From NCBI RefSeq assembly GCF_003473485.1, contig NC_053042.1:8824501-8888500 (forward strand): a DNA stretch of 64,000 nt. Reading direction: 5' to 3'. Each line of letters starts with the position of its first letter. Position 1 is the first letter of the stretch. Position numbers and translations under genes: made by a program. The stretch comes from Medicago truncatula. Taxonomy: Eukaryota; Streptophyta; Magnoliopsida; Fabales; Fabaceae. This document shows positions 1 through 64,000 of this stretch, piece after piece. Below the pieces are notes generated by a model that saw nothing but the letters and a program-made list of their open reading frames with translations, was not told the origin of the DNA and did no database searches.

Positions 1-3000
1 TTCGGAATCGTTGTCACGATAGTACAGGCCATCATTTGAGACATTTGATGATGGTAAGTTGTGGTTTCTGTTTCTGTAAGACGCGACGACGACTCGAGCA
101 CACTCACTAATCACATTGCCTTTCGGTTCAACCTTAACATAGAGTGAAGAAGCTAAGAACAAAGACACCATAGATATGAACATGAAGACAACAGGGACAC
201 CAAATCCAATAATCCAACCAAAATTTTCTTGAATGTACGCCAAGATGGTCGTTCCAATTAAAACTGCAGCTGCTGTTAAAGCATAGCTCCAATTAAAGTA
301 GCCCTCTATGATTCCTGCATCTTTTTCCTTGTCTAGTTGGTCAATGCCAAAGGCTAAGGAAGAGGCTCTTACACCACCAGCTCCAATGGAGATTAGGCAT
401 AGAGAAGAGTATAAGAAAGCAAGTTGTGATATTGTGGGAGAGTTGCAGCTCATATTCAATGGATCACAAGGACTTAGGTTGGGAATGGTAGCTGTTAGCC
501 AAAGAAGTAGCATTCCCTATAGCGTGACACAAAATATATAAAAAACCAAAAATTAGTGATCCAAAATATATATACCAAAACGAAGTGATTAAACTCTTGT
601 GTTTAATGAGCTCTGATTAGAGACAAATCGTTCGAGAGAATCTCAGTTTAAATCCTAGTTAGATCAATCATTTGTCATACTTCACTTACCTCTGGATCGA
701 ATTTCAAATTACGATGGTTTCTTTTCCTTGGAAACCGGAAGAATAAAACCAATAAAAGAAATATAACATGAAAATGTTCTTATGACGGATTTGGATTCTA
801 CACGGTGAACACATTTATTGATTTTGGTTGTTCAATCTCATATTAACCGTGAATATTATTTAAAGATAATTTGGTGAAGTAGTAATGTGAATCGACCGAT
901 CCCAAATCGATGGTTGAGATCAACTAATGTGTGTAACTTTGTACTTTTCTAAATGTAAACAGTTCATATCCATATATAAATAAAGAATACTACAAAAAAA
1001 ATGAATGAACAAAGTGAAAAATGAATTGATCTAGTTGAGATCGAATAACTTTTCTGTTGTCAACGTTACAAATTTAGAGATATGAATATTTCTTGCACTT
1101 TTTTTTTTGTCAAGTAGCCTAGTGGTTAGATTCACACACATTATGTGTGGAGACGTGGGGAATCCAGGGTTCGAACCCCGGCCCCTGCACATAATGTCTC
1201 TGGTAGCTACCAACTAAGCTACACTCACATGACATTTCTTGCACTTAAATATAGTCATATTTGTTGGTTTATGTACCAAGGATGGAAACAGAAGGGGGCA
1301 CCCGGGAGCTCCAACCCCTCCCTCCCCCAGAGGAAAAAAAAAAAAAAGGAAGAAAGAGAGTAAGAATATAATATGAGTGTGAGAGAGAAAGTTGTCCAAA
1401 AATTATCATAAAATTGTTGTATAAATATCTTTTATTTATTTTTAAGTGGGAAAGTTTGGTTTAGTCATTAAAATTCACTGTATTTCTGTGTTACATTCCT
1501 GGTTTTTTCTCTCGGCCATTTTTATTTTTTTTTACTAATTTCTCTTGGCCATAAATTAACATTACTTTGTGAAAGAATTAGTGCTCTATTAATATATTTG
1601 GGAATTAAAATATAGTAATTCAAATTACATTAAAAATTGACCGTGACACTCTCTTGGGGACAATGTAATTTAAATGTGACATTTATTATAAAATAAAGGA
1701 AGTGCTATTTTAATAATTTTGTCAAAAATATTTATGATATTTTAATTTTATATATTATTGATTATTTATAAATTTTCTAGCCCAATTCATTACATTTTTA
1801 AATTTGTCCTTGTTATGTACTTTGTTGTTATAAGATATTAACATGGTTAATGTGAATTTGTTCACAAATTCATTTTTTATTTTATTTTTAATCTTTAAAT
1901 TTGTGTATTATCGATGTACTCTATCAATTTAAATGAATGAATATCGTATATTTTACAAAAAAGAAATGAAAAGCTAAATTAGATTGATAAGATAAAGACT
2001 TAAATGCATTTTTTGTTCCTATATTTTAAAAAATCAATGTTTTGGTCCCATGTTTAACTTTTTGTCCCAATCTCCTTTTAAAATCATTTTTATAATGACG
2101 TGACATACTCATTTCTGATTTGGGTATAAAGCATATTTTTACTCCCATGAATATTTAATACGGTCTAATAAAGTGTTTTCATGTTTTTTTTTTTAAGTAG
2201 TCTAATGGTTAGAATTCACATTTTCCATGATGAATAAGTGGGATGTCTAGGGTTCGAACCCCAACTCTACATATAATAATGTATGTCTCTACCAACTGAA
2301 TTATGCTCACAGGGATAAGTGTTTTCATGTTTTATTTTTTTGACCCAAGTGTTTTCATGTTAATAGACCACATTTTGTCAACAAAAAAAAAAATGTTAAT
2401 GGACCACATCTTAAAAAATTAACCAAAAATGAAATGAGTTCAAATTTCGGAAGATGAAAAAGTTTAAATGGGGATCAAAATACCGATATTTAAAATATGG
2501 AATCAAAACTTTATTTATTTTAAATAAAATAAAATAAAAAGATTAAAAGTGCATTTTAAGTCTAAAATGTATAAGAACGTAACTTACTAGTGAAGAGAGA
2601 AGAGATCCAAAGACAATGGTAAGGTAGCGACCAAAGTAGGAATCAGCAAGAAAAGCTCCAACAATTGGTGTGAAACTAGTAGCAGCTGACCAGAGGAGGA
2701 TCACATTGGTAGCTGCAGCAGCTTCCATCTCATAATGTCTTGTTAAATACAGAATCATGTTTGGCAATATTCCAAAACTTGCCATTTTCTCAAATGCCTG
2801 GTTTGCTGCCAAAACAAAAGAAATTCATCATCATAAAATATTTCAAAAGTATGGCGCAACAACGGATAAATACTTAAAAATCACTCAAAACCCTATGAAG
2901 ATGGTGGTTTAATGTGCGTCAGGTCCACAAAAAAGTAAGAAAATATAAATATGAGTTGAGTTGAGACGACATATTTGTTTTTCTTGTTTTTGTTAAATTG

Positions 3001-3255
3001 ACATCGAGTCAGTCACGATCTCAACCATGAAGACAATATTAACTTCTATTTTCAAAAGAAAAACTATTTTTAATAAAATTTTGAACAATTTCTAAATATT
3101 GGTGCATCATGGATCAATTGTATAATATGAAACATTACATTGTATCAAATGAAATGAGTTATGTTACCTATGATGAAGGGTAAGGTTCTGAATCCACCCT
3201 TTGGATTTCTAATGTTAATTAGAGGCTCTTCTTCTTCGTTCACCATATCTTCCAT
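1..3255 (-). CDS. NPF/PTR-family transporter, copy A (5' part; runs off the window start)
   Basis: Proton-coupled nitrate/peptide-type transporter of the NRT1/PTR (NPF) family, acting in a membrane; substrate unknown. Three exons are visible on the minus strand: 3255-3168 (ATG at 3255, start MEDMVNEEEEPLI), 2805-2588 and 516-1, with the rest outside the window. Exon phases (1, then 0) and sizes match copy B at 9026-11581. Exon 2 encodes the first helices (NMILYLTRHY, then LWSAATSFTPIVGAFLADSY); exon 3 holds SIGAGGVRASSLAFG and GYFNWSYAL, both typical of NPF. The reading frame is open across everything visible. The usual ExxE[R/K] motif of helix 1 reads QAFEK here. The N-terminal KGGFRTLPFII resembles NPF1-clade members, but the subclade is only an inference. 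Intron 1 is plain AT-rich DNA; intron 2 carries two SINEs. Confidence 0.85.
1101..1233 (-). mobile_element. tRNA-derived SINE, family 1, in NPF-A intron 2
   Basis: A 133-bp element flanked by a perfect 13-bp direct repeat (ATTTCTTGCACTT at 1088-1100 and 1234-1246). On the minus strand it begins near an A-box (TAGCTTAGTTGG), has a B-box (GGTTCGAACCC) and ends in poly-A, seen here as poly-T at 1101. This is the form of a retroposed tRNA-derived SINE. It has the same length and layout as the copy at 24601-24733. Confidence 0.85.
2184..2316 (-). mobile_element. tRNA-derived SINE, family 1, second copy in NPF-A intron 2
   Basis: About 133 bp in the same orientation as the element at 1101-1233. 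It has the same poly-T end, the B-box GGTTCGAACCCC and an ACCAACTGAATTATGC segment matching the A-box side. It is flanked by AAGTGTTTTCATG at 2171-2183 and 2317-2329. Exact ends are blurred by the T run. Confidence 0.8.
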
Positions 3256-3552
3256 GTTTGAATAAACAAAAGAAGTGAGAGTTAGAAAGTTCAAAGGTTG
3301 ACACAAACATATGTAGTTCTATAGTTTCTTAATTGTCGTTGTCCTTATGTCCTATAGCTTGAAGACACGAGAACCGCGTGGAGAGAACTATTAACTTCCT
3401 TACATGCAAGTCCCAAATATTAACTCGAGATAAAATAAAAAATAACAATAAATAAAAATAAAAAATAAAAGAGAAAAGAATTATTTGTTAATTTTTTTTC
3501 CCTAATTTTTCGTTTTAATTTTTCTAAAAATATTCTTCAACTTTTACGTATG

Positions 3553-3619
3553 TACACTAACACTAAGATTTATAAGTGTTGATATTGCTCCTCATTTTAT
3601 AAATCTTAGTGTTAGTGTA
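3553..3619. repeat. Perfect 23-bp inverted repeat upstream of NPF-A
   Basis: Arms 3553-3575 and 3597-3619 are exact reverse complements, separated by a 21-bp loop. It lies about 300 bp upstream of the NPF-A start codon. No larger element boundary is visible. Confidence 0.8.
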
Positions 3620-3643
3620 GGTAGGTAGTGTTACAAATAAAAT

Positions 3644-4106
3644 GGTTAAATATCTTCTTTTTTTTTTATAAATATATCAATTTTTCGTATTACTCTCTTT
3701 AAAAAAAATCAACTTTTACTCTCTATAAAATTTTCAATTTATTTTTTGTATTTTTTTAATGAAATTGTGCAGAATTGTGTATAATATTGTAAAAATATTT
3801 CTAAATAAATTATAATTTTTTTTAATAAAACATAAATTAAATATGAATTGTTAACCGCAAAAAAATATAAAAAATTCATATTTAATTCATGTTTTGTTAA
3901 AAAATTCTAAATTTTTTTTGGAGAGTTTCTTATAATAATATTATAAATTTTTCCTGCAAAATTTTATTCAAAATATGAATTTAATTTAAAGGAGAAAACA
4001 AAAGTGAAGTTAAAACAAAATTAGAGAATTAAAAATTGAAGAAAATCTTTAGAAGGACTAAAACAAAAAATTAATATATGTATAAGGATAAAAAATATAT
4101 TTAACC
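3644..4106. mobile_element. MITE-like element with GGTTAAATAT termini
   Basis: Begins GGTTAAATAT and ends ATATTTAACC, with imperfect terminal inverted repeats of roughly 100 bp rich in T tracts. The interior contains an inverted ATTAAATATGAATT segment. A related copy lies at 30781-31100, and similar termini occur at 18069-18652. No clear target duplication was found. Confidence 0.6.
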
Positions 4107-4118
4107 TTTTTATTTTTA

Positions 4119-6683
4119 GGCTTAATTACCTTTTTGGTCCTCTAACTATTTAATTGGTATCGGATTGACCCTCTAACTAAAAATTGATTTATTTCGATCC
4201 TCTAAGTTTTTCAGTGTTACTACATTTAGTCATTTATGTTAGCTTTATTCAAATAAACATTAGGGTTTGTGTTATGTGGGTACCTGATGTAACGCCCACT
4301 TTTATTTAATTAATTATTTAATCGAGTTTAGACGATTATATTATATTTATATAATATATGTGTGAATTTTGTTGATTTATGACGATTTAGATGATTCGGA
4401 TGATTTTGATGAGTTATGATTTGTGATGAGATTATGAGACTTATTTTGTTGTTAAATAAAATAAGATTTGAAAATAAAATAAAATATTTAGTTGAGGGCT
4501 GTTTTGAGATTTTAGAGAGTTTTGGGGGAGAAAGTGAGATAAGATAAGAAATTGGGAAGAGATATAAAAAGGAAAGACCTAGATTTTAGAAAACGTTTTG
4601 TACGTACGACTGTTTTTGGAGAAAAGGAGGAAAAACCAAGAGAAGAGCAAAAGAGACCTAAGGGCTGCGATGTCTGCAAAATAAGGTAAGGGTGAGACTA
4701 ACTCTACAATTTTATTAGTCATGTAATTCATCCGGTTGTAATTAGCAAGAATTAGGATTGATTTGGAGAAATTGAAAACTAGGTCAAATTCTTAGAATTA
4801 ATGATTAAACGGTGAAAATTGATTAGATTGATGTAGAAACTGTCCTTTGACCTTATAATATGTTTAGAATGAATTCTGGAATTGAAATTAGGCTTAGAAC
4901 CATGAGATTAGATGAATTTTCGTAGAAAACTGCATTTTGCCCGAGCCAACATTCATCGCTCGCCTTGGCGAAGGATGATCCTCGCCTCGCGAGGGATGAA
5001 GTTCATCGCTCGCCACGCGAGCCACTTCCCTTCGCCTCGCGAGTTGCATGTCGCAGCTCGCCATCGCGAACAACCTTTCTCGTCATAGCGAGCATGACCA
5101 GAGAGCATGTTGGATTTCGTAATTTGGACTTTTGAGTTGAACCTTAGATGCTTTTGAGTGCCTTTAGACGTGTATTAAAGATTAGAGGATGATTTAGAAC
5201 AAGATTGAACCTGGATTAGCTTAGAACAACTTTAGTTGAAAATCTGGCTTGTACTCGCCATGGCGAGCAGATGCTCTCGCCTCGCGAACACTTCCAGAAC
5301 TGAGTGCTTTTGAGAACGTCGTGACCTGAGTTGCTTGGATTGGTTAGGAATGGAACTTTAGGTAGTAGTGAAACCTATATAAGATGTTAAATGAAATCTG
5401 TGAAGCTGTTATGAACTATTAAGCTAATTATGATGTGATTTATTGATTAATTGCATTACTTGAGATATTATTGAATAATCAAGATGTTGTTGAAATGAAT
5501 TGATAATTATGAAGTTATGTTGTTGTTGTGATCTGCTTGTGCTGTTATTGTTATTTAACTATGATGCATGAGTCTATACAAGATGATGTTGAACTCCAAA
5601 TTATTGGATGTATATTGAGATGTTGATTAAGATGATTGAGTCCATGCATTAGCGTACATATGTTGGGGGCTCATGCCCTGGAGCCTTGTCCTCACCACGA
5701 TGGAGCTTTAGCTCAAAATAATTGTTGGGGGCTTATGCCCTGAAAGTATATTAATACTAAACTGTTGGGGTCTCATGTCCTGAATTGGTACCACATGCAT
5801 ATAAGAGGTTTAGGTTGCATTGTCGCATTGTCGCATTGTTGAGTCAAAAGATGTTATGTTGTTGATGATGATTGAATGAAGTGATGACTTGATATTATAT
5901 TATCAATGATACTATGATTGTTTAAGATGTATATGTTGTTAATTATGATTTGTTGAATTATATTGATTAATATTATTGTTTTGTGAAATCTCACCCCTTT
6001 TGCTTGGAAATGTTGCTCTTCGTATGAGTAACTTGCAGATGATCGAGCTTAGTGTGCAGTTTGCTGTCGTGAGTGGTCTTGCCTCACTGAGTCGTCTAGG
6101 TCGCTCTGATACGTAACGGGATGGGGTTTATGTTATGCATGCTTCATTTCCTTTACGTGGTCATTTATGATACTTTATGATGTTGATTAACTTATTTGAG
6201 ATATTTTGATGGGGCCTACGTGCCGAAACGATTTATGGATTTTCGAATTAACTCCGCTGCAATGTTTGAGATATTTTATTGAAAGTTAAATTGTTATTTA
6301 ACTGTTTTGCGATTATATTTGAATGTGATATCCCGTTTATGATGTTTATTCTGATAATTGTTTAAAATTTTTATATTGGGAAAACGGGGTGTTACACCTG
6401 ACCTCCTGTTTCACACATACATATGAACTATAACATTTACCAATAATATCAGTTACTATTTATTCATAATACCTTAACAAGACATATGACCAAAATGATA
6501 CTAATAAATAAAGTTAGAGGACCCACATAACACAACTCTTAACGTTTATTTGAATAAAGCTAACAGAAAGGACTAAATGTAGTACCGATGAGAAACTTAG
6601 AGGACCGAAATAAATCAATTTTTAGTTAGAGGACCAATCCGATACCAATTAAATAGTTAGATGACCAAAAATGTAATTTAGCC
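4119..6683. mobile_element. Mutator-like non-autonomous element, split by a solo LTR
   Basis: Terminal inverted repeats of about 160 bp (GGCTTAATTAC... and ...GTAATTTAGCC) are bounded by a perfect 9-bp target duplication, TTATTTTTA at 4110-4118 and 6684-6692. A 9-bp duplication is the hallmark of Mutator-like transposition. Without the inserted LTR at 4288-6396 and its 5-bp duplication the element would be about 450 bp with no coding capacity. It shares the GGCTTAATT start with the elements at 14297 and 18132. Confidence 0.85.
4288..6396. mobile_element. Solo LTR of an LTR retrotransposon (probably Ty3/gypsy type)
   Basis: A 2109-bp block begins TGTAACGCCC, ends GGGTGTTACA and is flanked by a 5-bp duplication CCTGA (4283-4287, 6397-6401). 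TG...CA ends with a 5-bp duplication and no internal region indicate a solo LTR. It sits inside the Mutator-like element and so is younger than it. The interior shows a cluster of TCGC/GCGA palindromic motifs (about 4950-5290) and a GGGGGCTCATGCCCTG-type repeat (about 5665-5780). The superfamily is inferred from length and termini. Confidence 0.8.
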
Positions 6684-7458
6684 TTATTTTTAATTCTTAT
6701 AATAAAAAATCTTATTTTTTAATTTTCGTAAAAAAATTGTCAGGATCTTTTGGCTTGATCAAATTTTTCATCAGCATTTTCTTGGTATTTGTGAAATTTT
6801 TCGTAAACATTTTTTGCTTGTTGAGATTAAAAACTCACAAGGGAGTCACAGTGATTATAACTGAGTTGATATGGATATAGATTGTTATACACAGGGTTTG
6901 AACTCTGGATACCTCTTTTGTTCATCTTGTAAAATGTGAATTTTAGCTATTACCAAAACCCTCGTTTTGCTTTTAACTCTCATTCGTAGCTCAAGCACTC
7001 CAATTCTCACTGAAGTGAACTCAAATCCGACCAACACACACTGCCTGCTTTGTACGTTCCTCGTAATTCTTCACTTTCGTTATTTTTTTGGTTTTTTTTT
7101 TGTTTCACTATTGTTATTACATTGAACTTATTCGACACCCATTACTGATCATGAAAAAAACAATATTGACTTATGAATTTTGAACTTATCTACTGATATT
7201 TGTGAGATTGTTTGAGCGAACTGTTCATGGAAACAGTTTATGACATGTCCATAACATGTTTCAGCTTCCATAAGCTCTAAAAAATAGCTTATAAAAACAA
7301 TGAGTAAATGGTCACTTTAGTCTATCTCTCCGTTGTCATATAGATTTCTGACCCTGACTCAGTATTAAATATAAAAAAGCTCTGACTTGTATGAAAATCA
7401 TTTTAATGAATATTATTTTTATTTTCAATTTTTTTTTTGTTCATTAGAAAGAGTGGTA

Positions 7459-7524
7459 ATTTGATCCATTTAGCCGGTGTCACTTAGTGAGATGGGATAA
7501 AGTTTAGTTGTTGTTGTTGTTGTA
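7459..7524 (+). mobile_element. RTE-type LINE 3' tail fragment
   Basis: The end of a non-LTR retrotransposon: a TAGCCGGTGTCACTTAG-GGGATAAA segment followed by a (TTG)n tract. It matches the 3' end of the longer copies at 41199-41479 and 52588-52862. The 5' part is lost. Confidence 0.6.
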
Positions 7525-7655
7525 GAAGGAGCGGTAAATACCACGTGAAACTCACTCACTCACAAATGGAAAGTCTTGAGTTCGAACCTGGGACACCACG
7601 GATATCTGGCCTAACAATTTTGGAATTTGTCAATTGAGTTAGGATTAATGGATAA
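7525..7655 (-). mobile_element. tRNA-derived SINE, family 2, in intron 1 of copy 1
   Basis: Read on the minus strand it has an A-box-like CCTAACTCAATTGACAAA, then CAAAATTGTTAGGCC and a B-box GGTTCGAACTC, parallel to the copy at 38156-38294. The ends are not fixed; no clean target duplication was seen. Confidence 0.55.
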
Positions 7656-7767
7656 TTTATATCATTTTTAATACAGAAATTGCTTATACTTAATACTTAA
7701 TTTACACAACAAACACTTTTGCTATAAGCTATAAGCACTTAATTAAGTTCTTTATCTAAATAGGGTC

Positions 7768-7949
7768 AAACCAAGTTGCTTGGGCTCCCGTGGCAAGGAG
7801 CTCCTTCCAAGGACGTACCCGGGGAATATCGGGTTCGTTTCCCAGGGGGAACAACACTTGGCCAGTGCGCATGCCTCTACGCACGAGCCGGATTAGTCGT
7901 CCACCGTTGGTGGGTCGGAAACCGGTGCGAAAGCCAAAAAAGTAAATAC
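7768..7949 (+). mobile_element. tRNA-like SINE, family 3, GC-rich
   Basis: A 182-bp GC-rich island in AT-rich intron DNA, flanked by ATAGGGTC at 7760-7767 and 7950-7957. It holds a tRNA-like A-box region (TTGCTTGGGCTCCCG), a B-box (GGGTTCGTTTCCC) and a non-tRNA body with CACTTGGCCAGTGCGCATGC. Copy 4 of the gene family keeps an apparent empty site at the matching intron position (about 31420), so the insertion post-dates that duplication. It resembles plant Au-type SINEs, which would need a library search to settle. Confidence 0.7.
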
Positions 7950-9025
7950 ATAGGGTCTTCATTTATAATGAAATTTATGTATACCTTTAGGAGAATTTCA
8001 GACTTGAATCCAGCTTTTGTTTGAACTATTTTCATTTATTGTGTGAAGTTCCATTATTTGGCTTTCTGTTTAATGTAAATTTGTGGATACTGTTTTCCTT
8101 AAGATATCAATTGTAGCTCTAAAATTGACTGTTTCTGTTTTTTATTAATGTTTTCAGTGAGTTTTTCTTTCCCCTCTCAAAGGAGGATATGAGTCAGAAT
8201 TTGAAAAGTCCTAATCCGGACGATAAAGAAACAAGGTTAGAAAGGCGATGGAAGAGACGGGAAGCGATGAATGATAGTTTGAAGCACAATCATGTTGCTA
8301 GTGCCACAAAGACACCTGCGGAGATTTGTGAAAATACCACAATTTTAATAGACGAAAGTGATCATACGATAGATGATGATACAAATGAAGATTGTGAAAT
8401 ACTTTTGGGTGAATGTACCGGTGTCAACGATGAAGTGGAGGCAGATTACAAATCCTTGTTGGCTAAATATAGTCCTGTTATTGAAACTGATAGTGCTAGT
8501 AATCATATTGATGGTTCAGACATTGTTGAAGTCGAGGCAGATTACGGATCCTTGTTGGCTAAATATAATCCTATTATTGACAGACAGTTCTGGTAATCAT
8601 ATTGATGGTTCAAACACTGATGAAGTAGAGGCAGATTACGGATCCTTGTTGGCTAAATATAATCTTATTATTGACACTGACAGTGCTAGTAATCATATTG
8701 ATGGTTCGAAAATTGATGAAGTGGATGCAGATGCAGATTACAGATCCTTTTTGCGAAAGGAGTAGATGTTGTCAATTGACTGAAGCTTTGGTGAAAGGAG
8801 TTTAAAGTAAATACTCAAGGGGTTTGATTGTTGAGCATGTTACATTTATGATTTTAGGTTTCTGGTGTGAAGAATAAAAATCAACAATCTTGTTTTACCT
8901 TATTATTTGCTTTGCTTATGTATTAGAGAATCCATGTATTTTGTATTATGGGACCAAAAGATCAATGAAAATTTTGTATGATATCAACAAATATAGACTT
9001 TATTATATATTTATATCACCTATTC

Positions 9026-11581
9026 CTAATTTCCTTCCACTTGACCTTCATTTTCTTCTCCCTTACAAGGTCCATAAGCCTTACTAAACCAAAGAAAACC
9101 CAAAAAATTGGCCAACATCAATACAAAAAGAAGCCAATAATAGTAATCATAATGTCCCTTATTTATGTTACTAGAAACCCAACTTTCCTTTCCCTCACCT
9201 TTAGTAACATTATCAACAACACTCAAAATCAAACTTGCCAAAACATTTCCAATTGACATACCTAATCCAGAAAGTGTTGATGCTACACTAGACATAGATT
9301 GAGGCAATTCACATATATAAAACTCATTTTGTCCAACACCATTAAAAGCTTCAGCAAAACCATCAAGAATTTGTCTAGGCAATAGCCACATAACTGACAT
9401 GTTCACAACACCTTGTGGAAACTCTATAAAGCCTTCATCAATTGCTAATTTTCTTCTTTTACCTTCTACAATTGCTAATGAAGCTGTTGAGAAACATATT
9501 GCTAATAGTCCAATTCCCATTTTTTGTTTTACTCTTAATCGAGTCGGTGAACGTCTTAATTTTGATGCTGAAGGGATTAAAACACAATCATAGAGGACAA
9601 GCCATAGTACAGTAAAGAGAACCATGAATGTTGCCACTGAAGCTGCGGGGATTTCGAAGTTCGAAGTAATGTGGCGGTTCATGGAGGATGCTTCTAGTAC
9701 ATAAAATGTTCCTTGACTCATATTAATATACATTATCATTCCTGTTATCCAAATTGGGATGATTTTGATCATTGCTTTGAATGCTTCTACTTGATCTATT
9801 GTGCAATGGCTCCATTGGTTTTGAAGTTCTCCATCTTGGTTGTAATCTTGTGGATTTTTTATAAGGCATGCTTTGTTTAGAAACCTTTCAATCAAATCAC
9901 ATATGAAAGCCGGTTAGTGATCACAAAGCACTCTAAAAATAGGATCAGATAATGAGTTGAATGGTTCATAAATTTGATACCTGAATTTATCAGTTGGCAT
10001 AAGCTTTGCAGAATCCTTGTCAGAAAAGTACATGCCATCATTGAAGACATCTGGTGATGGTGATTTGAGGTTTCTGTTTCTGTAAGACGCGATGACAACT
10101 CGAGCAAACTCACTAATCACATTGCCTTTTGGTTCCACCTTAACATAGAGTGAAGAACCTAAAAAGAAAGACACCATAGATATGAACATGAACACAACAG
10201 GTACACCAAATCCAACCATCCAACCAAAAATTTCTTGAATATATGCCAAAACGGTCATTCCAGTTAGGACTGCAGCTGCTGTTAAAGCATAGGTCCAATT
10301 AAAGTAGCCCTCTATGATTCCTGCATCTTTTTCCTTGTTTAGTTGATCAATGCCAAAGGCTAAAGAGGAAGCTCTTACACCACCAGCTCCAATGGAGATT
10401 AAGCATAGAGAAGAGTATAAGAAAGCAAGCTGTGATGTTGTGGGAGAGTTGCAGCTCATAGTGATAGGATCACAAGGACTTAGGTTTGGAATCATAGTTG
10501 TTAGCCAAAAAAGTAGCATTCCCTATAGTGAGACACATAATAATATAAGTAACCAAGAAGTATTGGTCCAAAATAAATATACAACATGAAAATGTTATTA
10601 CAGTGGATTTGGATTGAACTCATAGTAACACGTTTATTGATCTTGGTCATTCGATTTCAAATCAACGGTGGTGAAGATTATTTAAAGCTAATATGGTGGA
10701 AGTGCAATCTAAATAAATAAAGAATACTAGAAAAAATTGAGGAGCAAAAATGAAAAACAAAATAGATTTCTAAGATAAATCTAAGAATTTGGGGATCAAC
10801 TCAACTGAGCAAAACAGCTGATTTGTAAGGTAAGGACTATCCACCAGTTACACACACATTGTCAAACCGTATCTAATTCTTAACAATAAAAACGAACTTA
10901 CAAGTAAATTGAGAAGCAAGCCAAAGACGATGGTAGGGTAGCGGCCAAAGTAAGAATCAGCAAGAAAAGCACCAAGAATTGGTGTGAAATTAGTAGCTGC
11001 TGACCAGAGGAGGATCACATTGGTAGCTACAGGAGTTTCCATCCCATAATGTCTTGTTAAATACAGAATCATGTTTGGCAATATTCCAAAACTTGCCATT
11101 TTCTCAAATGACTGGCTCGCTGCCAAAACAAAGGAAAATAAATCACTTGAAACTCATTTTTTGTCGATAATTAAAATTTTATTGATAATAGTCCAAACTC
11201 AGCATCAAAGTGAGCTAACTCTATCCACCTTTTATGATAATGTAATATTGATCCACATACATTTATATCACTTTTGACGACATTCAACGAACATGCCACT
11301 TGACCAAACAAGTAAGTAAGTCTTGAAAAATACATATTTATTTTTCCTTGTGGAAGAGAAATCAACTTCAAATATGAAAGAAATGATAATGTATCATGGA
11401 TCAATTATGAAAGTGATCCAAAATAGAATTTGCATGAATTATAATATATGATATATGATATGATGAAGAATTAAATTGTACCAAATAAGTTGTATTACTT
11501 ACTTATGATGAAAGGTAAGGTTCTGAAGCCACCCTTTGGGTTTGTAACACTAATTAGAGGCTCTTTCAACGTACTTCCCAT
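9026..11581 (-). CDS. NPF/PTR-family transporter, copy B (complete)
   Basis: Full-length NRT1/PTR (NPF) membrane transporter, 565 residues predicted. Minus-strand exons are 11581-11503 (ATG, MGSTLKEPLI), 11119-10902, 10522-9981 and 9884-9026 (TAG). The last intron is only 96 bp; joining across it gives DKFR-FLNKACLI, a segment conserved in NPF proteins. Visible family marks are NMILYLTRHYGM, LGAFLADSYFGRYPTI, SIGAGGVRASSLAFGIDQ, GYFNWTYALTAAAV, a central hydrophilic loop, and the C-terminal half with SMSSVASTLSGLGMSIGN and HYDYYYWLLF. Length is normal for NPF. Helix 1 has QSFEK where the family usually has ExxE[R/K], as in copy A. Transport substrate is unknown. A ~230-bp tandem array lies directly upstream. 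Confidence 0.92.
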
Positions 11582-11766
11582 TTCTGAACAAACTAAAGAA
11601 ACTGACACAAAGATTAGTTAGAAAGTACATACATTACCAACAAAAACATAAGTAGTGTACATGAGTTGACACGAAGTGTTCAACGTAGTTTGTTTATTTG
11701 TCACGCAGCACCCTATTTTAAGAGTTACTTGACACAAAACCATACATGTGTCCTGTATTTATACTG

Positions 11767-12950
11767 TATTTGTCCTTGCCTACCTATTTGACACACCATC
11801 GTTAATATAGATGTATTTGAAAATACGATGACACTTTGTGGTTTTTACTACTTATTGACAACTTTATTGACTATAATAATTAAATAATTAAGTTTCATTA
11901 TTATTTGGATATTGCTTTAACTACATGTTAAAAAGATATAATATTTTATCTTATATAAATAAGAAAATCTTATGCGATATAAATATTGTCTTTGCTCTTG
12001 CCTCATTGTTTGACACGTCACCATTAATAGAGATATATTTGGAAATACAGTGACATTTTTCAGCTATTAACAACTTTATTTGACCGTAATAATCATATAT
12101 GTTTCATTACCCTTTGGTTATTGTTTTAAACTCACATTTTGTTCTCTAACTATGGGATATCATGTTTGTACCACTACTTCATGTGACAAATCTTATATAA
12201 AAAATAAGAAAATTTTATATTTGTCCTTGCCTCCCATTTGACACACACCATTATTGGAGATTTATTTGAAAATAAAATGTACTTCCTCCGTCCCAAATTG
12301 TATGACGTTTTGGCCATTTCACACGTATTAAGAAATGTAATTAATATTGTGTGGGGAAGAGAAATTATGAGTTATTTTACAAAATTATCCATAATAAATG
12401 GTATGGAAAAGATAAATGAAATAATTGAAAGAAGAGAGAGTAATTAATAGATAAGGATATAATAGAAAAAATAACATTAATATTTCATTGGTATTGTAAA
12501 GCGACATATAATTTAGGACAAATTTTTTTTTCCAAAGCGACATACAATTTGGGACAGAAGGAGTGTAAGGAAATCCTATACAATGAAAATCTTATTGTCT
12601 TGTCCTTGCCCCCGCATTTGACACACCACTATTAATGGGGGTATATTTGAAAATAAAATGATATTTTTCAATGTTTTACAGCTTCATTCACTATTTTTCA
12701 TCATTTTAACAACTTTATTGACTATAATAATAATAATATATGTGTTCATTTCCCTTTGGATATTACTTTAAACTTACATTTTGTTTTCTAACTATGGGAT
12801 AACATGTTTGTAGCATTTTGTTTTCTAATTATGGGATACCACTACATATCAGAAAAATCTTATATCATATCTCAATATGAATAAAAAAACATTTACAACA
12901 GAAATTTTATCTTTGTCCTTCATCCCCATTTGATATTGTCGCGGTGATTT
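11767..12950. repeat. Degenerate ~230-bp tandem repeat upstream of NPF-B
   Basis: Units begin with a T(T/C)TTGTCCTTGCC...TTTGACACACCA segment near 11767, 11990, 12222, 12598 and 12912. Shared later parts include GACAACTTTATTGACT..ATAAT and CATTTTGTT.TCTAACTATGGGAT. Copies differ strongly in length. The third is interrupted by the Stowaway-like element at 12282-12565. Confidence 0.7.
12282..12565. mobile_element. Stowaway-like MITE
   Basis: A 284-bp element with inverted ends CTTCCTCCGTCCCAAATTG and CAATTTGGGACAGAAGGAG, flanked by TA on both sides (12280-12281, 12566-12567). This is the form of Tc1/mariner-derived Stowaway MITEs. There is no coding capacity. Confidence 0.8.
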
Positions 12951-14290
12951 TTGGAGATCAAGCTATTGATTAGCGATGACTCATAAATTTAGGTTTACCA
13001 TCGAGCTTTAATTTTTTCTAAGGGAAAGGGGAAAAAGTTCGAATAAACCCATAATTTTTAGTGATTTAAGGTTCGAGGGTTAGTTACGTAAAGAGAAGGT
13101 ATTATCACCTTAAACGTCTATAATATTCTATAGGATCTCTTGCATTTATTTATTTTTGGCTAAAAATTATTATTATTTGCTTGCAAAAAAGGGATTAGTG
13201 TGATGAGGGAAAGAAAATATTTTTTATTATTTTTTGATTTGCAAAGACAAAGTCTTTTGCCTACGTATCCGTGAGGGATCAAAACTACGTAGTTCGGGGT
13301 AAAAAGCCAAGTGATTTGTTTGATGTTTTTTATTATTTTTTGAAAAGGTTTTAAAAATAAAAGTAAATGGCAAAGAGAAAATTTGTTTGTTTTTTAAGAA
13401 AAGGGTTTAAATATATTAAAATGGATTAAAAATTTAAGAAAATTAAAATAGAAAAATCTCTTGATAAAAATCAAGGTTTTTTTTAGAAAAATATTTCTTT
13501 TTTGAAATTGGTTTTTTGGACTATTTGAATGCTTTTTGATTTGTTTTATTTATTTTTTAAAGCCTAAAAATTAAAATGACGATGAATTAAATGCAAGAGA
13601 ATTCTGTAGTGAAACTAGATCAAAACGAATCATCTTCCCTTGGATAATAAAACTAGACCTAATATTTTTTTGTATTTTTTTATATTTAAGAACTAAATAA
13701 ATAATGAAGTAAAGACAATGCATATTTTTCTTTATATTTACAATTTCCCTAAAATACATTCTAATTGCAAATTAATAAATAACAAAATTAAAATGCTATC
13801 AAATAAATAAACAATGAAAAAAAAATAAAATAAATAAAAAGTGGACCAAAAACGAACCAAAAAATGAGGTATTATAAAATACCTCTCACGGACAATAAAC
13901 TAAATAGGGACTATGGTCTTAAGAACATTCTTAAAATCCGAAGGGACGGAAAAAGAGGGAGAAGAAAAGAATAGCTCTTCAACAAAAGCTAAAGGAGGGA
14001 GAAGAGAGAAAAATTCTTTGACAACTCAAGAGAACTTTGAGTACAAGTGATGAATAAGAGCTCTATTTATGGGTGAGGAGTCAAATATGAGTTTTAGATC
14101 CAAAATTAATAGTTTGACTAAGATCATTTGACTGATACAAAATTAATAGTTTGACCTCACCTCATAAATGAGCAATAATTGAGAATGTTGACTTGAGGAA
14201 GAAAAATAAAATAAAAAAGAACTAAAAAAAAAAGAAATAGAAAAGGAAAAGAAAAACATAATAATAAATGGTAAACAAAAAAGATAAAAA
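12948..14290 (+). mobile_element. LTR-retrotransposon fragment (probable Ty3/gypsy LTR piece)
   Basis: Starts at TGTCGCGGTGA and contains blocks typical of legume LTRs: GTTCGAGGGTTAGTTACG, GAAGGTATTATCACC followed by CTATAGGATCTCTTG, and CCTACGTATCCGTGAGG with AACTACGTAGTTCGGGG. No internal protein domains are seen. The right end is not defined and no matching flanking duplication was found. Treated as an old fossil of uncertain extent. Confidence 0.45.
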
Positions 14291-14296
14291 ATAAAA

Positions 14297-14610
14297 GGCT
14301 TAATTGCACTTTTGGACCCCTATCTTTTCAAAAGTTGCGGTTATGGACCCTTAACTAATTTAAATACAAAACAGCCCCCTATGTTTTGATTCTTTGGCAG
14401 TTTTGGACCCCCAAGGCAAAAAAAAAATAAAAATTTGACACATGGCACCTCACTTAGGGTGCCACGTCAGCGTTGACCGAGTCAACAATGGACTGGGGGT
14501 CCAAAACTGCCAAAGAATCAAAACATAGGGGGCTGTTTTGTATTTAAATTAGTTAAGGGTCCATAACCGCAACTTTTGGAAAAATAGGGGTCCAAAAGTG
14601 CAATTAAGCC
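14297..14610. mobile_element. Mutator-like MITE (GGCTTAATTGCAC family), copy 1
   Basis: A 314-bp element with near-perfect terminal inverted repeats of about 115 bp (GGCTTAATTGCACTTTTGG...) and a perfect 9-bp duplication AAAATAAAA on each side. The short centre contains ATGGCACCTCACTTAGG and CGTTGACCGAGTCAAC. The element at 18132-18445 is the same sequence inverted, at very high identity. Confidence 0.88.
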
Positions 14611-15009
14611 AAAATAAAAAGACTAAAATAAAAAAAATAAAAAAACCAAGAATAAAATAAAAAATAAATCCTAAATAGAACAAAAAATTAGGTGTTTCAA
14701 ACTTAATCTAATAACCATACTTGACCTTAGGCATATCAGTAGCAAGCATTAACAGTTCACACAAATTAAATAACTATATGAGTCTTAAATGATAACTTAA
14801 CAAGCTTACAAACCGTGTGTTATCTTTTAATTTTTGTTGGTTGGTAATTGGTATGAGTAACTCTTGCCTCCTTAGATGAAGTTAATATGATATATCTGGG
14901 AAATACCAAGAGTTGTGTTGTATCCCCAATACAAAAATAAAAAAAATAAAAAAAACTGAAATAATAATAATTGTGGTATGAGAATTTGAAGGATCGGTAG
15001 TTCTTTTTG

Positions 15010-16069
15010 TTTTTTTTTAGCAACGTCAAAATTAATTTATATCATTCAATAATAAAGTTTTCAAACTAGACGGTACATCAGAGAAAATATGGGGGCTAGG
15101 GTGGGATAAGGAAACTCTAGCTATGTTATGAGCTACCTTATTTGCTTACCTCCTTACAAAACGCATAGAAAAGTTAGCGTGGAAAGACAAAAGTTGTTTA
15201 CAATAAAAAATAATCTCACCAAGTTCATTGTGGGGGTTGACACTAGAGTTCACAACATCCACCACAATTTTGCAATCAGATTCGAAGATAACAGATTACA
15301 TGCCTCGAGCAATAGCCAGTTTGACTGCTTCAAGAAGTCCGGTAGCTTCCGCCTCAGATGGAGTGACGCTAAGAAACTCATAATTAGACAAGCCAAGCAG
15401 AAAATGACCCATGGAGTCTCTGAAGCATAAACCATAGCCCATGATAGAGTTATTGTTAAACAACGTGCAGTCAACATTACATTTAACAAATGTCAGCGGA
15501 GGCTTCTCCCACAATGCATCATGTGTTATTTCTTGCACCGGATTGTTTGCTTGTTGCATATAGGTCCATTCATAGAGTGTGTCTCTTGCTCGATTACAAA
15601 CCACAAGCGACGGTGTATCAACATTGTCCCAAAGTTTTCTATTCCGACATTTCCAAAGGCTCCATAGAGTCATAGCTACCAATGCCACTTGAGAAATGGA
15701 TAACCTGTCAAAAAAAGTGAACAACATAGAGGGGAAATCACTGGCAGTGACGAAGATCCCGAACAAGATTATCCAGCTTCAGTAATTTCCAGCAGTTTGT
15801 TGCCTTAGAGCAAACAAAAAAGATGTGCATTTGTGTTTCCGCTAATTCATTACACACCACACAAGTATCGTCGCAAGGGATCCCCTTTTGCACAAGTCGG
15901 GACCTTGTTGGAAGGCATTGGTGTACAAGACGCCAAATGAAGGAACGAACACGCGGTGGTGCCTTCAACTGCCATATTCGGCCCCAGTCAATATTCTGCT
16001 GCACATTATTTGTCTCGGCTGCAAGGGTTATGCAACTATTATAAGCAGATTTGACAGAATAGGATCCGT
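15010..16069 (-). mobile_element. 5'-truncated L1-type LINE (zf-RVT and RNase H-like domains)
   Basis: A 1060-bp minus-strand insertion flanked by a perfect 15-bp duplication CGGTAGTTCTTTTTG (14995-15009, 16070-16084), with poly-A (poly-T at 15010 on the plus strand). The segment around 16004-15738 encodes the zinc-binding reverse-transcriptase tail (LKAPPRVRSFIWRLVHQCLP, then CDDTCVVCNELAETQMHIFF.C). The segment around 15766-15250 encodes an RNase H-like domain (VKCNVDCTLFNNNSIMGYG, SEAEATGLLEAVKLA). The two lie in different frames, so the copy is dead. The polymerase and endonuclease parts are missing through 5' truncation. Confidence 0.92.
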
Positions 16070-16195
16070 CGGTAGTTCTTTTTGATATATATATAAATAT
16101 AAATAATAACTCTGAAAAAGTGTAATATACTATACGGGCCGACTTGATAGACTTTTTTTATAAGTCTAAGCCCGGCCTATTTAAATTAGGGTCTC

Positions 16196-16370
16196 GCTAA
16201 CCAGTGCCCTAAGGGCAATGGTTAAGGATTTCATTGATAGAAAAAAGAAAAAAAAACTTTGTCTTGAAAATACAAGTCTTTACTTTTGTCTTGGCAATAA
16301 TTACACCACTTTTCGATGCAAATTTACTTATTTTAGTACTTTAACCAATGCCCCAAGGGCAATGGTTAGC
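16196..16370. mobile_element. MITE with GCTAACCA termini
   Basis: A 175-bp element with ~30-bp inverted ends (GCTAACCAGTGCCCTAAGGG against CCCCAAGGGCAATGGTTAGC). Similar ends occur near 22440-22500 and 36410-36440, suggesting a family. No target duplication could be assigned. Confidence 0.65.
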
Positions 16371-16532
16371 ATTCTTCTTTAAATTAATAGGCTTTTTAAA
16401 AAGCTCAAGCTTGACTCATTTATTAAACGAGTTAGACCCCAGACTTTTAGTAGGCCGAGTTGTAAACCCCTGACGGGCAGCATGGCCTATTCCCACCATA
16501 CGTTGATGCCATTACTCAAGTAACCGGGGTTA

Positions 16533-17460
16533 CAAGCATGGTTATCAGAATCCCGACTTAAATCCCAAAATCCAGAATTTTGCGACTTTGTGTAGCTTCA
16601 ACAACTCAAATCCATAGCAGAGTCCCAAAAAAAGACAAAATCCTATCAAAATTGCAGGATTTTGAAGGATTTTTTATTTTATTTTTATAAGAGTCAATTT
16701 TTGACCCAATTCGTCAATTGATCCAATTTGAATCCATGATCCGGTGCTATAAATACCCAAAAAGGCCAAAAATATTCATTCTTTCACTTCTCGCACACTT
16801 CCTTATTAGTTACATTGTTCATCTAGTTCAAAATGAACTAAACCTAGGTTGTTTAGCATTATTATGACTACTAAAGAATATTTGTATATAGGCTTTAAGT
16901 CATTTATGTATATTTATTTTGCGGACTTTGAACTTTAAGTCATTTATGACTCTATGCAATTTATAACATATACCCCGTCCCATAATAACTGAGTCATTTG
17001 CAAAAAAAAAGTGTCCCAAAATAACTGAGCTATTTCATTTTTCAATAGAATATTAATTACTTTTTTTTTTCCTTTTATAACTCTAATTAATACTACTTTC
17101 ATCACTTCTAGTTTAATATATTCCACTTTGCATATATGACAGTGGAGAATGCACCAATACTTAACAAGAGCACTTAAAACTATTTTTTCTCTCTCGATCA
17201 TTTATACGTTTTTCTTAATATGTGTGAATTGAGCAAATGGATCAGTTAATCCGGGACGAAGGGAGTATTTAACATTATTTTTGTTTTGGTAGAATCCTCG
17301 ATTTTTATTGCGATTTTATGAGTCCCGATTTTACTATTCTATATCAATTCTACAAAAATCCTTAAGTAAAATCCTTCAATTTTAATTGCGATTTTACGAG
17401 TCATTCTGCTATTCCCTTTCGACTTTAAGTAAAGTCTCGATTTTGACCTCCTTGGTTACA
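16533..17460. repeat. Dispersed repeat with CATGGTTATCAGAATCCCGA-type ends
   Basis: The left end carries GCATGGTTATCAGAATCCCG and the right end TCTCGATTTTGACC.CCTTGGTTACATG, its degenerate inverse. The interior has repeated AAATCC..AATTTTGCGA motifs. A related element lies at 51876-52585. A Stowaway-like MITE is nested at 16973-17265. Confidence 0.5.
16973..17265. mobile_element. Stowaway-like MITE nested in a dispersed repeat
   Basis: Inverted ends CCCCGTCCCATAATAACTGA and TCAGTTAATCCGGGACGAAG with GGGAG at the edge, flanked by TA on both sides; 293 bp. Divergent from the Stowaway-like copy at 12282. Confidence 0.75.
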
Positions 17461-17539
17461 TGTTAAAAGGTAAAGTGCTTAGTGTCTGTTGCCTTATCAA
17501 ATCAAATCAATTTGTCTCTTAATCTTCTCTTAAAAACAG

Positions 17540-20500
17540 AAACACAAGTAACCCTCGTTTCACGGTTTCACCACGCATTCGCTGTCTTTTAGCGCAAACC
17601 CCAACTCTCTCTCTCTGCAAACTCAACCTTGTACTTGGTACGTTACTCTTTACTTTTTCACTTCCGTTACTCTTTCTTTTTGTTTCTCTATTGTTTCTTG
17701 TTACATTGATCATCATGAAACAACAATCTTGTCTTCTATTGTATTTGTAACACCCTTTATTGATTTTCTCTGTATTTTTTTGTTATTTCGATCAAACTAT
17801 GTTTGCATTTTTTTCATTGAAATTAATTAACAAAATAGGTTGTCTTTGTCAATCACTTTTTTTGTTACCTAAGGGCCATGCATGCAAACCCTGATTTGAG
17901 CCTTTTGACTTATTTGAGCTTATAAACTGGAATAAGTACTTCTGATGATGTGTGAGATAGCTTATTTGAGCTTACAAACTCTCTTGCATAGCTTGCTTAA
18001 TATTTTTTTACATAAGGGGAATGCATGCACACCCTGATTTGGGTTTATTGACTTATTTGAGCTTATAGGGTTAAATATGTTTTTAATCCCCGGAAAATCA
18101 CGAGTTTTAAGTTAGTCCCTAATAAATTTTAGGCTTAATTGCACTTTTGGACCCCTATCTTTCCAAAAGTTGCGGTTATGGACCCCTAACTAATTTAAAT
18201 ACAAAACAGCCCCCTATGTTTTGATTTTTGGCAGTTTTGGACCCCCATTCCATTGTTGACTCGGTCAACGCTGACGTGGCACCCTAAGTGAGGTGCCATG
18301 TGTCAATTTTTTTTTTTTTTTTTTGCCTTGGGGGTCCAAAACTGCCAAAGAATCAAAACATAGGGGGCTGTTTTGTATTTAAATTAGTTAGGGGTTCATA
18401 ACTGCAACTTTTGGAAAGATAAGGGTCCAAAAGTGCAATTAAGCCATTTTAATGGGAATTTTAGTCCTTCATGATATTGCAGTTTGTAAGAATAATCCTT
18501 CTTTTTCAAAATAGTCATCACAAAAAATGGATACTTTTAGTCCTCAAAATAGTCATTATAAAATGAGACTAAAAGTGAATAGTTTTTTTTTTTTTTCCAG
18601 GGACTAAACATGAAATCTCGTGATTTTGTAGGGACTAAAAACATATTTAACCTTTATTTTTTATCCAATGTTTTTCCACATGTTGTAGCAATTGTTTCCC
18701 TTTTGTTCCTGAAAACGTAGTTTTCATCATTCAAACACGTTGTAAATATCTTGTAGGACTGTGTATGAGTACAGTCAAAGAGTGATTTAAATTTGTGGAT
18801 GAATATTTTCCTTAACATATCAATTGTAAGTTTGTAACACTAAAATTGACTGTTTCTCTGTTTTTTGTTAATGCTTACAGTGAGTTTTTCTTTCCCCTTT
18901 CAAAGGAGGATATTGTTCTCATTCAAGAAAAATGGGGCGAGCTTTAGTAAAGGTTGAACTTGGTGATTCTCATATGAGTGAGTTGAATTATCCTGATGAT
19001 AAAAGAATAAGATCAGAAAGGCGGTGGAGGAGACGAGAGGCCATGAATGACAGTTTGAAGTACAATTGTTTCACTAGTGCTACAAAGACGACTGTGATGA
19101 ATGGTGAAAATATGGCTGCTTTAAATGCTAAAAATGACCATACGATAGATCTTGATGCAGATGAAGATAATGTAAACAATTTGAGTGCAAATACCGGTGA
19201 AGATGATGATAAAATGGATGAAGATCATGGAAATATGGCCGCTTTAATTGATAAAAATGATCATGTGATAGAGTGTGATGCAGCAGATGAAGATAATGTG
19301 AACAATTTGAGTGCAAATACCGGTGAAGATGATGATGAAATGGGTGAAGATCATGGAAATACGGCTGCTTTAATTGATAAAAACGATCATACTATAGATG
19401 ATGAGGCTGATGAAGATTATGCAGAATTTTTGAGTACATATACTGGTGAAGAGGTTGATGAAACGGATGAAGATTATGGAAATACGGATGCTTTAATTGA
19501 TAAAAATAATCAGACTATAGATGATGATGCAGATGAGGATTATATGAAATTTTTGAGTGGATATACCAGTGAAGACGATGATGAAACGGATGAAGATTAT
19601 CGATCCTTTTTGACTACATATGATCCTGATATTCTAACTGATTGTTCTAGTAATCACAATGGAGGTTCAAATGGCAACAACAGTGGCAGTGATGAAACGG
19701 ATGCAGATTACGCAGCCTTTTTGCCTACATATAATCCTGATGATAGTGGAATTGATTGTGCTAGTAATCACAGTGGTTCAAATATTGACGTCAACTTTGA
19801 CGACAACACTGGCAGGGAGGATGTAGGAGAAGGTTGCAGTTATTTTCCGAATCAATCTGTTTCTGATCATATTAGTGATGGTGTTGGTGTAGATGAAGAT
19901 GATCAGTTACTAGGAAAAAGTTCAAGTGTTAGGCGAAATTCACTCGTTTCTGATCAGGAATTTGATACTCCTGAAGTGCAGTTTGATGTTGATGAAGATT
20001 ATGAACAATTCCTTAATTCTGTGACGATTGTTGATGACGATAAGGAGTATTTTCGTGACAAGAATACCACCAACACATCCAATGTGGAGGATGAGAATAA
20101 TTCCTCTGATTCAGATCTGATTATTTTGGATTCTTATCCAATTTGTGAAAACACCCCTTTCGTTTCTTCAAAAACATATGATACATCGGTAAATATCTTC
20201 AACTTCACAGTGTGTCTCTATATTAATGATATTTTGCAAACGGTCCACAAACATGCACGCTGTTCCGTTTTTTTAAAGAAACAAATCCAAAAAATTAATT
20301 TTTATTTTCTCCCATAACACGTCTTTATGCTATGTGTTTTTAGTGTTTTGGAGATAAAATGAACCCCGAAGACAACAACCAAATAGCTGCTTATGATCTT
20401 TCTGAATTCCGGAAAAGACTTATGGAATGTCTTGACAGGCCTTATGACCAAAAAGAGTATGATGAGCTTCTTCTCAAAGCATCTAAGCATACAAAAAAAG

Positions 20501-21688
20501 AACGCCATCTAGAAACCCGGCGGGGGGTGGTCAAAGCATATTACTCTAAAGGTCTTAGCAAATCATATCTTGATATGTACCCTGGTAGGTCCATATCTTT
20601 TCAAGTATTCTTCTGGCTTCTTAGATTTTCTTCTTTTATTTATAAAAATGGTATAGCTTAAAGTTTGATCCTAAGGATGCAATCAAGATTCATTGCTCTA
20701 TATTCAATCATCACCACTACCATTGCAAAACTCTCACTTGATGTGTTGGGTGGACCAACGAAAACTTAGTTGAATTATAAGCTTTTAGAGAAGAGAAGGT
20801 TATACACTTCATCTTTCATGTCATGAAACCTTAAAACTATCTTGTATTGACATATATTTTCTACTTTGTGATAGTTGTTTGTCAGTGTCATTTCCAAAAC
20901 AATGTGTCAAAAGTAATTTTGAGCTTCATGAATAAATGTAATTTGCTCATGAACTTATGAGTTAATTTGTTATTGAACTTAATAAATAACATTAATCACG
21001 GATTCTTTGATTTCTCTGTAGTCGAGCTAGATCATGATACCTATTAATCACGGGCTCATTCTGTGACCGACAAGTAATGATTTCTAATCATCACTATATT
21101 TGTGTTAGATTTTGCTGAGAACATCATTTCAGTCTATATTCTAATGTGTGGTTGGTTTGTGCAAGCTTTTTGGTAGCTTATACTTCTTTTGGATTTTCAA
21201 CTTCTATTCTTATTATAGCTCAACTCTTTCGATGCTCAATCTGATTTCAGGCCTCTATCAAATATTTGTTTCGTAATTGTGCAGATCTAGTAAAAGTTAT
21301 TACCGAGTTCAAGGAACAACATAGGGTTTTGTTTCTCTTGCGAGGATTTTTTTTCTGGGTGGAAGTAAGTCAATAAATTTATGTTCACATAATTTCCTGT
21401 ATTAATGATTATTTTCGTGACATGGCATAAACTTTTGATGCAATTCCCTAGATTATTGTACAGTTTTATTTGGTGCATTGTTTCATAATTCAACTTTTGA
21501 TGTTTTTGTATCGAACACAGATAAATATGTGAGTTTCATGTATACATCTGCTAATCGTTGTGAATTGTTTACGTTGGAAGTTATTTTGATGTACTTTTGT
21601 CTGTCCATTTTTGCAGAAAGTGAGCCTCTTGGGAAGGTTTCAGCCTTGGCGTGACGAATCATGTTTAGAGATATTGCAAAAAATATAA
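17540..21688 (+). CDS. Acidic-repeat unknown family, copy 2 (complete, 549 aa)
   Basis: I do not recognise this family. Predicted exons: 5'UTR about 17540-17637; leader plus CDS 18881-20188 (ATG 18932); 20344-20584; 21285-21364; 21617-21688 (TAA). GT-AG boundaries and phases agree with copies 3 and 4. The N-terminus has a basic stretch (ERRWRRREAMNDSLKYN). It is followed by four 41-42-residue acidic repeats starting N(M/T)xALIDKNDH and rich in DEDY and GEDDDE. Next come DETDADYAAFLPTYNPD units and a VTIVDDDKEY segment that is multiplied in copy 3. The short C-terminal exons are the conserved part: AAYDLSEFRKRLMECLDRPY, YLDMYPGD, RVLFLLRGFFFW and FQPWRDESCLEIL. No signal peptide or transmembrane stretch is evident in the main exon; it is strongly acidic and probably disordered. 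No function is assigned. Intron 1 holds nested MITEs. Confidence 0.75.
18069..18652. mobile_element. MITE with GGTTAAATATGTTTTTA ends, hosting a second MITE
   Basis: Left end GGTTAAATATGTTTTTAATC and right end GGGACTAAAAACATATTTAACC form imperfect inverted repeats that also share a TCACGAG block. Nested inside is the element at 18132-18445, so the host element is the older one. The target duplication is not clear. Confidence 0.7.
18132..18445. mobile_element. Mutator-like MITE (GGCTTAATTGCAC family), copy 2, nested
   Basis: A 314-bp element, essentially the inverse of the one at 14297-14610. The long inverted ends are the same and the central block GACTCGGTCAACGCTGACG is reversed. It is flanked by ATTTTA on both sides; a full 9-bp duplication is not visible. 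It lies in intron 1 of copy 2. Confidence 0.85.
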
Positions 21689-22133
21689 AAATGGCATCTC
21701 TTATATCTATGATTTGGAACTAATGGTTTTTGAATCTGCATTGCATAGGCAATGTTTTTATGTACAGTTAAACATATCACTGAATTATGACACAATATGC
21801 AGTAGCTGAAAATTAAAGTTACTTCTTCATTATTAGCTGAGTAAGAAAACCATGTATTAGTGTTTGCTTTTTATTTCCAGTTCCTTGATTATCATTTTTT
21901 TTTCCGTTTCTTCTGAAACACCATTATTTTTGTGGAACTGACATCAACTAAATCACCATCTCTTTCATAAGAACGAAGATGAACTTCATTAAGAAGCCAA
22001 CCTCTATTCTTAATAAAAATTTCAAACGATTCTCAAATACTCGCATGGACCAAAAATCTAAGTGATTCGAAATAAAATTTCCATGTGTATTAAATATATG
22101 AAGCAGTCGATTGTAGCAAATTAGCTGTGTTAC

Positions 22134-22175
22134 CTATGATGAAGGGAAGGGTTCTAAAGTCACCCTTTGGATTTG
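22134..22175 (-). pseudogene. Relic of NPF transporter exon 1
   Basis: The minus strand reads NPKGDFRTLPFII followed by G and a GTAACA donor, against NPKGGFRTLPFII and the same donor in NPF-A. The similarity extends a little into the intron side. Upstream sequence is cut by a SINE piece at about 22196, and no other NPF exon follows. This is a third NPF copy reduced to a fragment, placed between copies 2 and 3 of the acidic family in the orientation expected for a [NPF minus, acidic gene plus] repeat unit. Confidence 0.8.
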
Positions 22176-22195
22176 TATCGGATGTGCAGGGTTTT

Positions 22196-22305
22196 TCTTT
22201 TAGTCAAGTAGTTTAGTGATTAGACACACATAAGTGTGAGAAGTGGAGAATACAGTGTTCGAATCCCTTCCGTACATTCCCATGGAGCTAGCAACTGAAA
22301 CAGGA
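22196..22305 (-). mobile_element. SINE family 1 fragment beside the NPF relic
   Basis: Matches the 3' half of the family seen at 1101-1233 (GTCAAGTAGTTTAGTGATTAG, a TAAGTGTGAGAAGTGG block, a degenerate B-box GTGTTCGAATCCC). The end with the A-box is weak (GAGCTAGCAACTGAAAC). Confidence 0.6.
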
Positions 22306-22739
22306 CAGAAACTGTTTCTTTCTGTATTTCATTTTTGTAAATGTCTAGCTCAAATACATTTTTTGGGTAGCTTTAATTTAGACTCATGTAATTTATTGTT
22401 GTGGTAAAATTGCAATGTTTAGTCAGTAAATTTATTAAAAAAAAAAAGAAAAAGAGAATGTTAGAGAGTGCCCTCAAGGTAATGGTTAAACAACCGAAAC
22501 AAATAATTTTTTTATTAAAAGTAATGTAATTATTATTTAATTCAAAAGTTCTATTAATAAAAAATATATAAACATGTGAGCCAAGTTTGGGTTTTTATAA
22601 ACATTCGTCATTGAAAGTAAAAAATTATTTATATCAACTATAAATTGTTTAAATTCTACGTAACATAATTTACCTACTTTACTTCATTTTATTGATGCTC
22701 TTAGGCATAGTTATAGAACTATTCAAAATGCTACTTTGG

Positions 22740-23000
22740 GTTTCACTTAGTGTATGTTTGGATGGGCGGTTGCAAATCACGTTTTGCTTAAAATCATGGC
22801 AAAAAATCATGTGTAATGAATAGTCACGATAGTCCCTCAATATATCAAAATTTCAAAATAGTTTCTGATTGTGCACTTTGTTAGTTAAAATAGTCTCTGG
22901 TGCTAAAATAATCTCTCAATGCTCACAATAATTCTGTTCATATAAGGACTAAAATGGTAATAAATAAATATTTATAAGGAATGATATGACAATAAGTAAA
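22740..23000. repeat. MITE-like remnant, GTGTATGTTTGGATGG type
   Basis: Starts with GTGTATGTTTGGATGGGCGG, a common legume repeat start. It is followed by TAGTC.CTCAATATATCAAA and TGATTGTGCACT segments shared with the element at 36608-36988. Boundaries are uncertain. Confidence 0.4.
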
Positions 23001-23001
23001 T

Positions 23002-23471
23002 GACTTAATTACACTTTTGACCTTTTAAGTATCCTAAAGTTGTGATTTTAGCCCCCTAAAAATATAACTCATTCTAGGCCCCTTAAGTTTACTTTATGTT
23101 GCAATTTTGGCCCCTAGCCCAATTTTGACCCAATCAATGCTGACGTGGACGCCACGTGTGTAATATTTGAATTATTTTTGTATTTTTTAATAAAAAACTA
23201 TTTTTTTTCATTTTTGTAATAAAAAAACAAAAAAAATTGTAATTTTTTTTATTTGTAATTAAAAAACAAATTTTTTAATTACAATTTAAAAAAAAAAACA
23301 AAAAAATTACACACGTGACGCCCGCTTGTCAGTTGACTAGGTCAAAATTGACGTGGGGGGGTCAAAATTGCCACATAAAGTAAACTTAGGGGGCCTGAAA
23401 AGAGTTGTTTTTTTTAGGGGTCAAAATCAAAACTTTGGGAAACTTATAGGGGGACAAAAGTGTAATTATTC
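23002..23471. mobile_element. Mutator-like MITE, divergent, 9-bp duplication
   Basis: A 470-bp element with inverted ends GACTTAATTACACTTTTG and CAAAAGTGTAATTATTC, flanked by a perfect 9-bp duplication TAAGTAAAT (22993-23001, 23472-23480). The centre is A/T homopolymer-rich and contains ACGTGGACGCCACGTGTG. It is a diverged relative of the 14297 and 18132 elements. Confidence 0.85.
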
Positions 23472-23569
23472 TAAGTAAATACATTGAAGTAAGAGCATCC
23501 ACAATGGAGACTCTCATATTTGAGATCTTAAATGGGTTCCACATTGACACATTATTTTTTAATAATAGT

Positions 23570-23765
23570 ACCTAATAAGTATCCGATCTAAGAATCGACT
23601 AATCCGAGGGGACCAATCCCACCGCCTACTTGTGGGGGCCCCGTTTAAAGCTAGAGTAAGCTGTGTATGGACTTAGCCCACCGAAATTGACACTAGAAGA
23701 AATCGAAGCTGAGACCTCTGGAGAAGCAAACTCCAAGATCCCAAATCAACCACTAATATGACTAT
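23570..23765. repeat. Dispersed repeat (TTAGCCCACCGAAATTGACA type)
   Basis: The block AAATTGACACTAGAAGAAAT..GACCTCTGGAGAAGCAAACTCC resembles 63075-63180, where AAATTGACACTGGGGAGGGT is followed by CCAGAGGAGAAGCACACTCCC. Possibly a SINE-like or MITE family; ends are not defined. Confidence 0.4.
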
Positions 23766-23959
23766 ATATTAACGAAATATTTTAATAACAAGGACTATTT
23801 TGACTAATAAATTACATAATCAGATACATGGAGGATTTATCGTATTACACTAACTATTACCCAGGAGTTTGGATATTAATTTGATAATGTTGATTTACAA
23901 GGAAAGAATCAATTTCATGGTTTATTTCCCGCTACTTTCTTTGGGAAAGAAAAGACCAG

Positions 23960-26900
23960 CACCAAAACCCTCGTTACACTTTTGCCACACATTCTCAATC
24001 TTTTAGCACAAACCCCGATTTTCTCTGGTAACTACGCTACTTTTCACTTCTGTTATTTTTTTTTTTGTTTCTCTATTGTTGTTGCTACATTCAACTCAAA
24101 CTATTTCTCAATCACATTTTTTTATTTATTTAAAATAATTTGCATAAGGGGGGAGGAGGCACACCCAATTTCGGGTTTTTATGAATCGGCTTATTTGAGT
24201 TTATCTAATGTCGTAACTACTTGTGAATCTGTTTGAGAGAGCTTATAAAAACAACTTATGACATGTTTCATAAACTGCTTTCAGCTTAAGCTCTATAAGA
24301 TAGTTTACGAAAACAAAACAATTTGAAGCTCTATAAGATTTGTTTCGACTACTTTCGTTTATTGTAGATCCTTGGAAATTTTAGAAATACAATTGTGGTG
24401 TGTTTGATCTATTAGAAAATAAGGGACAAGACAAGACAACTGTAGTTGTACTGTGTTTGATTGTAAAACTGTTTCATGGACATAACAAACTGGGGACAAG
24501 AGACATGCCAAAAACTGAAATTTTTGCCTCTCATTAAATTACTTTCATTTTTTAGATTTTAGAAATGCAATGTGTTTGACAAGTTTCATTATGGTTATCT
24601 ATCCCTGTGGCTTAACTCAGTTGGTACGGATATTGCATATTATATGCAGGGGCCGAGGTTCAAACCTCGGACACCCCACTTCTCCACATTTAAAATGTGC
24701 GAGATCTAACCACTGAGCTGCTTGACCAAATAAAAGTTTCATTATGGTTATCTTAGAAATTTCAATAGCTGCACATGACAACGAACCCTCATAAACTAGT
24801 GAAAGACATTTCTTGTAGATAACTCTAGAATTCTATTTAATGTTAGGTAATTTTTCATCCAATGTTTTTCGACATGTTCTAAATTTGTTGCCCTTTTGTT
24901 CCTCAAAACATAGTTTTCATGATTCAGACTTGTTAGGATAATATCTCGTAGGATTGTGTATGTATGAATACAATAAATGAGTGCTTTAAATTTGTAGATA
25001 AATATATTCCTTAAGACATCAGATATCAATTGTAACACTAAAATTGATTGTTTCTCTCTTTTTTCATTAATGTTTGCAGCGAGTTCTTTTATATCTGTTC
25101 AAAAGAGGATAGTGTTCCCATTAAAAGAAAAATGGAGCGTGCTTTAATCATGTTTAACCTGGATGATTCTCATACTGATGATAAAACAAAAAGGTTAGAA
25201 AGGATATTAAGAAGACGGAAGGCCAGGAATAATAGTTTGAAGCACAATCGTGTCGTTAGTGCTTCAAGAACAACTGCGATGATTTGTGGAAATACGAATG
25301 TTTTAATAGATGTAGATGATCATAAGATTGATGTTGATATTGGTTCTCATATGAGTGAGAATTTGAAGAGTCCTGATACCGACAATAAAAGAAAAGGGTT
25401 AAAAAGGCTATCAAGAAGACAAGAGGCCAGAAGTGATAGTTTGAAGCGCAAACGTGTCACTAGTGCTTCAAGAACAACTGCGATGATTTGTGCAAATACA
25501 AATGTTTTAGAGAATATAAATGATCATACGGGTGATGATGATGATGAATTGGATGAAGATTACAAATCTTTTTTAATTACATATGATCCTGATAACAAAA
25601 ATGTCAGTGATGAAGTGGATTCAGATTATGCTACACTTTTGGCTACATATGATCCTATTGTTGAAATTGACAGTGCTAGTAATCGTCGCGGTAGTTCAAA
25701 TATTGGCGTTAGCAATATCAATGACAATCATCAAGTGGATGCAGATTACCAATCCTTTTTGCCTAGATATGATCCTGGTCATATCAGCGATGATGTTGGT
25801 GTAAATGAAGATGATCACAGATTGGTTAATCTAGGTAGTGAGTCACTAGGAAAAAGTTCAAGTGTTAAGCGAAATTCACTGGTTCCTGTGACGATTGTTG
25901 ATGGTGATAAGGAGTATATCCGTGGTAAGAATACCAAAAACACATCCAAGGTGGAGGATAGTGAGTCACTAGGACAAAGTTCAAGTGTTAATCGAAATTT
26001 ACTAGTTCCTGTGACGATTGTTGATGGTGATAAGGAGTATATGCGTGGTAAGAATACCAAAAACATATCCAAGGTGGAGGGTAGCGAGTCACTAGGACAA
26101 AGTTCAAGTGTTAAGCGAAATTCACTAATTCCTGTGACGATTGTTGATGGTGATAAGGATTATATGCGTGGTAAGAATACCAAAAACACATCCAAGATGG
26201 AGGGTAGTGAGTCACTAGGACAAAGTTCAAGTGTTAAGCGAAATTCACTAGTTCCTGTGACGATTGTTGATGGTGATAAGGAGTATATGCGTGGTAAGAG
26301 TACCAAAAACACATCCAAGATGGAGGGTAGTGAGTCACTAGGACAAAGTTCAAGTGTTAAGCGAAATTCACTAGTTCCTGTGACGATTGTTGATGGTGAT
26401 CAGGAGTATATGCATGGTAAGAATACCACAAACACATCCAAGGTGGAGGGTAGCGAGTCACTAGGACAAAGTTCAAGTGTTAAGCGAAATTCACTAGTTC
26501 CTGTGACGGTTGTTGATGGTGATAAGGAGTATATGCGTGGTGTTCCTGTGACGATTGTTGATGGTGATAAGGAGTATATGCGTGGTAAGAGTACCAAAAA
26601 CACATCCAAGATGGAGGGTAGTGAGTCACTAGGACAAAGTTCAAGTGTTAAGCGAAATTCACTAGTTCCTGTGACGATTGTTGATGGTGATCAGGAGTAT
26701 ATGCATGGTAAGAATACCACAAACACATCCAAGGTGGAGGGTAGCGAGTCACTAGGACAAAGTTCAAGTGTTAAGCGAAATTCACTAGTTCCTGTGGCGA
26801 TTGTTGATGGTGATAAGGAGTATATGCGTGGTAAGAGTACCAAAAATACATCCGAGATGGAGGGTAGTGAGTCACTAGGACAAAGTTCAAGTGTTAAGCG

Positions 26901-29587
26901 AAATTCACTAGTTCCTGTGACGATTGTTGATGGTGATAAGGAGTATATGCGTGGTAAGAGTACCAAAAACACATCCAAGGTGGAGGGTAGTGAGTCACTA
27001 GGACAAAGTTCAAGTGTTAAGCGAAATTCACTAGTTCCTGTGACGATTGTTGACGGTGATAAGGAGTATATGCGTGGTAAGAATACCAAAAACACATCCA
27101 AGGTGGAGGGTAGTGAGTCACTAGGACAAAGTTCAAGTGTTAAGCGAAATTCACTAGTTCCTGTGGCGATTGTTGACGGTGATAAGGAGTATATGCATGG
27201 TAAGAGTACCACAAACACATCCAAGGTGGAGGATGGGGGTATTCCCTCCGATCCAGATGTAACTATTTTGAAATCTTATCCAATTTGTGAAGCTAACCCT
27301 TTCGTTCCTTCAAATATATATGATTCATCTGTAAGTTTCTTCAACTTTACACTGTTTCTGTATTAGTAATATTTTTCAAATGGTCTACAAACATGCACAT
27401 TATTCAAAAAATTATATTTTTTTAAACAATTTCAAACTGTTAATTTTTAACTTTTTTTCATAACACGTCTATGCTTTGTGTGTTTAGTGTTTTGGAGAAG
27501 AAGTGAACCCCAAAGACAACATGCAAATAGCTGCTTATGATGATTCTCAATTTAGGAGAAGACTTTTGGAACATCTTGACAGGCCTTATGACCAGAAAGA
27601 GTATAAGTCCCTTCTAATCGAACTATGTGACAAAAAGCAACTGGAACGCCAATACGAAACATGGAAGGGGGAATTTGAATCATATGACACTGAAGGTGTC
27701 ACTACACCGTATTATGTAATGTACCCTGGTAGGTCCATATTTTCTCAATTGTTCTAACTTCTCTGGTTTCCTTATTTCGTACGGTAGCATAAATTTTGGT
27801 CCTAAATATGCGACCAAAATTCAATGGTCTCAATTCAATCCTCACTACTACTAGCATTAAATAAACCCTCACTTGATGTGTTGGGTGGACCAACCAAAAC
27901 ATAGTTGAATTATATGATTTAAGATTAAGAGAAGGTTATACACTTCATCTTTATCATCATAAAACCTGAAACTATCTCCTGTTGATTTGTATTTTCATCA
28001 TATTGTGAATTTGTGATGGTTGTTTGTGTTTGTTAAAATTATAAACAGGATTGTCTGTGTCAAATTTTAATGTTGGGGGGTTGAGTCGTGATTGTTATTT
28101 CCAAAACAATGCGTCAGAGTAATGTAGAGCCTCGTGAATAAATGTAGTTTGCTCATGAACTTATGAGTTAATTTATTATTGAGCTTAATACATGACTGAC
28201 TAGGTATAGCAATCTTTGAATTCTCTGTAGTCATGCTACCTTTTAAGCACGGACTCATTCTACGACTGACTAGTACTGATTACTAATCACCACTATATTT
28301 TGGTTAGATTTTGTTGAAAGAACGTCATTTCTGTCTATATTATAATTTGTGGTTAGTTTGTGCAAGTTTTTTGGTATCTTCTATTGGATTTTCAACTTCT
28401 ATTCTCATTATTGCTCAACTCTTTCTATGCTCAATCTGATTACTGGCCTCTATCAAATATTTGTTTTGTATGTAATTGTGCAGATCTATCCAAAGCTATT
28501 GCTAAGGAGCCCAAGAATAAGCGCAGGGTTTTGTTTCTCTTGCGTGGTTTTTTTTTCTATCTGAAAGTAAGTCAATGGATTCTCGTTCACATAATTTTGA
28601 GCATTAGATCCTTAATGTGTATGAAGAATATTTTGCCTGCTGAAGCAATGATTTGATAGGAAAGGGGGCGTTGACATGCCAGAGTTCTTGTTTTGTGAGT
28701 AGGAGGTTTTAGGTTGAATCATCAAATCAGTCTCTTGCAAAGCAATGCTTGACGATTCCTTGGATTTGAACCCTGCGATTGAAAGAGATTTAAAGAACTG
28801 GGTTGCCCCTTTGAAGCAATAATTTTATAAACTATATTGTTGCATATCGTTAACATGGTGGTGATGGGTTTTAATGACTTCAAATCTGGAGCTCTTTCTG
28901 GTGTATGATCGTCAACTAAGAAAACGAATCCCCTTAGAGGCAAGCTAGCTCTTAAATCGAGCTACAGTCTACCTATATAGGTAGACTATTTTTCTAGGAT
29001 ATGATGGTTAGACTAAGAAAATGAATCCCCTATGGTATTCTTTTCATACACATGAATCCCAGGATCCAACCCAAGAACACATACCTATAAATGTTTAATT
29101 AAAACATTATGCAGCAAGCAACTGTGTGTTTTGTTAGTGACATTGATGTTTGCAAAATTGATGTCTTTATAATACACATTACACAATATATATAATCTAG
29201 TAACTTTTCTTTAGTTAAGACACGATTAAAAATGGAAATATAAATTGGTATGAGGCAATTGGATACAGTTCTTCTGACCATGCCTCCTTTACTAATTAGA
29301 AATGGTCTATTTAGTTTTTTTTAATTATGATTATTTCTGTGACATTGCATAAACTTCTCATGGAATTCTGTCTGCTGCATTGTTTCATAATTAGATATTT
29401 AATGTTTTTATTTCTAAGACATGTTAATATTATGGTAACACTATCTATGCTAACTGTTGTGAACTGCTTGCAATGGAAGTTATCTTGATGTACTTTTGTC
29501 TGTCGATTTTTGCAGAACGTGTGTCACATGGGATCATTTCAGCCTTGGCTTGACGAGTCATGTTTGGAGTTAATGCGAAAAATTTAA
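23960..29587 (+). CDS. Acidic-repeat unknown family, copy 3 (864 aa, 41-aa repeat expansion)
   Basis: Unknown family, see copy 2. Exons: 5'UTR ending 24027; 25080-27330 (ATG 25132); 27488-27728; 28484-28566; 29516-29587 (TAA). I chose ATG 25132 (MERALIMFNL) because it aligns with MGRALVKVEL of copy 2; the longer open frame to 25048 runs back into the intron, before the TTTGCAG acceptor. After two basic N-terminal motifs (ERILRRRKARNNSL, KRLSRRQEARSDSL), the exon carries three DYxSFLxTYDP units. Ten full copies of a 41-residue repeat (VPVTIVDGDKEYMRGKNTKN, then TSKVEGSESLGQSSSVKRNS) and partial ones follow; copies 2 and 4 have this segment once. The C-terminal exons match the family (RRRLLEHLDRPYDQKEY, VMYPGD, RVLFLLRGFFFYLK, GSFQPWLDESCLELMRKI). 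Everything stays in frame, so the gene looks intact. Confidence 0.75.
24601..24733 (+). mobile_element. tRNA-derived SINE, family 1, in intron 1 of copy 3
   Basis: A 133-bp element with A-box GTGGCTTAACTCAGTTGG and B-box GAGGTTCAAACCTC, flanked by a perfect 20-bp duplication (24581-24600 and 24734-24753). Copy 4 has the uninterrupted site near 31600 (CCATTATGGTTAATCTTAGA), so the insertion is younger than the copy 3/copy 4 split. Confidence 0.92.
25838..27226 (+). repeat. Coding minisatellite, 123-bp unit
   Basis: Ten full 123-bp units plus one 45-bp partial unit (about 26500-26544) and end partials, all in frame within copy 3. Variant positions (KSTKNTSKM then QEYMHGKNTTNTSKV) recur in the same order on both sides of the partial unit, showing that a block of several units was itself duplicated. 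Confidence 0.95.
28660..28815. repeat. SINE-like repeat shared by copies 3 and 4
   Basis: The block from GGAAAGGGGGCGTTGACATG to TGGGTTGCCCCTTTGAAGC includes a B-box-like TTTGAACCCTG. It occurs at the same intron position in copy 4 (34700-35015), so it predates their split. Assignment as a SINE is tentative. Confidence 0.45.
28966..28987. repeat. Perfect 22-bp palindrome in copy 3 last intron
   Basis: AGTCTACCTA and TAGGTAGACT flank a central TA to make an uninterrupted palindrome. The matching stretch in copy 4 (about 35128-35152) is imperfect. Confidence 0.8.
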
Positions 29588-31204
29588 AATTGAAATCTCT
29601 TATATCTAGGATTAGAGCCTTGTTGTTGTTGTTGTATCTAGTATTAGGATTGAAATCTCTTAAGGTTTTCATAAGCTTAGTAATAGTTAGATGAAGTGTC
29701 TCTTAGCTGAACCTTATGAAAACAAAATATGAAAATCTATTTATTTTATTTGGTTTTTCTCTCATTTGATAAAGAGTTGAGGATTGTGAAGTCATGACGA
29801 AAGCGAATCGAGGCAGCGCAAACATAATTGATTTAGTGGAATCCACTTATTAAAAAGGGTCCAACTAATTTATCACTTATACTCATTTCTTGTACAAATA
29901 GAGAGTGAACCGAGGTAGATAAAAGGAGTAAAATTGAAGTTGTTTGTTTGTCTTTAAAGTGGTGGTAAAAATAATTAGACAAATGTTAATTTTTGTCCGA
30001 AATGTAGATATTAAAAACCTTAATATAGAAATGTCATCTTAAAGGTTATGCATTCAATTATTGTGCCAATAAGTTCTAACTCAACTGATAAAAATGTCAA
30101 AATTGTTAGACCTAATACTATGATCAATGTTCAAACCGCGACACTACAACTTATGTATGTGGATTTACAATGACTTCGTCTTTCTACCAAAAAAAAAAAG
30201 TGAAAATTGCTTCTTCTTTTTTCAATAAAAAAAATATATCCATTTATAAACTCGTTGTATGTAGGTCTACACCAAGAGTATTAGCTCATTTTTATTTATT
30301 TATTTTATTTGAAGGAAGAGTATCAACTGATTGTTAGCTCTATCTTTCTTAATACGTATACACAAGAATTTCTGTAACAAAAAATGTGTTGAAGCGAATA
30401 TTGACCAATCTTTCGGCATGAGTGTCCTAACTCTATAAGCATCAGTGTCTAACATGTATTCCCATGGTGGAGAAAAGAAGATGGGTACAAAATGAAAAAA
30501 ATAAAAAAGTGTCTCAAGATTATTGGTAGATGATTAGAGCATCTCCAATGAAAAGTCATTTACTTAACAATGACCTCAACCTTTTAAAAGACCCCATCGA
30601 GAGAGGAAAAATGGGTACTCATTAGTTACCAACAATTATATAAAGACTTTGTCTATCTATTCTCAACGACTAACAGATCCCACAATAAAAAGAAGAAATA
30701 AAATATGTACAAGTTGGTCTCACCTTTCAAATTCATCTTATTCTTGCTATCTTTAATTTTTTTTTTAAAATTTATTTAAGGGTTAAATATGTTTTTGGTC
30801 CCTATAAATATATCAGCTTTTCGTTTTAGTCCGTCTAAAATTTTCCTTAAACTTTTAGTCCCTACAAAATTTTCAATCACTACTTTTGGTCCTTATTTTT
30901 ATGTCAACTTTTGTATTTTTTAATGAAATTGTAGAATATTGTAAAAAAAATTAGAATTTTTTAACAAAATATAAATTAAATATGAATTTTTAACCATCAA
31001 AAATATAAAAATTTATATTAAATTTATGTTTTGTTAAAAAATTCTAATTTTTTTTTAGAGATCATTATAATATTATGAATTTTTCAGTAAAATTTTATGC
31101 TATTTGTAAAGTCGGAGGGATGGGTAATTTAAAAATCATAAATTTACTGAAAACGGTATTATTTCTTGATCAACTTCTGATCCCCTTAATTTTCCATTAA
31201 AAGA
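29588..31204. other. Spacer between copies 3 and 4: no gene, two repeats
   Basis: AT-rich spacer. At about 30065-30195 there is a plus-strand SINE family 2 piece (TTCTAACTCAACTGATAAAA, CAAAATTGTTAGACC, GTTCAAACCGC). At 30781-31100 there is a second GGTTAAATATG-type MITE whose interior matches 3644-4106. No open frame with family similarity was seen. Confidence 0.55.
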
Positions 31205-34200
31205 AGAAACAGAACCAAACACTTTCGGATCCACCATGCATTTCTTTTCTTCTTTTACCACAAACCCCAATTCTCCCTCTGTCATGTGAACTCTCGTTGG
31301 TAAGTAGCTACGTTACTCTTCGCTTTTTCACTTTCGTTGGTTTTTTTGTTTTTGTTTCTTGTTACATTGAACTCAATCTTGTCTTGTTGATTTTTTAATT
31401 AAGTTGTTTATCCAAACATTACTTTATAATGGAATTTATGTAGATCTTTAGGAGAGTTTCGGACTTGAACCCTAGTCAGAGCTAGTTTGAGCGATGTCCA
31501 GCTATGCAACTTTTGTTTTCCATTTGCGTTATTTGTTTGAACTACTTTCATTTATTGAAGGTCCTAAAAAATTTAGAAACACAATATTTTTTATAAGCTC
31601 CATTATGGTTAATCTTAGAAATTTCGATAAATGCACATGACAACAATCCCTCATAAACCAATCAAACACATTTCCTATAGATAACTCTGGCTTTCTATTT
31701 AATGTTTGGTAGTTTTTCATCCAATGTTTTTCCACAGATTGTAGAAATTAATGCCCTTTTGTTCCCCTGAACATAGTTTTCATGATTCAGATATGTTTCG
31801 AAAATACCTCGTGTATGAATACAGTCAAGAGTGCTTAAAATTTGTAGATAAATGTATTCCTTAAGATATAGAGTATCAGTTGTATCGATAAAATTGATTG
31901 TTTCGCTGTTTTTTTATTAATGTTTGCAGCGAATTCTTCTTTTCCCTTTCAAAGGAGGATTTTGTTCCCATTAAAGGAAAAATCGAGCGTGCTTTCATCA
32001 TGTTTAACCCGGATGGCTCTCATGCTGATGATAAAACAAAAAGGTTACGAAGGCTATTAAGAAGACGGGAGGCCAGGAATGATATTTTGAAGCATAATCG
32101 TGCCGTTAGTGCTTCAAGGACAACTGCGATGATTTGTGGAAATACGAATGTCTTAATAGATAAAAATGATTATATGATAGATGATGATGTAAGTGAAGAT
32201 TGCAGAATAATTTTGATTGCAAATACTGGTGATGATGATGATGAAGATTATGGATCTTTTTTAACTACTTATAATCCTGGTATTGAAAATGACAGTGATA
32301 AGGTGGATTCAGATTTCGCTACCTTTTTGGCTACATATGATCCTGGTGTTGAAATTGACAGTGATAAGGCGGACTTAGATTACGCTACCTTTTTGGTTAC
32401 GTATGATCCTGGTGTTGAAAATGACAGTGATAAGATGGATTCAGATTACAGTACCTTTTTGGCTACATATGATCCTGGTGTTGAAATTGACAGTGCTAGT
32501 AACCATAGTGGTGCTTCAAATATTGATGTTGGCAATAGCAATGACAATGATGAGGTGGATGCAGGTTACCAATCACTGTTGCCTACATATGATCCTCCTG
32601 GTTATATTAGCGATGATGTTGGTGTAGATGAAGATGATCACATATTGGTCAACCTGGGCAGTGAGTCACTAGGACAAAATTCAAGTGATAAGCAAAATTC
32701 ACTATTTTCTGATCCCGCATTTGAAAAAAGCAATGAACTATTCCTTGATCCTACATATGATCCTCCTGGTTATATTAGTGATGATGTTGGTGTAGATGAA
32801 GGTGATCACAGATTGGTCAATCTGGGTAGTGAGTCGCTAGGACAAATTTCATGTTTTAAGCAAAATTCACTAGTTTCTGATCCGGCATTTGAAAAAAATA
32901 ATGAACTAATCCTTAATTCTGCGACGATTGTTGATGGTGATAAGGAGTATATGAGTTGTAAGAATACCACAAACACACCCACGGTGGAGGATGGGGGTAA
33001 TTGCTCCGATCCAGATGTTACTATTTTGGAACCTTATCAAGTTTGTGAAGATACCCCTTTCGTTCCTTCAAAAAGATATGATTCATCTGTAAGTGTCTTC
33101 AACTTTGCAGTGTACCTGTATTAGTCATATTTTGCTAATGGTCTACAAACATGCACATTATTAAAAAATAATAACTTTTTTTAAAGAAACAATTTCAAAC
33201 AGTTAATTTTTAACATTTTTCATGACACATCTATGCTTTGTGTGTTTAGTATTTTGAAGAATTGAATCCCAAAGACGAAGTGCAAATAGCTGCTTATGAT
33301 GATTCTCAATTTAGGAGAAGACTTTTGGAACATCTTGAAAGGCCTTATAACCAACAAGAGTATGAGTCCCTTCTGCTCGAACTATGTGAGAAAAAGAAAC
33401 AGGAACGCCATTTCGAAACACGGCGGAGGGTGGTTGAATCATATCACACGGAAGGTGTCACTACACCGTATCATGTAATGTACCCTGGTAGGTCCATATT
33501 TTCTCAACTGTTATGACTTTGATAGGAACTGATATCAAAATATAAACTAATAGTAATATTACAATATAATCCCAAGAAATTAGAGAGTCTTGGTTCTCTC
33601 CCCTCCAAGAATTCGAAAGCTTGGTCTCTCCCTACCTATCCTTTATCCCAATCCCTGAATACCTTTCTTTTCCTCTGCATCTTATTTATAATACTAACTC
33701 ACTCCTATAGCAGTTACATATTAGTTTAGTAGACAAACACTACTGCAGACAGCAATTACTGCACATAAGTAACAGTTACTAATTTATAATACTATTAAAT
33801 AAACAACTAGTATTCTATAACTTCTTCCCTTAGGAGTCCTATATCTAACAGACTTCTCAAGTTTTCTTATTTCGTATGTAAAAATGGTAACGTAGAGTTT
33901 AATCCTAAATAGGCAGTCATAATGATGTGTTGGGTGGACCAACCAAAACATAGTTGAATTATATGATTTGTGATTAAGAGAAGGTTATACACTTCATCTT
34001 TCTTGTTATAAAACATGAAACTATCTCGTATTGATTTGTATTTTCTTCATATTGTGATGGTTGTTTGTGTTTGTTAAAATTATTATAAACAGGATTGTCT
34101 GTGAAATTCTTTAATGTTGGGGGGTTGAGTCGTGATTATTATTTCCAAAACAATGTGTCAGAGTAATGTAGAGCCTCATGAATAAATGTAATTTACTCAT

Positions 34201-35663
34201 GAACTTATGAGTTAATTTATTATTTGAGCCTAATATATGACAATAACCGTATATCAATCTTTTATTTCTGTGTAGTCAAGGTATTTCATGGTACCTTTTA
34301 AGTATGGGCACATTCTGCGACTGACTAATACTAATTTTTAATCATCATTATGTTGTGGTTAGATTTTGCTGAAAGAACATAATTTCTGTCTATATTCTAA
34401 TTTGTGGTCTGTTTGTGCAAGTATTTTGGTAGCTTCTATTGGATTTTCAACTTCTATTCTTATTATCGTTCAACTCTTTCTATTCTCAATCTGATTTCAG
34501 GCCTCTAACAAATATTTGTTTCATAATTGTGCAGATCTAACCAAAGCTATTGCTGAGGAGTCCAAGAATAAGCGTAGGATTTTGTTTCTCTTGCGTGGAT
34601 TTTTTTTCTATATGAAAGTAAGTCAATAGATTCTCATTCACATAATTTCGAGTATTAGATCCTTAATGTGTATGAAGAATATTTTGCCTGCTGAAGCAAT
34701 GATTTGATAGGAAAGGGGGCGTTGACATGCCAGAGTTCTTGTTTTGTGAGTAGGAGGTATTAGGTTGAGTCATCAAATCAGTCTCTTGCAAAAGCAATGT
34801 TTTTCTATATGAATGTAAGTTGATAGATTCATGTTCACATGATTTCTAGTATTAGTCTATTAGATCCTTAATGTGTGTATGAAGAATAGGACTAGGAGGT
34901 ATCAGGTTCAGTCATCAAGTCAGTCTCTTGCAAAAACATGTTTGACCATTCCTTGGATTTGAACCCTGCTATGGCAAGAGATTTAAAGCACTGGGTTGCG
35001 CCTTTGATGCAATAGTTTTATAAACTGTGATGTAGGCATTCTACATGCGTGATTTACGTAGATTGAACAAACTTAGAGCCCTTTCTGGTTGTAAATTTTT
35101 TTTATCCGTTGAGGTAAGCTAGCCCTTAAATTGAACTACGGTCTACCTATATATGTAGATTATTTTTCTGGGGTATGATCGCTGGTCTAAGACAATGAAT
35201 CCCCTATGTACACTATCCTCTATGCTATTTAATTAAAACGATTTTTGCAAAATTGATGTTTTCTATAATACAAAATATATAATCTACCATATTTTCATTA
35301 GTTAATACACAAAATTAAAAATAGAAATAGAAATTTGTATGAGGCAATTGGATATAGACTTTCTGGCTGTGTCTCATTTACTAATTAGAAATTGTCTATT
35401 TAGTAGTTTTTAGTTATGATTATTTCTGTAACGTTGCGTAAACTTCTCGTGGATTTAACTAGATTATTCTACAGTTTTGTTTGGTGCATTGTTTCATAAT
35501 TCAACATTTGTAAAAACATATTTTGCCAACTGTTGTGAATTGCTCGCAATGAAAGTTATTTTGATGTACTTTTGTCTGCCGATTTTTGCAGAATGTGTGC
35601 CACATGGGTTCATTTCAGCCTTGGCTTGACGAGTCTTGTTTGGAGTTAATGCGAAAACTGTAA
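31205..35663 (+). CDS. Acidic-repeat unknown family, copy 4 (493 aa, usual start codon lost)
   Basis: Unknown family, see copy 2. Exons: 5'UTR ending 31299; 31930-33088; 33250-33487; 34535-34617; 35592-35663 (TAA). The codon matching the start of copy 3 is ATC (IERAFIM), so translation probably begins at the next in-frame ATG, 32000 (MFNPDGSHADD), losing six residues; the open frame back to 31898 lies partly in the intron. The exon has the basic motif LRRLLRRREARNDIL and four DSDYATFLATYDPGVEI-type units. A second block of about 56 residues (TYDPPGYISDDVGVDEDDH ... SLGQ) occurs twice. The VDGDKEYM segment occurs once. The C-terminal exons match copy 3 (LLEHLERPYNQQEYE, VMYPGD, RILFLLRGFFFYMK, GSFQPWLDESCLELMRKL). 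Intron 3 carries a solo LTR, intron 4 a local duplication. Confidence 0.72.
33520..33850 (-). mobile_element. Solo LTR, Ty1/copia-like
   Basis: A 331-bp insertion in copy 4, absent from the same intron of copy 3. Read on the minus strand it starts TGTTAGATATAGGAC and ends GGAACTGATATC-reversed CTATCA, with a TATAAATA box. It is bounded by a 5-bp duplication GACTT (33515-33519, 33851-33855). No internal region is left. The insertion is younger than the copy 3/copy 4 split. Confidence 0.85.
34604..35015 (+). repeat. Local duplication of exon-4 tail and SINE-like block in copy 4
   Basis: TTTTTCTATATGAAAGTAAG at the exon end is repeated near 34800 as TTTTTCTATATGAATGTAAG, with the following ~80 bp of intron and part of the SINE-like repeat. 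A second, decoy splice donor is therefore present. Copy 3 has the segment once. Confidence 0.75.
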
Positions 35664-36132
35664 AATTGGAATCTCTTATATCTAGGATTAGGACTTAGGA
35701 GGCAATCCTTTTTTAATCTGCACATGCAACAATGTTTATGTACAATTAAACTAATCACTGAACTATAGATTTAGGAGGCAATCCTTTCTTAATCTGCACT
35801 TGCAACAATGTTCATGTACAATTAACTAACCAGGAATGTTTTAAGTACGATAATAGTCTTTTAACAACCAACTCGGTGATCGTTCTAGTGAGGGTATCAG
35901 GTTACTTGTTGAACTATTGAGTCACTTATGGAAACACATGATTGAATCGCATTGAATTGGATGACTTGATTGTATCGTTGGGTCTCTATGTTTGTGCGTG
36001 TTTAAGTAGCAAAGCGAGCAACCAAATATCACCGTTAAGAAAGAATAAAGGTTAAGTCTCAAGGATGCAAAAATAAAATGACATTAAAACTTATTACAGA
36101 TAGAACACAAGTTCACAACATAGTTTTCTTTT
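35664..36132. other. Spacer between copy 4 and psaK
   Basis: Presumed 3' flanks of two converging genes. A short direct repeat (GGAGGCAATCCTTT.TTAATCTGCAC, then TGCAACAATGTT.ATGTACAA) occurs at about 35698 and 35770. No gene seen. Confidence 0.5.
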
Positions 36133-37577
36133 TTACAATGCACCAATGTTCTTAAGACCAAGAACAACACCAACACCAATGATGTGTCCAACAGTTCCAC
36201 ATGCCAAAGTATCAGCAAGAGTGAACCCAGCTGGGTCACCAGTCTGCAAGCCTGAGTCCCTTGTCTCCAGCTTTAGTCCTGCTGTTGCTTTCCTGTTTGC
36301 TGATGGAGCCAATCCAAATCTTCCGGCAAACAACATTAGGGTTGTAGATGCCACCATAATCTGTCCAACATGTCAAAGTCAATCATATTTACATATAAAA
36401 GAAAATGTTAACTAGTACCCCGGGCACTGGTTAAGGACTTTAAATAGTAACTTAAGTTTGCGTAATAAAGGGCATTGAAAATTGAAAACTTTTACATTTT
36501 TAAAGACTAATTACTTATTTAGAAGTTACAAATTTTAACTTTATTCAACTCTACTAAACATTCTCACCAATTGAAGTTAACATCTAAGCATAGTGTCATA
36601 ATAAAATGGGAGTAATAATCACTTTGGTTTCTGAATGTGTAACAAGTAGCCACAATAGGTCCTTTAATGCATCAAAAATAGTCGTTGATTGTGCACTCTT
36701 TTAATCAAAATAGTCTCTTGCGTTAAAATGTTCCGTTAGTATTGTAGTTAAAATGTTCAGTTAGTACTGTAGTTAAAATGTTCCGTTGGTACTGTATTAT
36801 CTGTCATATCAGTCCATATAAACACTTATTGACATATCAGTTCTTATAAGAAAAGAGTTACTGTCAACATTGAGTGTTTTAAATAACAGAGTGCACAATC
36901 AAAGACTGTTTTAGAATTTTGATACAATGAACGACTATTATGGCTACTTGTTATACATTAAGGCACCAAAATGACTATTACTTCCACAATAATTGGACTA
37001 GAAAACTATACACATCATGTTTGGAATAACGAGTTTCACAAAATTACGGTGACACATTGATTTAGCTAAAATTTTAAAGTGTAACTTTTGTCAAAATCAT
37101 GGTAGTACATTCGTCAAATTCACCGTCAATCCAAACACGCAATATGAATAAAAACATTTGAATCGGATCTAAATATAATTCTAGAAATCATACCACATTA
37201 GTTGATGAACCAATGAAGTCACAACGAACTCCCAAAGCACCCTTTCCCTTGCGCTTTGTCATAGGTTGGGCAGCAACCTTCACATAAAAAATAAAAAAGA
37301 AGCAAAACACATTAATAACAATTTCATTTTCTACAAAAAATTGAAGATATATTATGAGGGATCTATTATAAAAATTTAAATGTTTTCATTTTAATGGACT
37401 AAAAACATGCATTTTTGTAAAAATAAATTCAAGATAACTATAGATATATTAAAACATATGTAACAAAATGATGACATGAAAAGAGTGGTGAATTACCAAA
37501 CCCTGGATAGGAGAAGGTTTGAGTTGTGATCTAAGACCAGTGAATTGAGGCAAAGTTATCATCATAGAAGTTGCCAT
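36133..37577 (-). CDS. PSAK: Photosystem I reaction center subunit X (PsaK), chloroplast precursor
   Basis: Small membrane subunit of photosystem I in the thylakoid, at the edge of the core where light-harvesting antenna binds. Minus-strand exons: 37577-37497 ([20 protein letters not shown]), 37277-37194 and 36360-36133 (TAA); 130 residues, the usual precursor length. The N-terminal part is a chloroplast transit peptide, rich in S, T, K and R and lacking acidic residues. The mature protein has two transmembrane stretches ([20 protein letters not shown] and [20 protein letters not shown]) joined by a charged loop with [17 protein letters not shown]. Introns are phase 0. All frames are intact and residues match the family closely, so this is very likely functional. 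A CACGTG G-box lies about 270 bp upstream. Confidence 0.96.
36608..36988. mobile_element. MITE in psaK intron 2, with 25-bp tandem repeat
   Basis: Inverted ends (GGGAGTAATAATCACTTTGG against CCAAAATGACTATTACTTCC) enclose about 380 bp. TGATTGTGCACTCTTTTAAT and its inverse are shared with 22820-23000. Near 36722-36797 a unit TTAAAATGTTC(C/A)GTTAGTA is repeated three times with a ~25-bp period. Confidence 0.7.
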
Positions 37578-37844
37578 TTGTTCAAACTATGAGAGCAAAT
37601 GAAAAATAAAATTGAGTTATGAATCTCTCTTTTAAGTTTATTTGTCACACACAAAGATTTTGAAGGTTATGATATTATGATGTAAGAAGTAAGCAGAATC
37701 TAATGGTAACCATATAAGAAATTTGTGGCTTCAGAATGCTGATATTAGATGGCCATAGATACGTTAATCCAACGTGGCATTATGTGATTTGTTTTCATTT
37801 TGTGGGAATGGATAATGTCTTAGCTCTTTGTTTCTTTGATATCT

Positions 37845-37850
37845 CACGTG
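37845..37850. promoter_or_regulatory. G-box (CACGTG) upstream of psaK
   Basis: A palindromic CACGTG 268 bp upstream of the psaK ATG. A CCACGTTGG core and GATAA-type motifs (GGATAATG at about 37810) lie in the same interval. G-boxes and I-boxes are known in promoters of light-regulated photosynthesis genes; function here is inferred only from position. Confidence 0.4.
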
Positions 37851-38155
37851 TACAAAATTTAGGATGTCTCCTTTTTATTTTAGTTAGATTTTGAACAATT
37901 GTTTTTTTGGTAAATACTACTCATTATTAATTAGATTATACTAAATTGATCATTGTCTTTGTAAGTCACTCTCAAATTAGTCTCCAACTCTATTAATATT
38001 TCAAAATAATCTTTACTTTTGTTAAAGAATTCTCAATTAAGTCCTTCGTCATGTGACAAAAACAAAGAAAAAGGGATATAATTGAGAAACTTTTGATAAT
38101 ATTTCAAAATAGTTCAGGCCTTTGTCACAAAAAAAATTCAATTGATAAACTTTTT

Positions 38156-38294
38156 TTCTGGCAGAAAGAAGAGATGGTAAAGTCATCATAAACTCACACA
38201 CACAAAGTGGAGGTACCGGGGTTCGAACCCCGGTCATGACGTACGGCTTAACAATTTTGATATTTTTGCCAGTTGAGCTAGGATTTATGAAATT
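38156..38294 (-). mobile_element. tRNA-derived SINE, family 2
   Basis: A 139-bp minus-strand element: A-box CCTAGCTCAACTGGCAAA, B-box GGGGTTCGAACCCC, then a short body. It is flanked by a 16-bp direct repeat with one mismatch (AATTGA[T/G]AAACTTTTT at 38140-38155 and 38295-38310). Same family as 7525-7655 and about 30065-30195. Confidence 0.82.
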
Positions 38295-38310
38295 AATTGA
38301 GAAACTTTTT

Positions 38311-40669
38311 ACAAAGAGAGAGATTTTTTAAAATATTAATAGAGTCAGACACTAATTTAAAAGTGATTTACTCTTATTAATTATGAAAATTATAGTAGCG
38401 TATCGGTTTAATTTTCTTTTTTGAGCAAATCGGTTTAAATTTATATATTATTTTTAATTTTTTTTTTAAATTGTAAAATATTACTTAATATTAGCAAAAC
38501 AAATTAAAAAACTTAAACTCATCTCCGTTTGAATCAACTTTATTGTTGAAGGTTTAATCATACTCTTAGTTTTTCTCTTCTTTTTGTTGAAACATTGTAG
38601 TAACTTTTAAGTCTCCTGAAGCACGTTTGGTGCTGGATGATTTTTTCGTTTCGGTGATATATTTTATTTTTTAATCTTTAAAAAAAAATCATATCAATGT
38701 TTTTAAGGATAAGTATTTCATGTTATAATTCAATTAATTTTAATTTTATATGACTATCAACTTAACGTTATCTTGAAGAGAAAAAAAAAAAGAACTTAAC
38801 ATTATTGTGGTGTGTGCAAATACTATAATGTAAACGAATAATTTATCTTAAGTGATTAATGAATTCCTTTTCAGATAAATAGATCACAAGGATTTAAGTT
38901 TGATTTTTGTGTAGAATAATTTTTTATTGAATAAAAAAAAAACTTAACATTGTTGTGGTATGTGCAAATACTATAATGTAAACAAATCATTTATCTTAAG
39001 TGGTTAATGGATTCCTTTTCAGATAAATAGATCATAAGGATTCAAGTTTAATTTTTGTGTAGAATAATTTTTTGTTGAATTTTACTTATCTTATCGTCGA
39101 ACTACATGTTATTAGACCCCTTCTCCTATGAATAGTTTATTTCATGAAAATCAGCATCTTATATGGTAATCTTTAACACTTCTCTTGTGGAAAACCACTC
39201 TACAGAGAACTAATTTTCAGATATGCATGAATTTGAGATTCTTTTTGGCAATTTTTGTTTAAATATATGCTCCCAATGCTCCTTAGAAAAGGTCACTTTC
39301 TTATTGCTTCTTAGATCAAATGGAACATAGATGACATAACAAAAGTTTGTCTTGTGGTGGTATTTTCAGAGGGTTCTTGTTAACAAGTGTTCCGGGATAC
39401 TCTTTAAGCATCCTAAATTTAGTAATTATTCTTTTAAAAAGTCAACTATTATAATTTTCAATGCACTCCATACACAACTTTTTATAAAAAAAATTTACTA
39501 ATTAAAGTACTTAAAGATTGCTCTGAGACACTCGTTAACATTTCCCTTTTCAGAGATAGCAATGTTTTTGTTGTGGGTTGTTTTGCTCACAACTTAAACA
39601 TATCTACTTATTTGTATACCACTTTCAAGAATCAGGGTCTTGTTTCTTGGAGATTAAGAAACAGATGACAAAATTGTGTTGTGTTAACTAAGAATATGTT
39701 CTTCATTGTTTCCTAAATCTTTAGAGAATACAATTGTGACATACAATGCTAAACCTCTCCTTGACTATCTATTACTCAAATGATGTGATATACAATGCTA
39801 AACCTCTGCTTGACTAATGTCGTGAATAGTACGTTAGTTTCCCTCGTGCAAGGATCGTTGACATTCGATCACATATTTGTCAATGTTGGCTAAATGATAA
39901 TTATTTTTAGGTATAACCAACCACTATCATATCACTTTTCTTCAAACTTCGTCATAGAGTATTAACAAATAAATAAAAAATTATGGAAACCTATCATAAC
40001 ACTTTTCCATTAAACACTATTATGCATTGTTTGTCCTTTTATAAGTTATAAGTTATTTATATAATAAAAGATAAAATAAAGTTAAATAATTTTTCTTTAT
40101 GCTACAAACTGTTTTTATAAGCTATGTTTGACCACTTATGAAAAGAAATTGAAGAAAGCTTGCTTATAAAAATGTCATAAGCTTTTTAGAGCTCATTTGT
40201 TATAATTTTTAAAAAAAAAAAAAAATCACTTTTTAAAATAAAATAATCATTTTTAAGATTATTACATGCGTTTGTTACAATTTTTTAAAAAAATCATCTA
40301 AAAACAGCTTCAAATGAGAAGCTGTTAAGAGCAACTTCTAAAAAAATAGATTTTTTTTTAGAGGAGAGAGAAATTAAATGTTAAAATATTGAACTAATTT
40401 TGTAACAAAAAATCTCTTTAATTATAGATTTATCCAAACAAACTAAATTATTTATTAAAAAAAAATGATTTTTATTGCGATAAACAAACGCAAAATATAT
40501 TCTAATTTTTTTATAAAATCTCTAAAAAATATCTAAATTATTCAATATCAAAATCACTTTTAATTTAATTTAATCCGTAATAAACTAGCCCTCAGATAAT
40601 TCTTAACAATATCACGAAATTTGAGCTTTAAATAAAGCCCATTCAAACCTCTATATTTAGCACTATTCG

Positions 40670-40670
<1 letters not shown>
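38311..40670. other. Intergenic DNA, psaK to RH35: no gene; one 148-bp tandem duplication
   Basis: AT-rich sequence without credible open frames. Units 38793-38940 and 38941-39081 are a direct tandem duplication (AACTTAACATT.TTGTGGT.TG ... TGTGTAGAATAATTTTTT) at roughly 90 percent identity by eye. About 40188-40500 is a low-complexity A/T region with inverted GCGTTTGTTACAA-type motifs, possibly an old MITE. Confidence 0.6.
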
Positions 40671-44007
<3,337 letters not shown>

Positions 44008-44419
44008 AAGGCACCAGTGTGTTGTGAGTTGTGACCATGTGTGGCTTGTATGTTTTAGATGTATGAGTTTTCTCCTTCGACTGGGTTTGAATTCAAGACC
44101 TTTAACTCAGGATATTCTAGCTCAAATTGGTTGTGCTACCCAACTCCCATGTGTATGTGATTTACTCGGTAGTTTTGATGATTGTATGAATCAATTGATA
44201 TTTAGTTTTCTTTTTAAAGTAAAACATTCATGTGGATTGTCAAATATCATATACTCACTCAAAATGTGCTTTTGTTGCAAACAATTTTGGATCGATGGAG
44301 GTTACTTTCATCAAATATTGTGTTGTTTTTTATATTAATCAATGATATAATTATTCTGTATTTTATTTTGATGTATAGAAAGCAGCCGAGTGAAGCTTGC
44401 CTGTAAAGAGAAAATTTTT

Positions 44420-44645
44420 TTTTTCAAATATTTTAAAGTGACAAATATTTGCACCGTATTTTTGCGTATTGATGACAAATATTTGCCTTGTATTGTTTTG
44501 GTTAGTGAAAAATATTTGTCGTGTTTTTTTATACGATTCTTAATGTTTGTCATCTTTTTCTTTTCTTTCAAATTATAGGTGACAAATATTTATCTCGTAT
44601 CTTTTATATTAATCATTAACAAATATTTGTTCCGAATATTAATTA
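44420..44645 (+). repeat. Degenerate array of ACAAATATTTG motifs
   Basis: The palindromic core ACAAATATTTG followed by a CGTAT-like block recurs with 33-38 bp spacing near 44442, 44475, 44508 (AAAAATATTTG), 44580 and 44619, just past the RH35 coding end. The rest of 44008-45407 shows no gene. Confidence 0.65.
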
Positions 44646-45407
44646 TATCAATGGACAGAATACAATCAAGCGGAAGAATAATGTATGGCATGATTTGAAA
44701 GAAAACATATTATTGTAATGTATCAATGGTGTTACATATCATAAATCGAATGCACAAGCAAAAAAATTAATAGATGCTAGTTTGGCGTATTTGTTAGTTT
44801 ATTGATTTTTTTTACCCATTATATAATATCTTTTTGAAACACTTATTTAATATTAAAATCATAATGCACGTGTCACATTTTTAAACGAGAGAATTACTGG
44901 CATTTTGCAGTTTACTATTTCTTATGTTTACAGTTTAGGTTTATTTAAGTTTACAATGAGGACTAAAAATTAAATTAGTTTGGATTTAATGAAATTTTCG
45001 TGTATAATCAAAATACATCAAAACCTTAGGAATACTAAAGGTCAACAAAAGACAAAATTAGAGCAGTAGCAATAATTGATTCCTATAATTTTAGTACATC
45101 CAAACATGGCATTAACTATTAGGAAATCTTTAAGTGATTCCACCCAATGCCCCTGTCTTCCCATTTATTAACATCAATAAAAGATAAGGAGCAGACGAAA
45201 ATAAGACCTCCATATTTTAATGTTTCCACCACTTGCTCTTTCTCCCCCACTCCCAGTTCTCCATTTTTCAATGTTTCTAGAATCAATTTACATCAATGCT
45301 AATTCCCAGACAAGCAAAAACAAAAAATTTGAAAACAAAAACTATTATGTATAAAATAAAAACATCACAAGTTAGCAAACCGCTAAAATGCAAACCAAGA
45401 CAGATTT

Positions 45408-48400
45408 TTACATGCTACCAGCTCGACCTGGAGTTGTTTTCGGCTTCACTTTTGCCATGTCCACAAGATCCCCGAATAACTTATCCTCTGGCTTGGAAGG
45501 CTTCCCCGATGGAACATAAGATGTATAACCCTGATTGGAGTTTCGCAAATAACTATCATCTCTGACAGACATGCCATACATTTGCTGCTCAATGTATGGA
45601 ACTCCCTGTTGTTGTTGACCGTAGCCATAACCTGCAAATTGGTTTCCATACATCTGTTGTGGATACATGGAAGCCGCAGGACCACCTTGTGCTTGATGTG
45701 AAGCCATGCCCATGTAGTGCCCTGCAACACCTTGCATATGCTGAGGGTGCATGCCCAATTGATTGCTTCCAACCTGGTTATTGACTGCTGACATATGGCC
45801 GTTAGCATTTGGCTGCATATACATACCACCAGCCTGGCCATAACCCATTGCTTGAGGCCCCTGATGATTTGTGGAACTCTGTACATGACTGAATTGAGGT
45901 GGTTGTGGATACTGAGGTGGTAGTGGATACTGACCACCTGCTACCGGACTTCCATTGTCGGCCGGTTGAGCTTCCCAGGGAGGTGGTGGCAATGATCCAC
46001 TATTTTGCGCACCTATCAAACCAAAAAATAAAAAAGTGAGGCAATGACGTCTAAAGTACAAAAGCACAAACCCTATAAAGTTAAATTCTCAATTCATCCA
46101 TTCCACGCACCAACCCAACATATAACTGTCAATTAGTGGAGAAGGGTCAAAAAATGGTGTCTTCCAATTTTTCCACGAACCAACTAAAACCCGTTTTTCG
46201 AATGAGAATGTAATAGTTAAGGAATTCATCCCATTATGAAAATAGATAAATCAAATGAAGAAATATTACCGTAAGGGGAAGCTGGCTGTTGCTGTTCTGC
46301 AACCTGACCATTCCAGGCAGGAGCTGTACTTTGTGTATGCAGTGATTGCTCATACTGAGGTAAACCAGCATTTAGCACATTCCCATTGGGGTAAAATCCA
46401 CCTTGAGATGTGAATGTCTGCTGCTGTTGTTGATATTGGGGAGTAAATGGACCAGATTGGCCACCAACATTAGGTTGTTGGGTTGGCTGGGTATTGGCAG
46501 ACGTAGGTGCATTGTCTCCACTAGAAAGCATATCAAAAAGAACAAGGGCATTCTGATTAGATACAGGAGTGGCAGGTTGTTGTTCTCCTAGAGGAACAAG
46601 AGCAAGTGAAGTATCTGCTTTTGGTGAGTCATAGTTATCACCACTGAGCAGGTCCCACTTGGGATCAGCTTTGGCAGGTACAGCTGAACCATTGGATGTA
46701 GCTGGTGCAGGAAGCATTAATTGATTCAATGTTTGGGACCCTGCTTCAGCACCAGAAGAGGACCTGCACATATATGTAGGTTAACTTATATGATAAGAGC
46801 CATAACCATCACATTAGTCCGGTTAAGTTGAAAATATTTTGTATGTCACTTCATGTTTATATATAAAATAACAAATGTAGCCTGCAGCGGGACACTAAAA
46901 CAGCGACTTTGATGGTCGCGTATAATATGTCTTGAGTGCAATAGCCTCTATATTACACACAAATTATCATCATAATGACTAATAAAATTGAACTATTCGA
47001 AGGCACGGAACTTCACAGAGCATCAACTTAAACTCAATTTCAATCTATATGTCCATATCAGATAGATAAACTTCATGTTTATACACAACATATTTCGGTT
47101 TTGTACGTTACTTCATAATTATATTATACATACATAAAATAACAAAAGTAGCCTGCAGCAGGACACAAAAACGGTGACTTTGATGGTCGTATATAACATG
47201 TCTCAAGTGCAATAACCTCTATCTTACACACATATTTACTAATAAAATAAACTATTCGAAGTTAGAGCATCAACTAAAACTCAATTTCGGTCTATATGTC
47301 CATATCTGATTGATAAACTACTCCCAACATCAAAGATATAATTCCAGTAAAAATAACATGAGCATATTGCCAGGACAAACATTACTAATGGATCAAATAG
47401 ATTCTCATAAGATGAAACGAATAATGAGTGCAGATAATATATATGAGCAAAGCAATAATGTAAAGAAAAGACAGGCAGTATTACCTCCCATCAGTTTGTT
47501 TGCCAGTATCTCCAGTATCAACCAAAGGAGCATCAATATCTACAAGTTGCCGAGCAGATGCAGGCTTTGAATCCTCAATCTGATTTCCATTTTGAGTAGA
47601 AGTTCCTGACAAAATAGATTCATGTCTGGCAAGTAGACGCTGCAGATCATCATTGAGAGCTAGTCCCTGGCATAGCAGTGATTCATCCCTGGAAAAATAC
47701 AGAGAAAACACCATAGTAAGAACATTTTTATATTGTTAGTATAAAAAGATAATTTTTACTAAGAATACATACAATTAACATGAATCAAGCATATACAGAA
47801 TATCAAATGTGGTCATCAATAATTATAATCAATAGGACTGTAGACCCACATTCTAATGTAGAAATATAATTATAATCGATAGGACTGTAGACCCACGTTC
47901 TTATGTAGAAAGAAGCTCAGAGTGTGGAAGGTCTACATAGGAGGCACTTAAGGGCTGATTACTTTTTAACAACATATTCAATTTTCGTTTTTAATTTTTA
48001 CTTTGTATGTGGGTCACAAGAATGACATTTGAATGTGGGTCACTAGAATGGCATTTGATTATGAATTCTCTTTTTAATTGTGATTGAGAGTAGATGGAAG
48101 CTAACTAGAGAGAGAGCACTTCTGGAAACAACGAAAAAATATATTCTTTAAAATTTTCAAAATTATTCAATCTATTTAAAATACATTTCAAAAACTTCCA
48201 TAATGTTTTGTCTAATGTTTATAATTATACTGAAAATGGGAACAGAAAATGCTACAAGTAAATGGACCCTTAGTTAGCATTAAGCACCCCTGGATACACA
48301 TAAAACAAAGGTCATAGGCTTGGCCTAAGGAGTCGAGCAAACACTGCAGTTTTCCACTGAGCTCTTCCAATTTCAACAAAAATATCAGCAATCAGAACTA

Positions 48401-51400
48401 AAATTTACGGTTTCTTATCAATTTCATAATATCATAGAAGGGGACGTGAGGCCTTACGTAGTTGAATTTACAAGGTGTACCACTCTTTGCTTGTATGTTC
48501 TACACTGCTCCACCAAATCAACAATAACCTCCTGTCTAAGCCCCTGAAACAGAAAGCAAAGGACATACGTGATGTAAAATAGGAATTTACAATTTACAAC
48601 ATGATAATCAATAGTCTCTTGAGCTTAATTGTTGAAAGGAAGGCATATTCAGACTTCAAGAACAAGTTCAGAAGGGGAAACATGGAAAAGGATGGAAAGA
48701 ATGCATGCACATTAGTTGACATTGTACTATTGTTTAGATTCCTTAAAATAGGATGGAATAGTTTATAGGATAGGAGTATAGTACTATTTGAGTAAAGCTA
48801 CAAATCTTACTATTATATCCACTTCTCAAACAATGGAATGCATACAACTGCATTCCATCACAAATAGCCCAAATAACGGAACGAAATTTCTTTCCATTGC
48901 ATCCCACTCTTTGTTTCCACTTCAATACTATTAATTAAAAGAAATCAAAACATAGCTTCAGGATTCAAAATAAATTATCACATGGTTGTTTGGCAGTCAT
49001 GAACACCTGATTTAAATTTGCAACTTCAAGTGTCTAAATTGTTCTTCCATAGAAAATATAATTATAACAATGTAACTTAACACCTGTAATGTTTTTGAGT
49101 TAAGGAAATTTACAAATACAAACCAAATAAACTGCATATATAATATCAATTAAAAAAACAAAATGTGCTGCAGTACTTTGTCTAGAATAGATAATGAAAA
49201 TAAATATTTTCAAGCTGATAACCGCCCCAACAGAGAATAAGACTGTTCATTTGACAGACCAAAATATAATTGGTCAAGTTGCAATTTTCATCTCTATAGC
49301 TTCTACACAGTTTTCTGCTCCACTTGGATGTGAAAACAAAATGAGAAAAAATAAATGAAAGGAAAAATAATAGAAATAACAGGTAGATTTTATATACTGT
49401 CTGGATTAATAGAAAATGGGAAGAATAATAAACTCCTCACTGTTTGTTTGAATGAATGAAAAATTGAAAGAAAGAATATGAGAAATGAGTGTAATTGTGT
49501 TTTTACTCTGTTGATAAAAAATGCTTTAATGTAGAGAAGTGAAACCAAGGGCATTTAGGACTTTTATCAAAAGATGCTCCCATTAACTAGATTCCTGCGG
49601 GGTAGGGGCAGGAAAACTTTTTGATGTGTGACCTGCGAGAAGTTTTATATCCCCCACATTTTAGCATGTAATCAAATGCTTATGTTTCATCTGCGAATTC
49701 TTCAGTCAATTTCAGTCACTACCAATTTATTTCATTGTTTTCTACTTTTATAATCATAGTTATCACTAAAGGAAACCTATACTTGTTTCATCCCACAATA
49801 TATGTTACAACCACACCCTGTGAATAACTACCCATATCAGCATAAAGTGCCCAAAGACTACAAGGGAAGGGAACAGCAAAAAAAAATGGTCAGTTAATTG
49901 AGTAATAAATTGACGATAACCATTAAGGGATCCTCAAAAACAAAGTGGGGACTGATGACTATGATTTGTTCTAGGATTTAAAAACACATTAACCAAATAA
50001 AGGGAATAAGTTGAATGCATTCTTAATCATATAAATCATACCTAACGCTTCACAACTATTCCAACAAAAATTATTTTGATTCATATTTTTCATCATAATA
50101 TGAATGTTTGAATCGAGCAACTTACTTCTTTGTTGTTAGGGTCTATTGCATTCAGCATTTCCGCAAGAACATCCATAATACCATGTGCATTCTGTATTTC
50201 AGTCAAACTGGGAAAGAAGTACTAATTAAAACACAATGCATATATATATAAATAACAAATACTTCATCATTATAATTATACCAATAAAAGTACCTATTGA
50301 AAGTACAATATGCTAAGTGCATGATGAATATGTGAATGAAGTTTTAATTACACGGAGATATGTACAGCTTAATTACTTATATTTGAAAAATCAGTGCATG
50401 AACAGTTAAAAAGACACTGATGAATGTATCAAGACTAACATTTTCACATATCATATAAAGTGAAAAACAGGACAATGAATTCAAAGAATAAGCAGAATAA
50501 AAAGAATGGAAATGTGTTTAAAATCAGATTCCTCCTTTAAGCTAAATTTTGCATATTACTCATTTTTATCACTGATTACAAAAACACCACCAGACTTTAG
50601 TTTATTCTTGAGAGATTCTGCAACAACCATTAAAAAAATGCATGGCTAGGCCAATCATAAAAAAGAGCACACAGCTACAAATGTGACGTACAAACTACAA
50701 ATAAAATATGTCACTGGAAATAGATATGATCATCAACTTGCAGGTTATGATCCTATATGAAACTAGAAGTATACAGAACCATGATGTCAGGCATAAAAAA
50801 TGATTCAAATACTGAACTAGTGTTTGGCACATCAATAACTCTATATGGAGACTATAAAATCTAGGTCAACCACCTTTTAGATAACAAAGTAAAGGACTTG
50901 CAAACATACCTTAGCGTTGGAAATTCAGATTCTGCAGAGGCCTCAGCTGCGTCTGGCCGAGCATCCGCGTCACGTATGTTTGGTGGGTATGAAGTCAATG
51001 GTTGTGTTTGTGGAGGAGTGAATACAGGTGCAGATTGTTCAGATCTCTGAGGGAATACTGCCCCGGCACGCTGAAATAAGCAAATCCTTTCCATAATAAA
51101 AAAAATAGACAAAAACTAAATTTTATGAAGGAACGTGTAAATATTCAAAGAGTAACAGATTACACTCAAAACCCATACAAAAGTGTTAAATTGATTTATC
51201 TCTCAAGTTTTTTTTCCCCCACGCAATCCCAAGAGGAATATTGGGCAACTACGTAAAAGGTTTGTAGTAAACATTACCAGCAGTTCCTGGTATGCAGCAT
51301 AGTATTGTGGATATCTTGCCCTCGGTCCCCCAAAAGCTTCTTGCCAAGTATCTACAAGAAGCAGTATCTTCTCTTTGACATGAAAATCAGGCTACAATTG

Positions 51401-54400
51401 ATATGACAAATAGCATCAACACATTTTACAATATGAAAGCAGAAACAACATAGGAAAACAGTGAAAACATCTGACAAACTATACATACCTTTTTCTTTAC
51501 TATTTTCACCATCTCATGAAGCACGTCTCTCTCTGCAACATGCATGTGAACAATATCTCCACAGTTCTTTATGATTGTTTCCAGCAACTAGAAAGCAGAC
51601 CAACAGGAAAACAAATAAGTTTTTCTGATTATCAAATATATAGACATTTAAATTTTATCTGGACTATAGAGAATGCTCCCAAGCTAAATAAACATCATTT
51701 GGCAGGTAGTAAGGTACTCAAATGGTTTAGTTTTCCATATTTGAACATAAAATCTTAATGGCAGGCGTCTGATGAAGCTTATTTGAACAAGCAGTGACAA
51801 TCTGACATGTAATTTAAGGCTATATTTGAGATGATGGAGTAGCTGGGGTAGCATCTATAATAGAAAATATAGTTGAATCCATGGTTGTCAAAATCGGGAT
51901 CCTACTAAAGATTGTTGGGGTATAGAAAAGGCGTAGATCGTAGGATCGTAAGATCCCACATAATAGAAAAAATTATAAAAGTAACTAAGAAAAATAACCT
52001 TTAATAAAAAAAAAAACTTTCATTAATCATCATTTTCATTGTCTTAAACATCATACAAAAACTTTCGTAAAACAAAAAAACAACATAATAATTCATTGAA
52101 GAATTACACAGTGAACTGGTTTTTTACACGGTGAGATATGAGAAGGAGTTATACAGTGAACTGGTTTTTATAGAAGAAGTGAAAGATGAGAGGGAATTTA
52201 ATCATTGAAGAATTACAATTTCTGAGCAGAAGATGAGAAAAATTTCCAATTTCCTAACCTAATGATTTAATTAAACACCAGCAAGTCCCAACAAACAAAA
52301 TTAATGATAGATTCTAGCCTTCTAGGGCAAAAGCGGGTCGAATTTTGATTGAATTGGGTTGAAGACGAAACAGTGACCCGGGTCAGATCGGTCAGCAACG
52401 CCTGAAACCAGGTCAACCCTCTTCTCTGATGCGGAAAAACTCGACGATTCCGCGAGTCTCCGCTTTTCTGCGGCACGCCGTCCGATCTACCATGATCTCC
52501 GATCTTCAAACCGCTCCAGATCGGTGGAGGCTATCGCAAGATCGTACGATCTCAAGATGTAGATCGCGATCTCAAAAACCATGGTTGAATCTCGACTTAG
52601 GTGCTTTGGGCATGTGTGGAGCAAACTTGTAGATTCCATAGTAAGCAGGGTAATTAAGATGGAGGGCAACGTCATTGCTAGAGAGAGGTAGAGGAAGGCC
52701 AAAAAAACTTATGGATAGAACAATATTTAGAGTTAAGAGGCCAATGGATTGGCTATAAACAAGATATATGATATGATGTTATGGTGTGGTTTGATCCATT
52801 TAGTCGACCCCACCTAGTGGGATAAGACTTGGCTTCTATTGTTGTCGTCGTTGTTGTATGGACAATTGGAGTAGCGAGGTCATTAATTGAGTAGCAAGGT
52901 AAAGAATTCAACCATATGTTTCGGAGGTTTCTTTAATATTAGAGTGGGATGTTTAATGAAGGTTGTTCAAACCACTCAATTCCGTTCAAGCCTCCATATT
53001 TTCATAACTCCCTTCTTTGTAATGGAAAGCTTCTCACTATTTTTATATGATCATCATGTACAATTCCAATCCTGAACATTCTACGTTTCTTTCTTTCCCA
53101 TTTTAGCATTTCTAAATAAGAGCTATGCAACTATGTAGTTTTTCACAAAACTGTTATTAACTTCTGCACATTAAAAAACTCATCAATTGATTAATGACTA
53201 AGGCAGGTAGATGTTTTGAACAATCTGTAAGGTTTGACAAATTATGAAACATCAAGGTTAAAATCCATAAAACACTAGTTGAAATGGCCTAACATTATTT
53301 TATTAAAGATTTTTTTTTATTTGAAGGCCTAGTAGCACAGCCTTTAACTTAATTATGCTGAGGTTTTTATTTGAAGCTTGCACGGTCAATGTAGAATTTA
53401 CTAAGGAGAAATGCAACACTGGTAGGATGATTGTCTCATGCTTGAAAGATTAGAGAAACTTCCTTCAATTCCATGTTTTCAGTAATAATAGAAATTAAAT
53501 TTCCAATCCATTCTACTCTATTGATTACCATCGAGACTTTCAATTCCAAACAACAGATAGGAACTTCCCCCCACTACTTCCAAACAACACAGCTGTATAT
53601 ATTTAGCCTACAAATTTTACAAATTTTCCTTCATCTCTAACTACTTGACTACACTCTATATGATCAACTCAGTTTTTTGGGGCTCTGAAAATGGTCTTAT
53701 ACACACAAATCTAAACCATCAAAGGCAAGTTTACTGGTATCATTCTCTGCTCAATGTAGCCTAAATCAAATATTTATGTTAGATGATCATATAGAATACA
53801 AAATTTACTGCAACTTTAGGCTCTTCATCTCTGTTATATTTTGATTGACTATTTTAGAGAAACATCTAACGAAGTTGTTCCTTGATGTAAAAACAACAGT
53901 ACTTCCTATGATCTTTTACTGATGAAAAGGAAAGAAAAGAACCCTTAACACAAACTACAACAAGTATAACTAATTATAATTCCGGAACAAAACATTTAGA
54001 AATTAGTCACCTTTTTAAAGTTTACGAGGTCAAAATGGATTTAATACAGTTGAAGAAATGATGCATAAATCCAAAAGCATCTTCTTGAACAATATAACAT
54101 CAGGCAATGATACACAAATCCAAAAGCTTCTTCTTGACAAATATTAACATCAGGATTTAAAAATAAATAAATGAATAAAGTTGTATTAAAGCACTCATTC
54201 ACTTACGGTTAGAGCAAGGAGTTGAACTTTAGAATTTCTACTTCCAATCCGCTTCTTTATACCTTTGACAACATCCTTTGCTTGCCTAATAAACATAACC
54301 CAACTGAATTCTCAATATATGGAAGTATAAACCAAGAGCAAAACTCAAATATCATACGTCAAATATTCAAATTCTGGTGTATAAACATAGAAGCTAGTAG

Positions 54401-55413
54401 AAACTACAAACACCAAATATGAAATGCATATTCAGATACACCACCCATTTCTCCCATTTACCAAAACATAGAAACCAACAACAACAACAACAACAACCAA
54501 GCCTTATCCCACTAAGTGGGGTCGGCAGCTACCAATTTTACAAAATCCTAATAAATCATATCATACTATCATATAATTTCATATAGAAGATTCCACAGCC
54601 CTATTTTGATTACAAACTTAACGAATAGCACTTGTGTACCATTATGTTATATAACATTAGCCAATTAAGGTGTGACATGTGGCACACACTTTAAAAAACA
54701 TATATCAAATAAAACATTTATAAAGTAACATTGGTACGTGGCACACTCTTATTGGTCAATGTTATATAACATTGGTACCTTAATGGTACACAAGTGGTGT
54801 CCCAAACTTAACATGCAGCTTATAGCATAAATGCTTACGTATAAACTATTTCTATAACAAAGGAGAGCTTATGAAAATAAGCTGAAAAGAGTGTTGTTAA
54901 ATAGCAGCTATAGCAGTGCTATATTGGACAAACCGCTATTGTTCTTCGATACACTATTCATTAAATAATGTCGTTAAATAGCGGTTATAGTGGCACTAGA
55001 GCACTATTAACAATCCGCAATCGACAAACACAGGCTGAAAATAGCGAATGAACATCTCATAAATTTTTTCATAAGTTCTTCCAAACAATCTCAGAAGTGA
55101 TTATATGTAACAAAAGCACTAAATCTCAGAATTTTGAAGCACGTAATTAAAATTAGATTATAAACGAAGTCATTAAGAGAATTCGTTGATCCATTCCACA
55201 GTCCACACTAAAACATTTTATTGTTCTCAAATTTTCCAAATAATGCAAAAAGTAAAAAAAAAAAAAAACCGATGAAACCAAGAAAGAACAAAGAACGCGA
55301 GGGAGCACGTACCCAGGGTCATGATTGAGCATGTCACAGATCTCGATATTCATAGCCCAATCGGGACCGATGAGCATATCGCTCGTGGCGCGTTCAACCA
55401 TAGAATTCACCAT
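45408..55413 (-). CDS. TOM1-like (TOL) VHS-GAT protein, ESCRT-0-like ubiquitin adaptor
   Basis: Plant TOL proteins bind ubiquitinated membrane cargo and pass it to the ESCRT pathway for vacuolar degradation, acting at the plasma membrane and endosomes. Ten minus-strand exons: 55413-55313, 54285-54207, 51587-51489, 51391-51278, 51070-50910, 50207-50126, 48543-48458, 47688-47485, 46763-46270 and 46012-45408 (TAA). They total 674 residues, with every splice junction phase-consistent. The VHS domain spans about 5-135 ([46 protein letters not shown]). GAT is about 185-275 ([56 protein letters not shown]). The long tail is rich in P, Q, G, N and Y, has WDLL and ALVLFDMLS-type acidic motifs, and ends [20 protein letters not shown]...PGRAGSM. 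Length and tail fit TOL6/TOL9. The gene is long mainly because introns 1, 2, 5 and 6 are repeat-filled. Confidence 0.95.
46830..47330. repeat. ~265-bp tandem duplication in TOL intron 8
   Basis: Two diverged direct units, about 46830-47075 and 47095-47330, share AAATAACAAA.GTAGCCTGCAGC, GACTTTGATGGTCG and CTCAATTTC..TCTATATGTCCATATC. Identity is roughly 85 percent by eye. Confidence 0.8.
47820..47915. repeat. ~49-bp tandem duplication in TOL intron 7
   Basis: AATTATAATC[A/G]ATAGGACTG followed by TAGACCCAC[A/G]TTCT.ATGTAGAAA occurs twice in a row. The rest of this 0.8-kb intron is unremarkable. Confidence 0.75.
51876..52585. mobile_element. Dispersed element with CCATGGTTG ends and a GC-rich interior, TOL intron 2
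   Basis: Bounded by CCATGGTTG on both sides, with AAAATCGGGATCC and its degenerate inverse GATCGCGATCTC near the ends, related to 16533-17460. The centre (about 52320-52530) is GC-rich, unlike the surrounding intron, and opens an 80-residue minus-strand frame ([19 protein letters not shown]...). Probably a non-autonomous DNA element; captured gene sequence is possible. Confidence 0.5.
52588..52862 (+). mobile_element. RTE-type LINE 3' fragment, TOL intron 2
   Basis: Same family as 41199-41479: [19 protein letters not shown]-like reading with frame damage, then TTTAGTCGACCCCACCTAGT, GGGATAAGACTTGG and a degenerate TTG tail. It directly adjoins the preceding element. Confidence 0.75.
54477..54545 (-). 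mobile_element. RTE-type LINE 3' tail, TOL intron 1
   Basis: A (CAA)n tract followed by CCAAGCCTTATCCCACTAAG and TGGGGTCGGC: the minus-strand form of the RTE 3' end. Only about 70 bp remain. Confidence 0.75.
54629..54796. mobile_element. Short MITE in TOL intron 1
   Basis: A 168-bp element with inverted ends CACTTGTGTACCATT and AATGGTACACAAGTG. Internal blocks ATGTTATATAACATT and GTGTGCCAC-type are repeated in inverted order, so most of it can fold back. Confidence 0.75.
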
Positions 55414-55949
55414 CTCCGATCACCGACGAAGAAGATTCAAAACAGAATTGGATCGGTTATTTTCCGACGACCGTAGACCGAACGACCGATGCGATCGGAG
55501 AAAGATTCCGGCGATGAATTTGGAAGATTGTGGTAGTTTTGTGATACCGTTGGAAGAAAGGTTTGGGGTTAGAATTGGAAATTTTGAAGGGAAAGAACAA
55601 CGATCTTGTTATAATAAGAATGTGCCACGTGTCGTAACTGATGCCGTTGGTTTTTAAGACTGATTTTGATCAATGATGATCTCACATAGGCATGCCCAGG
55701 AAACCCACATGTAGATGAATGGGGACCATATCCTTTGTAGGGGAGAAATAAAGTATAAGAGAATAATTTCGATTTATATTGATATAATACATTTTTAAAC
55801 GACAATCATATAAGTATAATTCATATGATAAAAAAAATGTATAGATATATGATATGTTAGGTGGAGATTCAAATTTTCAATTCTTCATTTTTCAGTATTT
55901 AATAAGTGAGTTTCGTTGATTGTTTTGTTGCAAGGTTAAGAAAGAAAAA

Positions 55950-56430
55950 CAAAACAAAAAATTACAATCTACGGAACCAAGTTCCCACAGTATCTGTTGC
56001 TAGGAGGTGAGGTAAGTACGTGGAGGAGAGATGTGAATCATGATATATGAAGATGAAGAAGCTCCAAATTTGTTAAAAAGTTAGCACACTTAATTTCTTC
56101 GGACAAGATGTGAGCAGTGGATAAGATTCAGTTAAGGTTGAGGAGATTCGTAGTGTCATGAATCTAAGTAGCATGCTTATGGTATCTAGGTGTCAGCTCC
56201 GTGAGAATGTTAACATAATGAAGGAAATCGGAATAGCGAATAACATCTTGAAAGCTCATTTATCCAGCCAACGAAATCCCCCCGATGAATATATAGCATG
56301 AAATTCGGCTAGAAGGATGTCAATAGCATCTGCAATGTAGCTTGAGAAACCTAAAATCCATGTCCTTGAAGGATGACGTAATAAGCCTTCAAATCCTACT
56401 CAGATGGCGTTGTTAAGACAAATATCAACA
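55950..56430 (-). mobile_element. Degenerate L1-type LINE piece (RNase H-like domain)
   Basis: The minus strand reads RTWILGFSSYIADAIDILLA then EFHAIYSSGGFRW, and further on DVIRYSDFLHYVNILTE, with stops between segments. This is the pattern of the RNase H-like (RVT_3) domain of plant LINEs. No target duplication was found; old. Confidence 0.7.
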
Positions 56431-56754
56431 TTGATAATCATTAAGATATGAATAGATGTTTCTACTTGACCCATCTATTTAGTGTGTTAGACAAATTTCT
56501 AGCTTTCATGGCATTGCACTAAGGTGGGATTAGGGCATTCGTGAATCAATTAGAGTTTCTATTTCTCCAAGATCATTGTAGTAGACAAGTTTTAATATGA
56601 GTTTCATTTTAGACTCGTTAGAATAAAAAAAATGGCAATCGACTACAAGCCACTGTTGTTTGATTTATAAGTTAGATATGATAAAAATCAAGTTTTTTTT
56701 TTAACGATAAAATATTTATAGTTAATTGACAATGCAAAAGAACTTTATGCTACT

Positions 56755-57200
56755 AGTACATATGAATTAAATTCAAAATATAATCTTTTTTTGAGGGAAA
56801 AAAAAAAAAGATTATATTTGTCCTTGAATTAAATTCAAAATATAATCTTATCACTCTCCAAATTTGTCCTTATGAACTAAAAAAATATATGTAGCCCCTA
56901 AAATATTTCCAACTCTCCGAACTATCATTATTATATCTACTATTTTTATGTAATTGAGTGATTAACCTGATAGATAAATTCCCTCAAAAAATTTTGACAG
57001 ATCAATAATAATTTAAAGATTATTCAATATATTCTTATAGTTAAGAAGAGATAGTGATAATTTAAAGACTAAATTGGTTGATTTATTCTTAATAAAAATC
57101 ATAGCCTACAATTTAGGAATGTGTCTAGGTTTTATCCTAAAGGTAAGTGTGTTGCAAAGTATGAAATAAATTCACCAAGAATAACTTCTTTTTTTGTTGG
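56755..57200. repeat. Repeat partner 1 flanking the F-box gene
   Basis: Matches 60055-60370 in the same orientation: CTCTCCAAATTTGTCCTT, AAAACATTTCCAACTC-type, TAAAAATCATA...AAC and GTGTTGCAAAGTATG.AATAAA blocks in the same order, at roughly 70-75 percent identity by eye. Confidence 0.7.
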
Positions 57201-57359
57201 TGATCCGGCAAGAATAACTAATTGCACTGTCAGGTTCAAGTGTACCACATATTAGACCCTTAGTTGCAGTTTAACACTTAAAAGCGAGCCAATTGAGTGT
57301 AGTTTGCAAGAAATCATATCTAGAGTAAGAATTTGATCCTGAAATTCGGTATACAATAT

Positions 57360-57650
57360 ACTAAGGATGGACATGGTTCAGATCGGAATGAAAACTAAAC
57401 CAAACAAAACTGAACTATTTATTAAATTTAAAATAACTGAATTGAACTAAACTGTTTGCATTTCGAACTGAAATGTTATTATTGAAACCTTTGAAAAAAA
57501 AATATGAAAAAAACAAATGAAATTGAATTTTAGTTACCGAACTGAACTGTTTCAAATTGAACTGAACTGTTTCGAATCGAACTGTATTGAACTGAACTGT
57601 TTCATTTTAGTTTTGGTTCAGTTCAATTTTTGGTTTTTTTGCCTACCCCT
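57360..57650. repeat. AACTGAACTGTTT-rich repeat
   Basis: Repeated GAACTGAACTGTTTC and GAATTGAACTAAACTG motifs, with an inverse AGTTTTGGTTCAGTTCAATT at the right. A low-complexity dispersed repeat or MITE-like fold-back; class not assigned. Confidence 0.55.
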
Positions 57651-58530
57651 AAAATATGCTTAATCAAACACAACAAAACTGAAGCACAGGCCTGAACAAA
57701 CTTAATGAATCGCTGTCCCAAAAGACCTTTGCATTATTGCATCTAAAACTAAAACCTACTGTAACTAAATCATCTAGTGTGATGTAGCTTGATCAACCCC
57801 GGGATAATCATGATAGACCCAAAATAATCAGACATGCAAACAGACTCAAAAAGTTCATGGCAACCTTTACTTGCACATAAAAAATATTAAAAACAAAGTC
57901 TAAAACAATTCACAATAATGTTATTACCAGAGCGTCAGGATGAAGTCTATAATCAATATACATGGTCCAATGATCTTCGCCAACTTCACTCGAGAATTTC
58001 TCTATATTTTGCTTAACGCTAAGAGACCAATCATAATTTGTGTTAAATATCTGGTGATCTTCATTGTTGAATTGAATTTCAATCTGCTCCTAGTATATGC
58101 TGGTACCTAGCAGAAGGCACAGAGGAAACACCCAGCCAAGGTCAATCAATTGAAGCAAATAAATAATAGTAGCCTCTAAAAACATGAATCCTCACTAAAG
58201 CGAATACTTAAGCACTTATTATTAAAGAATGCACCAGATTTATCAAGTGTCGGATATTCTCTCATGTTCAACTTCCTTTTTCTTCACTCTTATTTTTCAA
58301 TACAGCTGGAACTAATGAATGACCTTATCAACATATTTTTTTGTTTTTTGATTTGATCTTGGTTTCAAATAAAAATTGAATTTGAAGATATTATTTTGAT
58401 GATTCAGTTAATAGCACGATTTCTTTACTTATGGTGTGTCAAAATGCTTAAATGTCGTGTTTAAGATGACTAAATAAGATCATGAAATGTAGCAGGTTAT
58501 GACTGTGGCTCTGATTGTTCATCCACAGCC
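57651..58530. other. Spacer and presumed promoter of the F-box gene
   Basis: AT-rich, no credible open frame or recognisable repeat. It includes the upstream region of the plus-strand gene at 58531. No TATA box could be chosen with confidence. Confidence 0.5.
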
Positions 58531-59625
58531 ATGGAGGAGGAGGCAGACTGGTCTGAACTGCCACAGGAGCTTCTGAATCTGATATCGCAACAATTCGACA
58601 ACGAAATCGATCTCATTCGCTTCCGATCAATTTGTACCAATTGGCATTCTTCTTCCATCCCAAATCACCACCGTAACATTTTAACCATCAAATTCCCACT
58701 ATACATTGATTCCATCACAAACAAAACTCCATTCTCTGATCTCTCCAAACACGGTTTCTTCATCATCAAATCACCACCACAATCCCTAATTCATCCTTGG
58801 TTGACTAAAATAACACAAAACTCCACTGGAAAAATCAAACACTACCTCCCATTCCGCCGACATTCCTCACCTTCTCCTTCTCCCGTCTTTGATTTCAACA
58901 ACTTCTCTCTCATTCATCTCGTAACCAACTTCATCTATTCACGTCACAACACAGAATATGCTCTTTATGGCTGCGTCAAACCTGCCAAAGTCGTTGCTGC
59001 CACATCCTATGGAAATAAACCTATCATCGTCGCCTCATTTAACTGTAAAGGAGAAGAACAACTGGTAGTGTTCAAATGCGGCGATGAGAATTGGAAGTTT
59101 ATTCCTGAAATGTCAGTCTACTTTGGAGATATCCGTGCTTTCAAAGGTCAGTGTTATGTGGTAGACAAAACTGGACAGACTGTTACTGTTGGACCGGATG
59201 ACTCAACTGTTCAGTTAGTGGCTGAATCTTTGCTTGCTGGCGGGGATATTAAATTCCTAGTGGAGAGCAAGGGTGATTTGTTGTTAGCAGATGTTTACAA
59301 CCGTGATATTGATGATTATGATTATGATCGTGCCAGGATTGGCAGGATTGACATGTTTAAGCTTAACGAAAAGGAGAAGAAGTGGGTGAAGTTGGCGAAT
59401 TTAGGGGATAGAGTTTTGTTTTTGGGGTCCTTGTGTTCATTTTCTGCTTCTGCTTTGGATTTGTGTGTTCCCAAAGGGAATTGTGTGATCATTATGGATG
59501 ATATCTTCACTTGTGATCCTTCTATGGGCTATTTTTTGGACTTGGATGATGGTCGACCTTTGCCTTTGTTCGATTATCCTGAATATTCTAAATTGTTCTG
59601 GCCACCTCCAAAGTGGATGGTCTAA
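58531..59625 (+). CDS. F-box/DUF295 (KIB-like, SKIP23-type) protein
   Basis: Intronless, 364 residues. The N-terminal F-box (about residues 7-48: DWSELPQELLNLISQQFDNE, then RFRSICTNWHSS) should bind SKP1 in an SCF ubiquitin ligase. The C-terminal half is a DUF295-type beta-propeller-like domain (YALYGCVKPAKVVAAT; FKGQCYVVDKTGQTVTV; GDLLLADVYN; FKLNEKEKKWVKLANLGDR; FLGSLCSFSASA; NCVIIMDD; GYFLDLDDGRPLPL), which probably recruits the substrate. Length and layout are normal for the family, and there are no frame breaks. The target protein is unknown. It is flanked by a diverged direct repeat pair. Confidence 0.92.
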   Translation: MEEEADWSELPQELLNLISQQFDNEIDLIRFRSICTNWHSSSIPNHHRNILTIKFPLYIDSITNKTPFSDLSKHGFFIIKSPPQSLIHPWLTKITQNSTGKIKHYLPFRRHSSPSPSPVFDFNNFSLIHLVTNFIYSRHNTEYALYGCVKPAKVVAATSYGNKPIIVASFNCKGEEQLVVFKCGDENWKFIPEMSVYFGDIRAFKGQCYVVDKTGQTVTVGPDDSTVQLVAESLLAGGDIKFLVESKGDLLLADVYNRDIDDYDYDRARIGRIDMFKLNEKEKKWVKLANLGDRVLFLGSLCSFSASALDLCVPKGNCVIIMDDIFTCDPSMGYFLDLDDGRPLPLFDYPEYSKLFWPPPKWMV

Positions 59626-60054
59626 AGAAGCTGAATGCATAACAGTGTATGTTATCTTGCATTGAAAGGTTTCTAATGTGATTGTGATATAGCTTCATTG
59701 TGCTTAGTTTTTGTTGTTAGACTCCAATAAACTTTTGTTGTTTGACTGAGTTTTTCACTAGCTCTTGATTTAACAATGTTGATGGGTTTGTTTAGCTTCT
59801 TTTATTGTTCCTCTTGCAGGCTATATGCTTTGTGACAAACTCTTAAGTCCTAATTACATATTCATATGAAAAGATGCTGGAAAATGAGATGGAATTGGGT
59901 TGCTGGATAAGTAACGGTTTCTTCAACTCTTATGTAAATTAATTAATTTACTGGATTAGTGTGTACTTTTAAGCAAATAATTAATATTCTGAATACTAAT
60001 ATTTACCTAAATAATATTTAGGTACCACATTTAAAAAAATAGAAAATAATACAA

Positions 60055-60370
60055 TGGTACATATTAATTAAATTCGAAATATATCTTTATCAATCTCCAA
60101 ATTGGTCCTTGAACCAAAAATATATATAAGTAGGCTCTAAAACATTTCCAACTCATCGAGTTAATATCTGAGTTATCATTATGTCTGCTACTTTTATATA
60201 TTTATAGTTCAAGAACTAATCAGAAGATATAGGGATAAAATTAAAGGCTAAATCGATGGTTTACTCTTACTAAAAATCATACTTTAAAACTTTGTCTAAG
60301 TTTTGTCTTAAGAGTAACTGTGCTGCAAAGTATGGAATAAACCTTGTAAGAATTAACTAACTGAACTGTT
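60055..60370. repeat. Repeat partner 2 flanking the F-box gene
   Basis: Shares ordered blocks with 56755-57200 (GGTACATATTAATTAAATTC..AAATAT, CAATCTCCAAATTGGTCCTT, TCCAACTCATCGAGTTA, GTGCTGCAAAGTATGGAATA). The rest of 59626-61106 shows 3' flank and AT-rich DNA with no gene. Confidence 0.7.
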
Positions 60371-61106
60371 AGGGTAAATAGGCTAAAAAAATAGTAGTAT
60401 ATGCTAATTTTGATATAATTATGAGTCAATTAAGCAGGCATTCAAAATTCCTCTCAAAAAGTAAATTTCAAAATTCAAGGCAAACAAATGAATATATATA
60501 TCTCAACTTAAGTCCTTAATTTCAAATGAAGACCTTTTAGGCCAAAGAAGAGGCTAAAATGTAGAAATCACAAACTAGAGGTGATTTAGGACCAGATTTT
60601 TTTCCCCACAGTTTTCTAAAACCAAGGTGAAAAGTTTAGCGAAACAAAAGAGAGGTGACCAGAGAGTCTACAAAAGCTTCGGAACTGCGTGAGAGGATAG
60701 TTTAGTTTGCCAAAAACATTAGGGTTAGAATCTAAACCCAGAGGTTTTCGCGTCCTGCTATAATGTGAAGTTGTGAACACAAGTCTAAATATCATACACA
60801 AATCGATTTGTCATCTGGTTGAGGTATTTGCAGCAAAATAGTAACCTAAACACGGATGACTGTTTTAAACTTGCTTATAAAATGGTCAGAACTTAATTTC
60901 TAACCACTCCCCTCAGGTTATTTTTTTCGCACCAAACAGCCCTAAGATCCCACATATACATGTACATATATTTTTACATTTCATACTTTACATACCATTG
61001 ATCAGTAAAGTTACCACATTTCGCAACCGGAGTAGGTATTTTTCAGGATCATAACTACTTATTATGAATGTTCATAATCATATTTTGAGAAGGAAATAAA
61101 GTTAGG

Positions 61107-63682
61107 TCAATATGGAACAGGTGTACGAACAGTAGGGGGGCTTGATTTCATGTCCTCGACAATCAGATTTGAGAGAGCATGTGTTATCGGCCCTTCTTTG
61201 CCTACAAGAAATGCAGAACCAAATCAATAAGCTCATAAAATGGTAAAAGTAAAGAATGTTAAATCTGCTAATGATTATATGATAATGTCCAATGTCCCAA
61301 CCAAACAATAAATCACAAGCCATGTTAAAATGCTTTGTATACCTACCAGAAATTAATGCACAATGGAAATAATCAATTGATATAAAGAAGCAACAACATA
61401 ACTGTTGATGATTACAATATGGCAGAGAAGTGAAAGTAAAATGCATAAAAGATTGTTTTCTAGCATGATAAAATTGTCAACACAAACCAGATCATGAAAC
61501 CAAGCGAATTTGACGGTTTTTCCTTATCCCAAAGAAGTGAAAGAAAATTATATTACCGAATTAGCAATATAGAAAAGCAGGACCCTATTATTTTACCGTT
61601 ATTGATAGCAGATATACAAACCAGCAGTGACAAGACGAAATTCACTCAACTTTTAAAGTCGGGGGATTTAATTGACTCGAAGAAAACTAAAGGATGAAAA
61701 ATGATCATAGTAATTAATCCAAAATCACATGAATATTTATTGAAAATAGAAGTGAAATTACGCACCGTCTCCAATAACCTGTTCATCCCACTGCACTATA
61801 GGGCAAACAAGAACTCCACTTCCAAGAAGCATCATTTCATCTGCTTTCTTCCCTTCTTCCACAGTTACATTTTTCATTTTTATCCCCTGAAGTTTACCCT
61901 GCTTCAATAAACCCTCGGCAAGGGTGAAAACTCTCTTAGCGGTACATCCGCTTAGAATTTTGTCAAAGTAAGGCATTATAAGTTCCTTCTCTTTAGTGAC
62001 AAAAGCCACATTCATATTCGGTCCTTCAGCAACAAAACCTTCATCGTCGAGCCAAATGCCAGCAAAAGCACCGGCTTCTTCTGCCTCCATCTTTGATAAC
62101 ACATTTGGAAGGTAATTCACACTCTTAGTGATTGCAAACTTGGGATGTTTTATTGGAATAGACGAAGTAATGACTTTAACTCCTCTGGACTTAACTGATG
62201 CCACGGCCGGTGACATATCCTGTATTACAATTGCATAAAGTGCTGACTGGTGGCAGCCGGAGGGAGAGAGCTGAAAATCACCAGGTCCTGCTGATAACCA
62301 ATATCTTAGTGCTCCTTTTCTACATTTGGAAGCACTCACAGTTTGTATGAGAATTTTTCGTATACTTTCACGATCAAATGGTGGGTCTATTTTAGACCTT
62401 GATGCTGAATTTAGAAAGCGATCAAGGTGTTGATCTAGCTCGTACAGATATCTATTATGTACAAAAAAATATTAGCTGACACCTTTAGTTTTCAAAGTAT
62501 AAAACTCGATGTCAAAAGAGTAGTTTTCAATGTGCGACAGAAATGACTAACCCGTCCATTATTGCTGCAGTATCAAAGACACCATGGCCTCTATGGACCA
62601 TGTGGTCATCCATAGGAATAACCATAGCTTCTGGATCAATTGTTATCCCACCAAAAATACTAGAGTACATAGCAAGGTATTGCTGCTTTCCCTTTATCTT
62701 TTCTCTGAATATTTTCATCCTTTCATAGGCCTTATGCATGCAAAAGAGGGGGTAAAAAACATGTATTAATAGTAACGCCAGAGTAGCATACTTGGAACCT
62801 ATATTAATAACAATAAGATTTGAACCTATATCATGTAAAATGCAGGTTGGTCCAACCGCATATCAACAACAAGATTAATCTAATGGCTTGGTCCAACCAA
62901 ATGTCGGTAGTTGGATTGTTCTAACGGTTGAGAGTATATCTCTCAACCGTTAAAATAATCCAACGGCAGACATTTGAATGGATTGAACTAGTATATCTTC
63001 GCTTCTTTTTTACTTACAATTGAATTTCTTTCTCAGGTCATTGCTAACTAAGGGCACTTGTTTTTTTTTTTAGAAGCTAAATTAGCTCACCCAAATTGAC
63101 ACTGGGGAGGGTCGAACCTAAGTTCCAGAGGAGAAGCACACTCCCAGGTCACAAGTCAATACCATCAGGTCAACCCAAGTGGTTTACTAAAGGCACTTGT
63201 TAAGAAGACAAAAAAGGAAATAATTGACGAGTTTAATGAAACAAAAGTCAATTTTCAAGATAAAATTTCCTTATTAGACTTCTTAGCATTTCCTTCTCTT
63301 ATTTGACATAAATAATTGAATTAAAAGAGAGTAAGGAAGATAAATAATGAAGTATAGAGCATAAAAGTACAAAAATGTTAGAGCTGACCTCGGAGCAAGA
63401 TAAAAGAGGAACACCATCAGGTTTATTGGAATCTGCAATGTAAAACCATAGCATAGCACTATTAATAATCATTATTAGCATAATAATAATAATAATAGTA
63501 ATAATTAATTAAACAAGTACTTATGCAGTTAACTAACTATTATTGAGAGCATTGATTTTTGTGACGTGGCGATGGAAATTGATGAAGTGATGTTGTTGAG
63601 GATAGGAAACATGATGATGATGATGGTGTGATACTAATGAATTTAGGTTTTGTGAATGTGGAATCAATCTGATGCATGCCAT
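61107..63682 (-). CDS. DAT1: Fold-type IV PLP aminotransferase, D-amino acid transaminase type (plastid-targeted)
   Basis: Class IV pyridoxal-phosphate aminotransferase resembling Arabidopsis DAT1 (At5g57850), which converts D-amino acids such as D-Met; the wider family includes aminodeoxychorismate lyase and branched-chain aminotransferases. Five minus-strand exons: 63682-63538, 63432-63389, 62730-62552, 62451-61766 and 61201-61107 (TGA); 382 residues with all phases consistent. The first exon was found by matching phase to exon 2 and gives MACIRLIPHSQNLNSLVS, a His run, then RHVTKINALNN, compatible with a plastid or mitochondrial transit peptide. Core motifs: DDHMVHRGHGVFDTAAI; YLYELDQHLDRFL; RYWLSAGPGDF; TKSVNYLPNVL with Lys232 as the expected PLP lysine; FVAEGPNMNVAFV; LSGCTAKRVFTLAE; ADEMMLLGSG. 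The C-terminus is PPTVRTPVPY. Substrate preference cannot be read from sequence alone. Confidence 0.93.
63060..63185. repeat. Dispersed repeat in intron 2 of the aminotransferase gene
   Basis: TAGCTCACCCAAATTGACAC, GGGTCGAACCTAAG and CCAGAGGAGAAGCACACTCC resemble 23570-23765. The GGGTCGAACC block looks like a B-box, so a SINE-like origin is possible. Confidence 0.45.
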
Positions 63683-64000
63683 TGAATTTTACAGAATTGG
63701 AATGATGCAATGATCTGTTGATTCCTCTATTCTTTTGTAAATGATGATTAGGAAAACAAGGGAGGTAGTTGATATATTGAATAAACACTCTTTAGGCTAG
63801 CTCTATAAGCAAAGATAGGTAGATAAAAATATTAATAAAATATGCATGGTGGTTTCTAAAATAGTACTATCAAACTTGATGGAATCTCACAAATGGACAT
63901 ACTAGTATGACAAAATCATAACGATCACGACATTTTATTTTTCACTTTAGTAGTTAAAAACTTCGTACTTCACGATGATTTAAAAAATAATGGGTTAAAT
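63683..64000. other. Upstream flank of the aminotransferase gene
   Basis: Presumed 5'UTR and promoter of the minus-strand gene. AT-rich; no further gene or clear element is seen before the window ends. Confidence 0.5.

Follow-up and report, generated by a model that had tools for sequence, protein, structure and literature searches.

One C-terminal module with differently multiplied arm motifs in a Medicago truncatula gene family

A gene family in Medicago truncatula combines one C-terminal module with an arm, encoded by exon 2, that holds two motifs, an acidic DYxxFL and PV[TA][IV]VDGD, each multiplied in different copies. Beyond the tandem cluster in the window, the stretch of 64,000 nucleotides that was analysed, a fifth copy on contig C2, a distant relative on contig C3 and a fragment on C2 are newly found. 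We tentatively propose, with a probability of roughly 0.38, that this is a nuclear-type family whose arm would serve as a multivalent motif platform altered by in-frame tandem duplication, a mechanism that we infer throughout. If expressed and functional, the family would be a natural experiment in short linear motifs gaining valence, with four full genes in one genome that carry closely related modules and three to eight DYxxFL motifs each, joined in one gene by 12 motifs that resemble SUMO-interacting motifs (SIMs); binding and function could then be compared directly with motif number, and one duplication is just two mismatches old. If the copies are dispensable, the same features would amount to ordinary minisatellite drift in decaying tandem duplicates.

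Results and discussion

Three intact genes and a relic in the window

Copies 2, 3 and 4 each yield an intact open model with four coding exons, 549, 864 and 493 aa long respectively (Table 1), bearing out the 493 to 864 residues predicted in an earlier note on this DNA. Their introns are canonical GT/AG with identical phases (0 between exons 2 and 3, 1 between exons 3 and 4, and 0 between exons 4 and 5), and the ATG at which copy 4 begins lies later than those of copies 2 and 3. Splice phases and C-terminal exons had been described as common to four paralogues, which is true of these three genes but not of copy 1, a truncated relic that consists of head and repeat only. Part of the copy 1 leader aligns with the leader of the C2 copy, its reading frame shifts within the repeat, and its exons 3–5 were not found when the window was searched by tblastn with exons 3–5 of the four intact genes. 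This search matched the nine exons of copies 2–4 and nothing further at E 0.01 or better, the 201 weaker matches up to E 10 (best 0.082) being at chance level.

Table 1 Features of the tandem cluster, in window coordinates
Feature	Position	Strand	Remarks
Copy 1 non-coding leader exon	6960..7051, start approximate	+	donor GT at 7052
Copy 1 exon 2 relic	8158..8765	+	head and ~96-bp repeat x3.2, frame broken
Copy 2 exon 2 coding part	18932..20188	+	basic head, 123-bp repeat x4, five DYxxFL motifs
Copy 2 exon 3	20344..20584	+	C-terminal module
Copy 2 exon 4	21285..21364	+	LLRGFFFW
Copy 2 exon 5	21617..21688	+	FQPWRDESCLE...stop
Copy 3 exon 2 coding part	25132..27330	+	duplicated basic head, three DYxxFL motifs, VTIVDGD array
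Copy 3 repeat array, 123-bp (41-aa)	25834..27231	+	12 PV[TA][IV]VDGD SIM-like cores
Copy 3 exon 3	27488..27728	+	C-terminal module
Copy 3 exon 4	28484..28566	+	
Copy 3 exon 5	29516..29587	+	
Copy 4 exon 2 coding part	32000..33088	+	66-bp repeat x3.6, 168-bp block x2
Copy 4 exon 3	33250..33487	+	C-terminal module
Copy 4 exon 4	34535..34617	+	
Copy 4 exon 5	35592..35663	+	

The C-terminal module and its relatives in the genome

The module is probably a helical unit of about 130 residues encoded by three short exons, with a poor predicted structure for exon 3 (mean pLDDT 60, pTM 0.30). Aligned over five sequences (copies 2–4, the C2 copy and the C3 gene), it has 28 invariant columns out of 131, with FR..L, RPY, LLRGFFF and F.PW.D..C among the invariant residues. 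Searches of Pfam, NCBIfam, PHROGs and PDB sequences returned no match to the module beyond chance, the best E values being 0.022 (Pfam CotJB) and 0.041 (a PHROG), with none from NCBIfam, and the statement that it belongs to no named family holds in these four databases. A literature search on the module family, peptide strings included, found nothing. The module and the C3 gene would presumably belong to PANTHER PTHR34194, 'F14J8.16 protein', which we take to be a plant family, so far uncharacterised, whose C-terminus carries LLRGFFFWL; searching the literature for these names also found nothing.

The C2 copy is intact and carries its own expansion, and the C3 gene has a matching module and intron phases of 0, 1 and 0 (last acceptor placed by eye). 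Local scores of the C3 module against the four genes were 139–197, compared with a best of 63 in 2000 shuffles each, alignments that establish homology with the module of the window genes at the level of sequence. For exon 2, fractions of 0.15–0.98 of 300 shuffles reached the score between the C3 gene and the window genes; exon 2 thus does not stand above shuffles, which leaves unproven any shared descent of the arm motifs with the C3 gene. Among 26 sites with the pattern LLRGFFF, five belong to the family and the other 21, mostly T runs, were dismissed by eye; RGFF[FY]W sites on contigs C4 and C5 were read and rejected as chance (a site at C2:19.27 Mb was left out).

Exon 2 alone was identified in three fragments that bear stops, located at C2:3.52, C1:54.88 and C3:57.15 Mb. 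At C2:3522517, the leader adjoins exon 2 with the intron missing, and this fragment is apparently a processed copy; such a junction makes it probable that the family has at some time produced spliced transcripts. Truncated copies scattered over three contigs, one of them apparently processed, would also suit a transposon-encoded or transposon-captured family, which we consider highly improbable given that just five loci with the module were identified in 430 Mb, that introns are retained at identical phases, and that the products of exons 2 and 3 contain no transposase or reverse-transcriptase domain.

Rates of change

The module had been called conserved, which is too strong: it is shared, but it evolves fast, with a between-clade dN (0.28–0.29) about equal to or above intron divergence (K 0.20–0.24), and because K was taken from intron windows at least 55% identical, a filter that may depress K and bias the comparison towards dN > K, we do not claim positive selection. 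Between copies 3 and 4, the module dN of 0.108 is below the intron K of 0.182 (bootstrap fraction with dN > K, 0.001), and the module is therefore constrained within that clade; between copy 2 and the C2 copy, a dN of 0.112 is not clearly lower than a K of 0.139.

The strongest rival to the platform explanation, which we judge possible at less than even odds, is that these genes are dispensable duplicates whose minisatellites drift, with arms that lengthen and shorten but have no function and copies that are turning into pseudogenes like copy 1. That copy 1 is a relic, that three further exon 2 fragments bear stops, and that between-clade dN is about intron K all favour this rival, yet the four intact genes are fully open with intact splice sites despite an intron divergence among them of 0.14–0.24, within-clade dN/dS is 0.52–0.58, and the 28 invariant columns reach the C3 gene. 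The comparison of dN with intron K within clades argues against drift for copies 3 and 4, and not clearly so for copy 2 and the C2 copy.

Repeat arms

Four copies with different arrays had been described, and TRF indeed found arrays in each (copy 1, 96 bp x3.2; copy 2, 123 bp x4.0; copy 3, 123 bp x5.8 and x5.6; copy 4, 66 bp x3.6 and 168 bp x2.0), but copies 1 and 4 do not have different units: EVEADYGSLLAKYNPII of copy 1 and DSDYATFLATYDP of copy 4 are variants of one DYxxFLxTYxP-type unit (copy 1 judged by eye), which also occurs in copies 2 and 3 with few repeats each. The copy 3 array comprises ten complete 41-aa units together with a 30-aa unit and a part unit. Exon 2 of this copy also has its basic head duplicated, a feature that the earlier note overlooked. 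TRF periods in the arm arrays of copies 2–4 and the C2 copy are multiples of three, which argues against drift in arms without function.

Exon 2 is acidic, as the earlier note had it, in copies 2 and 4 (net charge −85 and −51) but not in copy 3 (−4), where each repeat unit carries a net charge of +2; the C2 copy has −67. Copy 3 has undergone a recent in-frame duplication, a 291-bp tandem duplication at 26251–26832 with two mismatches. This duplication does not keep the register of the 123-bp unit, and its junction is not an in-register unequal exchange; unequal exchange, to which arm length had been ascribed, is thus at most one process at work. Changes of the full copy 3 units from their consensus comprise 27 nonsynonymous and six synonymous ones (per-site ratio 1.37), a pattern that is compatible with drift, counts in favour of dispensable duplicates, and leaves the suggestion that arm length is tuned unsupported. 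A rapidly changing arm beside a shared C-terminal module is upheld, with the arm probably disordered according to AlphaFold2, which gave copy 4 exon 2, run as a single sequence, a mean pLDDT of 33, with 346 of 363 residues below 50.

Two Pfam hits on the arms, HOK_GEF on copy 3 (27.4 bits, cut-off 22) and Mcm-like_N on the C2 copy (27 bits, cut-off 26), were rejected; no single stretch passed alone in either case, and we therefore read both as sums over repeats. As an excerpt of PMC5120217 describes them, rapidly evolving tandem-repeat proteins show accelerated, relaxed or positively selected divergence between units, which the arms resemble; unlike the proteins in that excerpt, here four paralogues expand differing parts of the arm and keep a shared module.

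Arm motifs and a proposed mechanism

Motifs of the DYxxFL type, for which shuffled sequences gave means of 0.016–0.071, number 5 in copy 2, 3 in copy 3, 5 in copy 4 and 8 in the C2 copy, and PV[TA][IV]VDGD occurs 12 times in the copy 3 array. An excerpt of PMC8616421 gives the SIM consensus as an hXhh or hhXh core with an acidic flank, which VTIV followed by DGD in copy 3 matches as a candidate hXhh site. SIM-like sites in exon 2 number 3, 15, 4, 3 and 3 in copies 2, 3 and 4, the C2 copy and the C3 gene (shuffle means 0.42–1.91), whereas eight other ORFs of the window, 2288 aa in all, contain 2; these counts are to be read in the light of a degenerate consensus, a scan rule drawn up after the motif had been noticed, and 12 motifs in copy 3 that are one motif duplicated, so that the shuffle test overstates their independence. 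Nor is the copy 3 core significantly better conserved than the remainder of its unit, with one of the seven core columns variable compared with 16 of all 41 (counted by eye; P = 0.15).

In the explanation we prefer, each protein would comprise a short basic head that is a putative nuclear localisation signal, a disordered one-exon arm, and the ~130-residue C-terminal module, which may dock on a fixed nuclear partner. The arm carries an acidic-aromatic motif (D[EAS]DYxxFLxTY) and a hydrophobic motif with acid after it (VTIVD[GD]D, and DLIIL/DVTIL where the arm ends), and in-frame tandem duplication has multiplied one motif or the other, copy by copy. It would thereby serve as a platform for multivalent binding, with avidity set by the number of motifs. 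The partner of the copy 3 arm would be SUMO, bound through the 12 motifs that fit the SIM consensus, and a coactivator- or histone-type partner may bind the arms of copies 2, 4 and the C2 copy.

Acidic stretches with Y/F/L residues scattered through them, present in these three arms and weakly in that of copy 3, could alternatively mark an acidic transcription activator or chromatin adaptor, which we regard as unlikely; the DYxxFL arrays would then be activation-domain-like or, more speculatively, histone-binding, with strength scaling with repeat number and with no part for SUMO. Windows of 40 residues with a net charge of −9 or below and at least six WFYL residues make up 89/380 in copy 2, 73/324 in copy 4, 27/368 in the C2 copy and 30/694 in copy 3, at cut-offs that are a heuristic without a control set, which weighs against an activator. 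The C3 relative carries KRKRGRPIK, which we take to be AT-hook-like and which would favour this alternative, but Pfam reports no AT-hook in that gene at E 1. In being acidic, probably disordered and dotted with spaced Y/F/L, the arms of copies 2, 4 and the C2 copy resemble acidic transcription activation domains as an excerpt of PMC12509984 presents them; unlike acidic activators, the window genes have no DNA-binding domain recognised by Pfam, copy 3 departs in composition with an expanded non-acidic unit, and any activity is putative.

Under the platform explanation, copy 3 is comparable to SIM arrays, in that its arm, itself probably disordered, holds 12 repeats of an hXhh core plus acid (VTIVDGD). 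Poly-SIM proteins include, in the excerpt of PMC8616421, the STUbLs RNF4 and RNF111; unlike these, copy 3 has no RING domain reported in exons 2 and 3, and, compared with SIM arrays, its spacing is mostly a regular 41 residues and its SUMO binding is predicted. A further and rather improbable step would make copy 3 a natural poly-SUMO reader, in which one SIM was recently amplified to 12 near-even copies and the sister genes amplified another part of the arm, the family thereby swapping partner specificity and valence by choice of motif.

A tandem cluster of three intact genes and a relic

The genome searched comprised 430 Mb in 42 contigs. Copies 2-4 are three intact plus-strand genes, each consisting of one large exon 2, encoding a repeat-bearing arm with a basic head, followed by three short exons encoding a C-terminal module. 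Their spliced models of 549, 864 and 493 aa, respectively, have canonical splice sites and common intron phases of 0/1/0, confirming the sizes of 493 and 864 aa given earlier as the limits of the predicted products. A non-coding leader exon was located by sequence comparison for copies 1, 2 and the complete C2 copy, and by eye only for copies 3 and 4. Copy 1, described in the earlier note as a full member with C-terminal exons, is instead a relic, since its open frame is shifted within the repeat and tblastn at E 0.01 detected exons 3, 4 and 5 neither in it nor elsewhere in the window outside copies 2-4.

The relic is flanked by minus-strand pieces that we take, by eye, to be an NRT1/PTR-type transporter gene and part of a second copy, and its leader intron contains an element with at least 37 other matches on C1-C8 at 89-96% identity (among 40 places scored; 1448 first-look candidates), presumably a SINE.

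Features of the cluster and related loci (positions without a contig are those of the window, C1:8824501-8888500)
Feature	Position	Strand	Content
Transporter-like gene/piece	2543-2824	-	flanks copy 1
Element in copy 1 leader intron	7769-7941		~173 bp
Copy 1	8158-8765	+	head and 96-bp repeat only
Transporter-like gene/piece	9026-11153	-	flanks copy 1
Retroelement-like open pieces	15296-16157	-	similar by eye to a non-LTR retroelement RNase H end
Copies 2-4	18.9-35.7 kb	+	intact genes
Duplication in copy 3	26251-26832	+	291 bp, tandem
Tandem repeat	38780-39080		148 bp x2, 92%, outside gene cluster
C2 copy	C2:2.55 Mb		complete gene
L024	C2:3.52 Mb		exon 2 matches with stops
L025	C1:54.88 Mb		exon 2 matches only, with stops
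L026	C3:57.15 Mb		exon 2 matches only, with stops
C3 gene	C3:47.99 Mb		distant relative
L047 (C3 locus)	C3:47988600-47998500		second exon-like stretch near 5940-6170

Relatives elsewhere in the genome

A genome search with exon 3 of copy 3 returned four places, namely copies 2-4 and the C2 copy, which encodes 537 aa and has an expansion of its own (108 bp x6.0). A degenerate DNA pattern for LLRGFFF had 26 sites in the genome, five belonging to the family and the others, by eye, mostly T runs, and it yielded a new family site on C3. The C3 gene has the same three intron phases as the window genes (last acceptor by eye), and its module shares 32% identity with that of copy 3. Across the five sequences 28 columns are invariant, and the local scores lie at 139-197, where 2000 shuffles per pair reached no more than 63. 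Its exon 2 contains KRKRGRPIK, by eye an AT-hook-like stretch as we read it; Pfam at E 1 did not report an AT-hook in this gene. Its terminal exon is followed by another exon-like sequence resembling it (HNLTHEGTFVPWKVPSCLD), which, judged by eye, has apparently lost its splice acceptor. No further members were found in the genome with exons 3 and 4 of the C3 gene as queries.

Three dispersed exon 2 fragments (L024, L025 and L026) resemble copy 1. Within a 430-bp stretch, L024 also carries a short match of 34 bp to the copy 2 leader (85%, E 1.6e-4), which stops ~39 bp short of the exon 2 junction, the corresponding distance to the copy 2 donor being 38 bp; the leader intron of 0.9-1.2 kb is missing and the leader is joined directly to exon 2. 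L024 is thus best read as a processed copy, indirect evidence suggesting that the family was transcribed and spliced in the germ line in the past.

The module had no match in Pfam, NCBIfam, PHROGs or the PDB, and we found no literature on this family. The family can therefore be called unrecognised, as claimed earlier, with respect to those four libraries; related plant proteins presumably exist as uncharacterised entries. The arm of the C2 copy obtained a score for Pfam Mcm-like_N, which we read as a sum over its repeats.

Expansion of different parts of one arm

Exon 2 alignment and motif counts revealed two motif kinds, D[EAS]DYxxFLxTYxP with variants and VTIVD[GD]D(K/N)EY. Multiplication of the former is seen in copy 4, the C2 copy and, by eye, copy 1, and it is also repeated in copies 2 and 3, with DYxxFL-type counts of 5, 3, 5 and 8 in copies 2, 3, 4 and C2 (shuffle means <0.08). 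The latter occurs once in copy 2 and C2, once as ATIVDGDKEY in copy 4, and 12 times in copy 3, while the ~41-aa unit of copy 2 is a third mixture (ALIDKNDH...DEDYxxFL). The repeats reported as different in each copy thus arose by expanding different parts of one arm. The arm described as acidic is strongly so in copies 2 and 4 (exon 2 net charge -85 and -51) and in C2 (-67), but not in copy 3 (-4), whose basic head, by reading, is duplicated.

An AlphaFold2 model of copy 4 exon 2 from a single sequence (mean pLDDT 33) is compatible with disorder, and that of exon 3 from three sequences was helical but poor (mean pLDDT 60, pTM 0.30).

Selection on the module and recent change in copy 3

Module dN/dS (Nei-Gojobori) was 0.52 within the copy 2-C2 clade, 0.58 within the copy 3-copy 4 clade and 0.70-1.06 for the four pairs between clades. 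Module dN was below intron K for copies 3 and 4 (0.108 versus 0.182; bootstrap fraction with dN>K 0.001), not clearly different from it for copy 2 and C2 (0.112 versus 0.139; 0.137), and equal or higher between clades (0.28-0.29 versus 0.20-0.24; 0.90-0.97). With C3 as outgroup, unique changes were more numerous in copies 3/4 than in copy 2/C2 (12 v 6, 12 v 5, 13 v 3 and 15 v 4; chi-square 2.0-6.4). Taken together, these comparisons indicate that the module is weakly constrained and has changed faster in the lineage of copies 3 and 4, and we do not claim positive selection.

The ten full units of copy 3 share 92-100% identity (mean 95%), and the array includes a 291-bp in-frame duplication with two mismatches, whose breakpoints do not follow the 123-bp register. 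Unit changes from the consensus (27 nonsynonymous, 6 synonymous; per-site ratio 1.37) are in line with the accelerated repeat divergence described in an excerpt of PMC5120217. Since an array with a multiple-of-three unit stays open in any frame open once, an open array by itself supports coding weakly, and the downstream exons, being intact, support it better.

Possible function of the arm

VTIVDGD and the arm's end (DLIILDS; DVTIL) fit the SUMO-interacting motif (SIM) consensus, hXhh plus acid, given in an excerpt of PMC8616421, and the acidic DYxxFL arrays resemble in composition the acidic activation domains described in an excerpt of PMC12509984. We lean, with modest confidence, towards a nuclear scaffold whose arm would be multivalent, ahead of neutral drift of the copies, which we rank just below at nearly the same confidence. 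By a scan rule that we set after the motif was seen, exon 2 contains 3, 15, 4, 3 and 3 SIM-like sites in copies 2, 3, 4, C2 and C3, counts reached by fractions of 0.036, 0, 0.016, 0.010 and 0.006 of 1000 shuffles, respectively, the copy 3 count being one motif copied; eight other window ORFs have two sites in 2288 aa. Within the copy 3 unit, the motif core was not significantly more constant than the remaining positions (P=0.15).
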